NCBI RefSeq assembly: GCF_007625155.1
Contig: NZ_VMNK01000004.1
Location: forward strand, 1-64,000
DNA length: 64,000 nucleotides
DNA from: Denitromonas halophila
GTDB taxonomy: Bacteria; Pseudomonadota; Gammaproteobacteria; Burkholderiales; Rhodocyclaceae
Direction of reading: 5' to 3'
Shown: positions 1 through 64,000 of the stretch, one piece after another
Numbering within the stretch: position 1 is the first letter of the stretch
How the letters are laid out: the number at the start of each line of letters is the position of its first letter
Position numbers and translations under genes: made by a program
The notes under the pieces: generated by a model
Databases searched by the model: none
What the model was told of the DNA's origin: nothing
The model's input: the letters and a program-made list of their open reading frames with translations, nothing else

Positions 1-221
1 GGCGGGCAGGGCGTCGGGGGGGGGGGTAGCCGCCGCCCAGGGCGCGGATCAGGTCGACCGCGGTGTCGCGGCGGCGCGCTTCCAGGTCGGCGAGCTGGCG
101 GCGCTGTTCGAGCACCTGGTGCTCGACGGTGAGCACCGTCAGGTAAGTCGACAGGCTCTCCCGGTAGCGCAGCAGGGCCAGGCGGTAGGCCTCGTCGAAG
201 CGCACCAGGGCGGCGCGGCTG
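1..221 (-). pseudogene. C-terminal fragment of an RND-type efflux outer-membrane protein (NodT/TolC-like)
   Basis: Read on the minus strand, this stretch encodes the final helices of an outer-membrane efflux factor: SRAALVRFDEAYR, then YRESLSTYLTVLTVEHQVLEQRR, ending DLIRALGGGY. That is the characteristic C-terminal end of the OEP family, whose members form the outer-membrane channel of tripartite drug exporters. The start of the gene is missing; at about 214-222 the reading frame meets the N-terminus of a MarR gene in another frame. An 11-base G run (16-26) follows the LGGGY codons, and the frame stays open to the window edge. The fragment cannot be expressed as a normal channel as it stands. 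It may be a real deletion scar or an assembly misjoin. Confidence 0.75.
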
Positions 222-432
222 TGTCGGCCTTGCCGTTGGCGATCTGCAGCAGTGTGCCCCACTGCGCCCAGGTGATGCCCATGGGCGCGATCTTGGCGGC
301 GATGGCTGCCACGATGCGCGCCCGGACCTGGGCGAGGAGGTCGCCGAGGCTCTCGTCCATGGTCCAGGTTTTCGGCTGTGTACAGCGGGGCGGCGTTCTC
401 GCACCGGGAGGTGTCGGGGGCGTGGTGGTCAT
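216..432 (-). pseudogene. N-terminal fragment of a MarR-family regulator, fused out of frame to an efflux gene
   Basis: From the ATG at 432 the minus strand encodes about 70 residues, including DESLGDLLAQVRARIVAAI and GITWAQWGTLLQIANGKADT. This is the N-terminal dimerisation helix and start of the winged helix of a MarR repressor (GITxAQWxxLxxIANG). The recognition helix and wing are absent. After codon T/A at about 216 the sequence changes to the C-terminal coding sequence of an efflux outer-membrane protein in a different frame. Both readings share about 8 bases (214-221), consistent with a microhomology-mediated deletion. MarR genes often sit in front of EmrAB-NodT operons, so loss of the intervening genes is plausible. 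A complete copy cannot be excluded elsewhere. Confidence 0.75.
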
Positions 433-730
433 GGGTTGGTGACTCTGTGGGGGGAAGATAGCTGCCTGGGCAGCAATGTCGCTGCTTAGACAGTTATTGT
501 CAGGCGGGAATTTTGCCTCTAGGGTCACGACCCAGCGTGGCATGACCGCATCGGTGCATTCGTCCATTCGACGTATGTGTTTGGCACGGATGTCGGTTGT
601 CGGAGGGCATGACATGCAGCGCGGATTGGTCGGAACGGGCGGGCTGTCGGCTCGATGGCAGTGATGCTGCCGTAAGTCATAGTGGGCGGTGAGGGCCTCG
701 GAGACAGGCTCGTTGCCGGCCAAGCGTAAA

Positions 731-766
731 GGTGTCGCAATTTTCGTCGATATGATTTGCGACACC
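731..766. promoter_or_regulatory. Inverted repeat in the leader of the TonB-dependent receptor gene
   Basis: GGTGTCGCAA at 731-740 is repeated exactly in inverse orientation at 757-766, with a 16-base spacer. It ends 46 bases before the ATG at 813. It could be an operator for a dimeric regulator or an mRNA stem-loop. No cobalamin-riboswitch-like conserved boxes were seen around it. The rest of 433-812 holds no convincing gene; a weak dyad (GACA-N5-TGTC, about 490-502) lies upstream of the broken marR start. Confidence 0.45.
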
Positions 767-812
767 GATCAACGTTGGCGGCGCCAGGGGCGGGCGCCAC
801 AGGGAGACAAGA

Positions 813-2906
813 ATGAGAATAATCGGACGCCGCGTTTGGGCGACGGGAATGGTGCTGACCGGTTTTATGGGCGCATCGGCATTTGCGGGCGGCGCGGCAG
901 AAGGTGATGACGTCGCTGAGCTGCAGGGGCTGCTCGAGGTGCTTGAGCAACAGACCGAGATTGCGACCAAGACCAAGCTCAACGCGGATTACGTGCCGGG
1001 CATGGTGACGGTACTGCATGGGGAGGAAATGCTGGCCCTGGGGGCGCGTACGGTGTGGGATGCCATGCGCCTGGTGCCTGGTATCGAGCCATCGACCGAC
1101 GGCATCGGTGCGCGTCAGATTCTGGTTCGTGGCATCGGGGGCAGTTTCGCCTCGGGCAACATGAAGATCCTGCTCAACGGCCGGGCGATGAACTCGGCCT
1201 TGTCGGCATCGGCCAACCCGGTGTTGAACCTGTCGATCGCGCAGGTCGACCACATTGAGGTGGTGCGCGGGCCGGGGTCGGCGGTGCACGGCGAGTTTGC
1301 CTACGCCGGGGTGTTGAACGTGATTACCCGCAAGCAGGGGCGTGAGGTGTTTTTGCGCGCTGGCGAATCGGAGGTCTACTCGGCTGGCGGCTTTGCCCAC
1401 TGGCGTAGCGAGGACGGACGCGGTGGCGGCAGCCTCAACGTGGGCGGTTGGCATAGCGCCGGGGTTGGGACCAAAGCCGGTCGCGATGCGCTATATAACG
1501 GCTTCAACGCTTCCCAGTCTTCCCTGTCGAACGCCCCTGGTGCGGTGGATGACGAAGTCGAGCAGCGCTCGGTCCTGCTGGACCTGTATCGCGATGCGCT
1601 GTCGTTGTCGCTGGTGTATGTGGAGGATGGCCATGGCGATCATTTTGGAACCATCAACGTGCTCGATACTGACCAAGGTGTCGATTACCGCAACCGCTAC
1701 CTGATGGCCAGTGGTAAGGGGAGCTGGGCATTGACCGAGCACCTGAGCGCTGAACTGGCACTGGGCTGGCAGTACTACGAAAACCGCTTCAACACGCGCC
1801 TGCTGCCGAATGGCTTCACCTGGTTCAACAAGACGCCGGCACTGACCGTGCTGCCAGGCGGCTACGTCACCAAGGGCTACTACGAAGAGCAGCGCCTGTC
1901 GGCCGACCTGGATGTGCATTGGGATGGCTGGGAAGGGCATCGCTGGCTGGCGAGTCTGGGCCTGGCACGTATTTCGGTCGGCGATTCGTGGCAGGAGAAC
2001 AACGTGAATCCGGCGACCAACAATCCGACGACGACGCAGCGTTTTTTCAAGGAAGATGGTGTTCCCTGGCCCTCGGAGCATCGCTCGCGACGCATCGTCA
2101 GTTTCACCGTGCAGGATGAATACCGCCTCGCCGACAATGTGACCCTGACCGCTGGGGCACGTTACGACGACTATGACGACTTCGGCAGCAACACCTCGCC
2201 ACGCCTGGCTGCGGTGTGGCGGCTCGACCGGCACCACATCCTCAAGGCGCAGTATGCCGAGGCTTTTCGCCCGCCCACCTTCTACGAGACCGGCTTCGCC
2301 CCGGATCTGAAACCCGAGACGATCCGCACCGCCGAACTGGGCTATGTGTTCAAGTCGGCCGAGACCGAGGTGCATCTCACGGCCTTCCGTTCGCGTCTGA
2401 GCAACCTGATCGTCAACAGCGGCATTCTGGGCTATATCAATGCCAATGCCGTGCGTACCCATGGCGCCGAGGGCGAGATCCAGCAGCGCTTCGGTCCGCA
2501 CTTCCGCATCGAGGCCAACCTGACGGTCACGGATACCGAACAGGCCGGCGGCGGATCGGTGGCCGGGGCGGCCAACCGGCTGGCCAATCTGGTGCTGCGC
2601 TACGAGCCGCGCTCCACCCACACCTATGCGATGTGGCTGCGCCATGTGGGCGAGCGGGGTCGGGAAGCGAGCGACTCGCGTGAGCAACTGTCGGGCTACG
2701 AGACCGTTGATGTGGCGGCCAGCTTTGGCAACCTGGGGGTCAAGGGGCTGACCCTGCGCATTGGTGTGAGCAACCTGTTCGATCGCGACGTGCGCTATCC
2801 GGCCTTCAACACGCTCGACCTGGCGGGGCAGACGATCCGCTCTTACACCAACGACTATCCGCAGCCCGGCCGCGCCGGCTGGCTGCAGCTGTCCTACGCC
2901 ATGTAA
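813..2906 (+). CDS. TonB-dependent outer-membrane receptor
   Basis: A 697-residue outer-membrane gated channel that imports a scarce ligand using TonB-ExbBD energy. The N-terminus has a signal peptide (MRIIGRRVW, hydrophobic core, ASAFAGG). The plug domain occupies roughly residues 45-170, with the family pattern TVWDAMRLVPGIE, QILVRGIGG, ILLNGRAMN, IEVVRGPGSAVHGEFAYAGVLNVIT. The remainder is beta-barrel with alternating aromatic strands and conserved YxExFRPPTFYE and GxExGxxxRF-type segments. It ends in SYAM rather than the usual terminal Phe/Trp. Start supported by AGGGAGA eight bases upstream. The downstream carotenoid-hydratase-like gene begins 50 bp later, probably in the same transcript. 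The ligand is unknown; siderophore, vitamin B12 and other small molecules are all possible. Confidence 0.88.
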   Translation: MRIIGRRVWATGMVLTGFMGASAFAGGAAEGDDVAELQGLLEVLEQQTEIATKTKLNADYVPGMVTVLHGEEMLALGARTVWDAMRLVPGIEPSTDGIGARQILVRGIGGSFASGNMKILLNGRAMNSALSASANPVLNLSIAQVDHIEVVRGPGSAVHGEFAYAGVLNVITRKQGREVFLRAGESEVYSAGGFAHWRSEDGRGGGSLNVGGWHSAGVGTKAGRDALYNGFNASQSSLSNAPGAVDDEVEQRSVLLDLYRDALSLSLVYVEDGHGDHFGTINVLDTDQGVDYRNRYLMASGKGSWALTEHLSAELALGWQYYENRFNTRLLPNGFTWFNKTPALTVLPGGYVTKGYYEEQRLSADLDVHWDGWEGHRWLASLGLARISVGDSWQENNVNPATNNPTTTQRFFKEDGVPWPSEHRSRRIVSFTVQDEYRLADNVTLTAGARYDDYDDFGSNTSPRLAAVWRLDRHHILKAQYAEAFRPPTFYETGFAPDLKPETIRTAELGYVFKSAETEVHLTAFRSRLSNLIVNSGILGYINANAVRTHGAEGEIQQRFGPHFRIEANLTVTDTEQAGGGSVAGAANRLANLVLRYEPRSTHTYAMWLRHVGERGREASDSREQLSGYETVDVAASFGNLGVKGLTLRIGVSNLFDRDVRYPAFNTLDLAGQTIRSYTNDYPQPGRAGWLQLSYAM

Positions 2907-2956
2907 GTTCGCGTTCCTTTCCACTCCCGGCGTCAGCCGATCACCGGAAGTCCGAC

Positions 2957-4897
2957 ATGCACTCCTTGAATCCATCGGCCGGCTTTGTCGTGCTGCAGAC
3001 CCTCAACTATCTGCTGACTGCGGCGCTGCTGGTTCATGCCTGGCGCAGGCACCGTGCGCTGTTCTGGGTCATCCCCGCGGCCATCGTCTTCGGTTTCGTG
3101 ATCGAGTATTCGCAGGTCTCGAAAGCGGTGCCGCCGTATTACTACACCGAAGCGTTGCTCGCCTTGCCTGGGCCGGTGCCGCTGGGGGTGGTGCTCAGCT
3201 GGGGGACGATCATCTACGCGGTGCTGGCCACGGTCCGCTCGCTGGCCGTGCCGGCGCGCTGGGCGCCGGTGGTGGCGGGCTTGCTGGCCACGTCGATCGA
3301 TTTCGTCTCGGACCCGGCCTTCGTCTCGTTGGGTTTCTGGGTATGGGCCGAGCCCGGCGCGTGGTTCGGCATTCCGTGGACCAACTACGTGGGCTGGTTC
3401 GTCATCGTGGCGTCCTACACGGCGTGCTTCGAGCTGGTCACGCGTTTCGGCCCGAAGCGCAGCGTGTTCCAGATGCTCGCGCCGTGGCTGGCGATCGCGC
3501 CGGCCTTCGGCGCCTTCGTTGGCGTGATGCTCGGCTACCTGTGGCTGGAAGGCCGTGCCTTCGTCGATCCGGAGACGCTGGTGGCGATGCTCTTCGGCCT
3601 GTGGCTGCTCATCGTTCTGCCGCAGCTGCCCCGTCTGCGCGGCGACAACACGCTCAGCGGGTGGACGCTGGCGGCGCCGCTGTTCCTCTTCAGCGCCTCG
3701 CTGGCGATCCTTTTCGGCACACCCCTGCATCGGCATGAGCCGGAGCTGGTGCTGGTGCTGCCGGCATTCACGCTGCTCGGCATGGCCGGTTTCCTGTGGC
3801 CGTATCGCTACGCGCTGGGCGTGGCATCGCGGGCGGCGCATCCGGCCGCCGCGTCGGTGTCGCGCAAGCGCATGCTGGCGATGTTGTTCGTCGGTGCGGT
3901 GGCCGGCGTCGGCCTCACCGCCGCCACGCCCGACAAGGGGCTGATCGGGCCGGTCAATCTGCCCGGCGACGATGCCTTCCTGCCAAGCCAGGATGTGCAG
4001 TGGTGGTACTGGACCGGCCATCTGGAAACGGAGGAGGGGCGCAAGTTCGGCTTCGAAGTGGTGTTCTTCAGCTTCGACAGCTTTCTGGTGATGCGCGACC
4101 AGCTCACCCAGGTGGCGATCACCGATGTGGAGGCCGACACCTTCAAGTTCGACGAGCATCTGGCCTTTCACCTGCCGCAACGCACGAGCAAGCGCTTCGA
4201 CCTGAAAGCCGGGCCGGGCGACATCATCCGGGCGGTGGGCGATAGTCAGTTCGATCGGCTGCACAGCGAGGTCGGCGGCTATGTGCTCGATCTGGAACTC
4301 GAAGCCAGCAAGGCGCCGGTGCTGCATTATGGCGGCGATGCCCACCCCTACCGCTTCGGTGGCTACACCTATTACTACTCGCGGGTGCAGATGAAGACCC
4401 GCGGCACCATTACCGTCGATGGCAAGACCTATCACGTCAAGGGCAGCAGTTGGTACGACCGTCAATACGGCGAGCTCTACCAGGCCATCGTCAAGGGCTG
4501 GCAGTGGTTTGCCATCGAGCTGGCGGACAACCGCCAGATCATGCTCTACGACATCCTCGGCAAATCCAACCAGGTCGAGCGCGCCGGGTCGATCACCGAT
4601 GCCGACGGCAACACCCGCGCGCTGGCCGGGCATCAGTTCCAGGTCGAGGTGCTCGGTCAGTGGAAGAGCCCGCATACCGGATGCATCTATCCGTCGGGCT
4701 GGCGTGTTATCGTCGAGGGCGAAACCTTCGAGGTTCAACCCATGGTGCGCGACCAGGAACTGCACGCCAAGCACGGCTTGTGGCCGGGGCCGGAATATTG
4801 GGAGGGCGCGGCCAGTGTCGGCGGTGCCAGCCCCGGCAAGGCCTATGTCGAGCTCAATGGCTTCTGCCGGGGTGTCGAAGGCACCCTGGCGTTTTAG
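2957..4897 (+). CDS. Membrane protein joining a CruF-like domain to a CrtC/AttH-like lipocalin domain
   Basis: 646 residues. Roughly residues 1-300 form a multi-spanning membrane domain with features of the carotenoid biosynthesis/CruF family (PF04240): an early WVIPAAIVFGFVIEYSQV helix and the GIPWTNYVGWF motif. From about residue 330 a soluble domain begins with QDVQWWYWTGHL and GFEVVFF, then SWYDRQYGE, GWQWFAIEL and a terminal GxAYVELNGFC; this is the CrtC/AttH lipocalin-like fold (PF07143/PF17186). Both families contain carotenoid 1,2-hydratases, but many AttH-like proteins have no carotenoid role. No carotenoid synthesis genes lie nearby, so the substrate is unknown. Start chosen at ATG with CGGAAG upstream. 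It follows the TonB receptor closely, which hints at a shared ligand or lipid-like substrate. Confidence 0.72.
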   Translation: MHSLNPSAGFVVLQTLNYLLTAALLVHAWRRHRALFWVIPAAIVFGFVIEYSQVSKAVPPYYYTEALLALPGPVPLGVVLSWGTIIYAVLATVRSLAVPARWAPVVAGLLATSIDFVSDPAFVSLGFWVWAEPGAWFGIPWTNYVGWFVIVASYTACFELVTRFGPKRSVFQMLAPWLAIAPAFGAFVGVMLGYLWLEGRAFVDPETLVAMLFGLWLLIVLPQLPRLRGDNTLSGWTLAAPLFLFSASLAILFGTPLHRHEPELVLVLPAFTLLGMAGFLWPYRYALGVASRAAHPAAASVSRKRMLAMLFVGAVAGVGLTAATPDKGLIGPVNLPGDDAFLPSQDVQWWYWTGHLETEEGRKFGFEVVFFSFDSFLVMRDQLTQVAITDVEADTFKFDEHLAFHLPQRTSKRFDLKAGPGDIIRAVGDSQFDRLHSEVGGYVLDLELEASKAPVLHYGGDAHPYRFGGYTYYYSRVQMKTRGTITVDGKTYHVKGSSWYDRQYGELYQAIVKGWQWFAIELADNRQIMLYDILGKSNQVERAGSITDADGNTRALAGHQFQVEVLGQWKSPHTGCIYPSGWRVIVEGETFEVQPMVRDQELHAKHGLWPGPEYWEGAASVGGASPGKAYVELNGFCRGVEGTLAF

Positions 4898-5005
4898 ATG
4901 CCCTGCGGCCGCGCTGCCCGGATCGCCGATCGGCGGCGGGGCGCCGCCAGAGGGTGAAGGAAAACGAAGATATGCCACAGACCATGGACGGGGCGCACGA
5001 TTGAC

Positions 5006-5648
5006 ATGTCTGGCCTCGCCTCGGGAACACCGGGAATTCGCTCACTGCTGTGCCATCGGGGTGACCCGGTGGCCGCGGTGAGGTGCGTGGTGCGCATCCG
5101 TCGAATCCTCTGCTCGGTGCTGGCGACCTTGCTGATTGCCGGTTCGCCTTGGCTGGGAGCCATCGCGGCCGACGAGCAGGATGCCCGACGCGTGACGGTC
5201 GGCCTCAACCTGTTCCCTGCCTTGCTGGCTGCCGACCAGAACATTGCTGACAAGCGCGTCGGCTCGGGGCCCCTGCTGTTGTTGCTGATCCACCGTGACG
5301 AGGTGCAACTGGTCGAGCAACTCGCAGCGGCATTGCGCGACAAGGGCGCGATCCGCGGCATCCCGCTGCGGGTCCAACCGGTGTTGGTAAGTGAGCTCGC
5401 CGACTATGCTACGGCGAAAGTGGCTGGTGTGTTTGTGGCACAGCGCATGGGCGACGACATCGACGCGGTGCTGGACTTCAGTCGTCGTCACCAGTTGCTG
5501 AGTTTCTCGCCGTTCCCGGGGGACGTTGAGCGCGGCGTTGCCGCCGGTATCTCCGTCAGTGATCGCGTGCTGCCTTACGTCAATATTGACGCGGTCGATG
5601 CTGCCGGCGTTCGCATCAAGCCTTTTTTTCTGAGAATTGCGGAGCGTT

Positions 5649-5662
<14 letters not shown>
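5006..5662 (+). CDS. YfiR-like periplasmic protein (DUF4154) upstream of a hybrid kinase
   Basis: 218 residues from the first ATG, but the true start is probably within 5075-5100, just before RRILCSVLATLLIAGSPWLG, which looks like a signal peptide. The mature part has VGLNLFPALLAADQNIADK near its start and SDRVLPYVNIDAVDAAGVRIK and FFLRIAE at its end. These fit the YfiR/HmsC-like family of small periplasmic proteins, which in Pseudomonas restrain diguanylate cyclase signalling. The last 14 bases overlap the next gene, a hybrid histidine kinase, so the two are translated together. I infer it is the periplasmic input for that kinase. Family assignment rests on segment similarity and genetic context. 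Confidence 0.65.
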
Positions 5663-8415
<2,753 letters not shown>

Positions 8416-8423
<8 letters not shown>

Positions 8424-9342
8424 CGAGAAGCCCAGAGTCCTGATCGTCGACGACGAGCGCTCCAACATCAGCCTGCTCGGCAACCTGCTCCAGCCTGACT
8501 GCGAGGTACTCGTCGCCACCGACGGCGTATCGGCCCTGCGTCGCGCTGCCGCCGAGGTGAAACCCGACATCATCCTGCTCGACGTCATGATGCCCGGCAT
8601 GGACGGCTATCAGGTCTGCAAGCAGCTCAAGGAAAACGACGCCACCCGAGACATTCCGGTGATTTTTATCACCGCCATGGGTGAGGAGGATGACGAGGCG
8701 CTGGGCCTGCGCATCGGAGCCGTCGACTACGTCACCAAGCCCTTTTCGCCGGCGATTCTCAAAATGCGCTTGCGCACGCATGTTGAACTCAAACGCCTGC
8801 GCGATCACTGGCAGCGCTTGTCGACAGTCGACGCGCTGACCCAAGTCGCCAACCGACGCTGCTTCGACGAGGCACTGGAGACCGCCTGGCGCACCGCGAT
8901 GCGCCAGAAACAACCGCTGGCGCTGATCATGGTCGATGTCGATCACTTCAAGGCCTACAACGACCACCACGGCCATTCTGCCGGCGACGACTGCCTCAAG
9001 CGTGTGGCGCAGGCGCTGAGCCAGGAGGTCAAGCGCGCTGGCGATTTGCTCGCGCGGTTCGGCGGTGAGGAATTTGTCTGTTTGATGCCGGATGTGGACC
9101 TCCACGGCGCGGAGACCGTCGGTCGGCGCATGTGTGCCGCGGTGTCGGAGATGTCGCTGCCGCACGAGCATCCGTCCGTGCGGGCTGCGGTCAGTATCAG
9201 CGTGGGGCTGGCAGTGTTGCATCCGAACGGTTCGCAGAGCCCGAACGACCTGGTCGTCGAGGCCGACCGGCGCCTCTACGACGCCAAGCGCGGCGGCCGC
9301 AACCGGCTATGTGCCGGGGTGGACAACACACTGGACCCCTGA
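8416..9342 (+). CDS. Response regulator diguanylate cyclase (REC-GGDEF)
   Basis: 308 residues. A receiver domain (residues 1-125) has acidic pocket VDDE, phospho-acceptor Asp56 in LLDVMMPGMDGY and conserved Lys in YVTKPF. The GGDEF domain (about 140-300) carries DALTQVANRR, DVDHFKAYND and active-site GGEEF (216-220). The inhibitory I-site RAGD (207-210) is present exactly five residues ahead, so both catalysis and c-di-GMP feedback inhibition look intact. Its ATG lies eight bases inside the end of the kinase gene, giving translational coupling. The likely chain is YfiR-like input, phosphorelay kinase, REC phosphorylation, then c-di-GMP synthesis; targets such as biofilm or motility are not visible here. 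Confidence 0.93.
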
Positions 9343-9530
9343 TCGAGACACAGGGCTGACGGTTGTCACGGCCGATGTTCAGGCGCGGATCGACGCGCAC
9401 ATGGTCAAGCAAGATATTGATGCTCTCGCGCACCCGCACCGCTTGAACTCGCGTGTGATCCCGGCGATCATTTTTTGCCGGCGCTGCGCTCAGCCGCGCC
9501 GGCGCAGTCCAATACACAGGGAGTCCAACG

Positions 9531-10442
9531 GTGGCGCACGTCAATGAACCAAGTCTGCCGAGCGCCGCGCTTGCGCAGGCCATTGAACACGTCAGCGGCA
9601 TCGATGTGAGCCGTGCCACGCTTCAGCGCGTAAGCGGCGGCAGTATCAATCGCGCGTATCACCTCCGCCTCGGTGCGCAGTCGTACTTCCTCAAATGCAA
9701 CCGTGCCGATGCGCTCTCCCTGTTCGAGGCTGAAGCTGACGGTCTCGTGGCGCTGGCGGCGAGCGATGTCTTTCGCGTCCCGCGCGTACTCGGCCACGGC
9801 ATGACCGACGACGTGGCATTTTTGCTGCTCGAACACCTCCAGCTTCGTCCGCTGGCCGGTGACGACGACGGTCAGCGTTTTGCCGAGGCGTTGGTGCAAC
9901 TGCACCACGACATCGGTGCGCACTACGGCTGGCCGCGCGACAATTTCATCGGAAGCACCCCGCAAAGCAACACCGAGGGCGATGGCTGGGCTCGCTTCTT
10001 CATCCTGCACCGGCTCACGCCTCAGCTCGAATTGGCCCGCGCCAAAGGCTACGCTGGCGCCCTCGGCCGCGACGCCGACGCCTTGCTCGAACGCGTACCC
10101 GGCCTGTTTGTCGACTATCGCCCTCAGCCCAGCCTGCTGCACGGTGACCTGTGGAACGGTAACGCCGCGATGGACGACACCGGCCGACCCGCCATCTTCG
10201 ACCCCGCTGTTTACCGTGGCGACCGCGACACCGACCTCGCCATGAGCGAACTCTTCGGTGGCTTCCCGCACAGCTTCTACGTCGCCTACCGCCGCGCCTG
10301 GCCGATGGCCGAGGGCTACGAGCAACGCAAGACGCTTTACAACCTCTATCACGTGCTCAACCACCTCAACCAGTTCGGTCGGGGGTATCTCGGCCAGGCG
10401 GAACGGATGGTTCGCGCTTTGTTTCTTGAATTGCGGCGGTGA
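9531..10442 (+). CDS. Fructosamine kinase family protein
   Basis: 303 residues of the fructosamine-3-kinase/ketosamine-kinase fold, related to aminoglycoside phosphotransferases. Seen: the nucleotide-binding start VSGGSINRAYHL, YFLKCN with the ATP-binding Lys, the catalytic loop HGDLWNGNA at 204-212 and the metal-binding IFDPAVYRGDRDTDLAM. The C-terminus has the family's AYRRAWPMAEGYEQRKTLYNLYHVLNHLN. Bacterial members phosphorylate ketosamines on glycated proteins or small ribulosamines, starting their repair. The GTG start is favoured by AGGGAG at suitable distance; an ATG 12 bases later is an alternative. It stands alone between a diguanylate cyclase and a convergent porin. Confidence 0.9.
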   Translation: MAHVNEPSLPSAALAQAIEHVSGIDVSRATLQRVSGGSINRAYHLRLGAQSYFLKCNRADALSLFEAEADGLVALAASDVFRVPRVLGHGMTDDVAFLLLEHLQLRPLAGDDDGQRFAEALVQLHHDIGAHYGWPRDNFIGSTPQSNTEGDGWARFFILHRLTPQLELARAKGYAGALGRDADALLERVPGLFVDYRPQPSLLHGDLWNGNAAMDDTGRPAIFDPAVYRGDRDTDLAMSELFGGFPHSFYVAYRRAWPMAEGYEQRKTLYNLYHVLNHLNQFGRGYLGQAERMVRALFLELRR

Positions 10443-10476
10443 CGATGTGGCTTGCATCGGCGCATCGCACCGACAA

Positions 10477-10512
10477 ACAAAAACCCCGCCGGCCTTGGCC
10501 TGACGGGGGTTT
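10477..10512. terminator. Bidirectional terminator between the fructosamine kinase gene and the porin gene
   Basis: CCCCG pairs with CGGGG around GGCC-TT-GGCC, flanked by A-rich and T-rich sides. On the minus strand the stem is followed by GTTTTTGTTTG, so it mainly serves the porin gene, while the plus side has GGTTTCTACTTT. It lies in the gap between the two convergent stops. Confidence 0.75.
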
Positions 10513-10530
10513 CTACTTTGTGCGACCGTA

Positions 10531-11847
10531 TTAGAAGAAGCGATACGTGTAGTCGAGGTACAGACGATGATCGCGTTCGTTCTCTTTCACGCCATCCAGA
10601 CGGCCGGTCTTGTCGGACTGGTAGTCGAGGTAGGTGTAGCGAAGCGCCAGGCCTTTGACGACCGGGATCGCGTAGCGCACGTCGAGGGCCCATTCGCTCT
10701 CGTCGGCTTCGCCCAGCGAGGGGACATGACTGTTGCGTGCGCCGGTGCCTTTCTTGTAGCTGAGGGTGGTTTTCAGGCCTTTGATGTAATCCTTCCAGTC
10801 GTAACCGGCCTTGAGCATCCACACCAGTTCGTCACGGTTGGAGAAGTCAGCCAGCACGCCGCCGGTGGGGAAGGCGTTGGTGCCGTGATCGCCGGCGAAG
10901 TTGTCTTCGATCCATGCACCGTCGAACTTGGACAGGGCGCCGCCCAACAGCACGTTGCCAAAGGTCCAGTCGGCCGCCACGTACACGCCGAGGCCGTCAT
11001 TGTCGCTGGCGGTTTTGCCGGCGACCGAACCCGCGACATCTTCGTCGTCGAGTTCGCTGCTTTCCGAGCCGGTCACGAACAGGTCGCCGTCGTCGCGCGA
11101 GGCGTGAACACCGCCGGTCACTTTCAGTTTTGACTTGTTGGCCAGGGCGAAGGTATAGGACGCCACCAGACCGGTCTTGCTCAGGAAGTTGTCGGCCTTG
11201 AGGTATTCGAAGTCGATGCTGAAGGGGCCGGAGTCGTAGCTCACGCCGACCAGACCGATGTACTCGATGTCGCCCTCGGCCGAGCGGTCGGTCTTGAACT
11301 CGTAGAAGTGGGCGTCGGAGCGCGGCGACCATTCGTTGTACATCGCGCCATAGAATTTCAGGCCCTTCATCGGCGTGACGTTCACTGTGCCGCCAGAGAA
11401 GGAGTTGGGAATGGCGCGGCTACCGGAGCTGCTCAGCAGCATGCTCTTGTGCACCTGGCGACCCAGCTTGGCGCTGACCACGTCCTGGTACTTGAGCTTG
11501 ATGAAGGCCTGGCCCAGCTTGCCGAAGGAGTCATGCACATCGCCGTCCTTGTCGACCGACAGGATGTCCGAGGTCAGGCGGCCACTGGCGCCCAGTTCGG
11601 TCACGCTGTAGCCGGACAGGCCGATACCGATGAAGTCCCAGTAGTAGGGCGATTCGTAGTTCAGCTGCAGACCCAGGGCCGACTGGCTGCGATCGTTGGC
11701 GTCGTTTTCGTAGTCGCGGTCAAAGTAAATGCCACGGGCTTTGAGTTCCAGCGAATGGCCTTTGGTGTCGGCGGCCGATGCGGTGCCGGCCAGGGCCAGG
11801 CTTCCGACCAGGATCTGGATCAGTAGGGGAATGCGCTGCTGCTTCAT
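10531..11847 (-). CDS. OprD-family outer-membrane porin
   Basis: 438 residues. A signal peptide (MKQQRIPLLIQILVGSLALAGTASAAD) precedes an 18-strand-type OprD barrel: KARGIYFDRDYEND near the N-terminus, KLGQAFIKLKYQD, LGRQVH, SRAIPNSFSGGTV, GAMYNEWSPRSD, and a C-terminus ending in YRFF with the terminal aromatic needed for barrel assembly. OprD members are selective for basic amino acids or carboxylic acids; OpdH of Pseudomonas takes up cis-aconitate and related tricarboxylates. Position just downstream of the polycarboxylate gene block suggests a tricarboxylate channel, which is inference. Start chosen at the ATG preceded by GAGGAG. Confidence 0.85.
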   Translation of the reverse strand: MKQQRIPLLIQILVGSLALAGTASAADTKGHSLELKARGIYFDRDYENDANDRSQSALGLQLNYESPYYWDFIGIGLSGYSVTELGASGRLTSDILSVDKDGDVHDSFGKLGQAFIKLKYQDVVSAKLGRQVHKSMLLSSSGSRAIPNSFSGGTVNVTPMKGLKFYGAMYNEWSPRSDAHFYEFKTDRSAEGDIEYIGLVGVSYDSGPFSIDFEYLKADNFLSKTGLVASYTFALANKSKLKVTGGVHASRDDGDLFVTGSESSELDDEDVAGSVAGKTASDNDGLGVYVAADWTFGNVLLGGALSKFDGAWIEDNFAGDHGTNAFPTGGVLADFSNRDELVWMLKAGYDWKDYIKGLKTTLSYKKGTGARNSHVPSLGEADESEWALDVRYAIPVVKGLALRYTYLDYQSDKTGRLDGVKENERDHRLYLDYTYRFF

Positions 11848-11954
11848 GGTGTCTCCTCGGTTTGTTCTGGGTATGTCGTCAGGGCTAGGGCTGCGGCAAG
11901 CTGTGTCTGATCCCGCTAGCTTGGCCAAAGTATGGCGAGCTTCATTGATGCTTT

Positions 11955-11993
11955 GAAATGCATTGTCAGTGTCTATTTATGCGATGTTCGCAT
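11955..11993. promoter_or_regulatory. Candidate operator upstream of the porin gene
   Basis: ATGCGA at 11979-11984 and TCGCAT at 11988-11993 form an exact dyad with a 3-base spacer. A box GAAATGCATTG lies at 11955-11965. The same half-site and box, in other arrangements, precede the first prpF gene (13157-13210) and lie between the second prpF and its divergent LysR gene (28281-28319). A LysR-type binding region is a reasonable reading. Confidence 0.45.
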
Positions 11994-12012
11994 CGATAAA
12001 AGGCACGGTTTT

Positions 12013-13110
12013 TCAGGCGGCGGCCTTGGCTTTGTCGAGCGGCACGTGGACGACGCCGATGAACAGCGGGCGCGCGGTACGGACCAGGCCGGCCACCGCG
12101 AAATGCGGCGCATCCGGGCTTGAGCGCGGGTCGAGGCCCATGCGGATGTCGAGGCCGCCGGCGGGGTGCTCGATGCGGATCAAGTCGGGGTCGTCTGCCG
12201 AGCGCCGTGCGTAGCGCGATGGCATCGTGGCTTCAATGCTCGAGGCTGCGGCCAGGCACAGCGCACCCGTTACCGCAAAGGCGGAGTGGCAGGTCCAGGG
12301 GGTGAAATAGCGCGACGTGATGGTGCCGCCATGCGCCGGCGAGGCGACCAGCGCGATCTTTGGCAGGACGGACTGGCGGACATCGCCCATGCCGGCGCGT
12401 AGAGCAATCTCAAGGCGAATGGTTTCGAGTCGGGCTTTCAGGTCGCTGTCGGCGTCGAGTTCCTGCCGGGTTTCATGCCCGGTTCGCCCGAGCGATTCGG
12501 CCGCCACGAAGACCAGCGGCGAGGCGAAGTCGATGCAGGTCACGTCGATGTCGCCGACGCGGTCAATACGCTGCCCGGTTGGAAACAGCTTGCCGGTCTT
12601 GGCGCCGGCCGCGTCGAGAAAGTTCAGCACGATGGGCGCGCCGGTGCCGGGTACGCCGTCAATCCGGGTGTCGCCGTCGTAGGTCACTTTCCCGCCGGGC
12701 GTTTGCACGATGGATTCGACGATCTTGCCGGTGTTCCGGTTGAGGATGCGCAGCGTCGTGACCGGATGCTGAGCCTTGACCAATCCGTTCTCGATCGCAA
12801 ACGGGCCGACGCCGGCCAGCATGTTGCCGCAGTTGGGCATGGTGTCCACGCTCGACTGATCGACCGACACCTGAGCAAACAGGTATTCGATGTCGATGCC
12901 GGTCTGTGTTGACGGGCTGACGATCACCGCCTTGCTGGAGAGGGTGTCGCCACCGCCAATGCCGTCTACCTGGCGGATATGGGGCGAGCCCATGGCCGCG
13001 AGCAGAATCCGGTCCCGCTCGGCCGGCTCGCTTGGTAAATCATGGGCCTGGAAGTACGGCCCCTTCGAGGTGCCGCCGCGCATCAAGGTGCAGGGGATGT
13101 TTTTGAACAT
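12013..13110 (-). CDS. PrpF-family isomerase (aconitate/oxalomesaconate type), copy 1
   Basis: 365 residues of the PrpF family, which has a diaminopimelate-epimerase fold and moves double bonds in polycarboxylates (PrpF on 2-methylaconitate/aconitate, GalD on 4-oxalomesaconate, fungal Adi1 on aconitate). Seen: IPCTLMRGGTSKGPYF at the start, GIGGGDTLSSKAVIV with Lys60, and the second active-site motif PNCGN with Cys94, matching the Lys/Cys pair reported for PrpF. The C-terminal half has PKIALVASPAHGG and IEHPAGGLDI. It is the last gene of the minus-strand run before the porin. A second paralogue lies at 27125-28219 with Ser in place of this Cys. I propose cis- to trans-aconitate isomerisation; oxalomesaconate tautomerase is the main alternative. 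Confidence 0.82.
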   Translation of the reverse strand: MFKNIPCTLMRGGTSKGPYFQAHDLPSEPAERDRILLAAMGSPHIRQVDGIGGGDTLSSKAVIVSPSTQTGIDIEYLFAQVSVDQSSVDTMPNCGNMLAGVGPFAIENGLVKAQHPVTTLRILNRNTGKIVESIVQTPGGKVTYDGDTRIDGVPGTGAPIVLNFLDAAGAKTGKLFPTGQRIDRVGDIDVTCIDFASPLVFVAAESLGRTGHETRQELDADSDLKARLETIRLEIALRAGMGDVRQSVLPKIALVASPAHGGTITSRYFTPWTCHSAFAVTGALCLAAASSIEATMPSRYARRSADDPDLIRIEHPAGGLDIRMGLDPRSSPDAPHFAVAGLVRTARPLFIGVVHVPLDKAKAAA

Positions 13111-13156
13111 GGGTTCCTCGTTGTCCGAACGACTGTGAGCAACCCATTCTGGCGTG

Positions 13157-13210
13157 ATGCGATAAATGTTAGAAATGCAATGTATTGTCGTTTTGGTGCG
13201 TAAATCGCAT
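13157..13210. promoter_or_regulatory. Candidate operator/promoter region of prpF copy 1
   Basis: This 99-bp gap between the dehydrogenase stop and the prpF start contains ATGCGA (13157-13162), GAAATGCAATG (13172-13182) and TCGCAT (13205-13210). The same elements occur upstream of the porin and of prpF copy 2. This suggests a separate promoter for this gene inside the long minus-strand run. Confidence 0.4.
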
Positions 13211-14181
13211 TAATTGGCGCGCCGGTTTTCGTGCAGAAAGGTTCTCACATGCGCGAATGCGTTCTCGAAATAGGCCTCGTAGGTGTCGTGCTCGACAAAG
13301 CCGAGGTGGGGCGTGCACAGAATGCGAGGATGGCTCAGATAGGCCTGCACGCCGGTCGGCTCATTTTCGAACACGTCGAGCGCGGCAAAACCTGGCCTAC
13401 CGGCTGCCAGTGCGTTGAGTACGGCACCGGGCGCGACGAGCTCGGCGCGGCTGGTGTTGACCAGCAGGGCGTGCGGTGGCATGGCGGCCAGGTGCTCGGC
13501 GGTGACGATGTGCCGTGTGTCGGGTGTCATCCGCAAATGCAGGCTGAGCACATCGGCCTGTGAGAAAAAGTGCTGGCGGTCGGCGATAAAGTGGTCACCC
13601 GCCTGCTCGGCGGCGCCGCGTGAGCCCTCGCGCCCATGCGCGATCACCCGCATGCCGAAGGCGCGGCCGAAGCTCGCCACCCGTGCGCCGATGCGTCCGT
13701 AGCCCCAGATGCCGAGCGTGCGGCCATGGAGCACGGTGCCCAGGGCTTCGTCTTCGCGCCGCTCGGCGCTGCGCTGCCAACGCCCGGCGTCGAGCTGGCG
13801 GACGTAGGGCACCAGGCGCCGCGAGGCGGCCAATATCAGCGCCCAGGTCAGCTCGGCCGGGGCGATCGGATTGCCGCTGCCGTCGCGCACTTCAACCCCA
13901 TGCCGTGCGCAGGCGTCGAGGTCGATGCAGCCGGCCAAGCGTCCGGTCTGGACGATCAGCTCAAGCTCGGGCAAGGCGGCGATCACCGCGGCGGTGATGG
14001 TGGTGCGCTCGCGGATCAGCACCAGGCAACGGGTGCCGCGTAGTGCCGCGATGAGTGCGGCCTCGGTGTCGATGGGCTCGTGCAGCACCTGCAGGCGGGC
14101 ATCGATGCCGTCGAGCAGGCGTGCGGCGTTGAGTCGCGACACGACGCCCTGATAGTCGTCCAGTACGGTGATTTGGTTCAT
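13210..14181 (-). CDS. D-2-hydroxyacid dehydrogenase family protein
   Basis: 323 residues. An NAD-binding Rossmann domain is marked by LGIWGYGRIGARVASFGRAFGM. The catalytic region includes LHLRMTPDTRHIV (substrate Arg) and the general acid His in CTPHLGFVEHDTYEAY, with the acidic residue in ALDVFENEP. These enzymes interconvert 2-oxoacids and D-2-hydroxyacids, or 3-phosphoglycerate in SerA. The gene sits 28 bp after the MFS gene, in the tcu-containing run, so it may handle a hydroxy-acid side product or substrate such as a citrate analogue; no specific reaction can be read from sequence. The ATG start and full-length motifs suggest an intact gene. Confidence 0.85.
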   Translation of the reverse strand: MNQITVLDDYQGVVSRLNAARLLDGIDARLQVLHEPIDTEAALIAALRGTRCLVLIRERTTITAAVIAALPELELIVQTGRLAGCIDLDACARHGVEVRDGSGNPIAPAELTWALILAASRRLVPYVRQLDAGRWQRSAERREDEALGTVLHGRTLGIWGYGRIGARVASFGRAFGMRVIAHGREGSRGAAEQAGDHFIADRQHFFSQADVLSLHLRMTPDTRHIVTAEHLAAMPPHALLVNTSRAELVAPGAVLNALAAGRPGFAALDVFENEPTGVQAYLSHPRILCTPHLGFVEHDTYEAYFENAFAHVRTFLHENRRAN

Positions 14182-14208
14182 GTGTCGGTCTCCGGAAGTG
14201 TCGCCAGG

Positions 14209-15510
14209 TCAGTCCATCGTGCGTGGCGCAATGCCTTGCGCGGCATATAGCGGTCGCAGGTGCACCCGCATGAATTCGAGGCGCTGATAAAAGCGCGCGC
14301 CCACTGCCACCAGCAACAGCCCGGCCGACAGCAAGGCGGCGTCGGGACCGATCGCATCGGCGACCCAGCCCACCATCAAGCCGCCGACCGCGGCGGCGCC
14401 GAGATTGGCTGCTGTGTAGAGTGCCAGCACGCGTCCGCGCAGCCCCTCGGGCAGAATCGTTTGCAGGATGGTGTTGCTCGAGGCGTTGCACACGATCATG
14501 CTGAAACCGAGCAGGAACAGCTGGGCCAGGGCAAGCCATAGCTCGGCGGTGAGTGCAAAGCCGGTGAGCGCGGTGCCGGCCAGTACGCTGGCGTGAAGAA
14601 TGCTGCCGGTGAGGCCGCGCACCGACCGGCGCGACATCAGATACACCGAGGCCACCAGCGCCCCGGCCCCCGCGCTGCCGAGCAGCACGCCGAGGGTGTT
14701 GGGCCCGCCCTGAAACACGTCGCGGGCGAAGGCCGGCATCATCGGCAGATAGCTGGCGGCGAAGAAATTCACCAGCGCAACCTGGATCAGCAACATCCGC
14801 ACGGGCACGCTGCCGCGGACATAGGCGAGGCCTTCGCGCAGGGCAGCGCGAAATGACGCCGGCGGGGGGCGCGACGAGGGGCTGTCGATGTGTCGAAGCG
14901 CCAGAATCAAAGCCAGGAAGGACAGGCCATTGACCGCGAAACACACCGCCGCCGAGGTGGCGGCGAGCAAGAGCCCGGCGGTCGGTGGGCCGACGAAGCG
15001 GGCCACATTGAAGGTCAGCGTGTTGAGTGCGATGGCGTTCGGAATGTCGTCGCGCCGGGCCACAAGCTGCCCGGCGAGCGAATGCCGTAGCGGCGCGTCG
15101 AAGCTGTTGAGCACGCCCAGCACGCCCGCCGCGACCAGAATCAGCCAGCGTTCGAGCCAGCCGAAGTAGGTGAATACCGCCAGGAAGATCGCCTGCGCCA
15201 GCATCAGCGTCTGGATCTGCAGCATCAGGCGTTTGCGGTCGCTGCGGTCGATGACGATGCCGGCGAAGGGCGCCACCAGCAGTTGCGGGGCGTTGCTCAG
15301 AAAGGCCACGGCGCCCAGCAGCACGGTTGAGTCGGTGAGTCGATAGACCAGCCAGCCGAGCGCGACCTGTTGAATCCAGGTGCCGACCAGCGACAGCAAC
15401 TGGCCGAAGAAATAACGCCGGTAGGCCGGCGAGGCCAGCGCGCGCCAGGCCTGGCCACGCGCCGGCTTCGCCGGCCCCGGACGTTCAGCGTCGTGTGAGG
15501 GCTTAGCCAT
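14209..15510 (-). CDS. MFS transporter (MFS_3/EntS-like)
   Basis: 433 residues with about 12 TM helices. It begins with [29 protein letters not shown] and has the inter-helix motif [14 protein letters not shown], both typical of the MFS_3/DHA3 group that includes the enterobactin exporter EntS. The ATG at 15510 overlaps the end of tcuB (ATGGCTAA), so translation is coupled; longer starts upstream would run into tcuB. In Salmonella the tricarballylate importer TcuC is also an MFS protein but of the citrate symporter type, so this is not an evident TcuC. It could export or import a carboxylate or a pathway by-product. Confidence 0.82.
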
Positions 15511-16672
15511 CGCTCCCGACGCCGACCGGATTGGGGCGCCGCTTTTCGATCGCCCACTTGAGCAGTGCCGCGCTGCGGTAAAAGCCGTGGGCAAACTTGC
15601 CGTAGGGCATGGTCAGAAAGAGGCCCATCACCACGCCCAGATGCACCGCCAGCAGCAGGCCCATGGCGGAGGTATCGCGTCCGGCGAGCAAGGCCAGGCC
15701 GGTCAGGCTGGTGAAGAACAGCAGGGCGATGAAGCCGCGGTCCATCGGTTTTTGTGCTGCGTCGCCATGCTCGGGGTGACGCTTCAGGTTCAGCCAGAAC
15801 AGACCGGCCGGGCCGATCAGCAGGCCGATGCCGCCCACGGTGCCGAGCACCACCGGCAGGCTGGTGAAGGCGTAGGGGGCTTCCCAGCCAAACACGTAGT
15901 GATACAGCGTGGCCACACTGGTGGCGGCAAAGCACAGCATGAAGCCGTAGAAGGTCAGGTGGTGGTAACGCCGCCGCGCCAGGGTGAAGGCGTCGTCGGC
16001 GTTGTTGCAGCCCTGGCCGTGACCGCCGTCGAGGTAGGTCAGGCGCAGCACATCATGCGTGGTCTCCGCAATCGCCGCGCCGCTGGCGGCGCCGGGGGCC
16101 GCTTCGCGCCAGAAGCGCGCGACGCCGATGCCCAGCGCCAGCGCCGCAAACAGGAACACCGGCGCGAACATCGAGACCAGCAGGTTGTGCGGAAAAATGG
16201 CGTAGAAATCGCCGGCCAGCGGCGCATGAAACAGCGTGCCCTGGATTATCAGCGCGAGCACCAGGAACAGCGCCAGGCCGCCCGCCACGGACAGCGCGAC
16301 GGTCACGCCATTGTTGCGATACAAGTTGCCGAAGCCGGCCGGCCAGGCGAAATCCGAGTAGGTTCGGGCGCGCACCGTGGCCATGGCTTGCGGCACATTG
16401 ACCGCGAATTCATGTGGCGGGGCGTACTGGCAGGCGTGCAGGCAGGCGCCGCAGTTGTGGCACAGATTGGCCAGGTAGTGCACATCGGCCTTGTCGAAGG
16501 CCAGGCGCCGGGTCATGGCGGGAAACACCGCGCAAAAGCCTTCGCAGTAACGACAGGCGTTGCAGATTTGCAGGATGCGGCCGACTTCGGCCTCGTCGGC
16601 GTTGAGCGCCGGCAGATTGCGTCCGGCGGCCAGATCAGTGGCTTCGCGGGCGAGGGCTTCAAGCGATTGCAT
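15503..16672 (-). CDS. tcuB: Tricarballylate utilisation protein B (TcuB-like, CitB family)
   Basis: 389 residues. The N-terminal ferredoxin-like part has two cysteine clusters, [11 protein letters not shown] and [17 protein letters not shown], that would bind iron-sulfur clusters. The rest is membrane-embedded with several helices and histidines ([38 protein letters not shown]). TcuB of Salmonella reoxidises the reduced FAD of TcuA and passes electrons to the quinone pool. The ATG at 16672 lies within the last codons of tcuA and has AAGGAGA at good spacing. The pair tcuA-tcuB is diagnostic for tricarballylate oxidation. Confidence 0.9.
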
Positions 16673-18083
16673 GGGATTCTCCTTGGCGCGCGGCAGCCGC
16701 GGCGTGAGCGCCGGCGATGCGGCCGAAGGTGGTGCCAATGGTCATGCCGACCCCGGCGGTGTAGCCCTTGCCGAGCACGTTGCCGGCCATCATTTCGCCG
16801 GCCACGAACAGGTTGGGGCTCGGCGCATCCGAAAAATGGACGGCGGCCTGCTCATTCACTTTCAGCCCGAGGTAGGTGAAGGTGATGCCGGGCTTGAGCG
16901 CATAGCCGCGGAAGGGCGGGGTGTCGATCGGCAGCGCCCAGTGGGTCTTGGCCGGCGACAGGCCTTCGGTGTGGCAGTCGTCCTGCACGGTGTGGTCGAA
17001 GGTGCCGACGTGGCAGGCGGCGTTGTACTCGCCCACGGTGCGCACAAAAGCCGCTTCATCGATGCCGAGCTGGCGGGCGAGCTCTTCGAGCGTGTCCGCC
17101 GTGGCGCCGGGAAACACCGGCGGCATGAAGCGGCCGTTGGCCTTGGCGTCGATGATCGAGAAGCCGATCTGGCCGGGCTGCTGCGCCACCAGACGGCCCC
17201 AGATCGCGTAGCGCTTGGGCCAGAAGTCTTCGCCTTCGTCGTAGAAACGCTCGGCGTGTTTGTTGACCACGATGCCCAGCGACACACAGTCGATGCGGGT
17301 GCAGATGCCGCCGTCGTAAAGCGGGGCGCGGGCGTCGATGGCCACGCAGTGCGACTGCGAGGGGTCGCCGATCATGTCGGCGCCGGCCTCGATCATGGCC
17401 TTGAGCAGCACGCCGCGGTTGAAGCGGGTGCCGCGGATGGCGAAGTTGTCGGCCGGCCACTCCCCGTTTTCATTTTGCCCCCAGGCCTCGCGCAGCCATT
17501 CGCGGTTGGACTCGAAGCCGCCGGCGGCCATCACACAGGCGCGCGCAGCGATGCGTTCGTCGCCAACCCAGGCGGCGCGGAACACGCCGTTTTCCAGTTC
17601 GATCCGGTCGACCGGCGCTTCGTAGCGGATGCGCACGCCGAGCGCTTCGGCGCTGCGGTAGTAGGCATTCACCAGCGCCTTGCCGCCGCCCATGAAGAAG
17701 GCGTTGGTGCGCGACAGGTGCAGGGTGCCGGACAGCGAGGGCTGAAAATTGACGCCATGCTTGCGCATCCAGTCGCGGCAGTGCGAGGACTCGCGGATCG
17801 CCAGGCGGGCGAGCTTTTCGTTGGTGACGCCGCCGGTGACCTTGAGCAGGTCTTGCCAGAATTCTTCTTCGGGGTAGCGCTCGGTCAGCACGTCCTGCGG
17901 GGCGTCGTGCATGCAGCGCAGGTTGCGGGTGTGGCTGGAGTTGCCGCCGCGCCATTCGCGCGGTGCGGCTTCGAGCAGCAGCACCGAGGCGCCGGCTTCG
18001 CGCGCCATCAGCGCGGCGCACAGCGCGGCGTTGCCGCCGCCAATGACCAGCACGTCGACGGTGCCGGGATGCTTTTCTTTCAT
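16659..18083 (-). CDS. tcuA: FAD-dependent tricarballylate dehydrogenase (TcuA-like)
   Basis: 474 residues of the fumarate reductase/succinate dehydrogenase flavoprotein family. Seen: dinucleotide-binding [38 protein letters not shown] near the flavin, GGFESNREW, and the C-terminal FAD-binding [26 protein letters not shown]. TcuA oxidises tricarballylate to cis-aconitate. It is followed by tcuB with a 14-base overlap and preceded by a LysR gene in the same direction, as in other tcu clusters. ATG 18083 is chosen over one 33 bases earlier because GGAG lies at suitable spacing. A broader fumarate-reductase-like substrate is possible, but the TcuB partner supports the name. Confidence 0.88.
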
Positions 18084-18166
18084 GGGTCGAACTCCTGTGT
18101 GTTGCTCGGTTGCCATCGACTATCGTTGTTTTGGCGCCGGCCACCCAACGCCGACCCAAGATCGGG

Positions 18167-19102
18167 CTATCTCGATTCGAGATGCAGTGGTGTGACCCCG
18201 CGCCAGTGCCCGTTGTTGACCAACTGACTCACCGTGTGGCGCAGGGTGTTGCGGGTGGCGAGGGCGGCGGGCGAGAGCTCGTCTTCGGACAGGCTGCACA
18301 GCAGGTTGCGGCGGGTGGTGCCTTCGTCTTCAAGCTCGCTCCAGCGCAGGCGCGAGTCCGCGTCCGGTTGGCGGGCGAGGGCCGACCACGGCTGCACGCT
18401 GGCGCCAATGCCGTGGTTGACCATGTCCATCAACACATAGAGTGAGTCGACTTCGGCGATTACATTTGGGGCGACGCCGAGGGCATTGAGTGCGGTGTCG
18501 ATGACGCGGCGCAGGCCATGGCGCTGGGTGGGCAGCACCAGCGGCAGGCCGGCCAGCGCGCCGAGCCGGGTGGGCAGTGGTGTGGGCGAGGCATCGGCGC
18601 GGGCGATGACAAACAGTCGCTCGTCGAGCATGGGCTGGATGCACCAGCGGCGCGCCTGGTGGCCGTCGAACAGCACCGCGATGTCGAGTTCGCGACCGTT
18701 GAGCATCTGGCCGAGATGGCCGGACATGGCCTCGACCAGGCGAATGCGGATGTCGGGATACTGCGTGCGCATGGCCTGCATCAGGGGCAGGCCGAGCAGG
18801 CCGGCGGTGGTCGGCGCCAGGCCGACACTGACCACGCCAGACAGGCGCGAGTGCTGCGCGGCGGAGGCGGCTTCGTCGGCATGGCGCAGGCTCAGTTGCG
18901 CGTGGGCCATGAAGGCCAGCCCGGCTTCGGTGGGTTCGATGCCGCTGGGGTTGCGCTGGAGCAGGCGGGTGGACAGCTCGCTCTCGAGTTTCTGGATCTG
19001 CAGGCTGATGGCTGACTGGGCGACGCCCAGATCGAGTGCTGCCTGACTGATGCTGCCCAGCTCGACGGTCCGCACGAAATAACGCAGTTGCCTCAGTTCC
19101 AT
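18167..19102 (-). CDS. LysR-family regulator (TcuR-like by position)
   Basis: 311 residues. The N-terminal helix-turn-helix reads MELRQLRYFVRTVELGSISQAALDLGVAQSAISLQIQKLE, followed by a co-inducer-binding domain with VSVGLAPTTAGLLGLPLM and LVEAMSGHLGQMLNGRELDIAVLF, close to the NAC/Cbl-like LysR branch. It lies 83 bp upstream of tcuA on the same strand, while the lyase operon ends 62 bp ahead of it. In Salmonella TcuR controls tcuABC in response to tricarballylate, and I infer the same here. Start at MELRQLRYF chosen for family agreement; further in-frame codons upstream are unlikely to be used. Confidence 0.85.
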   Translation of the reverse strand: MELRQLRYFVRTVELGSISQAALDLGVAQSAISLQIQKLESELSTRLLQRNPSGIEPTEAGLAFMAHAQLSLRHADEAASAAQHSRLSGVVSVGLAPTTAGLLGLPLMQAMRTQYPDIRIRLVEAMSGHLGQMLNGRELDIAVLFDGHQARRWCIQPMLDERLFVIARADASPTPLPTRLGALAGLPLVLPTQRHGLRRVIDTALNALGVAPNVIAEVDSLYVLMDMVNHGIGASVQPWSALARQPDADSRLRWSELEDEGTTRRNLLCSLSEDELSPAALATRNTLRHTVSQLVNNGHWRGVTPLHLESR

Positions 19103-19172
19103 CGCTTCATATGCCTGTTCAAAAATGCTTGAGGCGGGCATGGCCTTGCGGCCAGCCCGCCTCAAGCGCGAG

Positions 19173-19364
19173 TCAGTTCTCGCTCAATATGGCCACCATG
19201 GCCAGTTCGCTCAATGGCCGGTACGCGTCGAGATTAGCGCTGTCGGCGCGTTCGCCGGCCTGGCCCGGTGCCCGGCCGCCCGTGTCGCTGATCGAGCCGA
19301 ACAGCACCGGGCAGTCGAGCTGTTGCGTGGTCAGCTCGGTGAAGTGTGCGTGTTGCATTGTCAT
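19173..19364 (-). CDS. Small hypothetical protein translationally coupled to the lyase gene
   Basis: 63 codons starting MTMQHAHFTELTTQQLDCP and ending LSELAMVAILSEN. Its ATG overlaps the TGA of the upstream lyase (ATGA), the usual arrangement for coupled translation. No domain, signal peptide or membrane segment was recognised; the middle is polar and rich in Gly, Ala and Asp. A second in-frame ATG lies two codons later. The only support is position and length, so it could be a chance open frame in GC-rich DNA. Confidence 0.4.
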   Translation of the reverse strand: MTMQHAHFTELTTQQLDCPVLFGSISDTGGRAPGQAGERADSANLDAYRPLSELAMVAILSEN

Positions 19365-20716
19365 TTCACCGCAGCGGCCCGAGCCAGCACTTTGTCGACC
19401 ATCACGCCGGCCTGACCAAGGTAGTTGGCCGGGTCGCAGAGTTTGGCCAACGCGGCGCGGTCGAGGTGTACATTGATTTCCGGATGCTCGGCCAGGATGT
19501 CCAGCAGCGGACGATCGGTCTTGATTGCCTGGCGGCACAGGTCATACACCAGATCGTGCGCGTACTCGCGACCGATGTAGGCGCCGAGACCCATCATCAC
19601 CGCCTCGGACATGACCAGGCCCTTGGTCAGGTCGATGTTGGCGCGCATGTTGCCTTCGTCGACTTCCAGCCCTTCGAGCACGAAGCGCGTCTGCTTGAGT
19701 GCGCCAGCGAGCAGGCAGAAGGACTCGGGCAGGGCGATCCATTCAATCTCCCACGGACCGGTCGAGCGCTCGTGGTCGGCGATCATCGCGTCCATCAGCG
19801 CGGCGGAATGCTGGCGCACCACCGACACCGCGGCGTGGATGTAGCAGCTGGAGATCGGGTTGCGCTTTTGCGGCATGGTGCTGCTCGAGCCGCGGCCGGG
19901 TGCAAAGGGCTCATACACCTCGGCCACTTCGTGCTGCATCATCAGTTTGACGTCCATCGCGATCTTGCCCAGCGAGCCGCCGACCAGTCCGAGGAAGGCG
20001 CCGACTTCGGCGATGGTGTCGCGCACGGTGTGCCAGGCGATGTCCGGTTGGGCCAGACCCAGTTCTTCCATCAGCCCGGCCTGGGTTTCCATGGCACCGG
20101 TTTCGATCGAGGCCAGGGTGCCGCAGGCGCCGCCGAATTCACCCATCAGCACGCGCGGGCGCAGCTGCGCCAGACGCTCGCGGTGGCGTTCGATGCCGGC
20201 CAGGATGGCGGCGGTCTTGAAGCCGAAGGTGACCGGAATCGCCTGCTGCAGGTTGCTGCGGCCGATCACCGGGGTGTCGCGGTAGCGCTTGGACAGCGAC
20301 ACCAGCGCGGCGGAGATGGCGGCCAGTTCGCCGTCGATGATCTCCAGGCCTTCGCGGATCTGCATCACCGTGGCGGTGTCGGTGATGTCCTGGGTGGTGG
20401 CGCCCCAATGCACGAACTCGCCGAGCTTGTCGCGGCACAGCTGGTTGATCTGGGTGACCACGCCGAGCACCGGGTAACCGATGCGCTCGGTCTGCTCGCG
20501 CAGGCGGTCCATGTCGATCTTGTCGATATGGCAGTTGCCGATGATCTCGTCCGCGGCTTCCTGCGGAATGATGCCGAGCCGGCCCTGGACCACCGCCAGC
20601 GCACGTTCGATTTCAACGTAGTGTTTGGTGCGGTTTCGGTCGGACCACACCTCGCGCATGGCGTCGGTGCTGAAGATGTTGCCGAAGATGCTTGAGTCAA
20701 TGATGCTCGCGGCCAT
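19361..20716 (-). CDS. Fumarase/aspartase-superfamily lyase, candidate trans-aconitate decarboxylase
   Basis: 451 residues of the adenylosuccinate lyase/3-carboxymuconate cycloisomerase superfamily. Seen: EFVHWGATTQDITDT (about 101-115), GRSNLQQAIPVTFG (152-165) and the signature loop GSSSTMPQKRNP (276-287), plus an ADSL-type C-terminal domain. Adenylosuccinate lyases have GRTH at the second site with a catalytic His; here it is GRSN, so classic purine chemistry is unlikely. Ustilago Tad1, a trans-aconitate decarboxylase producing itaconate, belongs to this superfamily. The gene directly follows the CoA-transferase, hydratase and lyase of an itaconate-type pathway and shares its neighbourhood with two PrpF isomerases and TcuAB. 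I therefore propose trans-aconitate to itaconate; carboxymuconate cycloisomerase-like or C-N lyase activity remain alternatives. Confidence 0.7.
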   Translation of the reverse strand: MAASIIDSSIFGNIFSTDAMREVWSDRNRTKHYVEIERALAVVQGRLGIIPQEAADEIIGNCHIDKIDMDRLREQTERIGYPVLGVVTQINQLCRDKLGEFVHWGATTQDITDTATVMQIREGLEIIDGELAAISAALVSLSKRYRDTPVIGRSNLQQAIPVTFGFKTAAILAGIERHRERLAQLRPRVLMGEFGGACGTLASIETGAMETQAGLMEELGLAQPDIAWHTVRDTIAEVGAFLGLVGGSLGKIAMDVKLMMQHEVAEVYEPFAPGRGSSSTMPQKRNPISSCYIHAAVSVVRQHSAALMDAMIADHERSTGPWEIEWIALPESFCLLAGALKQTRFVLEGLEVDEGNMRANIDLTKGLVMSEAVMMGLGAYIGREYAHDLVYDLCRQAIKTDRPLLDILAEHPEINVHLDRAALAKLCDPANYLGQAGVMVDKVLARAAAVK

Positions 20717-20766
20717 GGTGTTGCTCCTTGAATGGGGGGGGATTCGGTGTTGTTTTGAATGGGGTG

Positions 20767-21588
20767 TCAGTTCGGTTCGCCTGCGTGGCTGCGGGCGATA
20801 ATGGCCTGTGCCTTGAGCACCACCGGCCGGTCGATCATTTTTCCGTCGAGCTGCACCGCGCCTTCGGAGGCTTCGGCGGCGGCCAGCACGCGATGCGCCC
20901 AGGCCTGGTCTTCGGCGCTGGGTCGGCAGGCGGCGTGAATCCAGTCCACCTGCTTGGGGTGGATGCACATCTTTGCGCCGAAGCCGAAGGCCCGGGCGAA
21001 GGCGAAGTCGGCGAGCACGCGCGCTTCGTCGGTGACCGAAGGGGTGACCCCGGCCACCGGTGAAGGCAATTCGGCGCATCGCGCGGCGATGGCGATGCGC
21101 GATGAGGCGTAGGCCAGCCCGGCGTCGTCGCCCGACAGGTCGAGGTCGACGGCATAGTCCAGCGTGCCAAAGGCCAGCCGGGCGACGCCCTCGGTGGTGG
21201 CGATCTGGTCGACGTTGTGGATGCCGCGAGCGGTTTCGACCAGGGCCAGTACCTGCGCCTGGGTGGCCGTGGCGCGGACGAGGTCGATCTGCTCGCGCCA
21301 TTCGCTTTTGGGCAGCATCACCACGCCGATGCCGGACTCGCGGATCATCGTCAGATCGTCGGCAAACCACTCGGACTGTGTGTCGTTGATGCGCACGGTG
21401 ATGCGCTTGGCGGCATCACCGTGCGATGCCACCCAGTTGGCGATGGCGTCGCGGGCGCCGGCCTTGTCGGCCGGCACGACCGCGTCTTCGAGATCAAGAA
21501 TGATCACGCCGGCATCGGTGGCGAAGGCTTTGTCGAAGCGTTCCGGGCGGTTGCCGGGCACAAAGAGGTAGCTGATGGGCTGGGTCAT
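20767..21588 (-). CDS. CoA-ester lyase of the CitE/HpcH family (citramalyl-CoA lyase candidate)
   Basis: 273 residues with the TIM-barrel CitE-like fold. It opens with SYLFVPGNRPERFDKA and DAGVIILDLEDAVVPADK, has the substrate Arg in TVRINDT, the metal-binding acidic residues in LALVETARGIHNV and FGTLDYAVDLDL, and the family segment GFGAKMCIHPKQVDWIHAA. Such enzymes cleave malyl-, methylmalyl- or citramalyl-CoA. In the itaconate pathway Ccl splits (S)-citramalyl-CoA into pyruvate and acetyl-CoA. It lies 18 bp after a family III CoA-transferase and close to a MaoC-like hydratase, the same trio as Ict-Ich-Ccl in Pseudomonas. Malyl/beta-methylmalyl-CoA lyase is the alternative. Confidence 0.82.
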   Translation of the reverse strand: MTQPISYLFVPGNRPERFDKAFATDAGVIILDLEDAVVPADKAGARDAIANWVASHGDAAKRITVRINDTQSEWFADDLTMIRESGIGVVMLPKSEWREQIDLVRATATQAQVLALVETARGIHNVDQIATTEGVARLAFGTLDYAVDLDLSGDDAGLAYASSRIAIAARCAELPSPVAGVTPSVTDEARVLADFAFARAFGFGAKMCIHPKQVDWIHAACRPSAEDQAWAHRVLAAAEASEGAVQLDGKMIDRPVVLKAQAIIARSHAGEPN

Positions 21589-21606
21589 GGCGCGTCTCCT
21601 CGGTGC

Positions 21607-22788
21607 TCAGATCACGCCGGCGGACTTGAGCTCGGCGACCTGCTCGGCCGTGTAGCCGAGTTCGGCGAGGATGACGGCGGAGTGCGCGCCCAGCGTGGGC
21701 ACCGGGTCCATGCGCGGATCGCCTTCTTCCCACGAGCCCGGCGGCAGCAGGGCCGGCACCGTGCCGACCGAGGTTTCGATGTTGCGCCAGCGTTTGCGCG
21801 CCTTGAGCTGCGGGTGATCCCACACGGCATGCATGTCGTTGACCTGCGCGTTGGCGATGCTCGCGGCGTCGAGGCGTTCGACCACCTGCTCGGCGCTCAG
21901 ATCGGCAAAGGCGTCGACGATGATCTGGCGCAGTTCCACGCGGGCGGCGCTGCGGCGGGAGTTGGTCGAGAATCGCTCCTCGCGGGCCAGCTCGGGCTGC
22001 AGCAGGACCTTGGCGCAGAAACCGGCCCATTCGCGCTCGTTCTGCAGGCCGAACATCACCGTCTTGCCGTCGCCGGCCGGGAAGGGGCCGTAAGGGTAGA
22101 TGGTGGCGTGGCTGGCGCCGGTGCGCGGCGGTGGGGCGGCGCCGTCAAAGGCGTAGTAGAGCGGGTAGGTGGTCCACTCGACCAGGCTCTCGAGCATCGA
22201 GATGTCCAGGTGCTGGCCGCGACCGGTCTTCTGCCGCTGCATCAGGGCGGCGAGGATGTTGGTGTAGGCGTACATGCCGGCGGAGATGTCGGCAATCGAC
22301 GGGCCGGCCTTGCAGGGCTCGTCTTCGGTGCCGGTGACCGACAGAAAGCCCGATTCGCTCTGGATCAGCAGGTCGTAGGCTTTCTTGTCGCGATAGGGGC
22401 CATCAGCGCCGTAGCCGGAAATATCGCAGACGATGATCTCGGGCTTGATCGCCGACAGCGCTTCGTAGGACAGACCGAGCCGGGCCGCCGCGCCGGGGGC
22501 GAGGTTCTGCACCACCACGTCGGCTTCCTCGGTGATCAGCTTGAGGAGTGCCTTTTGTGCTTCGGGATGCTTCACATCCAGCGTCAGCGATTCTTTGGAG
22601 CGGTTGATCCACACGAAATGCGAGGCGATGCCGCGTACGCGTTCGTCGTAGCCGCGGGCGAAGTCGCCCACGCCGGGGCGCTCGACCTTGATCACGCGCG
22701 CGCCCAGATCGGCGAGCTGGCGGGTAGCGAAGGGCGCCGCGATGGCGTGTTCGAGGGTAACGACGGTAATGCCTTCAAGGGGTCTCAT
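21607..22788 (-). CDS. Family III CoA-transferase (CaiB/BaiF), itaconate CoA-transferase candidate
   Basis: 393 residues. The N-terminus MRPLEGITVVTLEHAIAAPFATRQLADLGARVIKVE and the segment SKESLTLDVKHPEA are family hallmarks. The catalytic aspartate is Asp139 in KAYDLLIQSESG, which forms the acyl-aspartyl anhydride intermediate. GRGQHLDISMLES and a C-terminal domain of normal length complete the enzyme. Members move CoA from succinyl-CoA or acetyl-CoA onto carboxylic acids. The gene lies between the hydratase (10-bp gap) and the lyase (18-bp gap), so activation of itaconate or a close relative such as mesaconate is the natural reading. Confidence 0.85.
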   Translation of the reverse strand: MRPLEGITVVTLEHAIAAPFATRQLADLGARVIKVERPGVGDFARGYDERVRGIASHFVWINRSKESLTLDVKHPEAQKALLKLITEEADVVVQNLAPGAAARLGLSYEALSAIKPEIIVCDISGYGADGPYRDKKAYDLLIQSESGFLSVTGTEDEPCKAGPSIADISAGMYAYTNILAALMQRQKTGRGQHLDISMLESLVEWTTYPLYYAFDGAAPPPRTGASHATIYPYGPFPAGDGKTVMFGLQNEREWAGFCAKVLLQPELAREERFSTNSRRSAARVELRQIIVDAFADLSAEQVVERLDAASIANAQVNDMHAVWDHPQLKARKRWRNIETSVGTVPALLPPGSWEEGDPRMDPVPTLGAHSAVILAELGYTAEQVAELKSAGVI

Positions 22789-22798
22789 TGTTCATTCC

Positions 22799-23644
22799 TC
22801 ACTTGATCACCGCGGTGGCTTCCATGGTCAGCCAGCCTTCGTGATCTTTCGCCCACAGTCGGAAGGTCTTGCCGTCGGCTTGCGGCTCACCGCAGACGAA
22901 GAAGTGGTTGATGTCGAACACCGGGCGAACGGCGCGGAACTCGTAGCTGGCCAACTCGGCATCGGGCAACTGATGACGCAGCAGGTCGAGCAGCATGGTG
23001 GCCACCATCGGGCCGTGCACGATCAGGCCGGGATAGCCTTCCACCTCGGTCACATACTTGCGGTCGTAGTGGATGCGGTGGCCGTTGAAGGTCAGCGCCG
23101 AGTAGCGGAACAGCAGCACGTCGTCGGGCACCCACTGCTTTTCCCAGGTGGACGTTGCCGGCGCGGCCTTGGGCGGCGGGGCGACGTCGTCGGGCTTGGC
23201 CGCCTCGCGATATACGATGTCGTGGAACTCGGTCAGCGCGATGTCGGTTTCGCCGTCGCGGCAGATTTCGTGACGCACCTTGACGAAGACCAGCGGGCCC
23301 GTGCGGCCGCTCTTTTCGGTCACGTCGTGGATGGTCGAGGTGCGCGTCATGGCGTCGCCGATGCGCAGCGGCTTGTGGAAGGTGAATTGGCTACCGGCCC
23401 ACATGCGGCGCGGCAGCGGCACTGGCGGCAGAAAACCGCCGCGCTTGGCGTGGCCGTCCGGGCCGATTTCCGACTGGCGGTGCAGCGGAAGAAAGTACAG
23501 CCAGTGCCACAAGCCGGGCAGCGGCGTGCCGGCGGCGGGGCGCTCTGCCGGGCGGTCAAACGTGGCCGACAAGGCGGCGTAGGGGGTGGCAGTGGCGATG
23601 TCGGAGACAGCTTCCGAGCGGCCGATCCAGTCCTTGAGATTCAT
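22799..23644 (-). CDS. MaoC/FAS1-like dehydratase family hydratase (itaconyl- or mesaconyl-C4-CoA hydratase candidate)
   Basis: 281 residues with a double hot-dog layout. The N-terminal half has LPGLWHWLYFLPLHRQSEIGPDGHAKRGGFLPP and MWAGSQFTFHKPLRIGD, the C-terminal half has LFRYSALTFNGHRIHYDRKY and GYPGLIVHGPMVATMLLDLL, where RYSALTFNxHRIHYD carries the hydratase His/Asp residues. This matches Ich (itaconyl-CoA hydratase) and mesaconyl-C4-CoA hydratase. It is the first of the transferase-hydratase-lyase trio and begins 112 bp after the Tct permease gene. Together the trio would turn itaconate into pyruvate and acetyl-CoA. Confidence 0.82.
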   Translation of the reverse strand: MNLKDWIGRSEAVSDIATATPYAALSATFDRPAERPAAGTPLPGLWHWLYFLPLHRQSEIGPDGHAKRGGFLPPVPLPRRMWAGSQFTFHKPLRIGDAMTRTSTIHDVTEKSGRTGPLVFVKVRHEICRDGETDIALTEFHDIVYREAAKPDDVAPPPKAAPATSTWEKQWVPDDVLLFRYSALTFNGHRIHYDRKYVTEVEGYPGLIVHGPMVATMLLDLLRHQLPDAELASYEFRAVRPVFDINHFFVCGEPQADGKTFRLWAKDHEGWLTMEATAVIK

Positions 23645-23756
23645 GGTGTTGCGTCCTCCGTCGGGTACGGGCGGGGCACCTGCCTGTCGCCCGCCAGTGC
23701 GGGCGGACAGGTGCGGGATCAGAAAAAGCGTGTTGAAATCAAATGACCCATCGGGC

Positions 23757-25769
23757 TTATTTGAGCGGCCAGGGCATCTCGACGTAGTGCTGCAGCAGGC
23801 CAGCCGGGAAGTCGAGCGTCAGGTAGTGGCCCAGCGTGCTCATGAAGGCGATGCACAGACCGGTGTAGAGCAGGCTGCGGGCCACGCCGAGCTGGGTGCG
23901 CACCATCAGGAAGGTCGTGATGAAGATCGCGATCGAGATGATGAAACCGAGCACCGAGGTCATGCCGAAGAGGAACACGAACCAGCCCACGGACGGCCAG
24001 ACGGTGGTGCCGTCGTCCGTGCCCTTGGCCTTGGCTGCCAGTTCCTGGTCGAAGTGCGCGCTGTGCCCTGGCTTGGCCACGACCAGCATCATCACCATGT
24101 AGCCGGTGAAGGCGACCATCAGCGCCGAGGTGTAGAACGGGAATACCGACCCCAGGAAGCTCAGCGGTGCGCTGCTCATCACGCCGTACAGGAAGGTGGC
24201 CAGCAGCAACACGGCAAACACGATTTGCGGACGACGCTCGGCCTTGGTGGCACCTCCGTGCACCGGGCGGTCGGTTTCTTCGCCGCGGGCCTCTTTGGTG
24301 ACCGCGCCTTCTTCAGACACCCGGCTGCGCAGGGCCATCAGCGTGGAGGCGATGGTCAGCGCGCCGATGATCAGCACGCCCGGGCGTTGAACGAATTCCC
24401 AGCCGTAGAACTGCAGCGCCTGATACAGGTAGTTCTCTGCCTGACTCGAAAGTACAAAGCCGATCAGGAAGGCGGGCCGTGGCCAGCCGAAGCGTCGCAG
24501 GAAGATGCCGACGATACCCACCGCGAACAGCACCAGCAGATCGGTCAGATCGCGTCGCGCCTGGAAGGCGGCGAAGCAGATGATCATGATCATGAACGGC
24601 GCGATCAGGTTGAAGGGCACGAAGGTCAGTCGGGCGATGGGCACGGCCAGGAAGAAGCAGATGGCGGCGCCAACGATGCTCGAGAAGGCCAGCGTCCAGG
24701 CGATGGTGTAGGTCAGCTCGAGGTCGGTGGTGACCATCGAGGGGCCGGGTTGGAGCCCGAGCAGGACCATGCCGCCGAGGAACACCGCCATGCTGCCCGA
24801 ACCGGGAATGCCGAACAGCAGGGTTGGCATCAGCGCGCCGCCTTGCAGCGCGTTGTTGGCCGATTCGGGCGCGATCACGCCCTTGATCTCGCCCTTGCCG
24901 AAGTTGGACGAATCCTTGCTGGTCTGCGCGGCATGGCCGTAGGCGATCCAGTCCACCACGCCGCCGCCGAGGCCGGGGATGGCGCCAATGAAGGTGCCCA
25001 GCGCCGAGCAACGCAGCACCAGGAACCAGTTCTTGAAGGTGTCGCGAACGCCTTGCAGCCAGCCAGCGCCCAGGCCGGAATCGGCGGCAATCGGGCGGGA
25101 GCGGCGGATCAGGTCGGCGATCTCGGGGATGGCAAACAGGCCCAGGCCGATGATCACCAGCGGCACGCCGTCGACCAGATAGTCGATACCCAGATCAAAG
25201 CGGCTTTCACCGGTGGCGGGGGCTGCGCCAATCGCGCCAACCATCAGGCCCAGGCCGCAAGCGACGACCCCGCGCATGATGCTTTCGCCGGCCAGCACAC
25301 CGACCACCGACAGCCCGAGCAGGGCGAACATGAACAGTTCAGCGGTGGTGAAGGACAGGATCAGCGGCTTGGCGACCACCACAAAACCGGTCAGCAGCAG
25401 CGCGCCGAACACGCCGCCCAGCAAGGAGGCAGAGAACGCGGCGCTCAGGGCACGGGCGGCCTGGCCTTTTTTGGCGAGTGGGAATCCGTCCAGCACGGTG
25501 GCCTGACTGGCGCTTGAGCCGGGGATACCCATGAGAACCGAGGTGAAGGTGTCGCCGGTGGGGATCACGGCAACCATGCCCACGAGCATGGCCAGTGCGG
25601 AGACCTGGTCCATACCGTAAATGAAGGGCATCAGCAGCGACATGCCTGCGATGCCGCCCAGGCCGGGCAGAATGCCCACGCCGAGGCCAACAACAATGCC
25701 GAGCAGCATGTAGGCGAAGTGCTGAAACGAGAGGAGGCCGACAAAGGCGCTCTGCATGGCTTCTAGCAT
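23757..25769 (-). CDS. Fused TctA-TctB permease of a tripartite tricarboxylate transporter
   Basis: 670 residues. Residues 1 to about 505 are a TctA large permease with 10-12 helices and the family motifs GLGVGILPGLGGIAGMSLLMPF, PTGDTFTSVLMGIPGSSASQAT, GTFIGAIPGLGGGVVDWIAYGHA and APESANNALQGGALMPTLLFGIPGSGSMAVFLGG. A charged linker (about 505-545) follows, then four helices typical of TctB ending near PWPLK. TctA and TctB are usually separate genes. Together with the TctC gene upstream, 70 bp away, this forms a complete sodium- or proton-driven, binding-protein-dependent importer. The substrate is inferred to be a tri- or dicarboxylate such as tricarballylate, aconitate or itaconate. Confidence 0.9.
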   Translation of the reverse strand: MLEAMQSAFVGLLSFQHFAYMLLGIVVGLGVGILPGLGGIAGMSLLMPFIYGMDQVSALAMLVGMVAVIPTGDTFTSVLMGIPGSSASQATVLDGFPLAKKGQAARALSAAFSASLLGGVFGALLLTGFVVVAKPLILSFTTAELFMFALLGLSVVGVLAGESIMRGVVACGLGLMVGAIGAAPATGESRFDLGIDYLVDGVPLVIIGLGLFAIPEIADLIRRSRPIAADSGLGAGWLQGVRDTFKNWFLVLRCSALGTFIGAIPGLGGGVVDWIAYGHAAQTSKDSSNFGKGEIKGVIAPESANNALQGGALMPTLLFGIPGSGSMAVFLGGMVLLGLQPGPSMVTTDLELTYTIAWTLAFSSIVGAAICFFLAVPIARLTFVPFNLIAPFMIMIICFAAFQARRDLTDLLVLFAVGIVGIFLRRFGWPRPAFLIGFVLSSQAENYLYQALQFYGWEFVQRPGVLIIGALTIASTLMALRSRVSEEGAVTKEARGEETDRPVHGGATKAERRPQIVFAVLLLATFLYGVMSSAPLSFLGSVFPFYTSALMVAFTGYMVMMLVVAKPGHSAHFDQELAAKAKGTDDGTTVWPSVGWFVFLFGMTSVLGFIISIAIFITTFLMVRTQLGVARSLLYTGLCIAFMSTLGHYLTLDFPAGLLQHYVEMPWPLK

Positions 25770-25839
25770 TGGAAACTCCAGTATTGAGTGGCTGGTGCGT
25801 CAGGGCGGCCGATGGTGGTTACCCTGACGGCGGTCAGCG

Positions 25840-26943
25840 TTAGAAGCGCGCGTTGTACTCTTTCTCGAGCAGCGCGCGGACCCAGTCACGGGCTTTGGGG
25901 TCGATGGTCGTGCCTTCCTTGAAGAGCGACTCGCCGGCCTTGTCGGTCAGTTGCTCGTAACCGCCCAGTGCCTCGACTTTCGCGGCTTGGTACTCCGGAT
26001 CGAGCTTCATCTTGCGCACGGCGGCGCGGTAGGCCTCGACGATGTTGTCAGGCGTGCCCTTGGGCAGCACCAACAGCTTCTGTGCCGGGAAGCCGGCGAT
26101 CAGGAAGGACTTGAAAGCTTCCCACTCGGTGCCCGACGGCTTCTTGCCGGTGACCATCTCGATGGCTTCGCCGATGTGCGGCAGCTCCGGGAAGTTCGGG
26201 TCGCGGATGAGCTTGCCGTCGTCGTCCGTGGCGCCCCAGCTGAACAGCGGAACGGCTTTACCTTCTTGCACGATGGGCAGCGAGCTCTTCAGGTAGGCCG
26301 AGGTGGTCTGGTAGTCGATGTTGGCTTCGCCGCGCTCGAAAGCCAGGCGGCCTTCGCCCCGACTCTTCATGCCGAACACATGCTGCACATCGAGGCCAAG
26401 CAGACGGAAGCCGAGCAGCGGAACGAGGTCGAGCGAGGTGGCGCCCTGGCTGCCGTAGACCAGACGCTCGCCCTTGAGTTTGCCCAGGTCGGCCAGCGAT
26501 TTCACGCCAAAGCTGCTGCTGATGTAGGCCACACCGCCGGTCGGTGCGGCGAGCACGACTTTCCAGTCCTTGTAGTCGTACTTCACACGCGGATCATTGA
26601 GCAGGTAGGGGAACTGCGTTGAGCCCGAGGTGCCCAGGATGGACAGACCGTCCGGCTTGGCGCGGGAAGCGAACTGGCTGGCGCCGGTAATCGAGCCGCC
26701 GCCGGGCTGGTTCTTGACGACCACGGTCGGCTGGCCGGGCAGGTGCTTGGACAGGAAGGGTGCGTTGAAGCGCGCCCAGGTGTCGGAACCGCCGCCCACG
26801 CCAAACGGGATGACGAATTCGATGGTCTTGCCGCTGAAGTCGACCGCGTCGGCCATGGCCGGTACGGGCAAGATGAAGGCGGCGGTTGCGAGCGCCACGG
26901 ACATGCCCAGGAAATTGCGTCGAGGGGTAATGTTGTTGGTCAT
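25840..26943 (-). CDS. TctC-family periplasmic binding protein
   Basis: 367 residues. A Tat-like or Sec signal peptide (RRNFLGMSVALATAAFILPVPAMADA) is followed by the Bug/TctC fold: GKTIEFVIPFGVGGGSDTWARFNAPFLSKHLPG, VVKNQPGGGSITGA and a C-terminal domain with LLVLPKGTPDNIVEAYRAA. The protein captures a carboxylate in the periplasm and delivers it to the TctAB permease encoded next. ATG 26943 is supported by AGGAGG at ideal spacing. The RR in the signal region suggests possible Tat export. It is 181 bp downstream of prpF copy 2. Confidence 0.88.
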   Translation of the reverse strand: MTNNITPRRNFLGMSVALATAAFILPVPAMADAVDFSGKTIEFVIPFGVGGGSDTWARFNAPFLSKHLPGQPTVVVKNQPGGGSITGASQFASRAKPDGLSILGTSGSTQFPYLLNDPRVKYDYKDWKVVLAAPTGGVAYISSSFGVKSLADLGKLKGERLVYGSQGATSLDLVPLLGFRLLGLDVQHVFGMKSRGEGRLAFERGEANIDYQTTSAYLKSSLPIVQEGKAVPLFSWGATDDDGKLIRDPNFPELPHIGEAIEMVTGKKPSGTEWEAFKSFLIAGFPAQKLLVLPKGTPDNIVEAYRAAVRKMKLDPEYQAAKVEALGGYEQLTDKAGESLFKEGTTIDPKARDWVRALLEKEYNARF

Positions 26944-27124
26944 GAGTGCTCCTCCTGATGTGTCGTTCAAGTCGTTGTTGCTATGTGGTGAAAGCCGTTG
27001 GGCTTGGCGTGCCAGACCTCTGTGGATCTTCGGGCTGTGAGTAAAAATCGTGTTGTCGTGCTCATGCGTTTTTCTCCTCGCATGCCATCTTTTTTGTGGG
27101 CATGCGGCGCGGTAATGATGAAGA

Positions 27125-28219
27125 TCATGCGATCTGGGGCTCGAGGCGCTCCGGCACCAGCACGACACCGCTGAGCAATGGCCTGGCGGTGGTGATCAGG
27201 CGGGCCTGTTTGAACACGGGGATGCCTTGATCGTCGTGCTCGGAAATGTCGATATCGAAGGCCATCGTGCCGCTCGGGTGTTCGATGATGATATGGCCGA
27301 GTTTTCGGACATCGAGCTCGACCAGGTCCTCGGCAATCGAGCCGGTCACATGGCAGGCGGCGGCCAGTGCCAGCGCGCCTGAAATTCCGAAGGTGGCATG
27401 GCACCATTTCGGCGAGAAATACCGCGCGGCGATGCTGCCGCCGTGGCGCGGCGACGCGACAATGGCGATCTTGGGCAGGGCGACGCTCTCGCTGTCTTCG
27501 AGCCGCATCTGCCTGGCGGCCTCGAGGCGAATGGTTTTCAGGCGATTCGAAAATTCCGTATCGGCGTCGAGTTCGGCTTTGGATTCGTGCCCGGTCTTGC
27601 CGAGGGCTTCGGCTTTGACCAGCACCAGGGGAATCGCGCAATCAATACAGGTGACTTCAACGCCGCAGATTTCTTCGCGAGCCTTGCTGGTAGGCAGCAA
27701 CACGCCGGTGCGGGTGCCTGCCGGGTCGAGAAAGCGCAGTTCGATCGGCGCAAAGCTGCCGGGCACGCCATCGACCTGGCACCGACCGTCATAGGTCAGT
27801 TTACCGCCGGGCGTCTGGACGATGACCTCGGCGATCTTGCCGCTATTGAGGTTGAGCACGCGGACCGTGGTGGTCGGTGAGCTCGTCGGGATCAACCCTG
27901 CGTCAATGGCGAAGGGCGCGACGCCGGAGAGCATGTTGCCGCTGTTGGGCCGCACATCAACAAAGTTGCGCGCCACCGACACCTGAGCAAACAGGTGCTC
28001 GAGATCGGCATCGGGCCGGCTCGACGGGCCGACGATCACCACCTTGCTGCTCTGGCTATCGCCGCCACCCATGCCGTCGACCTGTCGCAGATCAGGAGAC
28101 CCCATGGCCGCCAGCAGCAGGCGATCGCGCGCTGCCGTTGAAGCGGGCAAGTCCTGCGCGAGGAAGAACAGCCCCTTTGAGGAACCGCCTCGCATCAGAA
28201 CACAGGGTATTTTCTCCAT
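27125..28219 (-). CDS. PrpF-family isomerase, copy 2, with Ser replacing the active-site Cys
   Basis: 364 residues, clearly paralogous to the gene at 12013-13110. It starts IPCVLMRGGSSKGLFF, has GMGGGDSQSSKVVIV with Lys59, then PNSGN with Ser93 where copy 1 has PNCGN. C-terminal segments PKIAIVASPRHGGSIAARYFSP and IIEHPSGTMAFDI are conserved. The family isomerises polycarboxylates by proton transfer; a Cys-to-Ser change in one of the two acid/base positions may alter face selectivity or substrate. It is the first gene of the minus-strand run and is transcribed away from a LysR gene. GGAGAC lies at good spacing before the ATG. A role as aconitate isomerase (Adi1-like) or methylaconitate-type isomerase is inferred. 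Confidence 0.82.
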   Translation of the reverse strand: MEKIPCVLMRGGSSKGLFFLAQDLPASTAARDRLLLAAMGSPDLRQVDGMGGGDSQSSKVVIVGPSSRPDADLEHLFAQVSVARNFVDVRPNSGNMLSGVAPFAIDAGLIPTSSPTTTVRVLNLNSGKIAEVIVQTPGGKLTYDGRCQVDGVPGSFAPIELRFLDPAGTRTGVLLPTSKAREEICGVEVTCIDCAIPLVLVKAEALGKTGHESKAELDADTEFSNRLKTIRLEAARQMRLEDSESVALPKIAIVASPRHGGSIAARYFSPKWCHATFGISGALALAAACHVTGSIAEDLVELDVRKLGHIIIEHPSGTMAFDIDISEHDDQGIPVFKQARLITTARPLLSGVVLVPERLEPQIA

Positions 28220-28280
28220 TTGCTTGTCTCCATCCACATGCCTTGTTTGATTGCATGGTAGAGCGCGACAAGATCTGACG

Positions 28281-28319
28281 GAAATGCAATAAATGCGAGA
28301 ATTGATTCTATACTCGCAT
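28281..28319. promoter_or_regulatory. Divergent operator between prpF copy 2 and lysR
   Basis: ATGCGAG at 28293-28299 and CTCGCAT at 28313-28319 form an exact 7-base dyad over a 13-base spacer, a size typical of LysR-type recognition sites. A TATACT -10-like box for the lysR gene lies inside it (28309-28314), consistent with autorepression. GAAATGCAAT at 28281-28290 matches boxes upstream of the porin and prpF copy 1. Confidence 0.6.
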
Positions 28320-28345
28320 AAGTGGCGTTTATTGAGAGTGTTGAG

Positions 28346-29239
28346 ATGAAGATCGACTTTGACGGAATCCAGGCCTTTGTCGTGATCGCCGAGTTGGGGG
28401 GCTTCAGCAAAGCGGCCGAGCATCTTCATGTGACCCAGACGGCACTGACTCGTCGCCTGCAGAAGCTCGAAGCCTATCTTGGCCTGCGTCTGCTGGATCG
28501 TACAACACGCTACGTGGAGCTGACCGTGGTGGGACGGGAGTTCCTGCCTCAGGCGCAAACCATTGTTGGCGATGTGACCCGAGCGGTCAGCCGGCTCAAG
28601 GATGTGTCGAGCCGCAGCCGCGGCAACTTTACGCTGGCCTGCATTCCCACCATGGCCTCGCAGATGCTGCCGAAGGCCATGCGCCGCTACGCCGAAACCC
28701 ATCCGGGCAACCGCATACGCATCATCGATGCCAGCGGCTTCGAGGTGCGGGACGCGGTCCTGCATGGGCAGGCGGAGCTCGGCATTGGTCTGCCGACCGA
28801 GAGTCATGTCGAGCTTGAAGAGGCGCTTCTGCTCGAAGAGCCCTACATGTTCTTCTGTCGCGAAGAACACCCGCTCAGCCGCAAGAAGCAGATCGTGTGG
28901 TCCGACCTGCACGAAGCCGAGTTGATCGGCATCAGCACCATGAGTGCCAACCGGATCTTTCTTGACTATCAACTGGCGAAGCGCGGCATCAAGCTGTCCG
29001 GCACCTACGAGGTTCGCCATCTGTCGACGGCCATCGGGCTCGTCGCGGCCGGCGTGGGCGTCGCCATTTTGCCCAACTCCACGCTTGAAGAGGGCGCGCG
29101 ACCGGGCCTGTGCCGGATTCCGCTGACCAGTCCGACGATCAAACGCAAGATCGTCATCCTTCGTAAACGCAACAGCACACTGTCGCCGGCGGCCAGTGCG
29201 TTCTTCGATCTTGTGTTGGATCAGGCCGGTTCGAGTTGA
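28346..29239 (+). CDS. LysR-family regulator, divergent from the polycarboxylate gene run
   Basis: 297 residues. The helix-turn-helix is MKIDFDGIQAFVVIAELGGFSKAAEHLHVTQTALTRRLQKLEAYLGLRLLDR, followed by a periplasmic-binding-like effector domain (FTLACIPTMASQMLPKAMRRYAE, LHGQAELGIGLP, GLVAAGVGVAILPNSTL). It is divergent from prpF copy 2 with a 126-bp intergenic region that holds a strong dyad, the standard layout for a LysR activator of the adjacent operon. The co-inducer is likely a pathway carboxylate. ATG 28346 is chosen over an in-frame upstream start because family proteins begin just before the HTH and GAG lies nearby. Confidence 0.87.
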   Translation: MKIDFDGIQAFVVIAELGGFSKAAEHLHVTQTALTRRLQKLEAYLGLRLLDRTTRYVELTVVGREFLPQAQTIVGDVTRAVSRLKDVSSRSRGNFTLACIPTMASQMLPKAMRRYAETHPGNRIRIIDASGFEVRDAVLHGQAELGIGLPTESHVELEEALLLEEPYMFFCREEHPLSRKKQIVWSDLHEAELIGISTMSANRIFLDYQLAKRGIKLSGTYEVRHLSTAIGLVAAGVGVAILPNSTLEEGARPGLCRIPLTSPTIKRKIVILRKRNSTLSPAASAFFDLVLDQAGSS

Positions 29240-29492
29240 GGCCTCGGTGTGTCAGGCGCTTCAAGGTCGACTGCCGGCATCGATCTCAATCTGTCTGACC
29301 GGGGCTAGTTCGTGGACGCGGAGCGGATGCTTCGGGCGTAGCCTTGGTCGGCAGCCCACAATTGAACGGTGCGGAGCTGTTTTCCGGCGTCGATGGTGGC
29401 AGGCCATCTTCATCAAGCAGCGCTACTGACGGCGCAATCCGCACTGATTGTGCCGGGACGTTTTTGGCCCGGCTCTGGTATCGTCCCAGCCC
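29240..29492. other. Intergenic stretch with no recognisable gene
   Basis: The gap between the LysR stop and the ABC ATPase start shows no convincing coding pattern, RNA or repeat on either strand. The promoter of the ABC operon should lie here, but no strong -35/-10 pair was identified. Confidence 0.4.
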
Positions 29493-30413
29493 ATGACGAC
29501 CATGCTTTCTGTTTCCCATCTCTCCAAGATCTACGAGGGCGGTTTTACTGCGCTCAAGGACATCAATCTCGACATCCGCCGCGGTGAAATTTTTGCCTTG
29601 CTCGGGCCGAACGGTGCGGGCAAGACGACGCTGATCAGCATCATCTGCGGTTTGGTGAATGCCTCGGCCGGCAAGGTGACGGTGGGCGGCCACGACATCG
29701 TGGACGACTACCGCGCGGCGCGTTCGTTGATCGGGCTGGTGCCGCAGGAGCTGACCACCGATGCCTTCGAGACGGTGTTTTCGGCGGTGAGCTTTTCGCG
29801 CGGCTTGTTCGGCAAGGCGCCGGATCCGGCCTACATCGAGAAGGTGTTGCGCTCGTTGTCGCTGTGGGACAAGCGCAACAACAAGATCATGACGCTGTCG
29901 GGCGGGATGAAGCGGCGGCTGCTGATTGCCAAGGCGCTTTCGCATGAGCCGCGCATGTTGTTTCTGGATGAGCCGACCGCCGGTGTCGATGTGGAATTAC
30001 GCCGCGATATGTGGAATCTGGTGCGTGGGCTGCGTGAGGACGGCGTGACGATTCTGCTGACCACGCACTACATCGAAGAGGCGGAGGAGATGGCTGATCG
30101 CATCGGGGTGATCCGCAAGGGCGAGATCATTCTGGTGGAGAACAAGGCGACGCTGATGCACCAGCTGGGCAAGAAGCAGCTGACCGTGCATCTGCAAACG
30201 CCGCTCGACGCGGTGCCCGAATCGCTGGCGGCCTATGCGCTGGAGCGCGGTGAGGACGGCCACGCGCTGACCTACACCTACGACACCGAACGCGAGCACC
30301 CCGGCATCACCGATCTGCTGGCCGACCTGAACGCGGCGGGCATCGGCTTCAAGGATGTGAACACGACGCAAAGCTCGCTCGAAGACATCTTCGTGAGCCT
30401 GGTGAAGAAATGA
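29493..30413 (+). CDS. ABC transporter ATP-binding protein (YadG-like)
   Basis: 306 residues with Walker [11 protein letters not shown]-loop GLVPQEL, signature [15 protein letters not shown], Walker [13 protein letters not shown] and switch His in TTHYIEEAE. The C-terminal extension ending [11 protein letters not shown] is usual for ABC-2-type exporters such as YadG or NodI. It is coupled by ATGA to the permease gene that follows, forming a two-gene exporter. The ATG at 29493 is preferred over upstream in-frame starts because the protein then begins directly before the ABC domain. Substrate unknown. Confidence 0.92.
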
Positions 30414-31171
30414 ATCTCTACGCAATCAAGGCCATCTACCGTTTCGAGATGGCGCGCGCCTGGCGCACGCTGACCCAAAGCATCATCTCGCCGGTGCTGT
30501 CGACCTCGCTGTATTTCGTGGTCTTCGGCGCCGCCATCGGTTCGCGCATTCCGGAGGTCGATGGGGTGAGCTACGGCAGCTTCATCGTGCCGGGCCTGAT
30601 CATGCTCTCGTTGCTGACGCAGAGCATTTCCAACGCATCCTTCGGCATCTACTTTCCGCGCTTTACCGGCACGATTTACGAGGTGTTGTCGGCGCCGGTG
30701 TCGTATCTGGAGATCGTCATCGCCTATGTGGGCGCGGCGGCGAGCAAGTCGCTGATTCTGGGGGTGATCATCCTCGCCACGGCGGGGCTGTTCGTGGACA
30801 TCCGCATCGAACACCCCTTCTGGATGGTGCTGTTCTTCGTGCTCACGGCGATCACCTTCAGCCTGCTCGGTTTCATTATCGGCATCTGGGCCGACGGTTT
30901 CGAGAAGCTGCAACTGGTGCCCATGCTGATCGTCACGCCGCTCACCTTCCTCGGTGGCAGCTTCTACTCCATCAATATGCTGCCACCGTTCTGGCAGACG
31001 GTGACGCTGTTCAACCCGGTGGTGTATCTGGTGAGCGGCTTTCGCTGGAGCTTTTATGGCATTGCCGACGTGAGTCCGGCGCTGAGCCTGGGGATGACGG
31101 TGTTTTTCCTGTTGGCGTGTATTGGTCTGGTGGCCTGGATCTTCAAGACCGGGTACCGCCTCAAGCCGTGA
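30410..31171 (+). CDS. ABC-2-type permease (YadH-like)
   Basis: 253 residues with six predicted membrane helices and the ABC-2 family pattern: [14 protein letters not shown] near the first helix, [43 protein letters not shown] and [18 protein letters not shown]. It pairs with the ATPase at 29493-30413 (ATGA overlap) to make a homodimeric exporter of unknown substrate. Its stop overlaps the GTG start of a glutathione S-transferase gene, so three genes are translationally coupled. Confidence 0.92.
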
Positions 31172-31788
31172 GACCGATCCTGTACTCGTTTCGCCGCTGC
31201 CCCTACGCCATCCGGGCGCGGCTGGCCTTGTGGCAGGCGGGTGTGGTGGTGGCGCTGCGCGAGGTGGTGCTGCGCGACAAACCGGCACATCTGCTCGAGC
31301 TTTCGCCCAAGGGCACGGTGCCGGTGATGCGACTGCCCGATGGCCGTGTGCTTGAAGAAAGCCTGGATATCATGCACTGGGCGCTCCAGCAGAACGACCC
31401 GGACGGCTGGCTGCGCGCCGGCGACAGCGCCGAGCAGGCGACGCTCGTCGCCCGCAATGATGTCGATTTCAAGCCGCTGCTCGACCGCTACAAGTACGCC
31501 GAACGCTTCCCCGAGAAATCGGCGGTGGCATGGCGGAATGCGGCGATTGCGGCGCATCTGACCGATCTCGAGGCGCGCCTGACTGACCACGCCTATCTGT
31601 TTGGCGACACGCCCTCGCTGGCCGATGCGGCCTTGTTTCCCTTCGTACGCCAGTTCGCCGCGGTGGATGCCGCGTGGTTCGAGACGGCGCGACTGCTTGC
31701 GCTGCGCCGCTGGCTCAAGGTCTGGCTGGCCTCGCCCTTGTTTGCTGCGGTGATGGTGCGGCACCGCACCTGGCAGGAGCCGCGCTGA
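31168..31788 (+). CDS. Glutathione S-transferase family protein
   Basis: 206 residues. An N-terminal thioredoxin-like domain starts [25 protein letters not shown], with the CPYAxRARL motif typical of bacterial GSTs, and contains [21 protein letters not shown] (cis-Pro and glutathione contact). An all-helical C-terminal domain ends with [14 protein letters not shown] and WLKVWLASP. The GTG start overlaps the permease stop (GTGA), so it is cotranslated with the ABC exporter. Conjugation followed by export is conceivable but not shown. A MarR gene converges one base downstream. Confidence 0.88.
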
Positions 31789-31789
31789 G

Positions 31790-32302
31790 TCAGTCTGTTG
31801 ATGGCTCCAGCACGGCCAGCAGCCTGGCGAGCTGGGCGTCCAGCGCGTCGAGGGATTCGGCGTTGAGGGGCGCGAGAATTCTGCGTTCATTTTCCAGATG
31901 TGCTTCCACCGCGCGGTCGATCAGCGCCAAGCCGGCTGGCGTGAGTTTGACCAATTTGCTGCGTGCATCCTTCGGGTCGGGCAGGCGTTCGATCCAGCCG
32001 CGGGCTTCGAGGCCTTGCAGGCGGTGGGTCATGGTGCCGGAGGTGATCATCAATGACGCGAACAGCATGGTGGGGCTAAGGCAGTAGGGCGCCCCGGCGC
32101 GGCGTAACGTCGCCAGCACGTCGAATTCCCACCGGCTCATGTCGAAGGCGCTGAATGCCGTGTCGAGCTCGCGCTGCATGAGTGCCGAGCATCGCTTGAG
32201 GCGGCCGATCACACCCATCGGCGCCAGATCCAGGTCCGGCCGTTCGCGGCCCCACTGCGCCAGGATGGTGTCGACTGCGTCCTTGGACGGGCTTCCGTTC
32301 AT
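31790..32302 (-). CDS. MarR-family transcriptional regulator
   Basis: 170 residues. The winged helix is visible in MSRWEFDVLATLRRAGAPYCLSPTMLFASLMITSGTMTHRLQGLEARGWIERLPDPKDARSKLVKLTPAG. It is divergent from an EamA permease gene; the 79-bp gap between them carries two dyads sharing ATCTTGA, the likely sites for this repressor. Similar proteins control small-molecule export. An ordinary ATG start; the long N-terminal helix is complete. Confidence 0.88.
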   Translation of the reverse strand: MNGSPSKDAVDTILAQWGRERPDLDLAPMGVIGRLKRCSALMQRELDTAFSAFDMSRWEFDVLATLRRAGAPYCLSPTMLFASLMITSGTMTHRLQGLEARGWIERLPDPKDARSKLVKLTPAGLALIDRAVEAHLENERRILAPLNAESLDALDAQLARLLAVLEPSTD

Positions 32303-32321
32303 CGATTGCCTCCGTTAACTA

Positions 32322-32335
32322 TCTTGAAGTCAAGA
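32322..32335. promoter_or_regulatory. Operator-like dyad 1 between marR and eamA
   Basis: TCTTGA at 32322-32327 is mirrored by TCAAGA at 32330-32335 around AG. It lies 20 bases from the marR start and shares ATCTTGA with the second dyad, as expected for autoregulation. Confidence 0.5.
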
Positions 32336-32355
32336 CAACTCTGTGTCAGGCTTTA

Positions 32356-32379
32356 TTTTATCTTGATATGAAGATAAAA
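32356..32379. promoter_or_regulatory. Operator-like dyad 2 over the eamA translation start region
   Basis: TTTTATCTT (32356-32364) and AAGATAAAA (32371-32379) are exact inverse copies around GATATG. The dyad ends two bases before the eamA ATG, so a bound repressor would also cover the ribosome-binding region. No separate Shine-Dalgarno sequence is visible. Confidence 0.6.
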
Positions 32380-32381
32380 CC

Positions 32382-33302
32382 ATGAAAACGACACAATCCC
32401 AAAGCCAATGGCGCGACGCGGTGCTTACTGCGTTGGCCCCGATCATCTGGGGCACCACCTACATTGTTACCACCGAATGGCTGCCGCCGGACCGGCCGTT
32501 CACCGCCGCCTTGCTGCGAGCGCTACCGGCCGGGCTGCTGCTGGTGCTGTGGTGTCGCCGTTTGCCGGCGGTCGGGTTCTGGGGGCGCTTGCTGGTGCTC
32601 TCGGCGCTGAATATCGCAGTCTTTCAGGCGCTGCTGTTTGTGGCGGCCTACCGGTTGCCGGGCGGTTTGGCGGCCGTGGTGGGGGCGATTCAGCCGCTGC
32701 TGGTGATGGCGCTGGCCTGGGCGGTCGACCAGCAGCGGCCGGTGCGCCTGGCGGTGTGGGCCAGCGTGGCCGGCGTGCTGGGCATGGCGGCGCTGTTGTT
32801 GTCGCCCGATGCGGTGTGGTCGCCGGTGGGCATTGCCGCCGCGCTGGCCGGTGCGGCCTGCATGGCGGCGGGAACGTTTCTGGCGCGGCGCTGGCGGCCC
32901 GAGCTGCCGGTGCTGGCTTTCACCGGCTGGCAACTGTTGCTCGGCGGTGTGATGCTGGCGCCGGTGGCCTGGGCCATCGATCCGCCGCTGCCGACGCTCA
33001 GCGCGGCAAACCTGGCCGGCTATGCCTATCTGGCGGTGTTTGGCGCGCTGGTGTCTTACGCGCTGTGGTTTCGCGGCGTGGCGCGGTTGTCGCCGGTGGC
33101 TGCGTCCTCGCTCGGCCTGCTCAGCCCGCTGACTGCGGTGCTGGTCGGCTGGGCGCTGCTCGACGAAAGCATGCGCGGCCTGTCGTTGGTCGGGCTGGTG
33201 GTGGTGCTGGGCAGCGTACTGGTGGTGCAGCGAGCGATGGCAGCGCCCGGTGGTGTTCCTCGGCCGGTGCGCTACCCCTCGTCGGCGCCGGCCAAGGCCT
33301 GA
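32382..33302 (+). CDS. EamA-family (DMT) transporter
   Basis: 306 residues with ten predicted membrane helices in two EamA repeats. It starts APIIWGTTYIVTTEWLPPDRPFTAALLRALPAG and its second repeat contains TFTGWQ-like AFTGWQLLLGG and YALWFRGVARLSPVAASSLGLLSPLTAVLVGW. These drug/metabolite transporters export amino acids or other small molecules. It is divergent from, and probably repressed by, the MarR protein. Substrate unknown. Confidence 0.9.
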   Translation: MKTTQSQSQWRDAVLTALAPIIWGTTYIVTTEWLPPDRPFTAALLRALPAGLLLVLWCRRLPAVGFWGRLLVLSALNIAVFQALLFVAAYRLPGGLAAVVGAIQPLLVMALAWAVDQQRPVRLAVWASVAGVLGMAALLLSPDAVWSPVGIAAALAGAACMAAGTFLARRWRPELPVLAFTGWQLLLGGVMLAPVAWAIDPPLPTLSAANLAGYAYLAVFGALVSYALWFRGVARLSPVAASSLGLLSPLTAVLVGWALLDESMRGLSLVGLVVVLGSVLVVQRAMAAPGGVPRPVRYPSSAPAKA

Positions 33303-33450
33303 GAAGTTGTGAAGAAATCGTAGCGAGCGCCGACAGGTGAGGGGCGGCCGGCGCGCTGCAAGCGGAATGCACTGAAGGCCAAGAGCATTGCGAGCACCGC
33401 TCAAGCCTGAGATGCCAAGCGCAGTCGATCAATTCATGACTTCTGAGCGC

Positions 33451-33960
33451 TCAGGGCGCGATGGCGCGTTGCCAGGCGTCGAGCTTGGCGTCGAAGCGCA
33501 TTCCGGCGTGGGCCGGGCTGGTCGAGGGCAGGCGACGGTGGCGGCGGATGGCGGCGTGCGCCTCGCTCAGCGTGGGCAGCACATGGGTGTTGAAGCTGCT
33601 CTCGGCCTTGGCACCATTGAAGTAGATGGCCTCAATGCCCGGATGCGCCGTGAGAAAACCGGCGAAGTCGTTGGGTACGATGCTCGCCTCGACAATGTCC
33701 GAATCCAGGCTGGACTCGCGGGTGCAGGCGGCGAGCACATCCCATACCGCAACGCCGGCGGCGGTGAGCGCGGCGCAGCGCTCGGCGTAGGAGGCGGTGA
33801 CCTCGAAACCAAACAGCTCGGCCATGATTGGCCAGAAGCCGTTGTGCGGGTGAGCATAATACTGCTGCTCGGCCAGCGAGCGCTTGCCCGGCATGCTGCC
33901 GAGGATCAGGCGGGTGGCGCTGGCGTCGGCCAGGGGCGCAAAACTGTGAACAAAGGACAT
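33451..33960 (-). CDS. DNA-deoxyinosine glycosylase (uracil-DNA glycosylase superfamily)
   Basis: 169 residues. It begins SFAPLADASATRLILGSMPGKRSLAEQQYYAHPHNGFWPIM, with the family motif GSMPGxxSLxxxxYYAHPxNxFW that forms the active site, and ends with the SPAHAGM segment in place of the classic HPSP/HxSP loop. The family removes hypoxanthine (deaminated adenine) from DNA. Isolated gene, no operon partner. Confidence 0.88.
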   Translation of the reverse strand: MSFVHSFAPLADASATRLILGSMPGKRSLAEQQYYAHPHNGFWPIMAELFGFEVTASYAERCAALTAAGVAVWDVLAACTRESSLDSDIVEASIVPNDFAGFLTAHPGIEAIYFNGAKAESSFNTHVLPTLSEAHAAIRRHRRLPSTSPAHAGMRFDAKLDAWQRAIAP

Positions 33961-34102
33961 GGCGGGAGACCTGATTTTGGGGGCTTACGTCTGGAGACGA
34001 TTCAGTGCTCCTTCTTTACACAGCTTAACCACGCTCGGCAAGCACTTCACCCGGCGGGGCCGCACACTGATGCCTGTGAGTTGAGCTTGTCGGGAGTCGC
34101 CC

Positions 34103-34672
34103 ATGCGTGGCCGTTTTGCCTTGTTTCAAACACGCCGTACCGGTGTCGCATTGCTCGCAGTCGTGACGCTGGCCGGGTGCGCTGCGCCGCGTTCCGGCCC
34201 GGTCGGCGGGGCGCCCGAGGCCTCGTCCCGGGAGATGGCGGTTTATCCCGCGCAGGGGCAATCGGCGCGGCGGGCTGACCGCGATCGTTACGAGTGCCAT
34301 CTGTGGGCAGTCAAGCAAAGCGGCTTCGATCCGGCCCGGTCGTCGGCCCGGTCGTCGGCCCAGACACGCGCGCCGGCGCCGCGCGTTGAGCCCGATCCGC
34401 CCTCGGGTACGAGCACCACGATGGGGGCGGTGGCCGGGGCCGTGGTGGGGGCCGCGGTGGCGAACCCGCAACGCACGCTGGAAGGCGCCGCCATTGGTGC
34501 CGTGGTGGGTGGCGTGGCCGGCAACGCGGCCGATAACGCGCGCGAAGCGCGCGCCCAGGCCATCGAAGAGCGCATGGCCGATCGCCGCGATCAGCCGCGC
34601 GAGCAGCGTGCCGACAATTACCGCCGTGCCATCACCGCGTGCCTTGAAGGCCGCGGTTACACGGTGCGCTGA
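34103..34672 (+). CDS. Glycine-zipper lipoprotein with a split RYECHxW...GRGYTVR module
   Basis: 189 residues. The lipobox is LAGC after a short signal peptide, so Cys26 or so would be lipidated. A glycine-zipper segment (MGAVAGAVVGAAVANPQ, IGAVVGGVAGNAADNA) sits in the middle. It is framed by DRYECHLWAVKQSGFDP before and YRRAITACLEGRGYTVR after. The same two blocks end the next protein as one continuous domain, so here the zipper looks inserted into it. Outer-membrane or periplasmic location is likely. Start has GGGAG upstream. Function unknown. Confidence 0.78.
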   Translation: MRGRFALFQTRRTGVALLAVVTLAGCAAPRSGPVGGAPEASSREMAVYPAQGQSARRADRDRYECHLWAVKQSGFDPARSSARSSAQTRAPAPRVEPDPPSGTSTTMGAVAGAVVGAAVANPQRTLEGAAIGAVVGGVAGNAADNAREARAQAIEERMADRRDQPREQRADNYRRAITACLEGRGYTVR

Positions 34673-34688
34673 ATCCATGGAGTCGACA

Positions 34689-35603
34689 ATGATGAACACG
34701 AAATCCTTGGTGAGATCCCGCGGGATGCTGATCGCGCTGGCGCTGTTGGCCAGCACGGGCAATCTGGCGCATGCCGACACGACCGGCGAGCGGGATCGCG
34801 GACGTGGCGAAGCGCGCACGAATGAGCGCCGGGAAGCCCGGACCGAAGCCCGGACCGAAGCCCGGACCGAGAACCGCCGCGATGACCGCCGCGATGACCG
34901 CCGCGATGACCGTCGCGATGACCGTCGCGATGACCGTCGCGAGTCCGTGCAGAGTCCGCGCGAGACTCGACAGGATCGCCGCGATGACGGGCGTGACACC
35001 CGCGCGGTGGTGCGGCAAGACACTCGCACGGATCGGCGGGATCATCGCTGGGACGACCGGCGCGCCGTGCATGTCGAGCGCCGGCACTACCCGTCGCGGG
35101 GCGCGGTCATTCACGCCTTGCCGCCGGCGCACCGCGTCGTGACTCACCGCGGCAGCCGCTACATGTTCGCCAATGGCGTGTGGTATCGGCCGTCGGGCAG
35201 CCGCTTTGTCGTCATTGCGCCGCCCTTCGGGATTGTCGTGCCGGTCTTGCCGTTGGGCTATCTCACGCTGCGCATCGGGCCGTCGCGGTATTACTACGCC
35301 AACGAGGTCTATTACGCGCCGGCGCCTCAGGGCTATGTGGTGGTCGAGCGTCCGGCGGGCGCGCCCGAGTACCCGGAGGATGAACTGGCGGATGACGAGC
35401 CGCAGCAATTCATCTATCCGCGCCTGGGTCAGTCCGAAGCGCAGCAGGCCGACGACCGTTACGAATGCCATCGCTGGTCGCGCGAGCAGACCGGTTTTGA
35501 TCCCACGCGGCCGGGGGCGAACATGCAGCCCGACTCGGTGCGGTCGGACTACTATCGCGCCATGGGCGCGTGTCTGGACGGGCGGGGCTATACCGTGCGC
35601 TGA
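34689..35603 (+). CDS. Secreted Arg/Asp-rich protein (DUF6515-like) with C-terminal RYECHxW domain
   Basis: 304 residues from ATG 34689 (GGAG six bases upstream). A signal peptide ends near NLAHA. Residues about 25-85 are repetitive: three EART units, then five RRDD units encoded by 12-bp tandem repeats. A basic, His-rich region follows, then a beta-rich DUF6515-like core (RGSRYMFANGVWYRPSG, FVVIAPPFGIVVPVLPLGY, YYYANEVYYAP). The last 50 residues, DDRYECHRWSREQTGFDPTRP and YYRAMGACLDGRGYTVR, match blocks of the preceding lipoprotein. Probably a periplasmic or envelope protein; function unknown. Confidence 0.75.
   Translation: MMNTKSLVRSRGMLIALALLASTGNLAHADTTGERDRGRGEARTNERREARTEARTEARTENRRDDRRDDRRDDRRDDRRDDRRESVQSPRETRQDRRDDGRDTRAVVRQDTRTDRRDHRWDDRRAVHVERRHYPSRGAVIHALPPAHRVVTHRGSRYMFANGVWYRPSGSRFVVIAPPFGIVVPVLPLGYLTLRIGPSRYYYANEVYYAPAPQGYVVVERPAGAPEYPEDELADDEPQQFIYPRLGQSEAQQADDRYECHRWSREQTGFDPTRPGANMQPDSVRSDYYRAMGACLDGRGYTVR
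34833..34937 (+). repeat. Coding tandem repeats, two 12-bp units
   Basis: GAAGCCCGGACC occurs three times (34833-34868), followed after six bases by five copies of CGCCGCGATGAC or CGTCGCGATGAC (34875-34934). They encode EART and RRDD repeats. Copy number in such arrays can change by slippage without breaking the frame. Confidence 0.9.
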
Positions 35604-35628
35604 TGCCGCAACGCGCGGCGCCTGGCTA

Positions 35629-37260
35629 CTATTGGCTGTCCAGGTGGGCGTAGGGCGGCAGGGTTTGCAGGCGATCGTCCTCGACCGGGCCGCCGAGGGT
35701 GAAGTGATAGAGGCTCTGCCAGGCGGTATCGGTAATGCCCATGAGCGCGTGCATCATGTCGTCGAAGAAGCAGCCGATGCCGGTGCCGCGCAGGCCGGCG
35801 GCTTCGGCGTCCAGATACATCACCTGGCCGATCAGGCCGGTTTCCCAGAACAGCCGCGGATAGGCGCGGGCGCCGCCGGCCGCCAGCGCGGCGTCGAACT
35901 GCGCGAGCATGCCCACGGCAAACGCGCCGTCCGAGGCGATGGCCTGCTGGCAGCTGACGGCCTGCGCGGCGCGGCGGGCGTCGTCGCCGATCAGCCGGAA
36001 CAGCGGCAGATCGGGCGGGCAGCCCTCGGGCGTTTCCCATACAAATTGATCGGACAGCGATTGGCGCAGGCTGGCGTCGTGGGCCGGGTCGCGCACCAGC
36101 AGGTAGAAGCCGGGCGACAGATCGGTGACCCGGTGCACCATCAATGCCAGCGAGATGCGCGGCGCCCAGGGCAGGGCATCGGCCACAAAGGCGCCGGGCA
36201 GGGTGCGCGCGAGCAGGCGGTAGAAGCTGGCGCGGTCGAGCGGGCTGCGGCCGTCCATGTCCACCGCGCTGCGGCGCTGACGGATGATCTGCTCGGCGCT
36301 GTGGCGGCGGTCGGGCGAGGTGTCGGTGTGTGGCTTTGCGTGGTGTGCGGCGGCGGTGGGGCCGGGTGTGTGCGCGGCGTTGGCTACGGCGTCGATGACC
36401 GGCCACGGGTGGTGGTCATGGCTGAGCGTGTTGGGCGTTCCGAGCGGCGCGATGGCGGGGATGCGCGCTTGCCAGGCGTCGGCGCTGAGCGTGGGCGCGG
36501 AGCTACCGGCCGGGCTGAGCAGGATCAGGCAGTCGGCGTGCTCGGCCTCGGGGCCGGATTGCGTGTCGGTGCCGAGCAGGCGGGCGAGGTCGGTGTCGAT
36601 CACGCTGTCGAGCAGCTGTGCTTGCCAGCCGAGCGTGCGTGCGGCAAAGGCGATGGCACCGATGGCATGGCCGACGTCGTGCTGGCAGTAGCGCCAGGCG
36701 CGTTCGCCGTACTTCCAGGCCTCGCGCCAGTGGATGGAGGTGAGGCCCATCAGCAGGCCCGGTTGCAGCAGGCCGGCGGTCAATGCCGTCCATTGCGCCT
36801 CGGTCAGCGTGGCACGGCGTTCGAGCTGGTGGCTGAAGGGCGCGTAGTGAAACACGCCCGGTGCGTTGATCAGGCCGGGCACGGCGCCGCTGATTACGTA
36901 ACCCTCGGTGGGGTGCAGCGCGCCGCTGGACGGGTTGATACGCAGCGACCACGACTGCCCGGGGCCAACCTGCTTCCAGGCAGACAGGGCGAGGCTGTGC
37001 AGCAGCAATCGGCCGACGGTGTCGGCGTCGAGCGGCGCGGCCGCTGGCACCGTGGCGAACAGGCTGTCGTAGGTCGGCGCCGCGCGCAGGGCCGGGCGGG
37101 GGAGGTCGAGCGTTGCAGCGCCATCGAAGCGGCGGAAGGGGTGGGGCTGGCTGGCCCAGTCGAGGTAGCCGAGCGAGGCGGCGTAGCGATCGGGGCGGTG
37201 CTTGGTGCGCTGGTGGTACTGGCGCACGACGTCGAGCGGATCGGTGTGGGTGGCGGTCAT
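35629..37260 (-). CDS. SagB/ThcOx-type double nitroreductase
   Basis: 543 residues from ATG 37260 (547 from 37272). Two nitroreductase-like halves are visible: the first with LLHSLALSAWKQ, SLRINPSSGALHPTEGYVI and YCQHDVGHAIGAIAFAARTLGW, the second with IIRQRRSAVDMDGRSPLDRASFYRLLAR, AIASDGAFAVGMLAQFD and YPRLFWETGLIGQVMYLDAEAAGLRGTGIGCFFDD. SagB-type enzymes use FMN to oxidise azolines in ribosomal peptides or carry out other redox steps. No cyclodehydratase, leader peptide or radical SAM gene is nearby, so it is a stand-alone member. No strong Shine-Dalgarno was seen. Confidence 0.82.
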   Translation of the reverse strand: MTATHTDPLDVVRQYHQRTKHRPDRYAASLGYLDWASQPHPFRRFDGAATLDLPRPALRAAPTYDSLFATVPAAAPLDADTVGRLLLHSLALSAWKQVGPGQSWSLRINPSSGALHPTEGYVISGAVPGLINAPGVFHYAPFSHQLERRATLTEAQWTALTAGLLQPGLLMGLTSIHWREAWKYGERAWRYCQHDVGHAIGAIAFAARTLGWQAQLLDSVIDTDLARLLGTDTQSGPEAEHADCLILLSPAGSSAPTLSADAWQARIPAIAPLGTPNTLSHDHHPWPVIDAVANAAHTPGPTAAAHHAKPHTDTSPDRRHSAEQIIRQRRSAVDMDGRSPLDRASFYRLLARTLPGAFVADALPWAPRISLALMVHRVTDLSPGFYLLVRDPAHDASLRQSLSDQFVWETPEGCPPDLPLFRLIGDDARRAAQAVSCQQAIASDGAFAVGMLAQFDAALAAGGARAYPRLFWETGLIGQVMYLDAEAAGLRGTGIGCFFDDMMHALMGITDTAWQSLYHFTLGGPVEDDRLQTLPPYAHLDSQ

Positions 37261-37335
37261 GGTCTGGATCATCGCACATCGGGTGTCGCCGCCTTGATGT
37301 GCAAGGGTGTCAGCCGAGCAGCGAAATCGGGTAGG

Positions 37336-37416
37336 ATCGCGGCCCCGCGGGGCGTTCCCATCTGACGGCCCCGCGATTCGCCCGGATCTGCCACAGCGAT
37401 TGGCTGTTGCAGATCC
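37336..37416 (+). promoter_or_regulatory. Two consecutive stem-loops upstream of the sodium:alanine symporter gene
   Basis: Stem 1 pairs ATCGCGG (37336-37342) with CCGCGAT (37371-37377). Stem 2 pairs GGATCTGC (37384-37391) with GCAGATCC (37409-37416) and continues as ACAGC/GCTGT around a 5-base loop. They lie 82 bases before the GTG start. Glycine riboswitches often precede this transporter family, but their conserved core was not found. They might act as a leader attenuator or as a terminator for the flanking gene. Confidence 0.4.
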
Positions 37417-37497
37417 TTCTGTTTGATGTGCCGGCCCGGACCACCTTTCCGAGTCGGCGCGTGTGCCCGTGACCCGGGCCGATAGGAGTCAATCCGC

Positions 37498-38967
37498 GTG
37501 AACGAGTTTGTCAGCATCCTCAATAGCTATATCTGGAGCCCGGCGCTGGTGTATCTGTGTCTGGGCGTGGGTCTGTATTTTTCGGTCCGCACGCGTTTCA
37601 TGCAGGTGCGCGGTTTCAAAGAGATGGTTCGGCTGATCTTTGAAGGGCGCAGCTCCGAGAGCGGTGTGTCGTCTTTCCAGGCGCTGACCATCGCGCTGTC
37701 GGGCCGGGTCGGTACTGGCAATATCGCCGGCGTGGCGACGGCCATCACCTTTGGTGGTCCGGGCGCGGTGTTCTGGATGTGGACGGTGGCCTTCCTGGGC
37801 GCGTCCACGGCCTACATCGAATCGACGCTGGCGCAGATCTACAAGGAAAAAGACGACAACGGGCAGTACCGTGGCGGCCCGGCCTATTACATCGAAAAGG
37901 CCATGGGCCAGAGCTGGTATGCGTGGATCTTTGCGCTAGCCACCGCCATCGCCATGGGCTTGCTGCTGCCCGGCGTGCAGGCCAACAGCATTGCCTCGGG
38001 CATTCAGACCGCCTGGGGCGTCGAGCCGGCGGTGAGTGCGGCATTTGTGGTGGTCTTGCTCGGCTTCATCATTTTCGGCGGCATCAAGCGCATCGCGCTG
38101 TTCGCCGAGATCGTGGTGCCCTTCATGGCGCTGGCCTACATTCTGGTGGCGCTGGTCATCGTGCTGCTGAATGTGGAGCAGGTGCCGGGCATGATCGCGT
38201 TGATCTTCAAGAGCGCCTTCGGTCTTGAGGCCGGCTTTGGCGCGGTGCTGGGCCTGGCGGTGCAGTGGGGCGTAAAACGCGGCGTGTATTCCAACGAAGC
38301 CGGTCAGGGCTCGGGCCCGCATGCGGCGGCTGCAGCAGAGGTGTCGCACCCGGCCAAGCAGGGCTTTGTGCAGGCCTTCTCGGTGTATATCGACACCTTG
38401 TTCGTGTGCTCGGCGACGGCCTTCATGCTGCTGTCGACCGGCAAGTACAACGTGATTGGCGCGGATGGCGTGGCGATCGTCAACAATCTGCCCGGCGTCG
38501 AAGCCGGCGCGGCCTATACCCAGGCGGCGGTCGAGTCGATGCTGCCTGGCTTTGGTTCGACATTTGTGGCGCTGGCGCTGAGCTTCTTTGCCTTCACGTC
38601 CATCGTGGCTTACTACTACATTGCCGAAACCAATATCGCCTACATCAACCGCAAGGTGCATCGCGGCTGGCTGTATTTTGTGCTGAAAATTGGTTTGTTG
38701 GCCGCAGTGACTTACGGCTCGGTACGCACTGCCGGTGCGGCCTGGGATCTGGGCGACGTGGGCGTGGGCATCATGGCGTGGCTGAACATCGTGGCCATCC
38801 TGATTTTGCAAAAACCGGCCCTGCTGGCGTTGAAGGACTACGAGTCACAGAAGAAGTCGGGCAAGGAGCCGGTTTTCGATCCGGACGCGCTGGGCATCAA
38901 GAATGCCAGTTTCTGGCAGAAGCGCCTCAAGGCGTCCAGGTCGGCGGTGGACCCGTCCAAGGCCTGA
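37498..38967 (+). CDS. Sodium:alanine/glycine symporter (AGCS family)
   Basis: 489 residues with about eleven helices. Family motifs: GVGLYFSVRTRFMQVRGFKEM, ALSGRVGTGNIAGVATAITFGGPGAVFWMW, a key ion/substrate site, AQIYKEKDDNGQYRGGPAYYIEKAMG, GVYSNEAGQGSGPHAAAAAEVSHPAKQGFVQA. It imports alanine or glycine with sodium. The GTG start has AGGAG nine bases upstream. A rho-independent terminator follows at 38991-39018, so it is monocistronic. Confidence 0.95.
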   Translation: MNEFVSILNSYIWSPALVYLCLGVGLYFSVRTRFMQVRGFKEMVRLIFEGRSSESGVSSFQALTIALSGRVGTGNIAGVATAITFGGPGAVFWMWTVAFLGASTAYIESTLAQIYKEKDDNGQYRGGPAYYIEKAMGQSWYAWIFALATAIAMGLLLPGVQANSIASGIQTAWGVEPAVSAAFVVVLLGFIIFGGIKRIALFAEIVVPFMALAYILVALVIVLLNVEQVPGMIALIFKSAFGLEAGFGAVLGLAVQWGVKRGVYSNEAGQGSGPHAAAAAEVSHPAKQGFVQAFSVYIDTLFVCSATAFMLLSTGKYNVIGADGVAIVNNLPGVEAGAAYTQAAVESMLPGFGSTFVALALSFFAFTSIVAYYYIAETNIAYINRKVHRGWLYFVLKIGLLAAVTYGSVRTAGAAWDLGDVGVGIMAWLNIVAILILQKPALLALKDYESQKKSGKEPVFDPDALGIKNASFWQKRLKASRSAVDPSKA

Positions 38968-38990
38968 TCCCGCCTGTTGTGTTGTCGATG

Positions 38991-39018
38991 ATGCCGCCCT
39001 CCGGGGTGGCATTTTTTT
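38991..39018 (+). terminator. Rho-independent terminator of the symporter gene
   Basis: ATGCCGCCC pairs with GGGTGGCAT (one G-T pair) around a short loop, followed by seven T residues (39012-39018). It lies 23 bases after the stop codon. Confidence 0.85.
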
Positions 39019-39178
39019 GGCCGAGCGCTGTGTTGCGCGCGCTGCCAGGCCTGGCTTTACCTGCCTTTACACTGCATTGACCTGGGTTAACCCGAGGGCG
39101 GGACATACTTCAGGCCTCACGACGCTGCGCATCAATGCCTCAATGCGCGGCACCGAAACCTGTTTCCTGGTGTCAATC

Positions 39179-41383
39179 ATGACAGTCGCTCGTTTTCGCT
39201 CCGTCCTGCGCCAGCTGCATCGCTGGATCGCGCTCGCGCTCACGCCAGTGTTCGTGCTGGTCATCCTGTCCGGCGCGGTGCTGGCGCTCAAGCCAGTGCT
39301 GACCGCCGCGCCCGCGGCATCGGTATCGGTGAGTGCCGAGACGGTCGCCGAGGCGTTGATTAAGATCGATCCGCGCGGGCGAGCCACCGGGGTGATCGTG
39401 TCGCCCGATGCCAGCACCTTGCGGGTGACCTCCAAGAATCCAGTGGGTCCCTCGGGCCAGTACGCGCTGTCCACCGGTGAATTGACCGCCTCGCAGCCGG
39501 GCCCCGACGTCTTTGCCGTCGTGCTCGACCTGCACAAAAACCTGCTGCTCGGCCTCGGCATCGTGGTGGAGATCGCTGCCTATGCCATGACGGTCTTGAT
39601 CGTCATGGGTCTGCTGCTCGGGTTGCCACGGTTACGCAACACGCTGGCCGGCTGGCATCTGGGCATCGGCTGGCTGGCCTTGCCGCTGGTGCTGCTGGCG
39701 CCGCTGACCGGTGCGCTGATGGCCCTGCACATTGGCGGCCCCGAGTTGCCGCGAGTGCAAGGCGGCCCACCGGTGGCGCTGGCGGCGGCGATTACCCGCG
39801 TGGCCGAGCAAGGCGATGGCGCTGCGGTGCTGTCGGCCCGACGCTTCCGCGGCGGCAGCGCGCTCGTTTTCACTGCCGGCCCGGACGGTCAGGTCGTGCG
39901 TATGGTTCAGCCCGATGGCAGCGTCAACCGACTGAGCGGGGGCCCGGGCCTGGTGCATGAACTGCACGAAGGTACCTGGGGCGGCGCGTGGTCTGCCGGT
40001 ATCAGCTTTGTTGGCGCGCTGGCTTTGGCCGGGCTCACCGGGACCGGCGCGTGGGGCTGGTGGCGTCGCCGTCGTCAGCAAACGGCGGGCAGCACTGACA
40101 TCGGCGCCACCACGCTGGTGGCCTTTGGCAGCCAGACCGGCACCGCGGCACGCCTGGCCGAGGCGACCGCGCAAGCGCTGCGTCGGGCGGGTGAGAAAGT
40201 GGCCTGCGCCTCCCTCGAGGCGCTGCAGCCGGCCGCGCTTGCAGGATACGAGCAGACCTTGATGATCGTCTCGACCACCGGCGAAGGTGAGCTGCCCGAT
40301 CCGGCGCGTCGCTTCATGCAGCAATTGCCGGCCGCGGATCTGGCGGGCAGTCGGTTCAGCATGCTGGCGCTGGGCGACCGGCGCTATGCGAACTTCTGCG
40401 GCGGCGGCGAGCAGTTGCGCGGCGCCTTGTTGGGCCAGGGCGCCTGCGAACTGGCGCCGATCGAGCGCGCCGATGGCGAGCCCGGCAGCGCCTGGCGGGA
40501 TTGGCTGGGGCGCGTCGCGACCTTGCTTGGCCGTCGCTTGGAGGCGGTCGAAGCGCCGGCGGCGGATCAGGTGCTGTCGCTCACCCTGGTCGAACGGCAG
40601 CGCCTGGACGATCCGGCCGTGGCTGGGCTGACCGAGACCTGGCAACTGAGCTTTGCACCCAGCGACCCGACAACCGAATTCCGGCCGGGCGATCTATTGC
40701 TGATCGCACCGACGCCGGAGGCCGCTCCGCGTTGCTATTCGATTGGCTCATCCTCGCGCGTCGGCGATTCACTGATCCGCCTCACCGTCAGCCTGCATCG
40801 CTGGCGCGACGCGGCCGGCCAGACGCGGGTTGGCGCGGCGAGCGGCTATCTCTGCCATGACTTGCCCGAAGGCGCGCAGATCCGCGCCAGCCTGCGTGCG
40901 CATCCGCAGTTCAATCCGCCCGAGGACGTGGGCCGACCGCTGATTCTGGTGGCCGCTGGCGCCGGCATTGCGCCGTTTCCCGGTTTTCTCTCGGAGCGTG
41001 AGGCGAGCCTGAAGGCGGGCCCGAGCTGGCTGTTTTTCGGCAACCGCCAACGTGCGGGCGATTTCTTTTACCGCGATGCACTGGTGCGTTGGCAAGACAA
41101 GGGCGTGCTGACCCGACTGGACACCGCCTTCTCGCGCGATGCCGATGACGGTGCCTATATCGATCGCCGGCTGATCGCCCAGGGCGCCGAGCTCTACCGC
41201 TGGCTGGCCGAGGATCGCGGCGTGTTGTACATGTGTGGTCGCTCCGCCACGCTGGGGCAGTCGGTGGAAGCCGCGCTGCTAGGCATTATCCAGACCCACG
41301 GCCAGGTATCCGCCGATGACGCCGAGGGGATGCTGCAGGGATGGAAACAAGACGGCACCCTGCAAGTCGACGTGTTCGGCTGA
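39179..41383 (+). CDS. PepSY membrane domain fused to flavodoxin and NADPH-flavin reductase
   Basis: 734 residues. The N-terminal part is a PepSY-associated membrane region (RQLHRWIALALTPVFVLVILSGAVLAL, LDLHKNLLLG, WHLGIGWLALPLVLLAPLTGALM, HELHEGTWGG) with histidines able to bind haem. From about residue 308 a flavodoxin domain starts (LVAFGSQTGTAARLAE, IVSTTGEGELPDPA), and from about 480 a CysJ-like FAD/NADPH reductase (RCYSIGSSS, LVAAGAGIAPFPGFLSERE, WLFFGNRQRAGDFFYRD, YMCGRSATLGQSVEAALLGI). Electrons would flow NADPH-FAD-FMN-haem across the inner membrane, as proposed for siderophore or ferric reductases. Upstream ATGs exist; 39179 places the start directly before the first membrane helix. 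Confidence 0.87.
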   Translation: MTVARFRSVLRQLHRWIALALTPVFVLVILSGAVLALKPVLTAAPAASVSVSAETVAEALIKIDPRGRATGVIVSPDASTLRVTSKNPVGPSGQYALSTGELTASQPGPDVFAVVLDLHKNLLLGLGIVVEIAAYAMTVLIVMGLLLGLPRLRNTLAGWHLGIGWLALPLVLLAPLTGALMALHIGGPELPRVQGGPPVALAAAITRVAEQGDGAAVLSARRFRGGSALVFTAGPDGQVVRMVQPDGSVNRLSGGPGLVHELHEGTWGGAWSAGISFVGALALAGLTGTGAWGWWRRRRQQTAGSTDIGATTLVAFGSQTGTAARLAEATAQALRRAGEKVACASLEALQPAALAGYEQTLMIVSTTGEGELPDPARRFMQQLPAADLAGSRFSMLALGDRRYANFCGGGEQLRGALLGQGACELAPIERADGEPGSAWRDWLGRVATLLGRRLEAVEAPAADQVLSLTLVERQRLDDPAVAGLTETWQLSFAPSDPTTEFRPGDLLLIAPTPEAAPRCYSIGSSSRVGDSLIRLTVSLHRWRDAAGQTRVGAASGYLCHDLPEGAQIRASLRAHPQFNPPEDVGRPLILVAAGAGIAPFPGFLSEREASLKAGPSWLFFGNRQRAGDFFYRDALVRWQDKGVLTRLDTAFSRDADDGAYIDRRLIAQGAELYRWLAEDRGVLYMCGRSATLGQSVEAALLGIIQTHGQVSADDAEGMLQGWKQDGTLQVDVFG

Positions 41384-41406
41384 ACCCCTTTTTGACGGCC
41401 ACTGCC

Positions 41407-42849
41407 ATGACATCTTCGCGACCTTTGCATCCCCGCACGCTTGGCGCCGGCCTGTTGGCGCTGCTGCTGAGCGGCTGCGCCACGCTGGGGCCCGATTATG
41501 TCGCCCCGGCCATGCCGGCGCCGGCGGCCTGGCATGCGACCTCGAGCTTGGCTGTCGCCACCGACAGCGAGTCGATTGCGCGCTGGTGGCAAGCGCTGGG
41601 CGATGCCGAGCTCAGCGCGCTGGTCGAGCAGGCGCTGCGCAACAATCCCGATCTGCAATCGTCCCGCGCGGCGCTGCAGGCCGCGCGTGCGATGGAGCGC
41701 GTGGCGCGGGCCGGGCAGGGTCCGAATGTCGGCGCCACGGGTGCGACGAGCGCCAGCCGGTACGGTGACGCCTCAGTGAGCGAGCGCTGGAGCGCCGGCT
41801 TCGATGCCGCCTGGGAGCTCGACGTGTTCGGCGGCGTGCGTCGTGGCGTCGAGGCGGCGCAGGCCGACCGCGAGGCGGCGCGTGCGACGCTGGCCAGCAC
41901 CCATGCCTCGCTGGCGGCCGAGGTGGCGCTCAACTATGTGACGCTGCGTACCAGCCAGGCGCGGCTGGATATCGCCCGCCGCAATCTCGCCACCCAGCTC
42001 GAGACCTTGCAGCTGACCGACTGGCGTGCTCAGGCCGGGTTGGCCAGTTCGGTGGATGTGGAGCAGGCGCGCACCAATGCCGAGCAGACGCGCGCGCAAA
42101 TCCCCAGCCTGCAGACCAGTATCGTCAGTGCCGCCAACCATCTCGCGGTGCTCACGGGCGATGCGCCCGGCCGCTTGCAGGCGAGCCTGGCCGATGGCAA
42201 CCTGCCGGCGCTGCCAACCGCCGTCGCCGTCGGTATTCCCGCCGAGGGGCTGCGTCAGCGTCCCGATGTGCAGGCCGCCGAGCGGCAACTGGCGGCGGAG
42301 ACCGCGCGCATCGGCGTGGCCGAGGCGGCGCGCTACCCGGGCTTCAATCTCACCGGCTCGATCGGGCTGGAGGCGGCCACCTTCGGCGCGCTGGGCAATG
42401 GCGCCTCGGTGATCCGTTCGCTGGCCGCCGGCATCAGCGGTGTGTTGTTCGACGGCGGTGCGCTGGCAGCGCGGGTCGACCAGCAGAGCGCGGTGCGCGA
42501 GCAACGTCTGCAAGCCTATCGCAGCGCCGTGCTGGCGGCGCTGGAAGACGTCGAGAACGCGCTCACCGCGCTGGACAACACCGCCCGTCGGCGCAATGCC
42601 CTGGCCGCGGCCAGTACTGCAGCGCGCAACGCCAACCTGTTGGCCGCCGACCGGTATCGCAGTGGCCTGATCGATTTTCGCACCGTGCTCGAAACCGAGC
42701 GCAGTCTGCTCAGCACCGAAGATAGCCTGGCCATCGCCGAGGGTGAGCGGCTGAACGCGCTGATCCAGCTCTACAAGGCGCTGGGCGGTGGCTGGTCGCG
42801 TGCCGATCTGACTGAATCCGCAGACACCCCCCAGGGAAATCTCTCATGA
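41407..42849 (+). CDS. Efflux outer-membrane lipoprotein (NodT family)
   Basis: 480 residues. Signal peptide with lipobox LLSGC, then CATLGPDYVAPAMPAPAAW, the family opening. Two OEP repeats follow (WWQALGDAELSALVEQALRNNPDLQ, ALNYVTLRTSQARLDIARRNL, LRQRPDVQAAERQLAAETARIGVAEAARYPGFNLTGSIG, and ALEDVENALTALDN), ending IQLYKALGGGW. It forms the outer channel of the tripartite pump whose other parts are encoded next; the stop overlaps the adaptor start (ATGA). ATG 41407 is chosen because it begins the lipoprotein signal. Confidence 0.93.
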   Translation: MTSSRPLHPRTLGAGLLALLLSGCATLGPDYVAPAMPAPAAWHATSSLAVATDSESIARWWQALGDAELSALVEQALRNNPDLQSSRAALQAARAMERVARAGQGPNVGATGATSASRYGDASVSERWSAGFDAAWELDVFGGVRRGVEAAQADREAARATLASTHASLAAEVALNYVTLRTSQARLDIARRNLATQLETLQLTDWRAQAGLASSVDVEQARTNAEQTRAQIPSLQTSIVSAANHLAVLTGDAPGRLQASLADGNLPALPTAVAVGIPAEGLRQRPDVQAAERQLAAETARIGVAEAARYPGFNLTGSIGLEAATFGALGNGASVIRSLAAGISGVLFDGGALAARVDQQSAVREQRLQAYRSAVLAALEDVENALTALDNTARRRNALAAASTAARNANLLAADRYRSGLIDFRTVLETERSLLSTEDSLAIAEGERLNALIQLYKALGGGWSRADLTESADTPQGNLS

Positions 42850-44135
42850 ATTCGCCCGAAAAACTCGGTACGCCGGCGGCCATCGCGCCGTCCGCCATCC
42901 TTGATGTGACCACCCAGAAACCCCGCCGTGGCCGCTGGTGGCTGGGCGCGCTCGTGGTGCTGGTGCTCGGCGTTGGCGGCTATGCGCTGCTCGCCGGCAA
43001 TGGCACGGCCACGGCCGTGCGCTACCAGAGCAGCCCGGTCGAGACCGGGGTGTTGGTGGTCACCGTGTCGGCCACCGGTACGCTACAGCCGACCAACCAG
43101 GTGAACGTGGGCAGTGAATTGTCCGGCACCATCGAGCAAGTGTTTGTCGATGACAACAGCCGTGTCCGCAAAGGGCAGGTGCTGGCCCGGCTGGATGTGT
43201 CGAAGCTTGAAGACCAGGTGGCCAATGCCCGCGCGGCCGTCAAAGTGGCCGAAGCCGGTGTGCGCCAGGCCGAGGCCACGGTGCAGGAGTCGGGCGCCAG
43301 CCTGTCGCGGCTGCATGAGGTATTCAAGCTCTCCGGCGGCAAGGTGCCGTCAAAAACAGAGCTCGAAACTGCCGAGGCGACCCGGGCGCGTGCGCGCGCC
43401 AATCTGGCCAGTGCCCAGGCCGGTGTCCTGCAGGCCAAGGCCACGCTGCGTACCAACGAAACCAATCTCTCCAAAGCCTCGATCCGCTCGCCGATTGACG
43501 GTGTGGTGTTGTCGCGCGCGGTGGAGCCAGGCCAGACCGTGGCGGCCTCCTTGCAGGTGGCCACGCTGTTCACCCTGGCCGAAGACCTGGCGAAAATGGA
43601 GTTGCAGGTGAAGGTCGATGAGGCCGATGTGGGCCAGGTGAAGGAGGGGCAGCGGGCGAGCTTTACCGTCGATGCCTACACCGACCGGCGCTATCCGGCG
43701 CACATCACCCGTGTGAGCTACGGCGCGACGACCACCGACAACGTGGTGACCTATCTGACCACGCTGGAGGTGAGTAACGAAGACCTCAGCCTGCGTCCCG
43801 GCATGACCGCCACCGCCGAGATCACCACACTGGAAAAAACTGGCGTGCTGCTGGTGCCGAACGCGGCGCTGCGCTATACACCCACGGTGGCGCGTGGCGA
43901 GCGCAAGCAGAGCCTCATGTCGAGCCTGATGCCGCGCCCGCCGCGACAGGCCAAGACGGTCAAGCTGAAGGACCCAGCCGCCGGCGAGCGCCAGCTGTGG
44001 ATGCTGCGCGACGGGCAGCCGACGCCGGTGACGGTGAAGACCGGTGCTACCAACGGCCGGGTGACCGAGATTATGTCGGGCGATCTGCCTGCAGGCACGG
44101 CGGTGATCACCGAAGCGGTGAGCAGCGCACGATGA
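42846..44135 (+). CDS. MacA-like periplasmic adaptor (HlyD/RND family)
   Basis: 429 residues. One N-terminal membrane anchor (WWLGALVVLVLGVGGYALLAG), then the barrel-sandwich/alpha-hairpin adaptor: VSATGTLQPTNQVNVGSELSGTIEQVFVDDNSRVRKGQVLARLD, long helical hairpin with AEATVQESGASLSRLHEV, then IRSPIDGVVLSRAVEPGQTVAASLQVATLF. It bridges the MacB-type ABC components and the NodT channel. Start and stop both overlap neighbours by ATGA, so the four genes are one coupled operon. Confidence 0.93.
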   Translation: MNSPEKLGTPAAIAPSAILDVTTQKPRRGRWWLGALVVLVLGVGGYALLAGNGTATAVRYQSSPVETGVLVVTVSATGTLQPTNQVNVGSELSGTIEQVFVDDNSRVRKGQVLARLDVSKLEDQVANARAAVKVAEAGVRQAEATVQESGASLSRLHEVFKLSGGKVPSKTELETAEATRARARANLASAQAGVLQAKATLRTNETNLSKASIRSPIDGVVLSRAVEPGQTVAASLQVATLFTLAEDLAKMELQVKVDEADVGQVKEGQRASFTVDAYTDRRYPAHITRVSYGATTTDNVVTYLTTLEVSNEDLSLRPGMTATAEITTLEKTGVLLVPNAALRYTPTVARGERKQSLMSSLMPRPPRQAKTVKLKDPAAGERQLWMLRDGQPTPVTVKTGATNGRVTEIMSGDLPAGTAVITEAVSSAR

Positions 44136-44860
44136 ACACCATGATCGACACGCCCGAGGCGCTGATCCGGCTGGCTGGCATCACCAAGGTGTATGGCAGC
44201 GGGCCGGCGGCTTTTCAGGCGCTGCGCGGGGTGGACCTGAGCGTCCAGGCCGGCGAGTTCGTGGCGGTGATGGGGCCAAGCGGCTCGGGCAAGTCGACGG
44301 TGATGAACATCCTCGGCTGCCTCGATACGCCCACCAGCGGCAGCTACGAATTTCAGGGCGTGCATGTCGAGACCATGGACCGCAACCAGCGCGCCTTGCT
44401 GCGGCGGCATTTTCTCGGCTTTGTGTTCCAGGGCTTCAATCTGCTGGGGCGCACCTCGGCGCTGGAGAATGTCGAGCTGCCGCTGCTCTACCGCGGCGAG
44501 CCGGTGGCTCGGCGCCACGCGGCGGCGCGCGCCGCGCTGGCCCAGGTCGGCCTCGACGGCTGGGAAGACCACACGCCGGCCGAGCTCTCGGGCGGGCAAC
44601 AGCAGCGCGTGGCCATTGCCCGCGCCATTGTTACCAATCCGGCGGTGTTGCTGGCCGACGAGCCGACTGGCAACCTCGATAGCCAGCGCAGCCGCGAGAT
44701 CATGGCGTTGCTCTCCGAGCTTAACCGTCAGCGCGGCATCACCATTCTGATGGTCACCCACGAGCCGGAGATGGCGGCGTATGCGCATCGGCAGGTGCAT
44801 TTTGTCGATGGCCGGGTCGATCGCGACTCGCGCACACCGGTGGCGGAGGTGGGCGCATGA
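44132..44860 (+). CDS. MacB/LolD-type ABC ATP-binding protein
   Basis: 242 residues. Walker [11 protein letters not shown]-loop FVFQGFNLL, signature [14 protein letters not shown], Walker [13 protein letters not shown] and switch His in VTHEPEMA. In MacB of E. coli ATPase and permease are one chain; here they are separate genes (44132-44860 and 44857-46062). It powers a mechanotransmission-type export of macrolides, peptides or siderophores. The ATG overlaps the adaptor stop. Confidence 0.93.
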
Positions 44861-46062
44861 TCTGGAATACCTTCCTGCTCGCACTGCGCGAGATCCGCCG
44901 CAACCTGCTGCGCTCCTTCTTGACCATCCTCGGCATCGTCATCGGCGTGGGGGCAGTCATTACCATGGTCACGCTCGGCAACGGGGCGACGCGGTCGATT
45001 TCCGACCAGGTGGCCAGCCTGGGCAGCAACCTGTTGATGGTGCGGCCCGGCCAGCGCATCGGCCCGGGCGGCAGCGCCGGGGCGCCGATGTTCAAAGTGG
45101 CTGATGTGCAAGCCATCGCGGCACAGGTGTCGGGCGTCAAGGCCGTGGCGCCGGAGACGCGCAAGGCGGTGTCGGTGGTGGTGGGCGCGCGCAACTGGTC
45201 GAGCGTGGCCACCGGCAGCACGCGGGACTACTTCACCGCGGCGGGCTGGACGCTGAACGGCGGCCGGATCTTCACCGAGGCCGAGGAGCGCGGTGGCAAG
45301 GCGGTGTGTGTGATCGGCGCCACTTTGCAGCGCGAGCTGTTTGGCGGCGGCGACCCGCTGGGCGAGTCGATGCGGGTGGCAGACTTCTCGTGCCAGGTGA
45401 TCGGCGTGCTGGCCGCCAAGGGGCAGTCGGCCTTCGGTTCGGACCAGGACGACACCATTGTGATGCCGATTCGCACGGTGCAGCGCCGTCTGACCGGCGA
45501 TCAGGATGTGCGCACGCTGCTGGTGTCGGCCAGCGACGGCAACGCCACCAATGCGGTCAAGGCGCGGGTCGAGACCCTGCTGCGCGAGCGGCGCAAGATC
45601 GGCGCCAACGAGGACGACAACTTTAACGTGCTCGACACCAAGCAGATCGCCCAGACGCTGTCGACCACCACCCGCATCATGACGACCCTGCTCGGCGCAG
45701 TGGCGGCGGTCAGCCTGCTGGTGGGCGGCATCGGCATCATGAACATCATGCTGGTGTCGGTCACCGAGCGCACCCGCGAGATCGGCATCCGTCTGGCCAT
45801 TGGCGCGCTGGAGCACGAGGTGTTGCTGCAGTTTCTGATCGAGGCGGTGGTGCTGTCGAGCCTTGGCGGGTTGATCGGGGTGGCGCTGGCCACCGGCGCG
45901 TCGATCGGGCTGTCGTCGCTGATGAGTATCCCGTATCTGTTTGATCCGGCCATCAATCTGTTGTCCTTTGGTATCTCGGCCTTGATCGGCGTGGTGTTCG
46001 GCTTCTTTCCGGCGCGGCGCGCAGCGCGGCTCGATCCGATCGACGCCTTGCGCCACGAGTGA
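44857..46062 (+). CDS. MacB/FtsX-type ABC permease
   Basis: 401 residues: one N-terminal helix (LRSFLTILGIVIGVGAVITMVTLGNGA), a large periplasmic MacB_PCD domain, and three C-terminal helices in the FtsX domain with GGIGIMNIMLVSVTERTREIGIRLAIGA and FGFFPARRAARLDPIDALRHE at the end. It works with the ATPase, MacA-like adaptor and NodT channel encoded directly upstream. Exported substrate unknown. Confidence 0.93.
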   Translation: MIWNTFLLALREIRRNLLRSFLTILGIVIGVGAVITMVTLGNGATRSISDQVASLGSNLLMVRPGQRIGPGGSAGAPMFKVADVQAIAAQVSGVKAVAPETRKAVSVVVGARNWSSVATGSTRDYFTAAGWTLNGGRIFTEAEERGGKAVCVIGATLQRELFGGGDPLGESMRVADFSCQVIGVLAAKGQSAFGSDQDDTIVMPIRTVQRRLTGDQDVRTLLVSASDGNATNAVKARVETLLRERRKIGANEDDNFNVLDTKQIAQTLSTTTRIMTTLLGAVAAVSLLVGGIGIMNIMLVSVTERTREIGIRLAIGALEHEVLLQFLIEAVVLSSLGGLIGVALATGASIGLSSLMSIPYLFDPAINLLSFGISALIGVVFGFFPARRAARLDPIDALRHE

Positions 46063-46125
46063 GCCTGACTGGTCGGGGGCTGGCGCGCCCCGTAGAATGC
46101 GGGTTTTCCGCCTCGAGTCATCGCT

Positions 46126-46881
46126 GTGAGCCTGTCTCTGTCCGTGTTTGGTGATCTGTCGATGGCTGTGGTGCTGCTGTTGCTTGTCAGTGCCTGCGTC
46201 ACCTCGACGCTGACCGCGAGTCTTGGGGCTGGTGGCGGCATCATGCTGCTGGCGATCATGGCGCAGGTTTTGCCACCGGCGGTGATCATTCCGGTGCATG
46301 GTGTGGTGCAGCTCGGGTCGAACGGGGGTCGCGCGCTGATGAGCTGGCGGCATATCGACTGGCGGACGCTGGGTGTCTTTTTGCCGGGCGCGCTGGTTGG
46401 TGCGCTGATTGGCGCGGCGGTGCTGGTCAATCTGCCGCCAAAAACCATGTATTTGAGCATCGCCGGCTTCATTCTCTATCTGTGCTGGGGGCCGCGGCTG
46501 CCCAGGTTGGTGCTGAGCCGACCAGGCATTGCCGTGGCGGGCGGTGTAACCACCTTTGTGTCGCTGTTTGTGGGTGCCACGGGGGCGCTGGTGGGCGCGT
46601 TCATCAAGCAGATTCATCGTGATCGCTTCACGACCGTGGCGACCTTTTCGGCGGCGATGTCCTTCCAGCACGGGATGAAGGCCGTTGTGTTTCAGGAGGC
46701 CGGCTTCGATCTGAGTGCGCTGCTACCGCTGATCGGCGCCATGATCGCCTGCGGTGCGATCGGCACCTGGATCGGCCTGCATCTGCTCAAACGCATGCAG
46801 GACAAACATTTCGCCAAAATCTTTGATGTCATTCTGACGCTGCTGGCCTTGCGCCTGATCTGGCAGGCGTTCTCTGTCTGA
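46126..46881 (+). CDS. TSUP-family transporter (TauE/SafE)
   Basis: 251 residues with seven to eight predicted helices in two repeats: TASLGAGGGIMLLAIMAQVLPPAVIIPVHGVVQLGSNGGRALM and VTTFVSLFVGATGALVGAFIKQIHRDRFTTVATFSAAMSFQHGMK. The family carries sulfite, sulfoacetate and other organosulfur or small anions, usually outward. GTG start at 46126; a later ATG is possible. No sulfur metabolism genes adjoin, so the substrate is open. Confidence 0.85.
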   Translation: MSLSLSVFGDLSMAVVLLLLVSACVTSTLTASLGAGGGIMLLAIMAQVLPPAVIIPVHGVVQLGSNGGRALMSWRHIDWRTLGVFLPGALVGALIGAAVLVNLPPKTMYLSIAGFILYLCWGPRLPRLVLSRPGIAVAGGVTTFVSLFVGATGALVGAFIKQIHRDRFTTVATFSAAMSFQHGMKAVVFQEAGFDLSALLPLIGAMIACGAIGTWIGLHLLKRMQDKHFAKIFDVILTLLALRLIWQAFSV

Positions 46882-46944
46882 ATTCGCGTCGGTGCGCGTG
46901 CTGGTCTATAGCGGTAGTGGGCCTGAACCTTTGGAGCGTGCGCA

Positions 46945-47604
46945 ATGAGCAGCAGAGCGAAGCCATTGATGTTCTCCGGCAAAACCCTCGATGTGACGTG
47001 GGACAGCCGTCTGTGTATCCATGTGGCCGAGTGCGGGCAGGCGGCGGGTGAGCTGTTTGTCGGCGGGCGAAAGCCATGGTGTCAGCCGGATCTGTCAGAT
47101 ACCGACGAGGCGAAACAGATTGTCGAGCGCTGCCCGAGCGGCGCACTGGCCTATCGCGACAAGGGCGGCGGTGCGGCGGAGGTCGCGCCGGGGGCGAATA
47201 CGGTGTTCGTGGCCTGCAACGGGCCGCTGTTCGTGCATGGCGACCTGCATATCGACGGCGTCGATCCGGCGGCGCAGCCGGGCCTGCAGTTTCGGGCCGC
47301 GCTGTGTCGATGCGGGGCGTCCAAGAACAAGCCATTTTGCGACAACAGCCATGAAGCGGCGGACTTCAAGGATTACGGCGCGGTGGGCGAGCGGGGTGAT
47401 TCGGCCATTGGCTCGGGCGGGTCGCTGCAGATCACGCCGCTCAAGGATGGCCCGCTCTTGTTCAAGGGCAATCTGAGCGTGCACGCGGCAAGCGGCCGTC
47501 TGGCCTGGCAGGGGACGACGGTGGCGCTGTGTCGCTGTGGCACGTCGAAGAACAAGCCCTTTTGCGACGGCAGTCACGTCAAGGCGGGATTCAAGTCGGA
47601 TTAG
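46945..47604 (+). CDS. Iron-sulfur protein with divergent ferredoxin and two CDGSH domains
   Basis: 219 residues. The N-terminal Fer4_19-like domain has LCIHVAECGQAAGELF, KPWCQPD and IVERCPSGAL. Two CDGSH zinc-finger-like [2Fe-2S] motifs follow: CRCGASKNKPFCDNSH (with Cys-Asp-Asn in place of Cys-Asp-Gly) and CRCGTSKNKPFCDGSH. Each CDGSH motif binds a [2Fe-2S] cluster through three Cys and one His. Such cytosolic proteins may act in electron transfer or redox sensing, but their role is not established. Followed directly by a long palindrome. Confidence 0.9.
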   Translation: MSSRAKPLMFSGKTLDVTWDSRLCIHVAECGQAAGELFVGGRKPWCQPDLSDTDEAKQIVERCPSGALAYRDKGGGAAEVAPGANTVFVACNGPLFVHGDLHIDGVDPAAQPGLQFRAALCRCGASKNKPFCDNSHEAADFKDYGAVGERGDSAIGSGGSLQITPLKDGPLLFKGNLSVHAASGRLAWQGTTVALCRCGTSKNKPFCDGSHVKAGFKSD

Positions 47605-47648
47605 GCTGAACACAGCACGGATGCCTTGGCATTCGTGCTGTGTTCAGC
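47605..47648. terminator. Near-perfect 44-bp palindrome between convergent genes
   Basis: GCTGAACACAGCACG (47605-47619) is an exact inverse copy of 47634-47648, and the centre continues as G-T, ATGCC/GGCAT around a 2-base loop, giving about 21 paired bases. It begins right after the stop of the iron-sulfur gene and ends nine bases before the stop of the EF-hand gene. A bidirectional transcription stop or mRNA-stabilising hairpin is likely; it lacks a T run. Confidence 0.65.
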
Positions 47649-47656
47649 ATGCCGCG

Positions 47657-48292
47657 TCACTGTGCGGGCGGAGCAGGTCGGCGGCTTTGCTGGTGGGCAG
47701 CGAATTCCGCCTGGCTGATCGCACCATCGCCGTCGGTATCCATCTCAGAAAAGGCTGGCATATTGGCCAAGCCCCGCATCTGGTAGCCCTGCTGAGCGCG
47801 CTCGCCTATGCGCTGGTTGCGCGCCTGGGTGAGTTCGTCGGGCAGGATCCTGCCGTCACCGTTCAGATCGAAATCGGCAAATGCGGGCTGGTTCTGGCCC
47901 ATGCCACCGCCCGGCCCCATGCCTGCACCCGGTCCGCGACCGCCACCCGGTCCCATCCCGCCACCGGGACGGTTCTGGAACTGCATGGCCTGACCGGCCG
48001 CCAACTCAGACGGACTCAGGCTGCCGTCGCCGTTGGTGTCGAGGCTGTTGAACGCGGGCGCGTTGGCAGCGCCACGCATGGGCCGGCCCTCGGCCGCCGC
48101 GGCCGCCTGCCGACTGGCGCGGAAGGCGTTGAATTCGGCCTCGGTGACCGCGCCGTCGCCATTCTGGTCATAGGCTGCGAACGGTGCCGGGCCCCGCGGT
48201 GGCGGGGTTTGTGCGTGAGCGGGCAGCGCGAAAGATAGGCTGATTGCCGCGGCGAGCAGTGCTGTTGAGAGCAGGGAATATCGTGGTCGCAT
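47657..48292 (-). CDS. Secreted EF-hand protein with four calcium-binding loops
   Basis: 211 residues. Signal peptide LLSTALLAAAISLSFALPAHAQ. Four canonical EF-hand loops are seen: DQNGDGAVTEAE, DTNGDGSLSPSE, DLNGDGRILPDE and DTDGDGAISQAE, paired around a Gly/Met-rich linker (GGGMGPGGGRGPGAGMGPGG). Each loop has the Asp/Asn and final Glu positions for calcium. Likely a periplasmic or secreted calcium-binding or sensing protein; partners unknown. Confidence 0.88.
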   Translation of the reverse strand: MRPRYSLLSTALLAAAISLSFALPAHAQTPPPRGPAPFAAYDQNGDGAVTEAEFNAFRASRQAAAAAEGRPMRGAANAPAFNSLDTNGDGSLSPSELAAGQAMQFQNRPGGGMGPGGGRGPGAGMGPGGGMGQNQPAFADFDLNGDGRILPDELTQARNQRIGERAQQGYQMRGLANMPAFSEMDTDGDGAISQAEFAAHQQSRRPAPPAQ

Positions 48293-48464
48293 GATTCACC
48301 TCCACAGATTGCGTCTGACGCCCGATACACCGGGCGAGACAAGGAGCGTCGCACTACCGCGGGCGATTGGCGCCGAGGCAGTGGGTTCATGTCTATCTTC
48401 GCGCGATGGGCGGTGCACTCGTTGCGCTGGATCAACCGATTGGCATTTTCCGACCGGCGGGCGT

Positions 48465-49799
48465 TCAGGGGGTGAAACTGCGCCGATCGGGGCCGGTTGC
48501 GCGGGCGACGAGGATGTCGCGTTCGGCGGTGAACAACACATTTGACATGGCGAACGCGAGGCGCGGATTGCGGCCGACGGCACGGAAGATTTCCTCGCGC
48601 CTCTGGGCGACTTGCTGCAGCGCGGGCCCGGTATAGCGAAACACCACCTTGTCGCCACGCTGGTAGGCGGCGGCATCGCCTTCGAGAAATTCGATTTCGC
48701 CGGCCACGCGTAAACGGCGCTCGCCCTTTTCGGTGTGCACCGTTTGTTCGGCAATCAGTTCGACTGGTCCGCCCGGTTCGCGTTGGCGCATCGCCAATGC
48801 GTGCCAGTGGTCGGTCGTGTCGGCAGTAGAGAACTGTCCGCCGACGAGCTCGCCGTTGAGGTAAATCTGGTGATCGATCAGCGCGTTGGCGGCGCGCCGG
48901 CGAAACGCGCCCAGCGTGTCGCGGGTGTAGATGCTGGCGGCGTCGAGCTGGACAAGTTGCACTTCAAGCGTGTCGCCGGGCTGGATGTTGAGTGTGTCGA
49001 GGTTCTTCTTCAACGAAGCCAGCTTGTAGCCGTAGTTCACTGTGTCGGCGGCGAAACTTTCACTGCCCAGATAGGCGCGCAGGGTGTCCAGCACCTTGGT
49101 GGCGGCAGGCGCCGTGTTGCCCAGGTGCGGGGCGGTCTTGGCGAGCGGGGGCAAGACATCGTCGCCCAGCTTGGCGACGGCGATGGCGCCGAAGATCAAC
49201 GCCACCATCACCGCCTTGCCCAGCTTGATCAGGCAGCCCGGCGGCGGATGCGGGACGGCGACAGGGCCACGGCGTCGCCATAGCCACAGGCCAAGGCCGG
49301 CGAAAGGCAGGAGCATGACGCTGCTGGCGATCAGCATACCGAGCGTGTCATGCGGATGCTTGCCGTGGGTGATGCAGGGCAGCGCCGGGCTGGTGGGGAG
49401 ACTGGTTTTTGTCAGTTTGCCGCAACTGCTGTCGTGCATGCCAAGAATGTCGACCCGCCGCAGGGCGTCGGAGCTGGCCGGCGGCTGGAGCAGCCCGGCC
49501 ATTGTGCCGGCCGGCATGATGGCAATGAAGCTGGGGTGGGCGGAGGCGGTGCCGTCGGCCGCGATGGCAAAGACGGGGACGTAGTCGGCGTGTGAGACAC
49601 GTTGGGGCAGGTACGGCCCATCCAGAGCGATCGTGCCGCCATGGACAGCGAGGTAATCGTGCTGGCGGACATCTGCACTGGCGAGTTGCCCGGCGGTCGT
49701 GGTCAGCAACGTCTTGTTCTGCGTGAGCTCCACGCCCAAGACCAGCGCGAATAGCGCGAGCGGGATCACCATCAGGCAGACGGCCAGAAACTTTCTCAA
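48465..49799 (-). CDS. Uncharacterised membrane protein, TTG start
   Basis: 444 residues from TTG 49799, chosen because GGAGG lies six bases upstream; in-frame ATG codons further upstream have no comparable site. It begins with a hydrophobic anchor (FLAVCLMVIPLALFALVLGV). An extracytoplasmic region with two cysteines (HDSSCGKLT, LPCITHGKH) follows, then a helix near 205-225 (LIASSVMLLPFAGLGLWLWRRR), another near 240-258 (AVMVALIFGAIAVAKLG) and a long soluble C-terminal domain of about 180 residues containing LVQLDAASIYTRDTLGAFRRR and HWHALAMRQREPGGPVELIAEQ. I recognise no family and propose no function. Confidence 0.65.
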   Translation of the reverse strand: MRKFLAVCLMVIPLALFALVLGVELTQNKTLLTTTAGQLASADVRQHDYLAVHGGTIALDGPYLPQRVSHADYVPVFAIAADGTASAHPSFIAIMPAGTMAGLLQPPASSDALRRVDILGMHDSSCGKLTKTSLPTSPALPCITHGKHPHDTLGMLIASSVMLLPFAGLGLWLWRRRGPVAVPHPPPGCLIKLGKAVMVALIFGAIAVAKLGDDVLPPLAKTAPHLGNTAPAATKVLDTLRAYLGSESFAADTVNYGYKLASLKKNLDTLNIQPGDTLEVQLVQLDAASIYTRDTLGAFRRRAANALIDHQIYLNGELVGGQFSTADTTDHWHALAMRQREPGGPVELIAEQTVHTEKGERRLRVAGEIEFLEGDAAAYQRGDKVVFRYTGPALQQVAQRREEIFRAVGRNPRLAFAMSNVLFTAERDILVARATGPDRRSFTP

Positions 49800-49899
49800 C
49801 AGAATCCTCCAAAGGTCGGCGGCTGCGCCCTGGCACCGGCCACGCGACACCCGCGTCATGACGGACGCGTTCTTTGGAGGATAGACGACCGGACGGCGC

Positions 49900-50532
49900 T
49901 TAGCCGAGCAGGCCGGGGAAGAGGGTGGTGAGGCCGTCGGCCATGACTTCGACGGCAATCGCCGCCAGGATCAGGCCCATCAGGCGGGTCATGACGTTGA
50001 TGCCGGTCTGGCCGAGGAAGCGGCCGATGCGCTCGGCGGCTGAAAACACGGCGAGCGTGACCAGGCCGACGATGACGCCGTAGAGCACCAGCACGCCAAG
50101 CTCCCACCATTTCACGGTTTTTTCGGCATAGATCACCATCGTCGAGATGGTGGCCGGGCCGGTGAGCAGCGGGATGGTGAGTGGCACGACGGCAATGCTC
50201 GACCCCGCGTCGGCGCGGTGGGCGCCTTCGTCGATGTCTTGCGGTTTGGATTCGGCCGGTTCGGCGCCGAGCATCTGGATGGCGCTCATCAGCAGAAGCA
50301 GGCCACCGCCCACCTGGAAAGAGGCCAGCGAAATGCCGAAGAAACCGATGATCTGCAAACCCAGCAGGGCGCTGAGCGAGATCACAACAAAAGCCGAGAA
50401 CGCTGCGACCCGCGCCGTCTGGGTGCGGTGGCGTTCCGAAAAGCTGCGTGTGAAGTGGATGAAGAAGGGCACCACGCCGATCGGATTGACGATAGCGAGC
50501 AGCGTAATGAGGGGTTTGAGAAGCGATTCCAT
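49900..50532 (-). CDS. MarC-family integral membrane protein
   Basis: 210 residues with six helices. It opens LKPLITLLAIVNPIGVVPFFIHFTRSFSERHR, the MarC/UPF0056 hallmark, and contains VPLTIPLLTGPATISTMVIYAEK and INVMTRLMGLILAAIAVEVMADGL. Once thought to be involved in multiple antibiotic resistance, the family function is unresolved. Stands alone, divergent from a bestrophin-like gene. Confidence 0.92.
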   Translation of the reverse strand: MESLLKPLITLLAIVNPIGVVPFFIHFTRSFSERHRTQTARVAAFSAFVVISLSALLGLQIIGFFGISLASFQVGGGLLLLMSAIQMLGAEPAESKPQDIDEGAHRADAGSSIAVVPLTIPLLTGPATISTMVIYAEKTVKWWELGVLVLYGVIVGLVTLAVFSAAERIGRFLGQTGINVMTRLMGLILAAIAVEVMADGLTTLFPGLLG

Positions 50533-50661
50533 GAGAGGCGGATGTTGGCATTGAACCGGCGTGCGGGCAAGCGGCCGTTACCCTGTCCTGCTGTCGCCAG
50601 GCGCCGTGGCGGGATTTTTTTCGCCAGTTGTGACAGTATGCCGTTCCTCCGCACAATTGCC

Positions 50662-51591
50662 ATGGATCAAGTTTTTGCCATGATCGTACGAAAGCGCCAG
50701 AACGCGTTGGCGTTGTTGTTTGCCCTGCAAGGTTCGGTGTTGCCGCGCATTTTTCCGCAGGTGCTGTGTGCAGGCATGTTCGGCCTCATGGTCGCCGCGG
50801 TGCACAGCAGCCACTTTGCCAATGTCGCGCAATACACCACCAGCCCCTTTACCCTCCTCGGCATTGCGTTGTCGCTTTTTCTCGGCTTTCGTAACAACGC
50901 GGCCTACGATCGGTGGTGGGAGGCACGCAAGCAATGGGGCCGGATGGTCTATGAAGTGCGCAGCCTGGTTCGGGTGAGCGAGGCGCTGTTGGGTGCGACG
51001 CATCCCGAGCGGCGCGAACTGCTGGTGTGGCTGTCGGCCTTCGGGCATGCCCTGAGGGGCGGTCTGCGTGAGCGCGATGTACGTGATGAGGTGGCAGCGG
51101 TGCTGGGTGAAGCGCGCGCCGCCAATGCGCTGGCCGCGCAGAACCCCGCGGACTATTGTTTGCGGGAAGCGGGGCGTTCGCTCGGTCGCTGCTTTGAGGC
51201 CGGTTGCATCGATGGCCAGGGGCTGCGGATTCTCGATGAGCGGCTGACCGGGCTGGCTGAGGTGCAGGCTGCCTCTGAGCGGATTTGCCGCACGCCGCTG
51301 CCGTATGCCTATACCTTGCTGGTGCATCGCACCGCCTATCTGTATTGCTATCTGTTGCCCTTCGGCCTGGTGGGGTCGATGGGCTGGTTTACGCCCTTGT
51401 TTACCGCGATCGTGGCCTACACTTTCTTTGGCCTCGACGCCTTGGCCGAGGAGCTCGAGCAACCGTTCGGCGAGACGGCCAATGCCTTGTCGCTCGACGC
51501 GATTTGCCGCACTGTCGACATCTCGATCGCCGAGGCGCTCGACGAGCCGGTGCCGGAACCGCTGGCGCCGGTCGATCACATTCTGCTTTAG
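50662..51591 (+). CDS. Bestrophin-family (UPF0187) anion channel
   Basis: 309 residues from ATG 50662 (317 from ATG 50638). Seen: MIVRKRQNALALLFALQGSVLPRIFPQVLC, SPFTLLGIALSLFLGFRNNAAYDRWWEARKQWGRMV, a strong family signature, and the C-terminal TFFGLDALAEELEQPFGETANALSLDAICRTVDISI. Bacterial bestrophins form pentameric channels selective for small ions. Downstream, a MaoC-like gene follows after 42 bp. Start uncertain by eight codons. Confidence 0.9.
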   Translation: MDQVFAMIVRKRQNALALLFALQGSVLPRIFPQVLCAGMFGLMVAAVHSSHFANVAQYTTSPFTLLGIALSLFLGFRNNAAYDRWWEARKQWGRMVYEVRSLVRVSEALLGATHPERRELLVWLSAFGHALRGGLRERDVRDEVAAVLGEARAANALAAQNPADYCLREAGRSLGRCFEAGCIDGQGLRILDERLTGLAEVQAASERICRTPLPYAYTLLVHRTAYLYCYLLPFGLVGSMGWFTPLFTAIVAYTFFGLDALAEELEQPFGETANALSLDAICRTVDISIAEALDEPVPEPLAPVDHILL

Positions 51592-51633
51592 CGGCCCGCC
51601 ACCGGACGGAGGGGCCTTGCCGGAGGTTTTCTG

Positions 51634-52086
51634 ATGACAGAAGCGCGCTATCTGGATGACTTCTCTGTCGGTGAGCGCTTCTGCTCGCCCGGTTTCACGC
51701 TGACCGAAGCGGCGATCATCGACTTCGCCAGCCAGTACGACCCGCAGGCCTTTCACCTGGATGTGAACGCGGCGGCCGAGTCGCTCTATGGCGGGCTGAT
51801 CGCCAGCGGCTTCCAGACGCTGTCGCTGTCTTTCCGGCTGTTCATCCAGAGCGGTCTGCTGGCCGCGTGCAGCATGGGCTCGCCGGGCATCGATGAGCTG
51901 CGCTGGCTGGCGCCGGTGCGCCCGGGCGACACACTGCATACCGAAGTGGCGGTGCTTGAGGTGACGCCGTCGCGCTCAAAGCCCGATCGCGGCATTCTCA
52001 AGTTGAAGTATGTGGCGGTGAATCAGCACGGCGACACGGTGCTGACGTATCTGGTGAACCACTTCGTGAAGCGGCGCGTTGGCTAA
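51634..52086 (+). CDS. MaoC-family hot-dog dehydratase
   Basis: 150 residues. Hydratase-2 motif: ASQYDPQAFHLDVNAA (catalytic Asp and His) and SLYGGLIASGFQTLSLSFRL, then ELRWLAPVRPGDTLHTEVAVLEV. A single hot-dog domain that would hydrate a 2-enoyl-CoA. GGAGG precedes the ATG. Substrate not identifiable from context; distinct from the double hot-dog hydratase at 22799-23644. Confidence 0.88.
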   Translation: MTEARYLDDFSVGERFCSPGFTLTEAAIIDFASQYDPQAFHLDVNAAAESLYGGLIASGFQTLSLSFRLFIQSGLLAACSMGSPGIDELRWLAPVRPGDTLHTEVAVLEVTPSRSKPDRGILKLKYVAVNQHGDTVLTYLVNHFVKRRVG

Positions 52087-52092
52087 GCCCCG

Positions 52093-52452
52093 CTAGGCGG
52101 TCATCAGAACGACCGCCAGCCCGAGCAACGCAGCGATGGCCAGGCCGAGTGCCCATTGGGTGTTGCGCTTCTGGCGGTCGAGCGTGGCGACGAGGCGTTC
52201 GTTCTGTTCGGCGAGCTGGGCGATGAGTTCGGAGCGTTGTTCCGCTTCCTGCGTCAGGTCGGCCATGCAGCGTTCCAGGGCCGCCAGCCGGGCGACCGGG
52301 TCGTCGATGACGGTATCAGGCGCGGCCTGGGCTTCGTCGCGCGCCTTGGTGCGCTTCCACAGATCGCGCGCGCCACGGGCAATGCCGGGGGCGGCGGCGA
52401 TGACCTCTGTCCAGGGGATGATTTTGGCGGCGGCGAGCCAGGGGATCGGCAT
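52093..52452 (-). CDS. Small coiled-coil protein with C-terminal membrane anchor
   Basis: 119 residues. N-terminal PIPWLAAAKIIPWTEVIAAAPGIARGARDLWKRTK, a predicted coiled coil with VARLAALERCMADLTQEAEQRSELIAQLAEQNERLVATLDRQ, and a terminal helix NTQWALGLAIAALLGLAVVLM. Tail-anchored topology with the coiled coil in the cytosol is likely. Family unknown to me. Confidence 0.75.
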   Translation of the reverse strand: MPIPWLAAAKIIPWTEVIAAAPGIARGARDLWKRTKARDEAQAAPDTVIDDPVARLAALERCMADLTQEAEQRSELIAQLAEQNERLVATLDRQKRNTQWALGLAIAALLGLAVVLMTA

Positions 52453-52490
52453 GCGTTGATCTCGTCAAGTTGATGCTAGTCCGACCGCAG

Positions 52491-52527
52491 AAAAACGCCC
52501 CGGTTCCGGCAGGTGCCAGAACCGGGG
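52491..52527 (-). terminator. Rho-independent terminator of valS
   Basis: On the minus strand CCCCGGTTC (52527-52519) pairs exactly with GAACCGGGG (52506-52498), then CG and five T residues. It lies seven bases after the valS stop. Confidence 0.9.
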
Positions 52528-52534
52528 ATGGGAC

Positions 52535-55420
52535 TCAGGCGGCGGGTAGCTTGTCTAGCTGCGGCTTGAGCTTGGCGACGGTGTCGCGGAAGCCGGCCAG
52601 ACGGGCGCGTTCCTGATCCACCACGGCGGCCGGGGCGCGGGCCACGAAGCTCTCGTTGGCGAGCTTGCCTTCGGCCTTGGTGATCTCGCCTTCGAGGCGG
52701 GTGATCTCCTTGGTGAGGCGCTCGCGTTCGGCGGCGATGTCGATCTCGACCTTGAGCATCAGCCGGAAGTCGCCGGCCACGGCGACCGGGGCCAGCTCAT
52801 CGGCGCTGATGTCGGTGACGACCTGAACCTCCGACAGCTTGGCCAGCCCGGCGAGGTAGGGCGCGTAGGCAGTCAGCGTGTCGGTGTTGCCGGCGGCGAT
52901 CAGCGGCATGCGCTGGGCGGGGGAGATGTTCATCTCACCGCGCAGGTTGCGGCAGGCGTAGATCATGCCCTTGAGCTCGGCCACTTTCGCTTCGGCGGCT
53001 TCGTCAATGCGGCTGAGGTCGGCCTGCGGGTAGCGGGCGAGCATGAGCGACTCGGTATCGCGGCGCTTGGCCATGGGCGCCACGGTCTGCCACAGCTCTT
53101 CGGTGATGAAGGGCATCACCGGGTGCGCCAGGCGCAGCACGGTTTCGAGCACGCGCAGCAGGGTGCGACGGGTGGCGCGCTGCTGGGCCTCCGAGTTTGC
53201 CAACTGAGCGGTCTGGATCTGCACCTTGGCGAGCTCCAGATACCAGTCGCAGTACTCGTCCCAGACGAATTCGTAGATGGCCTTGGAGAGCAGATCGAAG
53301 CGGTAGTCGGCGAAGTGCTGGGCGATCTCGGCTTCGGTGCGCTGCAGCTTGGAGACGATCCAGCGGTCGGCAAAGGAGAAATCGAGCACGCTGGCGTCGC
53401 AGGCGATGTCAGTGCCCAGACCGCAATCCTGGTCCTGGGTGTTCATCAGCACGAAACGGGTGGCGTTCCACAGCTTGTTGCAGAAGTTGCGGTAGCCCTC
53501 GCAGCGGGCGAGGTCGAATTTGATGTCGCGGCCCGGGCTGGCGAGCGAGGCGAAGGTGAAGCGCAGGGCGTCGGTGCCGAAGGCCTGGATGCCTTCGGGG
53601 AACTCCTTGCGCGTCTTCTTCTCGATGCTGGCAGCCTGCTTGGGATTCATCAGGCCGAAGGTGCGTTTTTCAACCAGCTTGTCGAGCGAGATGCCGTCGA
53701 TCAGGTCGATCGGGTCGAGCACATTGCCCTTGGACTTGCTCATCTTCTGGCCTTCCGCGTCGCGGATCAGGCCGTGCACATACACATGCTTGAAGGGGAT
53801 CTTGCCAGTGATCTGCTGGGTCATCATCACCATGCGGGCGACCCAGAAGAAGATGATGTCGAAGCCGGTAACCAGCACTGTCGAGGGCAGGTAGAGGTCG
53901 AGCGCGTCGTTGGATTTGGCCGGCCACTCGGCGGTCCAGTCCAGCGTGGAGAATGGCCACAGGGCGGAGGAGTACCAGGTGTCGAGCACGTCTTCGTCAC
54001 GCGTGAGCGTGCCGGTGTAGCCGTCGGCCGCAGCCAGCGCGACAGCGTCGGCTTCGTTGCGGGCCACCCATACGCGGCCATCGTCGCTGTACCAGGCAGG
54101 GATCTGGTGACCCCACCACAGCTGGCGCGAGATGCACCAGTCCTGGATGTTGTTGAGCCACTGGTTGTAGGTGTTGACCCAGTTCTCGGGGTAGAAGGTG
54201 ATCTCGCCGGAGGCGACGCAGTCGAGCGCCTTCTGGGTGATGCTCTTGCCGTCATTGCCCGGCTTGGTCATGGCGACGAACCACTGGTCGGTGAGCATCG
54301 GCTCGATGACCACATTGGTGCGATCGCCGCGCGGCACTTTCAGCTTGTGCGCCTCGGTTTCGACCAGCGCGCCGGCGGCGTCGAGATCGGCCACCACGGC
54401 AGCGCGGGCAGCAAAGCGATCCAGCCCGGCGACGTTGGTCGGCAGGGCGACCGTGCTCTTGGCCTGGCCCTTGGTGTCGAACACTTCGGCGCAGGCCGGC
54501 ACGGTGCCGTCCAGATTGAGAATGACGATCATGTCCAGGCCGTGACGCTGGCCGACGGCGTAGTCGTTGAAGTCGTGCGCCGGCGTGACCTTGACGCAGC
54601 CGGTGCCGAACTCGCGGTCGACATAGTCGTCGGCGATGATCGGGATGTCGCGCTCGGTCAGCGGCAGGCGCACGGTCTTGCCGATGAGGTGGGCGTAGCG
54701 CTCGTCTTCCGGGTGCACCATCACGGCGACGTCGCCGAGCATGGTCTCGGGCCGGGTGGTGGCGACGGTCAGGCCAGTCAGCTCGCCGATCGGGCCGTCG
54801 GTGAAGGGGTAGCGGATGTGCCACAGCTTGCCGTCTTCTTCTTCCTGCACCACCTCGAGGTCGGACACCGCGGTGCCGAGCTTCGGGTCCCAGTTGACCA
54901 GCCGCTTGCCACGGTAGATGAGGCCCTCGTTGAACAGGCGCACGAAGGTTTCGGTGACGGTGACCGACAGGCCCTCGTCCATGGTGAAGCGCTCGCGCTT
55001 CCAGTCCGGGCTGGTGCCGAGGCGGCGCATCTGGCCGGTGATGGTGCCGCCGGAGTATTCCTTCCACTCCCACACCTTTTCGAGGAACTTCTCGCGGCCG
55101 AGGTCGTGGCGGCTCACGCCCTGCGCGTCGAGCTGGCGTTCGACGACGATCTGCGTCGCGATGCCGGCATGGTCGGTGCCCGGCTGCCACAACGTGTTGT
55201 CGCCGCGCATGCGGTGATAGCGGGTGAGCGCATCCATGATGGTCTGGTTGAAACCATGACCCATGTGCAGCGTGCCGGTGACGTTGGGCGGCGGCAGCAG
55301 GATGCAGAAGGCGTTTTTGTTGGAGGTGTCGAGGCCGGCGTCAAAATAGCCGCGCGACTCCCAGTCGGGGTACCAGCGGCGTTCGATCTCCGCAGGCTCA
55401 AAACTCTTGGCCAGTTCCAT
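52535..55420 (-). CDS. valS: Valyl-tRNA synthetase
   Basis: 961 residues, class I synthetase. The HIGH-type motif is HMGH in [26 protein letters not shown] is in [23 protein letters not shown], and the editing CP1 domain ([24 protein letters not shown]) is present. A C-terminal coiled-coil tRNA-binding arm ends near [11 protein letters not shown]. It charges tRNA-Val in the cytosol and removes mischarged threonine. ATG 55420 is preferred to a start seven codons upstream because it begins the family-like [21 protein letters not shown]. Downstream of holC and an uncharacterised gene. Confidence 0.98.
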
Positions 55421-55504
55421 GGTGTTCCGTAAGCGTGGCAATGGGGGCGAATCCGCGATTATAGCGGATGGCAGACGTGCTGACCGGCGCTGACGTGGGG
55501 GTGA

Positions 55505-55924
55505 TCAGCGATTGCGCGGATCGTTGGCGTCGAGCAGTTCGGAGATTTCTTGCGAGATGTCGGCCAGCAAGGTGGCGCGGGCGCGGGTATGGATTTGATT
55601 GAGGATGCGGGTGCGCGCTTGTTCGAGCTCGTCGGCCAGCACTTGCGGCAGCTCGTTGCTCAGCCATTCGTCAATGCGCCGGTTGAGCGTGGCGTCGAGA
55701 TCAATCAGTTGTTCGACAAAGCCGGCGGCCGGGGCGGGCGCTTCGCGGACGGCGCCGGTGAGCACCGGAATGTCGTCGTCCTCGACCTGCTCGGTGAGTA
55801 CCGGAATGTCGGTGTCCGGGCCGGGCGCGCGGTGGCGCTGGAGCAGCGCGTCGGCCTTGTCGAGCAGGCGGTCGGCCTCCTCGGTTTCCGGAAGAATGAT
55901 GAACGGATCCTTGGACTCGAACAT
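55505..55924 (-). CDS. Hypothetical protein between holC and valS (DUF2486-like)
   Basis: 139 residues, acidic N-terminus with DPFIILPETEEADRLLDKADALLQRH, two copies of a DIPVLT motif (TDIPVLTEQV and DDIPVLTGAV), and a helical C-terminus (LNRRIDEWLSNELPQVLADELEQARTRILNQIHTRAR). Its ATG is one base after the holC stop, so they are cotranscribed. This position between holC and valS is common in betaproteobacteria. Function unknown; a partner-binding role for the repeated motif is speculation. Confidence 0.75.
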   Translation of the reverse strand: MFESKDPFIILPETEEADRLLDKADALLQRHRAPGPDTDIPVLTEQVEDDDIPVLTGAVREAPAPAAGFVEQLIDLDATLNRRIDEWLSNELPQVLADELEQARTRILNQIHTRARATLLADISQEISELLDANDPRNR

Positions 55925-55925
55925 G

Positions 55926-56354
55926 TCAGCTCGCAGCCGTGTTGTGGGCAGAGGGGGTGTGCCCCTCGCTGGCGTAGTGGCGCCAGCGATTGCGGGCGGG
56001 TACTTTGAGGGCTTCGTCAGTGCCGACCACTTCGACCACCATCTTGAAGTGCGCGTAGTCGGGCGGAAGTTCGGCGGCGAGGTTGATCAGCACGTCGTAG
56101 TGCGGCCAGCCATCCGCTGGCGGGGCGTCACCCAGGGTGATCGGGGTCTCGGCGGCCAGTGGCGAGCTGAAGTGCGTATGCGGTAAAAAGTCGGTGGGCG
56201 GACGGGTCCATAACAACTGATCAAGCTGGTGCGCGATGGACTCGTCGGGCAGCAGCACCGACACCTTGCGGCCCGAGCGGAAGGCCCGCACCGCAAGGTG
56301 GCAGGTGACGCCGAGCAGGTCCTCGGCGTTGTGATAGAAGTGGATGTCCGTCAC
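55926..56354 (-). CDS. holC: DNA polymerase III chi subunit
   Basis: 142 residues. It begins TDIHFYHNAEDLLGVTCHLAVRAFRSGRKVSVLLPD, typical of HolC, and contains FLPHTHF, ITLGDAPPADGWPHYDVLINLAAELPPDYAHF. Chi links the clamp loader to single-stranded DNA-binding protein. Seven bases after pepA stop, in the conserved pepA-holC-x-valS order. Confidence 0.95.
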   Translation of the reverse strand: MTDIHFYHNAEDLLGVTCHLAVRAFRSGRKVSVLLPDESIAHQLDQLLWTRPPTDFLPHTHFSSPLAAETPITLGDAPPADGWPHYDVLINLAAELPPDYAHFKMVVEVVGTDEALKVPARNRWRHYASEGHTPSAHNTAAS

Positions 56355-56361
56355 GCCGGTC

Positions 56362-57855
56362 TCAAAGCTGGCCGGCGCGGGCGATCAGGAACTCGGTCAG
56401 CAGCGGCACCGGGCGGCCGGTGGCGCCTTTGGCTTCGCCGGAGATCCAGGCCGTGCCGGCGATGTCCAGGTGCGCCCAGGTGTAGGCCTTGGTAAAGCGC
56501 GACAGGAAGGCCGCCGCGGTGATGGTGCCGCCGTAGCGCCCGCCGATGTTGGCCATGTCGGCGAAATTGCTCTTGAGCAGTTCCTGGTAGTCGTCCCATA
56601 GCGGCAGCTGCCACACGCGGTCGCCGCTGCTCTGGCCGTGATCGGTCAGCTCGCGGGCGAGGGCGTCATCGGTACTCAGCAAGCCGCTGGGGATCTTGCC
56701 CAGGGCGACGACGCAGGCGCCGGTGAGCGTGGCGATGTCGATCACGCAGGCCGGTTTGAAGCGCTCGGCATAGGTGAGGGCGTCGCACAGGATGAGGCGG
56801 CCTTCGGCGTCGGTATTGAGAATTTCGATGGTCTGGCCGGACAGGGAGGTGACGACGTCGCCCGGCCGGGTGGCATTTCCACCGGGCATGTTCTCGGTAG
56901 CCGGCACGACACCGATGACGTTGATCGGCAGGTTCAGCTGGGCAGCTGCCTGCAGCGTGCCGAACACGCTGGCGGCGCCGCACATGTCGTATTTCATCTC
57001 GTCCATTTCGGCGGATGGCTTGAGCGAGATGCCGCCGGTGTCGAAAGTGACGCCCTTGCCGACCAGCACGACCGGCGCATCGTCGGCCTTGCCGCCGCGG
57101 TGTTCCATGATGATGAACTTGGGCGGCTGCTCTGCGCCCTGAGCGACGGCCAGCAGCGCGCCCATGCCCAGCTTGCTCATCTGCGCCTTGTCGAGCACCG
57201 TGACCTTGAGTTTGTGATCCTTGCCGAGCTTCTTGGCCGTGTTGGCCAGATAGCTCGGTGAGCAAACATTGGGCGGCAGGTTGCCCAGGTCTCGGGCCAG
57301 CGCCATGCCCTCGGCAATGGCCAAGCCTTGCGCGACGGCCGTGGTCAGCGCCTTGGAGGACTTGCCGGGAATCAGAAACTGGATTTTCTTGATGCCGCGC
57401 TTGGCGCTCTCGTCGGCGCCCTTTTTGGGCGCGTCGAAGCGATAGGCTGCTGCCGCAACGACACGCGCGGCCTGACGCAGTCGCCAGGTTAGATCGCGAT
57501 TGGGGACTTCGGCTTCGGCCAGGCTCACGCTGGCTTCCTTGCCGCGCAGGCCGGCCAGTGCCTTGCCGGCGGCGTTCAGCGCGTCGCGGTAGGCTTTGTC
57601 ATTGAGTTCCTCCTGCGCGCCCAGGCTGACCACCAGCACGCGCTCGGCGTCGACGCCCGGCAGCAAGGGCAGCAGCATGGTGGCGCCGGCCTTGTCGTCG
57701 AGGTCGCCACGCGCAAGAAGCGCACTGAGCACGCCGCCGCTGGCTTGATCCACTGCTTCGGCTGAAGGCGTCAGACGCGTCTCAGCGTAGGCGCCGACGA
57801 CGATGCAGGCGCGCTTGAGTTTTTCAGGGGATCCGGTCTTTATGGTAAATTCCAC
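56362..57855 (-). CDS. pepA: Leucyl aminopeptidase (cytosol aminopeptidase)
   Basis: 497 residues, the usual length. The metal and catalytic region is intact: VLVGKGVTFDTGGISLKPSAEMDEMKYDMCGAASVFG, ATRPGDVV and the M17 signature NTDAEGRLILCDALTYAE. Hexameric, two-metal peptidase removing N-terminal residues; in some bacteria it also binds DNA. Transcribed divergently from lptF with 104 bp between starts, so the promoter of each lies there. Start ATG 57855. Confidence 0.97.
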   Translation of the reverse strand: MEFTIKTGSPEKLKRACIVVGAYAETRLTPSAEAVDQASGGVLSALLARGDLDDKAGATMLLPLLPGVDAERVLVVSLGAQEELNDKAYRDALNAAGKALAGLRGKEASVSLAEAEVPNRDLTWRLRQAARVVAAAAYRFDAPKKGADESAKRGIKKIQFLIPGKSSKALTTAVAQGLAIAEGMALARDLGNLPPNVCSPSYLANTAKKLGKDHKLKVTVLDKAQMSKLGMGALLAVAQGAEQPPKFIIMEHRGGKADDAPVVLVGKGVTFDTGGISLKPSAEMDEMKYDMCGAASVFGTLQAAAQLNLPINVIGVVPATENMPGGNATRPGDVVTSLSGQTIEILNTDAEGRLILCDALTYAERFKPACVIDIATLTGACVVALGKIPSGLLSTDDALARELTDHGQSSGDRVWQLPLWDDYQELLKSNFADMANIGGRYGGTITAAAFLSRFTKAYTWAHLDIAGTAWISGEAKGATGRPVPLLTEFLIARAGQL

Positions 57856-57959
57856 GGGCTATTCCTTTAAGACGACGTCTCGGTCAGGGTGGCAACGATT
57901 ATGGCCTCTCCGCAATACGCCGTCAAAATGCACCCCATCATTCAACCGTCATTAGCGCA

Positions 57960-59042
57960 ATGATCTTTCTGCGCGCCGCTCAGCGAGAATTCGCCAACAC
58001 CGCCATGGCGGTGTTCGTCGCCCTGTTCGCCATTTTGGTGACCACGGTGCTGATCCGCCTGCTCGGACAGGCGGCGGGTGGGCGTGTGCCGTCCGATGCC
58101 GTGCTGGCGCTGATCGGCTTTGGCGCCCTGGCGCAATTGCCGATCGTGCTGTCCTTGACGGTCTTCATCGCCGTTTTGATGAGCTTGTCCCGCAGCTATC
58201 GCGACTCCGAGATGGTGGTGTGGTTCGCCGCGGGCGTGCCGCTGACCCGCTGGATCTCGCCCGTGCTGCGCTTTGCCGTGCCGGTGGCGGTGGTGATCGC
58301 TGGCGTCACGCTGGTGCTGGCGCCCTGGGCGCAGTACAAGAGCGTGGAATACAAGGAACGGCTGAATAATCAGGACGATGCCGCGCGGGTCGCGCCGGGT
58401 GTTTTTCGTGAGTCGGCGGGGGCGCGGCGGGTGTTTTTCGTCGAAGTCGGCGCGGGCGAGGACGGGCGTGTGCGCAACGTGTTCGTTAGCTCGGTGCAGG
58501 ACGGCAAGCTGGGGGTGATGGTGGCCGAAGAGGGTTACCTGCGCACCGGCGAAAACGGTGAGCGCTTTGTGGTGCTTGAACGTGGCCGGCGTTATGACGG
58601 CACGCCGGGCTCGCCCGACTATCGGGTGATGCGTTTCGACCGCTATACCCTGCAGATGGCCGCACAAGGCGCCACCGATGTGCCGGTGCGCAATCGCATG
58701 CTGCCGCTCAAGACGCTGCTGGATGACCCGAATCCGGCCAACCTCGGCGAGCTGGCCTCGCGGGTGGGCCTGCCGGTGGCCTCCTTGATTCTGGCCCTGC
58801 TGGCGATTCCGCTGTCGTTTGTGAACCCACGGGCCGGGCGTACCAATAATCTGATCGTGGCGATTCTGACCTATCTCATCTATAGCAATGCCATCAGTGT
58901 GAGTCAGGCCTGGATTGCCCAGGGCAAGGTGAGCTTTTTGGTCGGCGCCATGGCGCCGCATCTGGTGATGGTGGCGGTGCTGGCCGCGTTGTTCTATCGC
59001 CGTCTGGCGGTGTACTCGATCTGGCGGAGGCGGCGGGCCTGA
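57960..59042 (+). CDS. lptF: LPS export permease LptF
   Basis: 360 residues of the YjgP/YjgQ family. It begins MIFLRAAQREFANTAMAVFVALFAILVTTVLIRLLGQAAGG and has VLSLTVFIAVLMSLSRSYRDSEMVVWFAAGVPLTRW, a periplasmic jelly-roll (FRESAGARRVFFVEV) and three C-terminal helices (GLPVASLILALLAIPLSFVNPRAG). With LptG and the LptB ATPase it extracts LPS from the inner membrane. The stop overlaps the lptG start by one base. Confidence 0.95.
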   Translation: MIFLRAAQREFANTAMAVFVALFAILVTTVLIRLLGQAAGGRVPSDAVLALIGFGALAQLPIVLSLTVFIAVLMSLSRSYRDSEMVVWFAAGVPLTRWISPVLRFAVPVAVVIAGVTLVLAPWAQYKSVEYKERLNNQDDAARVAPGVFRESAGARRVFFVEVGAGEDGRVRNVFVSSVQDGKLGVMVAEEGYLRTGENGERFVVLERGRRYDGTPGSPDYRVMRFDRYTLQMAAQGATDVPVRNRMLPLKTLLDDPNPANLGELASRVGLPVASLILALLAIPLSFVNPRAGRTNNLIVAILTYLIYSNAISVSQAWIAQGKVSFLVGAMAPHLVMVAVLAALFYRRLAVYSIWRRRRA

Positions 59043-60115
59043 TGCGTATTCTTCGCCGCTATCTCGCACGGGAAATCATCGGCGCCACCTTCATGGTGCT
59101 GCTGGCTTTCCTTGGCCTGTTCGCCTTCTTCGACTTCATCAATGAACTCGATTCGATCGGCAAGGACGGCTATCAGGTGCATCACGCGCTGATCTACGTG
59201 GCCCTGATTCTGCCGGGCCGGGTGTACGAATTGATGCCGATTGCCGTGCTGATCGGCAGCCTGTTTGCCCTGACCACCTTGGCGCGACACTCGGAGATCA
59301 CGGTCATGCGGGCCTCTGGACTGTCGACGTCCCGCCTGCTGCGCGAGTTGTCACTGATCGGTGTGCTTTTCGTCGTGCTGACTTTTGTGTTTGGCGAATA
59401 TGTCGCGCCGCCCGCCGAAAAGGCCGCACAGCAATGGCGACTGACCGCCACCGGATCGACCGTGTCGAACGAGTTGCGCTCGGGGCTGTGGGTGCGGGAT
59501 GGTCATCGCTTCATCAACGTGCAGTCACTGACGCCGCAGCGCGAGTTGCAGGGCATCCGCATCTATGAGTTTGACGACAAGCTCACGCTGCGGACCATCA
59601 GCGACGCCAAGCATGGCCTGTTTGTCGAGGGTGTCGGCTGGCGCCTGACCGACATCGCGCAGACCATTTTCGAGGCCGATCGCACCCGGGTGGCGACGCT
59701 CGACGAGTTGTCGTGGGCGTCCGAGCTCACGCCCGAAGTGCTCAGTGTGCTGATGGTGACACCCGAGCGCATGTCGGTGACGACCTTGTACGCCTATTTG
59801 CGCCATCTGATCGACAACAACCAAAAGACCGACCGTTACGAGATCGCCTTGTGGAAGAAGATTGTCTATCCCTTTGCCGTGCTGGTGATGATGGCGCTGG
59901 CGCTGCCCTTCGCCTACACCCATGACCGCATGGGTGGCGTCAGTGTGAAAGTGTTCGCCGGCATCATGCTCGGCGTCGCCTTCCATCTGCTCAACGGATT
60001 GTTCTCGAACCTGGGCGTGATCAACGCCTGGCCGCCGGCGGTGGCGGCACTGGCGCCGAGTACGCTCTTCCTGATCGCGGCGGCGGTCATGCTGCATGGT
60101 GTTGATCGGCGCTGA
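59042..60115 (+). CDS. lptG: LPS export permease LptG
   Basis: 357 residues. MRILRRYLAREIIGATFMVLLAFLGLFAFFDFINELDSIGKDGY at the start, then YELMPIAVLIGSLFALTTLARHSEITVMRASGLSTSRLLREL, a periplasmic domain (SGLWVRDGHRFINVQSL) and C-terminal helices (WKKIVYPFAVLVMMALALPFAYTHDRMGGVSVKVFAGIMLGVAFHLLN). Partner of LptF. Ends before a bidirectional terminator facing rplS. Confidence 0.95.
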   Translation: MRILRRYLAREIIGATFMVLLAFLGLFAFFDFINELDSIGKDGYQVHHALIYVALILPGRVYELMPIAVLIGSLFALTTLARHSEITVMRASGLSTSRLLRELSLIGVLFVVLTFVFGEYVAPPAEKAAQQWRLTATGSTVSNELRSGLWVRDGHRFINVQSLTPQRELQGIRIYEFDDKLTLRTISDAKHGLFVEGVGWRLTDIAQTIFEADRTRVATLDELSWASELTPEVLSVLMVTPERMSVTTLYAYLRHLIDNNQKTDRYEIALWKKIVYPFAVLVMMALALPFAYTHDRMGGVSVKVFAGIMLGVAFHLLNGLFSNLGVINAWPPAVAALAPSTLFLIAAAVMLHGVDRR

Positions 60116-60140
60116 TCGGCGTAGCGCCGTTGGGCCTGAC

Positions 60141-60178
60141 ATAAAAAAAACGGGACCGCGAAGGTCCCGTTCTCTTTT
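60141..60178. terminator. Bidirectional terminator between lptG and rplS
   Basis: AACGGGACC (60149-60157) pairs with GGTCCCGTT (60163-60171) around GCGAA, flanked by a run of A on the left (60143-60150) and TTCTCTTTT on the right, so it serves both convergent genes. Confidence 0.92.
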
Positions 60179-60194
60179 CCAGCGACTACCAGGA

Positions 60195-60566
60195 TCAGCC
60201 CTTCTTGCGGGTGAGCTTTTCCTTGATACGTGCCGACTTGCCGGTACGACCGCGCAGGTAGTAAAGCTTGGCGCGGCGCACATCGCCACGACGCTTCACT
60301 TCAACGCTGGCGACCAGCGGCGAGTAGGTCTGGAACGTGCGCTCAACGCCTTCACCGGACGAAATCTTGCGCACGATGAAGTTGGAGTTGAGACCACGGT
60401 TGCGTTTGGCGATAACCACGCCTTCGTATGCCTGAAGACGCTCACGCGTACCTTCCTTGACCTTCACCTGAACCACCACGGTGTCGCCCGGGGCGAAATC
60501 GGGGAGGGTCTTGTTTTCGGTCAGGCGAGCAATTTCTTCTTGCTCGAGTTGTTCGATCAGATTCAT
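60195..60566 (-). CDS. rplS: Ribosomal protein bL19
   Basis: 123 residues. [67 protein letters not shown] is diagnostic, ending [17 protein letters not shown]. At the 30S-50S interface. Last gene of the rpsP-rimM-trmD-rplS operon; a 79-bp gap separates it from trmD. Confidence 0.98.
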
Positions 60567-60645
60567 GTGCGTGACTCCTTGGTCAGTTCGCGATGGCCTG
60601 TGGCCTTGCAGGCAGAGCAGGTCGCCACCTGATGCATGCGTTTTT

Positions 60646-61434
60646 TCATTCGACCTCGTCCGACAGCGTCGGGGAGGCCGCCTCATGATCCTGCTTGAAA
60701 GCTTCAAGCAGTTTCATCTCGTCACGGCCCAGCTTGCGCTGAGCCAGCAATTCCGGTCGCCGCAGCCAGGTGCGCCCCAGCGCCATCTTGAGTCGCCAGC
60801 GCCGGATCTCGGCGTGGTTTCCCGACAGGAGCACGGGCGGCACGGCCTGGCCGTGGACATCCACCTCGGGGCGGGTGTAGTGCGGGCAATCGAGCAGACC
60901 ATCAACAAACGAGTCTTCGACTGCCGAGTCCGCATCGTTCAGCGCCCCGGGCAACTGACGGATGATGGCATCGAGCAGCACCATCGCCGGCAGTTCGCCG
61001 CCGGACAACACAAAGTCGCCCAGCGATATTTCTTCATCCACACAGTGGTCGATCAAGCGTTGATCAACCCCTTCATAACGCCCGCACAACAGTGTCAGTG
61101 TCGGCGTCTGTACCAATTCCATCACCTTGGCGTGATCGAGCGGTCGCCCCTGGGGGGACAGATAGATCACGCGTCCGGCCTGGCCGAGCGCTTCTTGCTG
61201 CGCCGTGCCGGCCGCCGCAATGGCCGCTTCCAGTGGCGGCGCCTGCATCACCATGCCGGGGCCACCGCCATAAGGCCGGTCATCCACCGTGCGGTGTACA
61301 TCGTGCGCAAAGTCGCGCGGATTCCAGCATTGCAGCGCGTAAAGGCTGCGTTCCTGGGCTCGCCGGCTGATGCCACTGCCTGTCAGCGCGGAGAACATCT
61401 CCGGAAACAGGGTAATGACGTCGTATCGACGCAC
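60646..61434 (-). CDS. trmD: tRNA (guanine-N1)-methyltransferase TrmD
   Basis: 262 residues from GTG 61434, four bases after the rimM stop; the frame is open further upstream but that would overlap rimM and lacks family sequence. Trefoil-knot SPOUT motifs: [93 protein letters not shown]. Methylates G37 of several tRNAs using S-adenosylmethionine. Confidence 0.97.
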
Positions 61435-61438
61435 CCGC

Positions 61439-61945
61439 TTACCAATCCTTCTGCCACACGACCCGAATCCGCTTTTCAGCGAGATCGACATCGAGCACAT
61501 AGGCGGCGACGAAGGGAACGAGATGCTCGTCTTCGCCGTCGGCGATCTGGAGCACATCATGCGCGCCGGCCGAGAGCAGGGAAGTGACGGTGCCCAAGGC
61601 TTCGCCCGCTTCGTTCTCAACCTGCAGGCCGATCAGATCGCCCCAGTAGTACTCGTTGCTGTCGGTCGCCGGCATCGCTTCGCGCGGCGCGGCGATGTAC
61701 TGCCGTGTCAGCGCTTCCGCGCCATTGCGATCGGCGACGCCTTCGAATGCGGCGATCCAGCCTTTTCCGTGCGCCCGGCAACCGGTTAGCTTGTAGGCTT
61801 TCCATGCCGGCGCCTCGGCCGTGTCATCTGGCGAGAGCCACCATTGCGGCATCTTTTTCCAGGACAGGGGATCGTCCCCGAAGGGATGAATCTTGACCCA
61901 GCCCTGGACGCCAAAAGGGGCGACGATGCGCCCCAGTATGATCAT
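61439..61945 (-). CDS. rimM: Ribosome maturation factor RimM
   Basis: 168 residues. [26 protein letters not shown] at the start and the C-terminal PRC-barrel [58 protein letters not shown]. Assists 30S subunit assembly at the S19/S13 head. Between rpsP (23 bp upstream) and trmD (four bases downstream). Confidence 0.97.
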
Positions 61946-61968
61946 CGGATGCTTTCCGATGTGGCCGT

Positions 61969-62217
61969 TCAGGCGGCTTTGGCGGCCTGCTTGACCAGAC
62001 GGGCAACCGTCGGGGACAGCTGGGCGCCGTGTTGCTGCCAGTGCGCCAGGCGCTCGGTGTCGATCACCAGACCCTGAACGGCTTCCGGCGCCATCGGGTT
62101 GTAGAAGCCAACGCGCTCGATGAAGCGGCCGTCGCGGCGATTACGCGAATCGGCGGCAACGATGTTGTAAAACGGGCGCTTCTTGGCGCCGCTGCGGGCA
62201 AGGCGAATAACCACCAT
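61969..62217 (-). CDS. rpsP: Ribosomal protein bS16
   Basis: 82 residues: [43 protein letters not shown] is unmistakable. First gene of the operon, with a promoter candidate at 62258-62286. Two in-frame ATG codons further upstream are not expected from the family. Confidence 0.98.
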
Positions 62218-62257
62218 GTTGTGTTCGTCCTGACTAATGAATCGAGAAAAGGGCGGA

Positions 62258-62286
62258 ATTTTAAGCGATTTCCCCAAGGAAAACAA
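62258..62286 (-). promoter_or_regulatory. Sigma-70-type promoter candidate for rpsP-rimM-trmD-rplS
   Basis: On the minus strand TTGTTT (62286-62281) and TAAAAT (62263-62258) are separated by exactly 17 bases. The -10 box lies about 40 bases before the rpsP ATG. A short dyad CCCCAA/TTGGGG (62272-62277, 62292-62297) overlaps it and may end pyrF transcripts weakly. Confidence 0.6.
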
Positions 62287-62298
62287 TCTCTTTGGGGC

Positions 62299-63051
62299 TT
62301 AGGACGGAAAGACTTCCGCAATTGTTTGCTGAATGGCCCGGGCGGCGGCCAGTGGATCGGCTGCCTGGCGGATCGGGCGACCGACCACGATGTAGTCGGC
62401 GCCGTTGCGGAAGGCTTGGGCGACATCAACCGTGCGCTTCTGGTCATCGGCCGGCCGGTTCTCCACCGGGCGGATGCCGGGCGTGACCACCAGCAGGCGA
62501 TCGCCCAACTCGCGGCGGATCATCGGCGCTTCGAGTCCGGAGGAGACGATGCCGTCGATGCCAGTTTCCAACGCGCGGCGGGCACGGGACAGGACGAGCT
62601 CGTCAACATTGCATTGGAAGCCGAGGTCGTCCAGGTCGCCTTGGTCGAGACTGGTCAGCGCGGTGACCGCGAGGACTTTGAGATCGCCCTTGTCCTTGAC
62701 GGCCGCTTCCATGATCGACTGGTTGCCGTGGATGGTCGCCAGCGTGGCGCCACTGCCGGACAGGGCGCGGATGGCGGAGCGTACGGTTTCAGGCACATCA
62801 AAGAATTTCAGGTCGACAAAGACTTTCTTGTCGCGCGCTACCAGCCAGTCCAGCAGATCGAAATAGCCGCTGGTCATGAACAGTTCGAGACCGATCTTGT
62901 AGAAGGTGACGCTGTCTTCGAGGCGTTCGACCAGATCGCGGGCGTCGGCGGCGTCGGCGACATCGAGTGCCATGATCAGACGGTCGGCGGGGGTGATGGC
63001 CTTGGATGAGCGGTAATCTGGCGTGGATGTTTGCATTGTGATGGCAGTCAA
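62299..63051 (-). CDS. pyrF: Orotidine 5'-phosphate decarboxylase
   Basis: 250 residues from ATG 63051; ATG 63036 is an alternative. RLIMALDVADAADARDLVERL, FYKIGLELFMTSG, the catalytic DLKFFDVPETVRSAIRAL (Lys/Asp cluster), LAVTALTSLDQ and VTPGIRPVENRPADDQKRTVDVAQAFRNGADYIVVGRPI are all present. Last step of de novo UMP synthesis. Same strand as rpsP operon, 81 bp upstream of rpsP. Confidence 0.97.
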   Translation of the reverse strand: MTAITMQTSTPDYRSSKAITPADRLIMALDVADAADARDLVERLEDSVTFYKIGLELFMTSGYFDLLDWLVARDKKVFVDLKFFDVPETVRSAIRALSGSGATLATIHGNQSIMEAAVKDKGDLKVLAVTALTSLDQGDLDDLGFQCNVDELVLSRARRALETGIDGIVSSGLEAPMIRRELGDRLLVVTPGIRPVENRPADDQKRTVDVAQAFRNGADYIVVGRPIRQAADPLAAARAIQQTIAEVFPS

Positions 63052-63070
63052 TGGGAAAGTAGCACCTATT

Positions 63071-63307
63071 ATCCTAGAAACCGCAGTTGACCGCTTGTGC
63101 CCATGAGCAAGGTATTGAACATGCGAACCTTTTCAGCTTCGAGGCCGACCACCGGGTGGGTGATCGCGCTACGCGCCCGATTGCGCGCCTGGCGGGCCTC
63201 CTTGCTGCGTTGCGCCTCCTTGCTGCGTGCGGGCTGTGCGTCGTCGCGCCTTGCCAGACAGCCCGCCAGGCGCACACTCGGGCGCGTCCAACTACGGTTT
63301 CTAGGAT
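63071..63307. repeat. MITE-like element bounded by 19-bp inverted repeats
   Basis: The left end 63071-63089 (ATCCTAGAAACCGCAGTTG) matches the inverse of 63289-63307 with one mismatch. Internal arms ACGCGCCCGA (63171-63180) and TCGGGCGCGT (63278-63287), and GCGCCTGGCGGGC (63185-63197) and its exact inverse (63261-63273), form a long hairpin. Its loop holds a 15-base direct repeat (63196-63210, 63214-63228). No transposase or plausible gene is inside. This looks like a non-autonomous, palindromic repeat; copies elsewhere in the genome would confirm it. Confidence 0.7.
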
Positions 63308-63401
63308 TATCTCGTTTCTTTGGCAATCCGGTCGAGGCGGGAGGCTGGCATTGTGCCAGAACTGGCTGTTTCTTCATTAGAATGGCAAACGAATCGGATC
63401 A

Positions 63402-64000
63402 ATGACGAGCCCGCGACTCATGTCAGAACCTCTCATGCAGGATGCCGGACCCGCAGCGTCAGTCCTCGCCTGGTTGGCCGGCGAGCCCGCTGACGACCCG
63501 GTCGAGGGCTTGCAGGAGCTGTCGGACAAGCTCGATGAGTTGATGCGCGCCGAGCTGACCCCCGTTCAGTTGCACCGGGGCGTCGAGCTGTTCTTCATGC
63601 GCGTGCGCGATGTGCGCGAGGTGCTGGTGCCTCGGCTTGTCGAGCGCGCGCTGCCGCTGCCCTCCAAAATATTCAATGCCGTGAGTCGGCTCGAGTCGAT
63701 TTGTCTGGTGCTGGCCAAGGGCTATGAGCGGGTGATGGCGGATCTGGGCACCGGCGTGGTGACGCAGCGTCGCCGCCCCGAGGTGTTGGCCACACAGGCA
63801 TTGACCTTGCTGGGTGACGTGTTGTGGCTGGCCGGCATGAAAGGCGCGACGCCACGGGCGGGTTTGTGGAGCGAGGCGCACCGCATTTTTGGCAATGCCG
63901 CGATTACGGCCGGCTCGGCGGCCCTGCCGGCCGAGATTCCGCGCGGTCAGGTGCAAACGGCGTACAAGCGGTTGCTGGCATTGGCCGCGGCACAGCCCGA
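63402..64000 (+). CDS. Uncharacterised protein, cut by the window end
   Basis: At least 199 codons from ATG 63402; ATG 63420 and 63435 are alternatives. It is mostly helical with SVLAWLAGEPADDPVEGLQELSDKLDELMRAELTPVQLHRGVELFF, VLVPRLVERALPLPSKIFNAVSRLESICLVLAKGYERVM and LLGDVLWLAGMKGATPRAGLWSEAHRIFG. No signal peptide or membrane helix is evident, so it is likely cytosolic. The frame is open to the edge of the window. I do not recognise the family. Confidence 0.7.
   Translation, partial: MTSPRLMSEPLMQDAGPAASVLAWLAGEPADDPVEGLQELSDKLDELMRAELTPVQLHRGVELFFMRVRDVREVLVPRLVERALPLPSKIFNAVSRLESICLVLAKGYERVMADLGTGVVTQRRRPEVLATQALTLLGDVLWLAGMKGATPRAGLWSEAHRIFGNAAITAGSAALPAEIPRGQVQTAYKRLLALAAAQP

Follow-up and report, generated by a model that had tools for sequence, protein, structure and literature searches.

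A probable trans-aconitate catabolic gene cluster in Denitromonas halophila that joins a Tad1-related lyase to itaconate and tricarballylate genes

Does a bacterial gene cluster that brings together tricarballylate, PrpF-type, fumarase-superfamily and itaconate genes degrade trans-aconitate by way of itaconate, and is tricarballylate fed into the same route? This question is raised by positions 10531..28219 of Denitromonas halophila contig NZ_VMNK01000004.1, within the stretch of 64,000 nucleotides that was analysed (the window), where 14 genes, those of the families named beforehand among them, are all encoded on the minus strand. Family scans recovered every family that the preliminary description had named, namely TcuA/TcuB, two PrpF proteins, the lyase, a CoA transferase, MaoC-like and CitE-like proteins, TctC, TctAB and OprD; its gene list stood as far as the named genes went, but the two LysR genes and those for the MFS transporter and the 2-hydroxyacid dehydrogenase had been omitted. 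Start codons were chosen by upstream sequence (Table 1).

Table 1. Genes of the D. halophila cluster and the divergent regulator gene, with family assignments
Gene	Position	Strand	Assignment	Family evidence
prpF1	27125..28219	-	PrpF-family isomerase-like	PF04303 342 bits; oxalomesaconate (OMA) tautomerase model 436, cut-off 440
tctC	25840..26943	-	tripartite tricarboxylate transporter solute-binding protein	PF03401 39-40 bits
tctAB	23757..25769	-	TctA with TctB-like C-terminal part	TctA PF01970 393 bits
ich	22799..23644	-	MaoC-like, probable itaconyl-CoA hydratase	PF13452 45.5 bits
ict	21607..22788	-	family III CoA transferase, probable itaconate CoA transferase	CoA_transf_3 354 bits
ccl	20767..21588	-	CitE-like, probable (S)-citramalyl-CoA lyase	HpcH/HpaI 118 bits
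lyase	19361..20716	-	fumarase superfamily, probable trans-aconitate decarboxylase	PF00206 + PF10397
lysR2	18167..19102	-	TcuR-like regulator	47% identical to plasmid R27 TcuR (306 aa)
tcuA	16659..18083	-	tricarballylate dehydrogenase	NF006130 771 bits (cut-off 369)
tcuB	15503..16672	-	electron-transfer partner of TcuA	NF011607 698 bits (cut-off 524)
MFS_3 transporter	14209..15510	-		PF05977 223 bits
D-2-hydroxyacid dehydrogenase	13210..14181	-		PF02826 165 bits
prpF2	12013..13110	-	PrpF-family isomerase	PF04303 381 bits; OMA tautomerase model 487, cut-off 440
oprD-type	10531..11847	-	outer-membrane porin	PF03573 116 bits
lysR1	28322..29239	+	LysR regulator assigned to the first operon, divergent from prpF1	PF03466 + PF00126

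Intergenic gaps measured 10-112 bases across the stretch from tctAB to the lyase gene, and tcuA/tcuB and tcuB/MFS overlapped. A gap of 258 bases splits the lyase half from the tcu half, with the TcuR-like gene lysR2 lying between the halves. A scan for promoters and terminators did not rise above shuffled sequences, with 0 promoters where 2.2 were expected and 13 terminators where 12.6 were. Two domain matches fell below their cut-offs, that of the TctAB C-terminal part to PF07331 only just (27.0 bits, Pfam cut-off 29.1) and that of Ich to PF01575 (21.6 bits, cut-off 27). Methylsuccinyl-CoA dehydrogenase (Mcd) and the MmgE/PrpD isomerase were absent among the genes of the window.

The best PDB match of the lyase was the fungal trans-aconitate decarboxylase Tad1 (526 bits), to which it is 56% identical, compared with 49% to 3c8t and 41% to PcaB. 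In a tree of 39 rows, Tad1, a Komagataeibacter lyase and 27 bacterial rows formed a clade with support of 100/98, apart from the 3c8t type and PcaB; the fork that unites Tad1 and just the 27 bacterial rows received only 90/69, and the Tad1 branch was long. At 23 diagnostic columns, fixed differently between 28 bacterial lyases of the Tad1 clade and 11 of the 3c8t type, Tad1 carried the residue of the bacterial clade at 16, that of 3c8t at two and neither of them at five. The columns common to Tad1 and the bacterial clade include that of Tad1 Ser320, a position occupied by Ala in chain 9h4h; this column was Ser in 28/28 clade lyases, Ala or Gly in 11/11 of the 3c8t type and Gly in 3/3 PcaB. At the four positions that vary among deposited Tad1 chains, the window lyase keeps G123, S320 and R360 and has Ala in place of I315. 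The likeness to Tad1 that had been noticed earlier is thus borne out by both tree and diagnostic residues: the lyase groups with Tad1 and outside both PcaB and the 3c8t subfamily, and on this kinship it is probably a bacterial trans-aconitate decarboxylase.

It is very improbable that the lyase is instead a 3-carboxy-cis,cis-muconate cycloisomerase (PcaB), with the PrpF proteins acting as 4-oxalomesaconate tautomerases of aromatic degradation, even though PcaB was its top NCBIfam model (487 bits), PrpF2 exceeds the tautomerase cut-off (487 against 440) and relatives carry a pcaB label in public annotation. The lyase fell under both PcaB cut-offs (487 bits against 595, and 342 against 356), the genome harboured no intradiol dioxygenase (PF00775, 0 matches at 0.001; present in 4/14 controls), and LigK was matched with only 58 of 304.5 bits and an internal stop; on these three grounds this role was rejected. 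The tautomerase score itself is not discriminating, since the best match given for Adi1 of Ustilago maydis in a table of PMC4720413 is likewise oxalomesaconate tautomerase, and hence the model cannot separate the two functions.

The two PrpF proteins differ at the position of the expected catalytic Cys, which PrpF2 retains (motif PNCGNM) and PrpF1 replaces with Ser (PNSGNM). The Ser was found in 14 of 15 prpF1-type matches of related loci, the motif not being found in the fifteenth, and the matching Lys column, judged by eye, is retained in both proteins. For a Shewanella PrpF carrying C107S, neither measurable in vitro activity nor growth on propionate is described (PMC5690661). PrpF2 is regarded as the best candidate for an aconitate isomerase, and PrpF1 as possibly either an aconitate isomerase or a diverged paralogue.

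The reading of the CoA transferase as a probable itaconate enzyme was supported by 68.5% identity over 391 amino acids to Ict of the P. aeruginosa itaconate cluster. Ich is about 50% (49%) identical to its counterpart in that cluster, and its sole PDB matches were the P. aeruginosa itaconyl-CoA hydratase entries 8khg, the best, and 8huc (5e-69); no Ich paralogue was detected in the Denitromonas genome at 1e-5. Ccl is 41% identical to P. aeruginosa Ccl, with 8khl as best PDB match (1.7e-47), and lies below the RipC model cut-off (148 of 375 bits). In the stretches compared, the letters of Ich and Ccl from the P. aeruginosa cluster match those of 8khg and 8khl. Ich-like proteins of 52-58% identity also occur outside such clusters, at one locus with no triad genes and at another in a P450 cluster, so Ich homology by itself cannot fix the substrate.

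This occurrence of Ich relatives in other settings, together with the catalytic diversity of the lyase superfamily, leaves some room for a CoA branch that serves another C5 or C6 acid, such as mesaconate, citramalate or a methylated aconitate, made by the lyase through a reaction other than trans-aconitate decarboxylation, as the 3c8t subfamily may do; GntR and dicarboxylate symporter genes were neighbours of this sister subfamily, joined in two loci by fumarase. We consider this unlikely in view of the clade-diagnostic residues of the lyase and the close identity of Ict to the P. aeruginosa enzyme. Moreover, Ict of Cupriavidus necator, 60% identical to PA0882, is described as accepting itaconate and methylsuccinate but not mesaconate (<0.1) (PMC12290011).

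A class-wide genome draw returned the lyase in one of 369 genomes, its own (E <= 1e-120), and an order-level draw at 1e-150 in 11 of 399, of which six were 73-100% identical and five 52-54%; four of the latter five, on examination, were nearer to 3c8t. The distribution was sampled from this order-level draw and a contig scan of the best 80 of 375 relatives. Amongst the 51 sampled lyase loci with full flanks, ich was found within 10 kb in 47, ict in 46, and ccl and prpF in 39 each; ich or ict was present in 48, the triad in 37 and the triad with prpF in 30, with no PrpF within this distance in 12. A lysR1 relative was likewise close in 45/51. The order ich-ict-ccl-lyase recurs in many other genera, where the search for further such clusters also met the lyase-triad-PrpF linkage, and given this recurrence the arrangement is more than chance. 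Neither triad nor PrpF genes were detected in any of ten sister-subfamily (3c8t-type) loci at 1e-6. Some clade lyases stood without the triad (L066 and L069), and a lyase of 73% identity (L118) had no triad within 8 kb. In two of the three full-flank loci lacking ich and ict, a LysR gene and a PrpF-TctC gene were still near the lyase. Methylsuccinate genes were rare, with Mcd and MmgE/PrpD each in 1/90 loci.

TcuAB oxidises tricarballylate to aconitate, and TcuA and TcuB of the window, which the preliminary description had named and which both passed curated cut-offs, are 80.5% and 68.6% identical to their counterparts on Salmonella plasmid R27; the MFS_3 transporter had no match above 60 bits in the R27 tcu locus. 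Within 10 kb of the lyase, tcuAB occurred in only 14/51 full-flank loci, comprising 10/13 close relatives and 4/38 others, so that a strict linear chain from tricarballylate, as first proposed, is not general. Because the linkage is concentrated in close relatives, the core would run from trans-aconitate to pyruvate and acetyl-CoA, with Tcu as a lineage add-on.

The low overall linkage, the 258-base gap with its own TcuR-like regulator, and the fact that tcuRAB of Salmonella stands alone would suit two separate neighbours, in which prpF1-tct-ich-ict-ccl-lyase degrades trans-aconitate via itaconate whilst tcuR-tcuAB-MFS-prpF2-oprD sends tricarballylate through cis-aconitate to the TCA cycle, bypassing itaconate. 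We rate this as a serious contender, somewhat short of an even chance: the halves are linked in 10/13 close full-flank loci, and trans-aconitate, reported to be favoured over the cis isomer with 88% at equilibrium, is also reported to inhibit aconitase (PMC8050072).

We consider it likely that the cluster is a trans-aconitate catabolic system, extended in this lineage to tricarballylate. Acids may be taken up by the Tct transporter and OprD, and tricarballylate would be converted to aconitate by TcuAB. One or both PrpF proteins may convert cis- and trans-aconitate into each other, which would open the route to either isomer; both the direction of this step and the need for it are presumed, and PrpF-family aconitate isomerases are reported to act in both directions (PMC11495376). 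The lyase, on strong homology, would decarboxylate trans-aconitate to itaconate, which would also hold an aconitase inhibitor low; U. maydis tad1 and adi1 placed in Pseudomonas putida are reported to yield itaconate (PMC8050072). From homology to characterised enzymes, Ict would then form itaconyl-CoA with succinyl-CoA as donor, Ich would hydrate it to (S)-citramalyl-CoA, and Ccl would cleave this to acetyl-CoA and pyruvate.

The cluster is a new combination of known parts. No report of a native bacterial trans-aconitate decarboxylase was found in a literature search of mostly titles and abstract openings, with the Tad1-structure paper not among its results. Evenly balanced, in our estimation, is the broader proposition that itaconate is an obligate intracellular intermediate in plant-associated and soil bacteria feeding on trans-aconitate and tricarballylate, that this constitutes a third itaconate-cluster type and a bacterial itaconate source, and that the Tad1 of fungi branched off from this family of bacterial catabolic enzymes. 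The trans-aconitate to itaconate step has so far come from corn-smut fungi; were the proposal true, bacteria would be a new source as well as consumer of itaconate, trans-aconitate would have a second bacterial fate besides isomerisation, the common 'pcaB' annotation of relatives would be corrected, and bacterial decarboxylases would be on offer for itaconate production. The substrates concerned are plant acids and the host is a soil bacterium. The proposal would also account for a C. necator cluster, noticed in a 2025 paper with its pathway left open, that is seemingly the one described here (PMC12290011).

Amongst known systems, a related idea is in print for purple bacteria, in which the itaconate pathway is hypothesised to run in reverse to cis-aconitate with an aconitate decarboxylase, though with a different gene set (PMC8307300). 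Ict, Ich and Ccl are held in common with the itaconate/methylsuccinate cluster of P. aeruginosa and C. necator, which as described has Mcd and MmgE/PrpD and is without lyase or PrpF, whereas the type seen here has lyase, PrpF and Tct instead (PMC12290011). The tcu genes resemble Salmonella TcuRABC (TcuA 80.5%, TcuB 68.6%, TcuR-like 47%), but the MFS protein is not detectably related, and here tcu is linked with the CoA triad as well as the lyase. TarRAB of Bacillus velezensis is alike by description in pairing a LysR regulator with a PrpF-superfamily protein for trans-aconitate; its account is of isomerisation to cis-aconitate and TCA entry, with no decarboxylase or CoA enzymes, and such PrpF-family isomerases route trans-aconitate into the TCA cycle in the bacteria known from that source (PMC11495376). 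Adi1/Tad1 itaconate biosynthesis in U. maydis likewise employs a PrpF-family isomerase and a Tad1-clade lyase (56% lyase identity); that system is described as fungal, biosynthetic and secretory, whereas the one proposed here is bacterial and tied to itaconate breakdown and acid uptake (PMC4720413).

The genome containing the window (4.39 Mb in 34 contigs) carries 14 genes, all on the minus strand, in a block ordered prpF1, tctC, tctAB, ich, ict, ccl, lyase, lysR2, tcuA, tcuB, MFS, 2-hydroxyacid dehydrogenase, prpF2 and oprD. The lyase and lysR2 are separated by 258 bases, and this spacing suggests two units, namely prpF1 to the lyase and lysR2 to oprD.

Coordinates of features in the window and in related loci
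Feature	Position	Strand or setting
Gene cluster	10531-28219	minus
prpF2	12013-13110	minus
D-2-hydroxyacid dehydrogenase	13210-14181	minus
MFS_3 transporter	14209-15510	minus
Lyase	19361-20716	minus
prpF1	27125-28219	minus
lysR1	28322-29239	divergent from the cluster
Lone lyase	L092:8001-9422	Komagataeibacter plasmid
PrpF-TctC reading frame	L033:7862-9997	
PrpF-TctC reading frame	L091:13850-15874	
TctC and FAD_oxidored protein	L118:5204-7725	beside lyase

Comparison of the lyase with NCBIfam models leaned towards 3-carboxy-cis,cis-muconate cycloisomerase (PcaB), yet fell under all PcaB cut-offs. The top five distinct sequences in a PDB search were instead Ustilago maydis trans-aconitate decarboxylase 1 (Tad1; 517-526 bits), followed by the 'fumarate lyase' 3c8t (456 bits) and PcaB 1re5 (366 bits), with identities of 56.0% to Tad1, 49.2% to 3c8t and 41.1% to PcaB. 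A maximum likelihood tree of 39 rows grouped Tad1 with the Komagataeibacter plasmid lyase and 27 rows from bacteria (100/98), set apart from seven rows of the 3c8t type (100/98) and three of the PcaB type (100/100); within this group, support for uniting Tad1 with the 27 bacterial rows was weaker (90/69), and the Tad1 branch was long (1.53). At 23 diagnostic columns of a wider alignment, fixed differently (at least 90%) in 28 bacterial clade lyases and 11 of the 3c8t type, Tad1 shared the state of the bacterial clade in 16, that of 3c8t in two and neither in five. Deposited Tad1 chains vary at G123, I315, S320 and R360, and those that differ are read as engineered variants; the window lyase retains all of these but I315, where it has Ala. 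PcaB and 3c8t share G123 and R360, but have Ala or Gly in place of S320. The Komagataeibacter lyase, which is basal in the Tad1 group, is surrounded by transposases and toxin-antitoxin genes.

A total of 375 lyase relatives were found in genome contigs, and linkage was counted in those 51 of the best 80 loci whose flanks reached 9 kb or more in each direction. Within 10 kb of the lyase were ich (47/51), ict (46/51), prpF (39/51), a lysR1 relative (45/51) and ccl (39/51, too low a count since L064 was scored via a distant match 5 kb off, another HpcH/HpaI gene directly following its lyase); ich or ict occurred in 48, the whole triad in 37, the triad with prpF in 30 and tcuA with tcuB in 14, the loci being mutually related and the counts therefore not independent trials. 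Both ich and ict were missing from three of the 51 (L033, L053 and L066), and L033 and L053 each have LysR and one PrpF-TctC gene before the lyase. The triad was also missing in L069 and L118 (lyase 73%), both outside the full-flank set; the FAD_oxidored (PF12831) protein of L118 is possibly another way to aconitate. Plasmids of Azospirillum, Bradyrhizobium and Variovorax carry the set plus a DctA gene, the CoA-transferase gene of the Azospirillum record being present though unannotated.

In the sister subfamily, which includes 3c8t and is often annotated as pcaB, none of ten loci (L093-L098, L114-L117) yielded ich, ict, ccl or prpF at 1e-6 within 8 kb flanks. Several encode GntR and a dicarboxylate symporter, two additionally a class II fumarase, and L096 a family I CoA-transferase subunit at the locus edge.

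Denitromonas ohlonensis and a Zoogloeaceae bacterium have lyases 99-100% identical to the one in the window, which makes Denitromonas the probable host genus. Within the genus the lyase occurred in five of ten genomes, and further counts were 8 of 61 relatives (threshold 1e-100; seven of these at 74% or more), 11 of 399 genomes of the order at 1e-150 and one of 369 drawn from the class at 1e-120. Such patchy occurrence would be expected of a transferable catabolic trait.

The reference for the triad was L124, a Pseudomonas aeruginosa plasmid locus with LysR, MaoC, acyl-CoA dehydrogenase, VOC, MmgE/PrpD, CaiB, CitE and TRAP genes, whose MaoC and CitE match 8khg and 8khl, respectively, over the stretches checked. 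Identity to L124 was 68.5% for Ict (391 residues), 49.4% for Ich (253 residues) and 40.8% for Ccl (262 residues); as a scale for Ict, the characterised itaconate CoA transferases of C. necator and P. aeruginosa share 60%, according to PMC12290011. Ccl lies below the RipC cut-off, and relatives of Ich (52-58% identity) also occur in other settings. At 1e-5 the window's genome yielded no further Ich, and for Ccl the sole additional match was one at 29% identity (4e-9).

Relative to the tcu locus of the Salmonella plasmid R27, identities were 80.5% for TcuA, 68.6% for TcuB and 47% for LysR2 (to TcuR). Among the full-flank loci from the best 80 of 375, tcuAB linkage was seen in 10 of 13 with a lyase of at least 83% identity, versus 4 of 38 others. 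The dehydrogenase and the MFS_3 transporter lie inside the Tcu unit; a counterpart of the former is present within 10 kb in 10 of these 13 loci, and one of the latter in 7.

PrpF1 and PrpF2 are 53.8% identical, and a third copy lies elsewhere in the genome. The motif PNCGNM, with its Cys, was present in all 50 PrpF2-type matches, whilst 14 of 15 PrpF1-type matches had PNSGNM, with Ser at the expected catalytic Cys position; neither motif was found in the fifteenth (35% identity). Since the known bacterial aconitate isomerases TarA/TbrA (PMC11495376) and the fungal Adi1 (PMC4720413) are described as PrpF-superfamily proteins, we propose that PrpF2, at least, isomerises aconitate. In 27 of 65 PrpF matches at related loci the frame continues, stop-free, into a full TctC solute-binding domain; all 27 extensions match that of L033 at 1e-10, the Pfam check covering L033 and L091. 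Reading of the junctions showed approximately 16 to retain both a signal-peptide-like stretch and an internal start, the latter in most cases accompanied by a GAAGGAGAC-like site. These are lost in approximately 11 (Variovorax, Cupriavidus and Massilia types), whose periplasmic binding domain would accordingly be located in the cytoplasm.

The gene content, the clade to which the lyase belongs, the identity of Ict and the linkage are shown by these results, whereas the pathway built on them is inferred. Following presumed uptake via Tct/OprD, TcuAB would convert tricarballylate to aconitate, the lyase would decarboxylate trans-aconitate to itaconate and CO2, and the triad would proceed through itaconyl-CoA and (S)-citramalyl-CoA to pyruvate and acetyl-CoA. 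Such a decarboxylating route would bypass aconitase, an enzyme that trans-aconitate is reported to inhibit (PMC8050072). A C. necator gene cluster has already been described, its role left open (PMC12290011); we take it to be of the same type because Cupriavidus sp. IDO (L083), through which the H16 locus was judged, has ich-ict-lyase with no ccl by tblastn. Every part is from known families, and neither the combination nor the proposed bacterial route has a precedent in the one open-access library searched.
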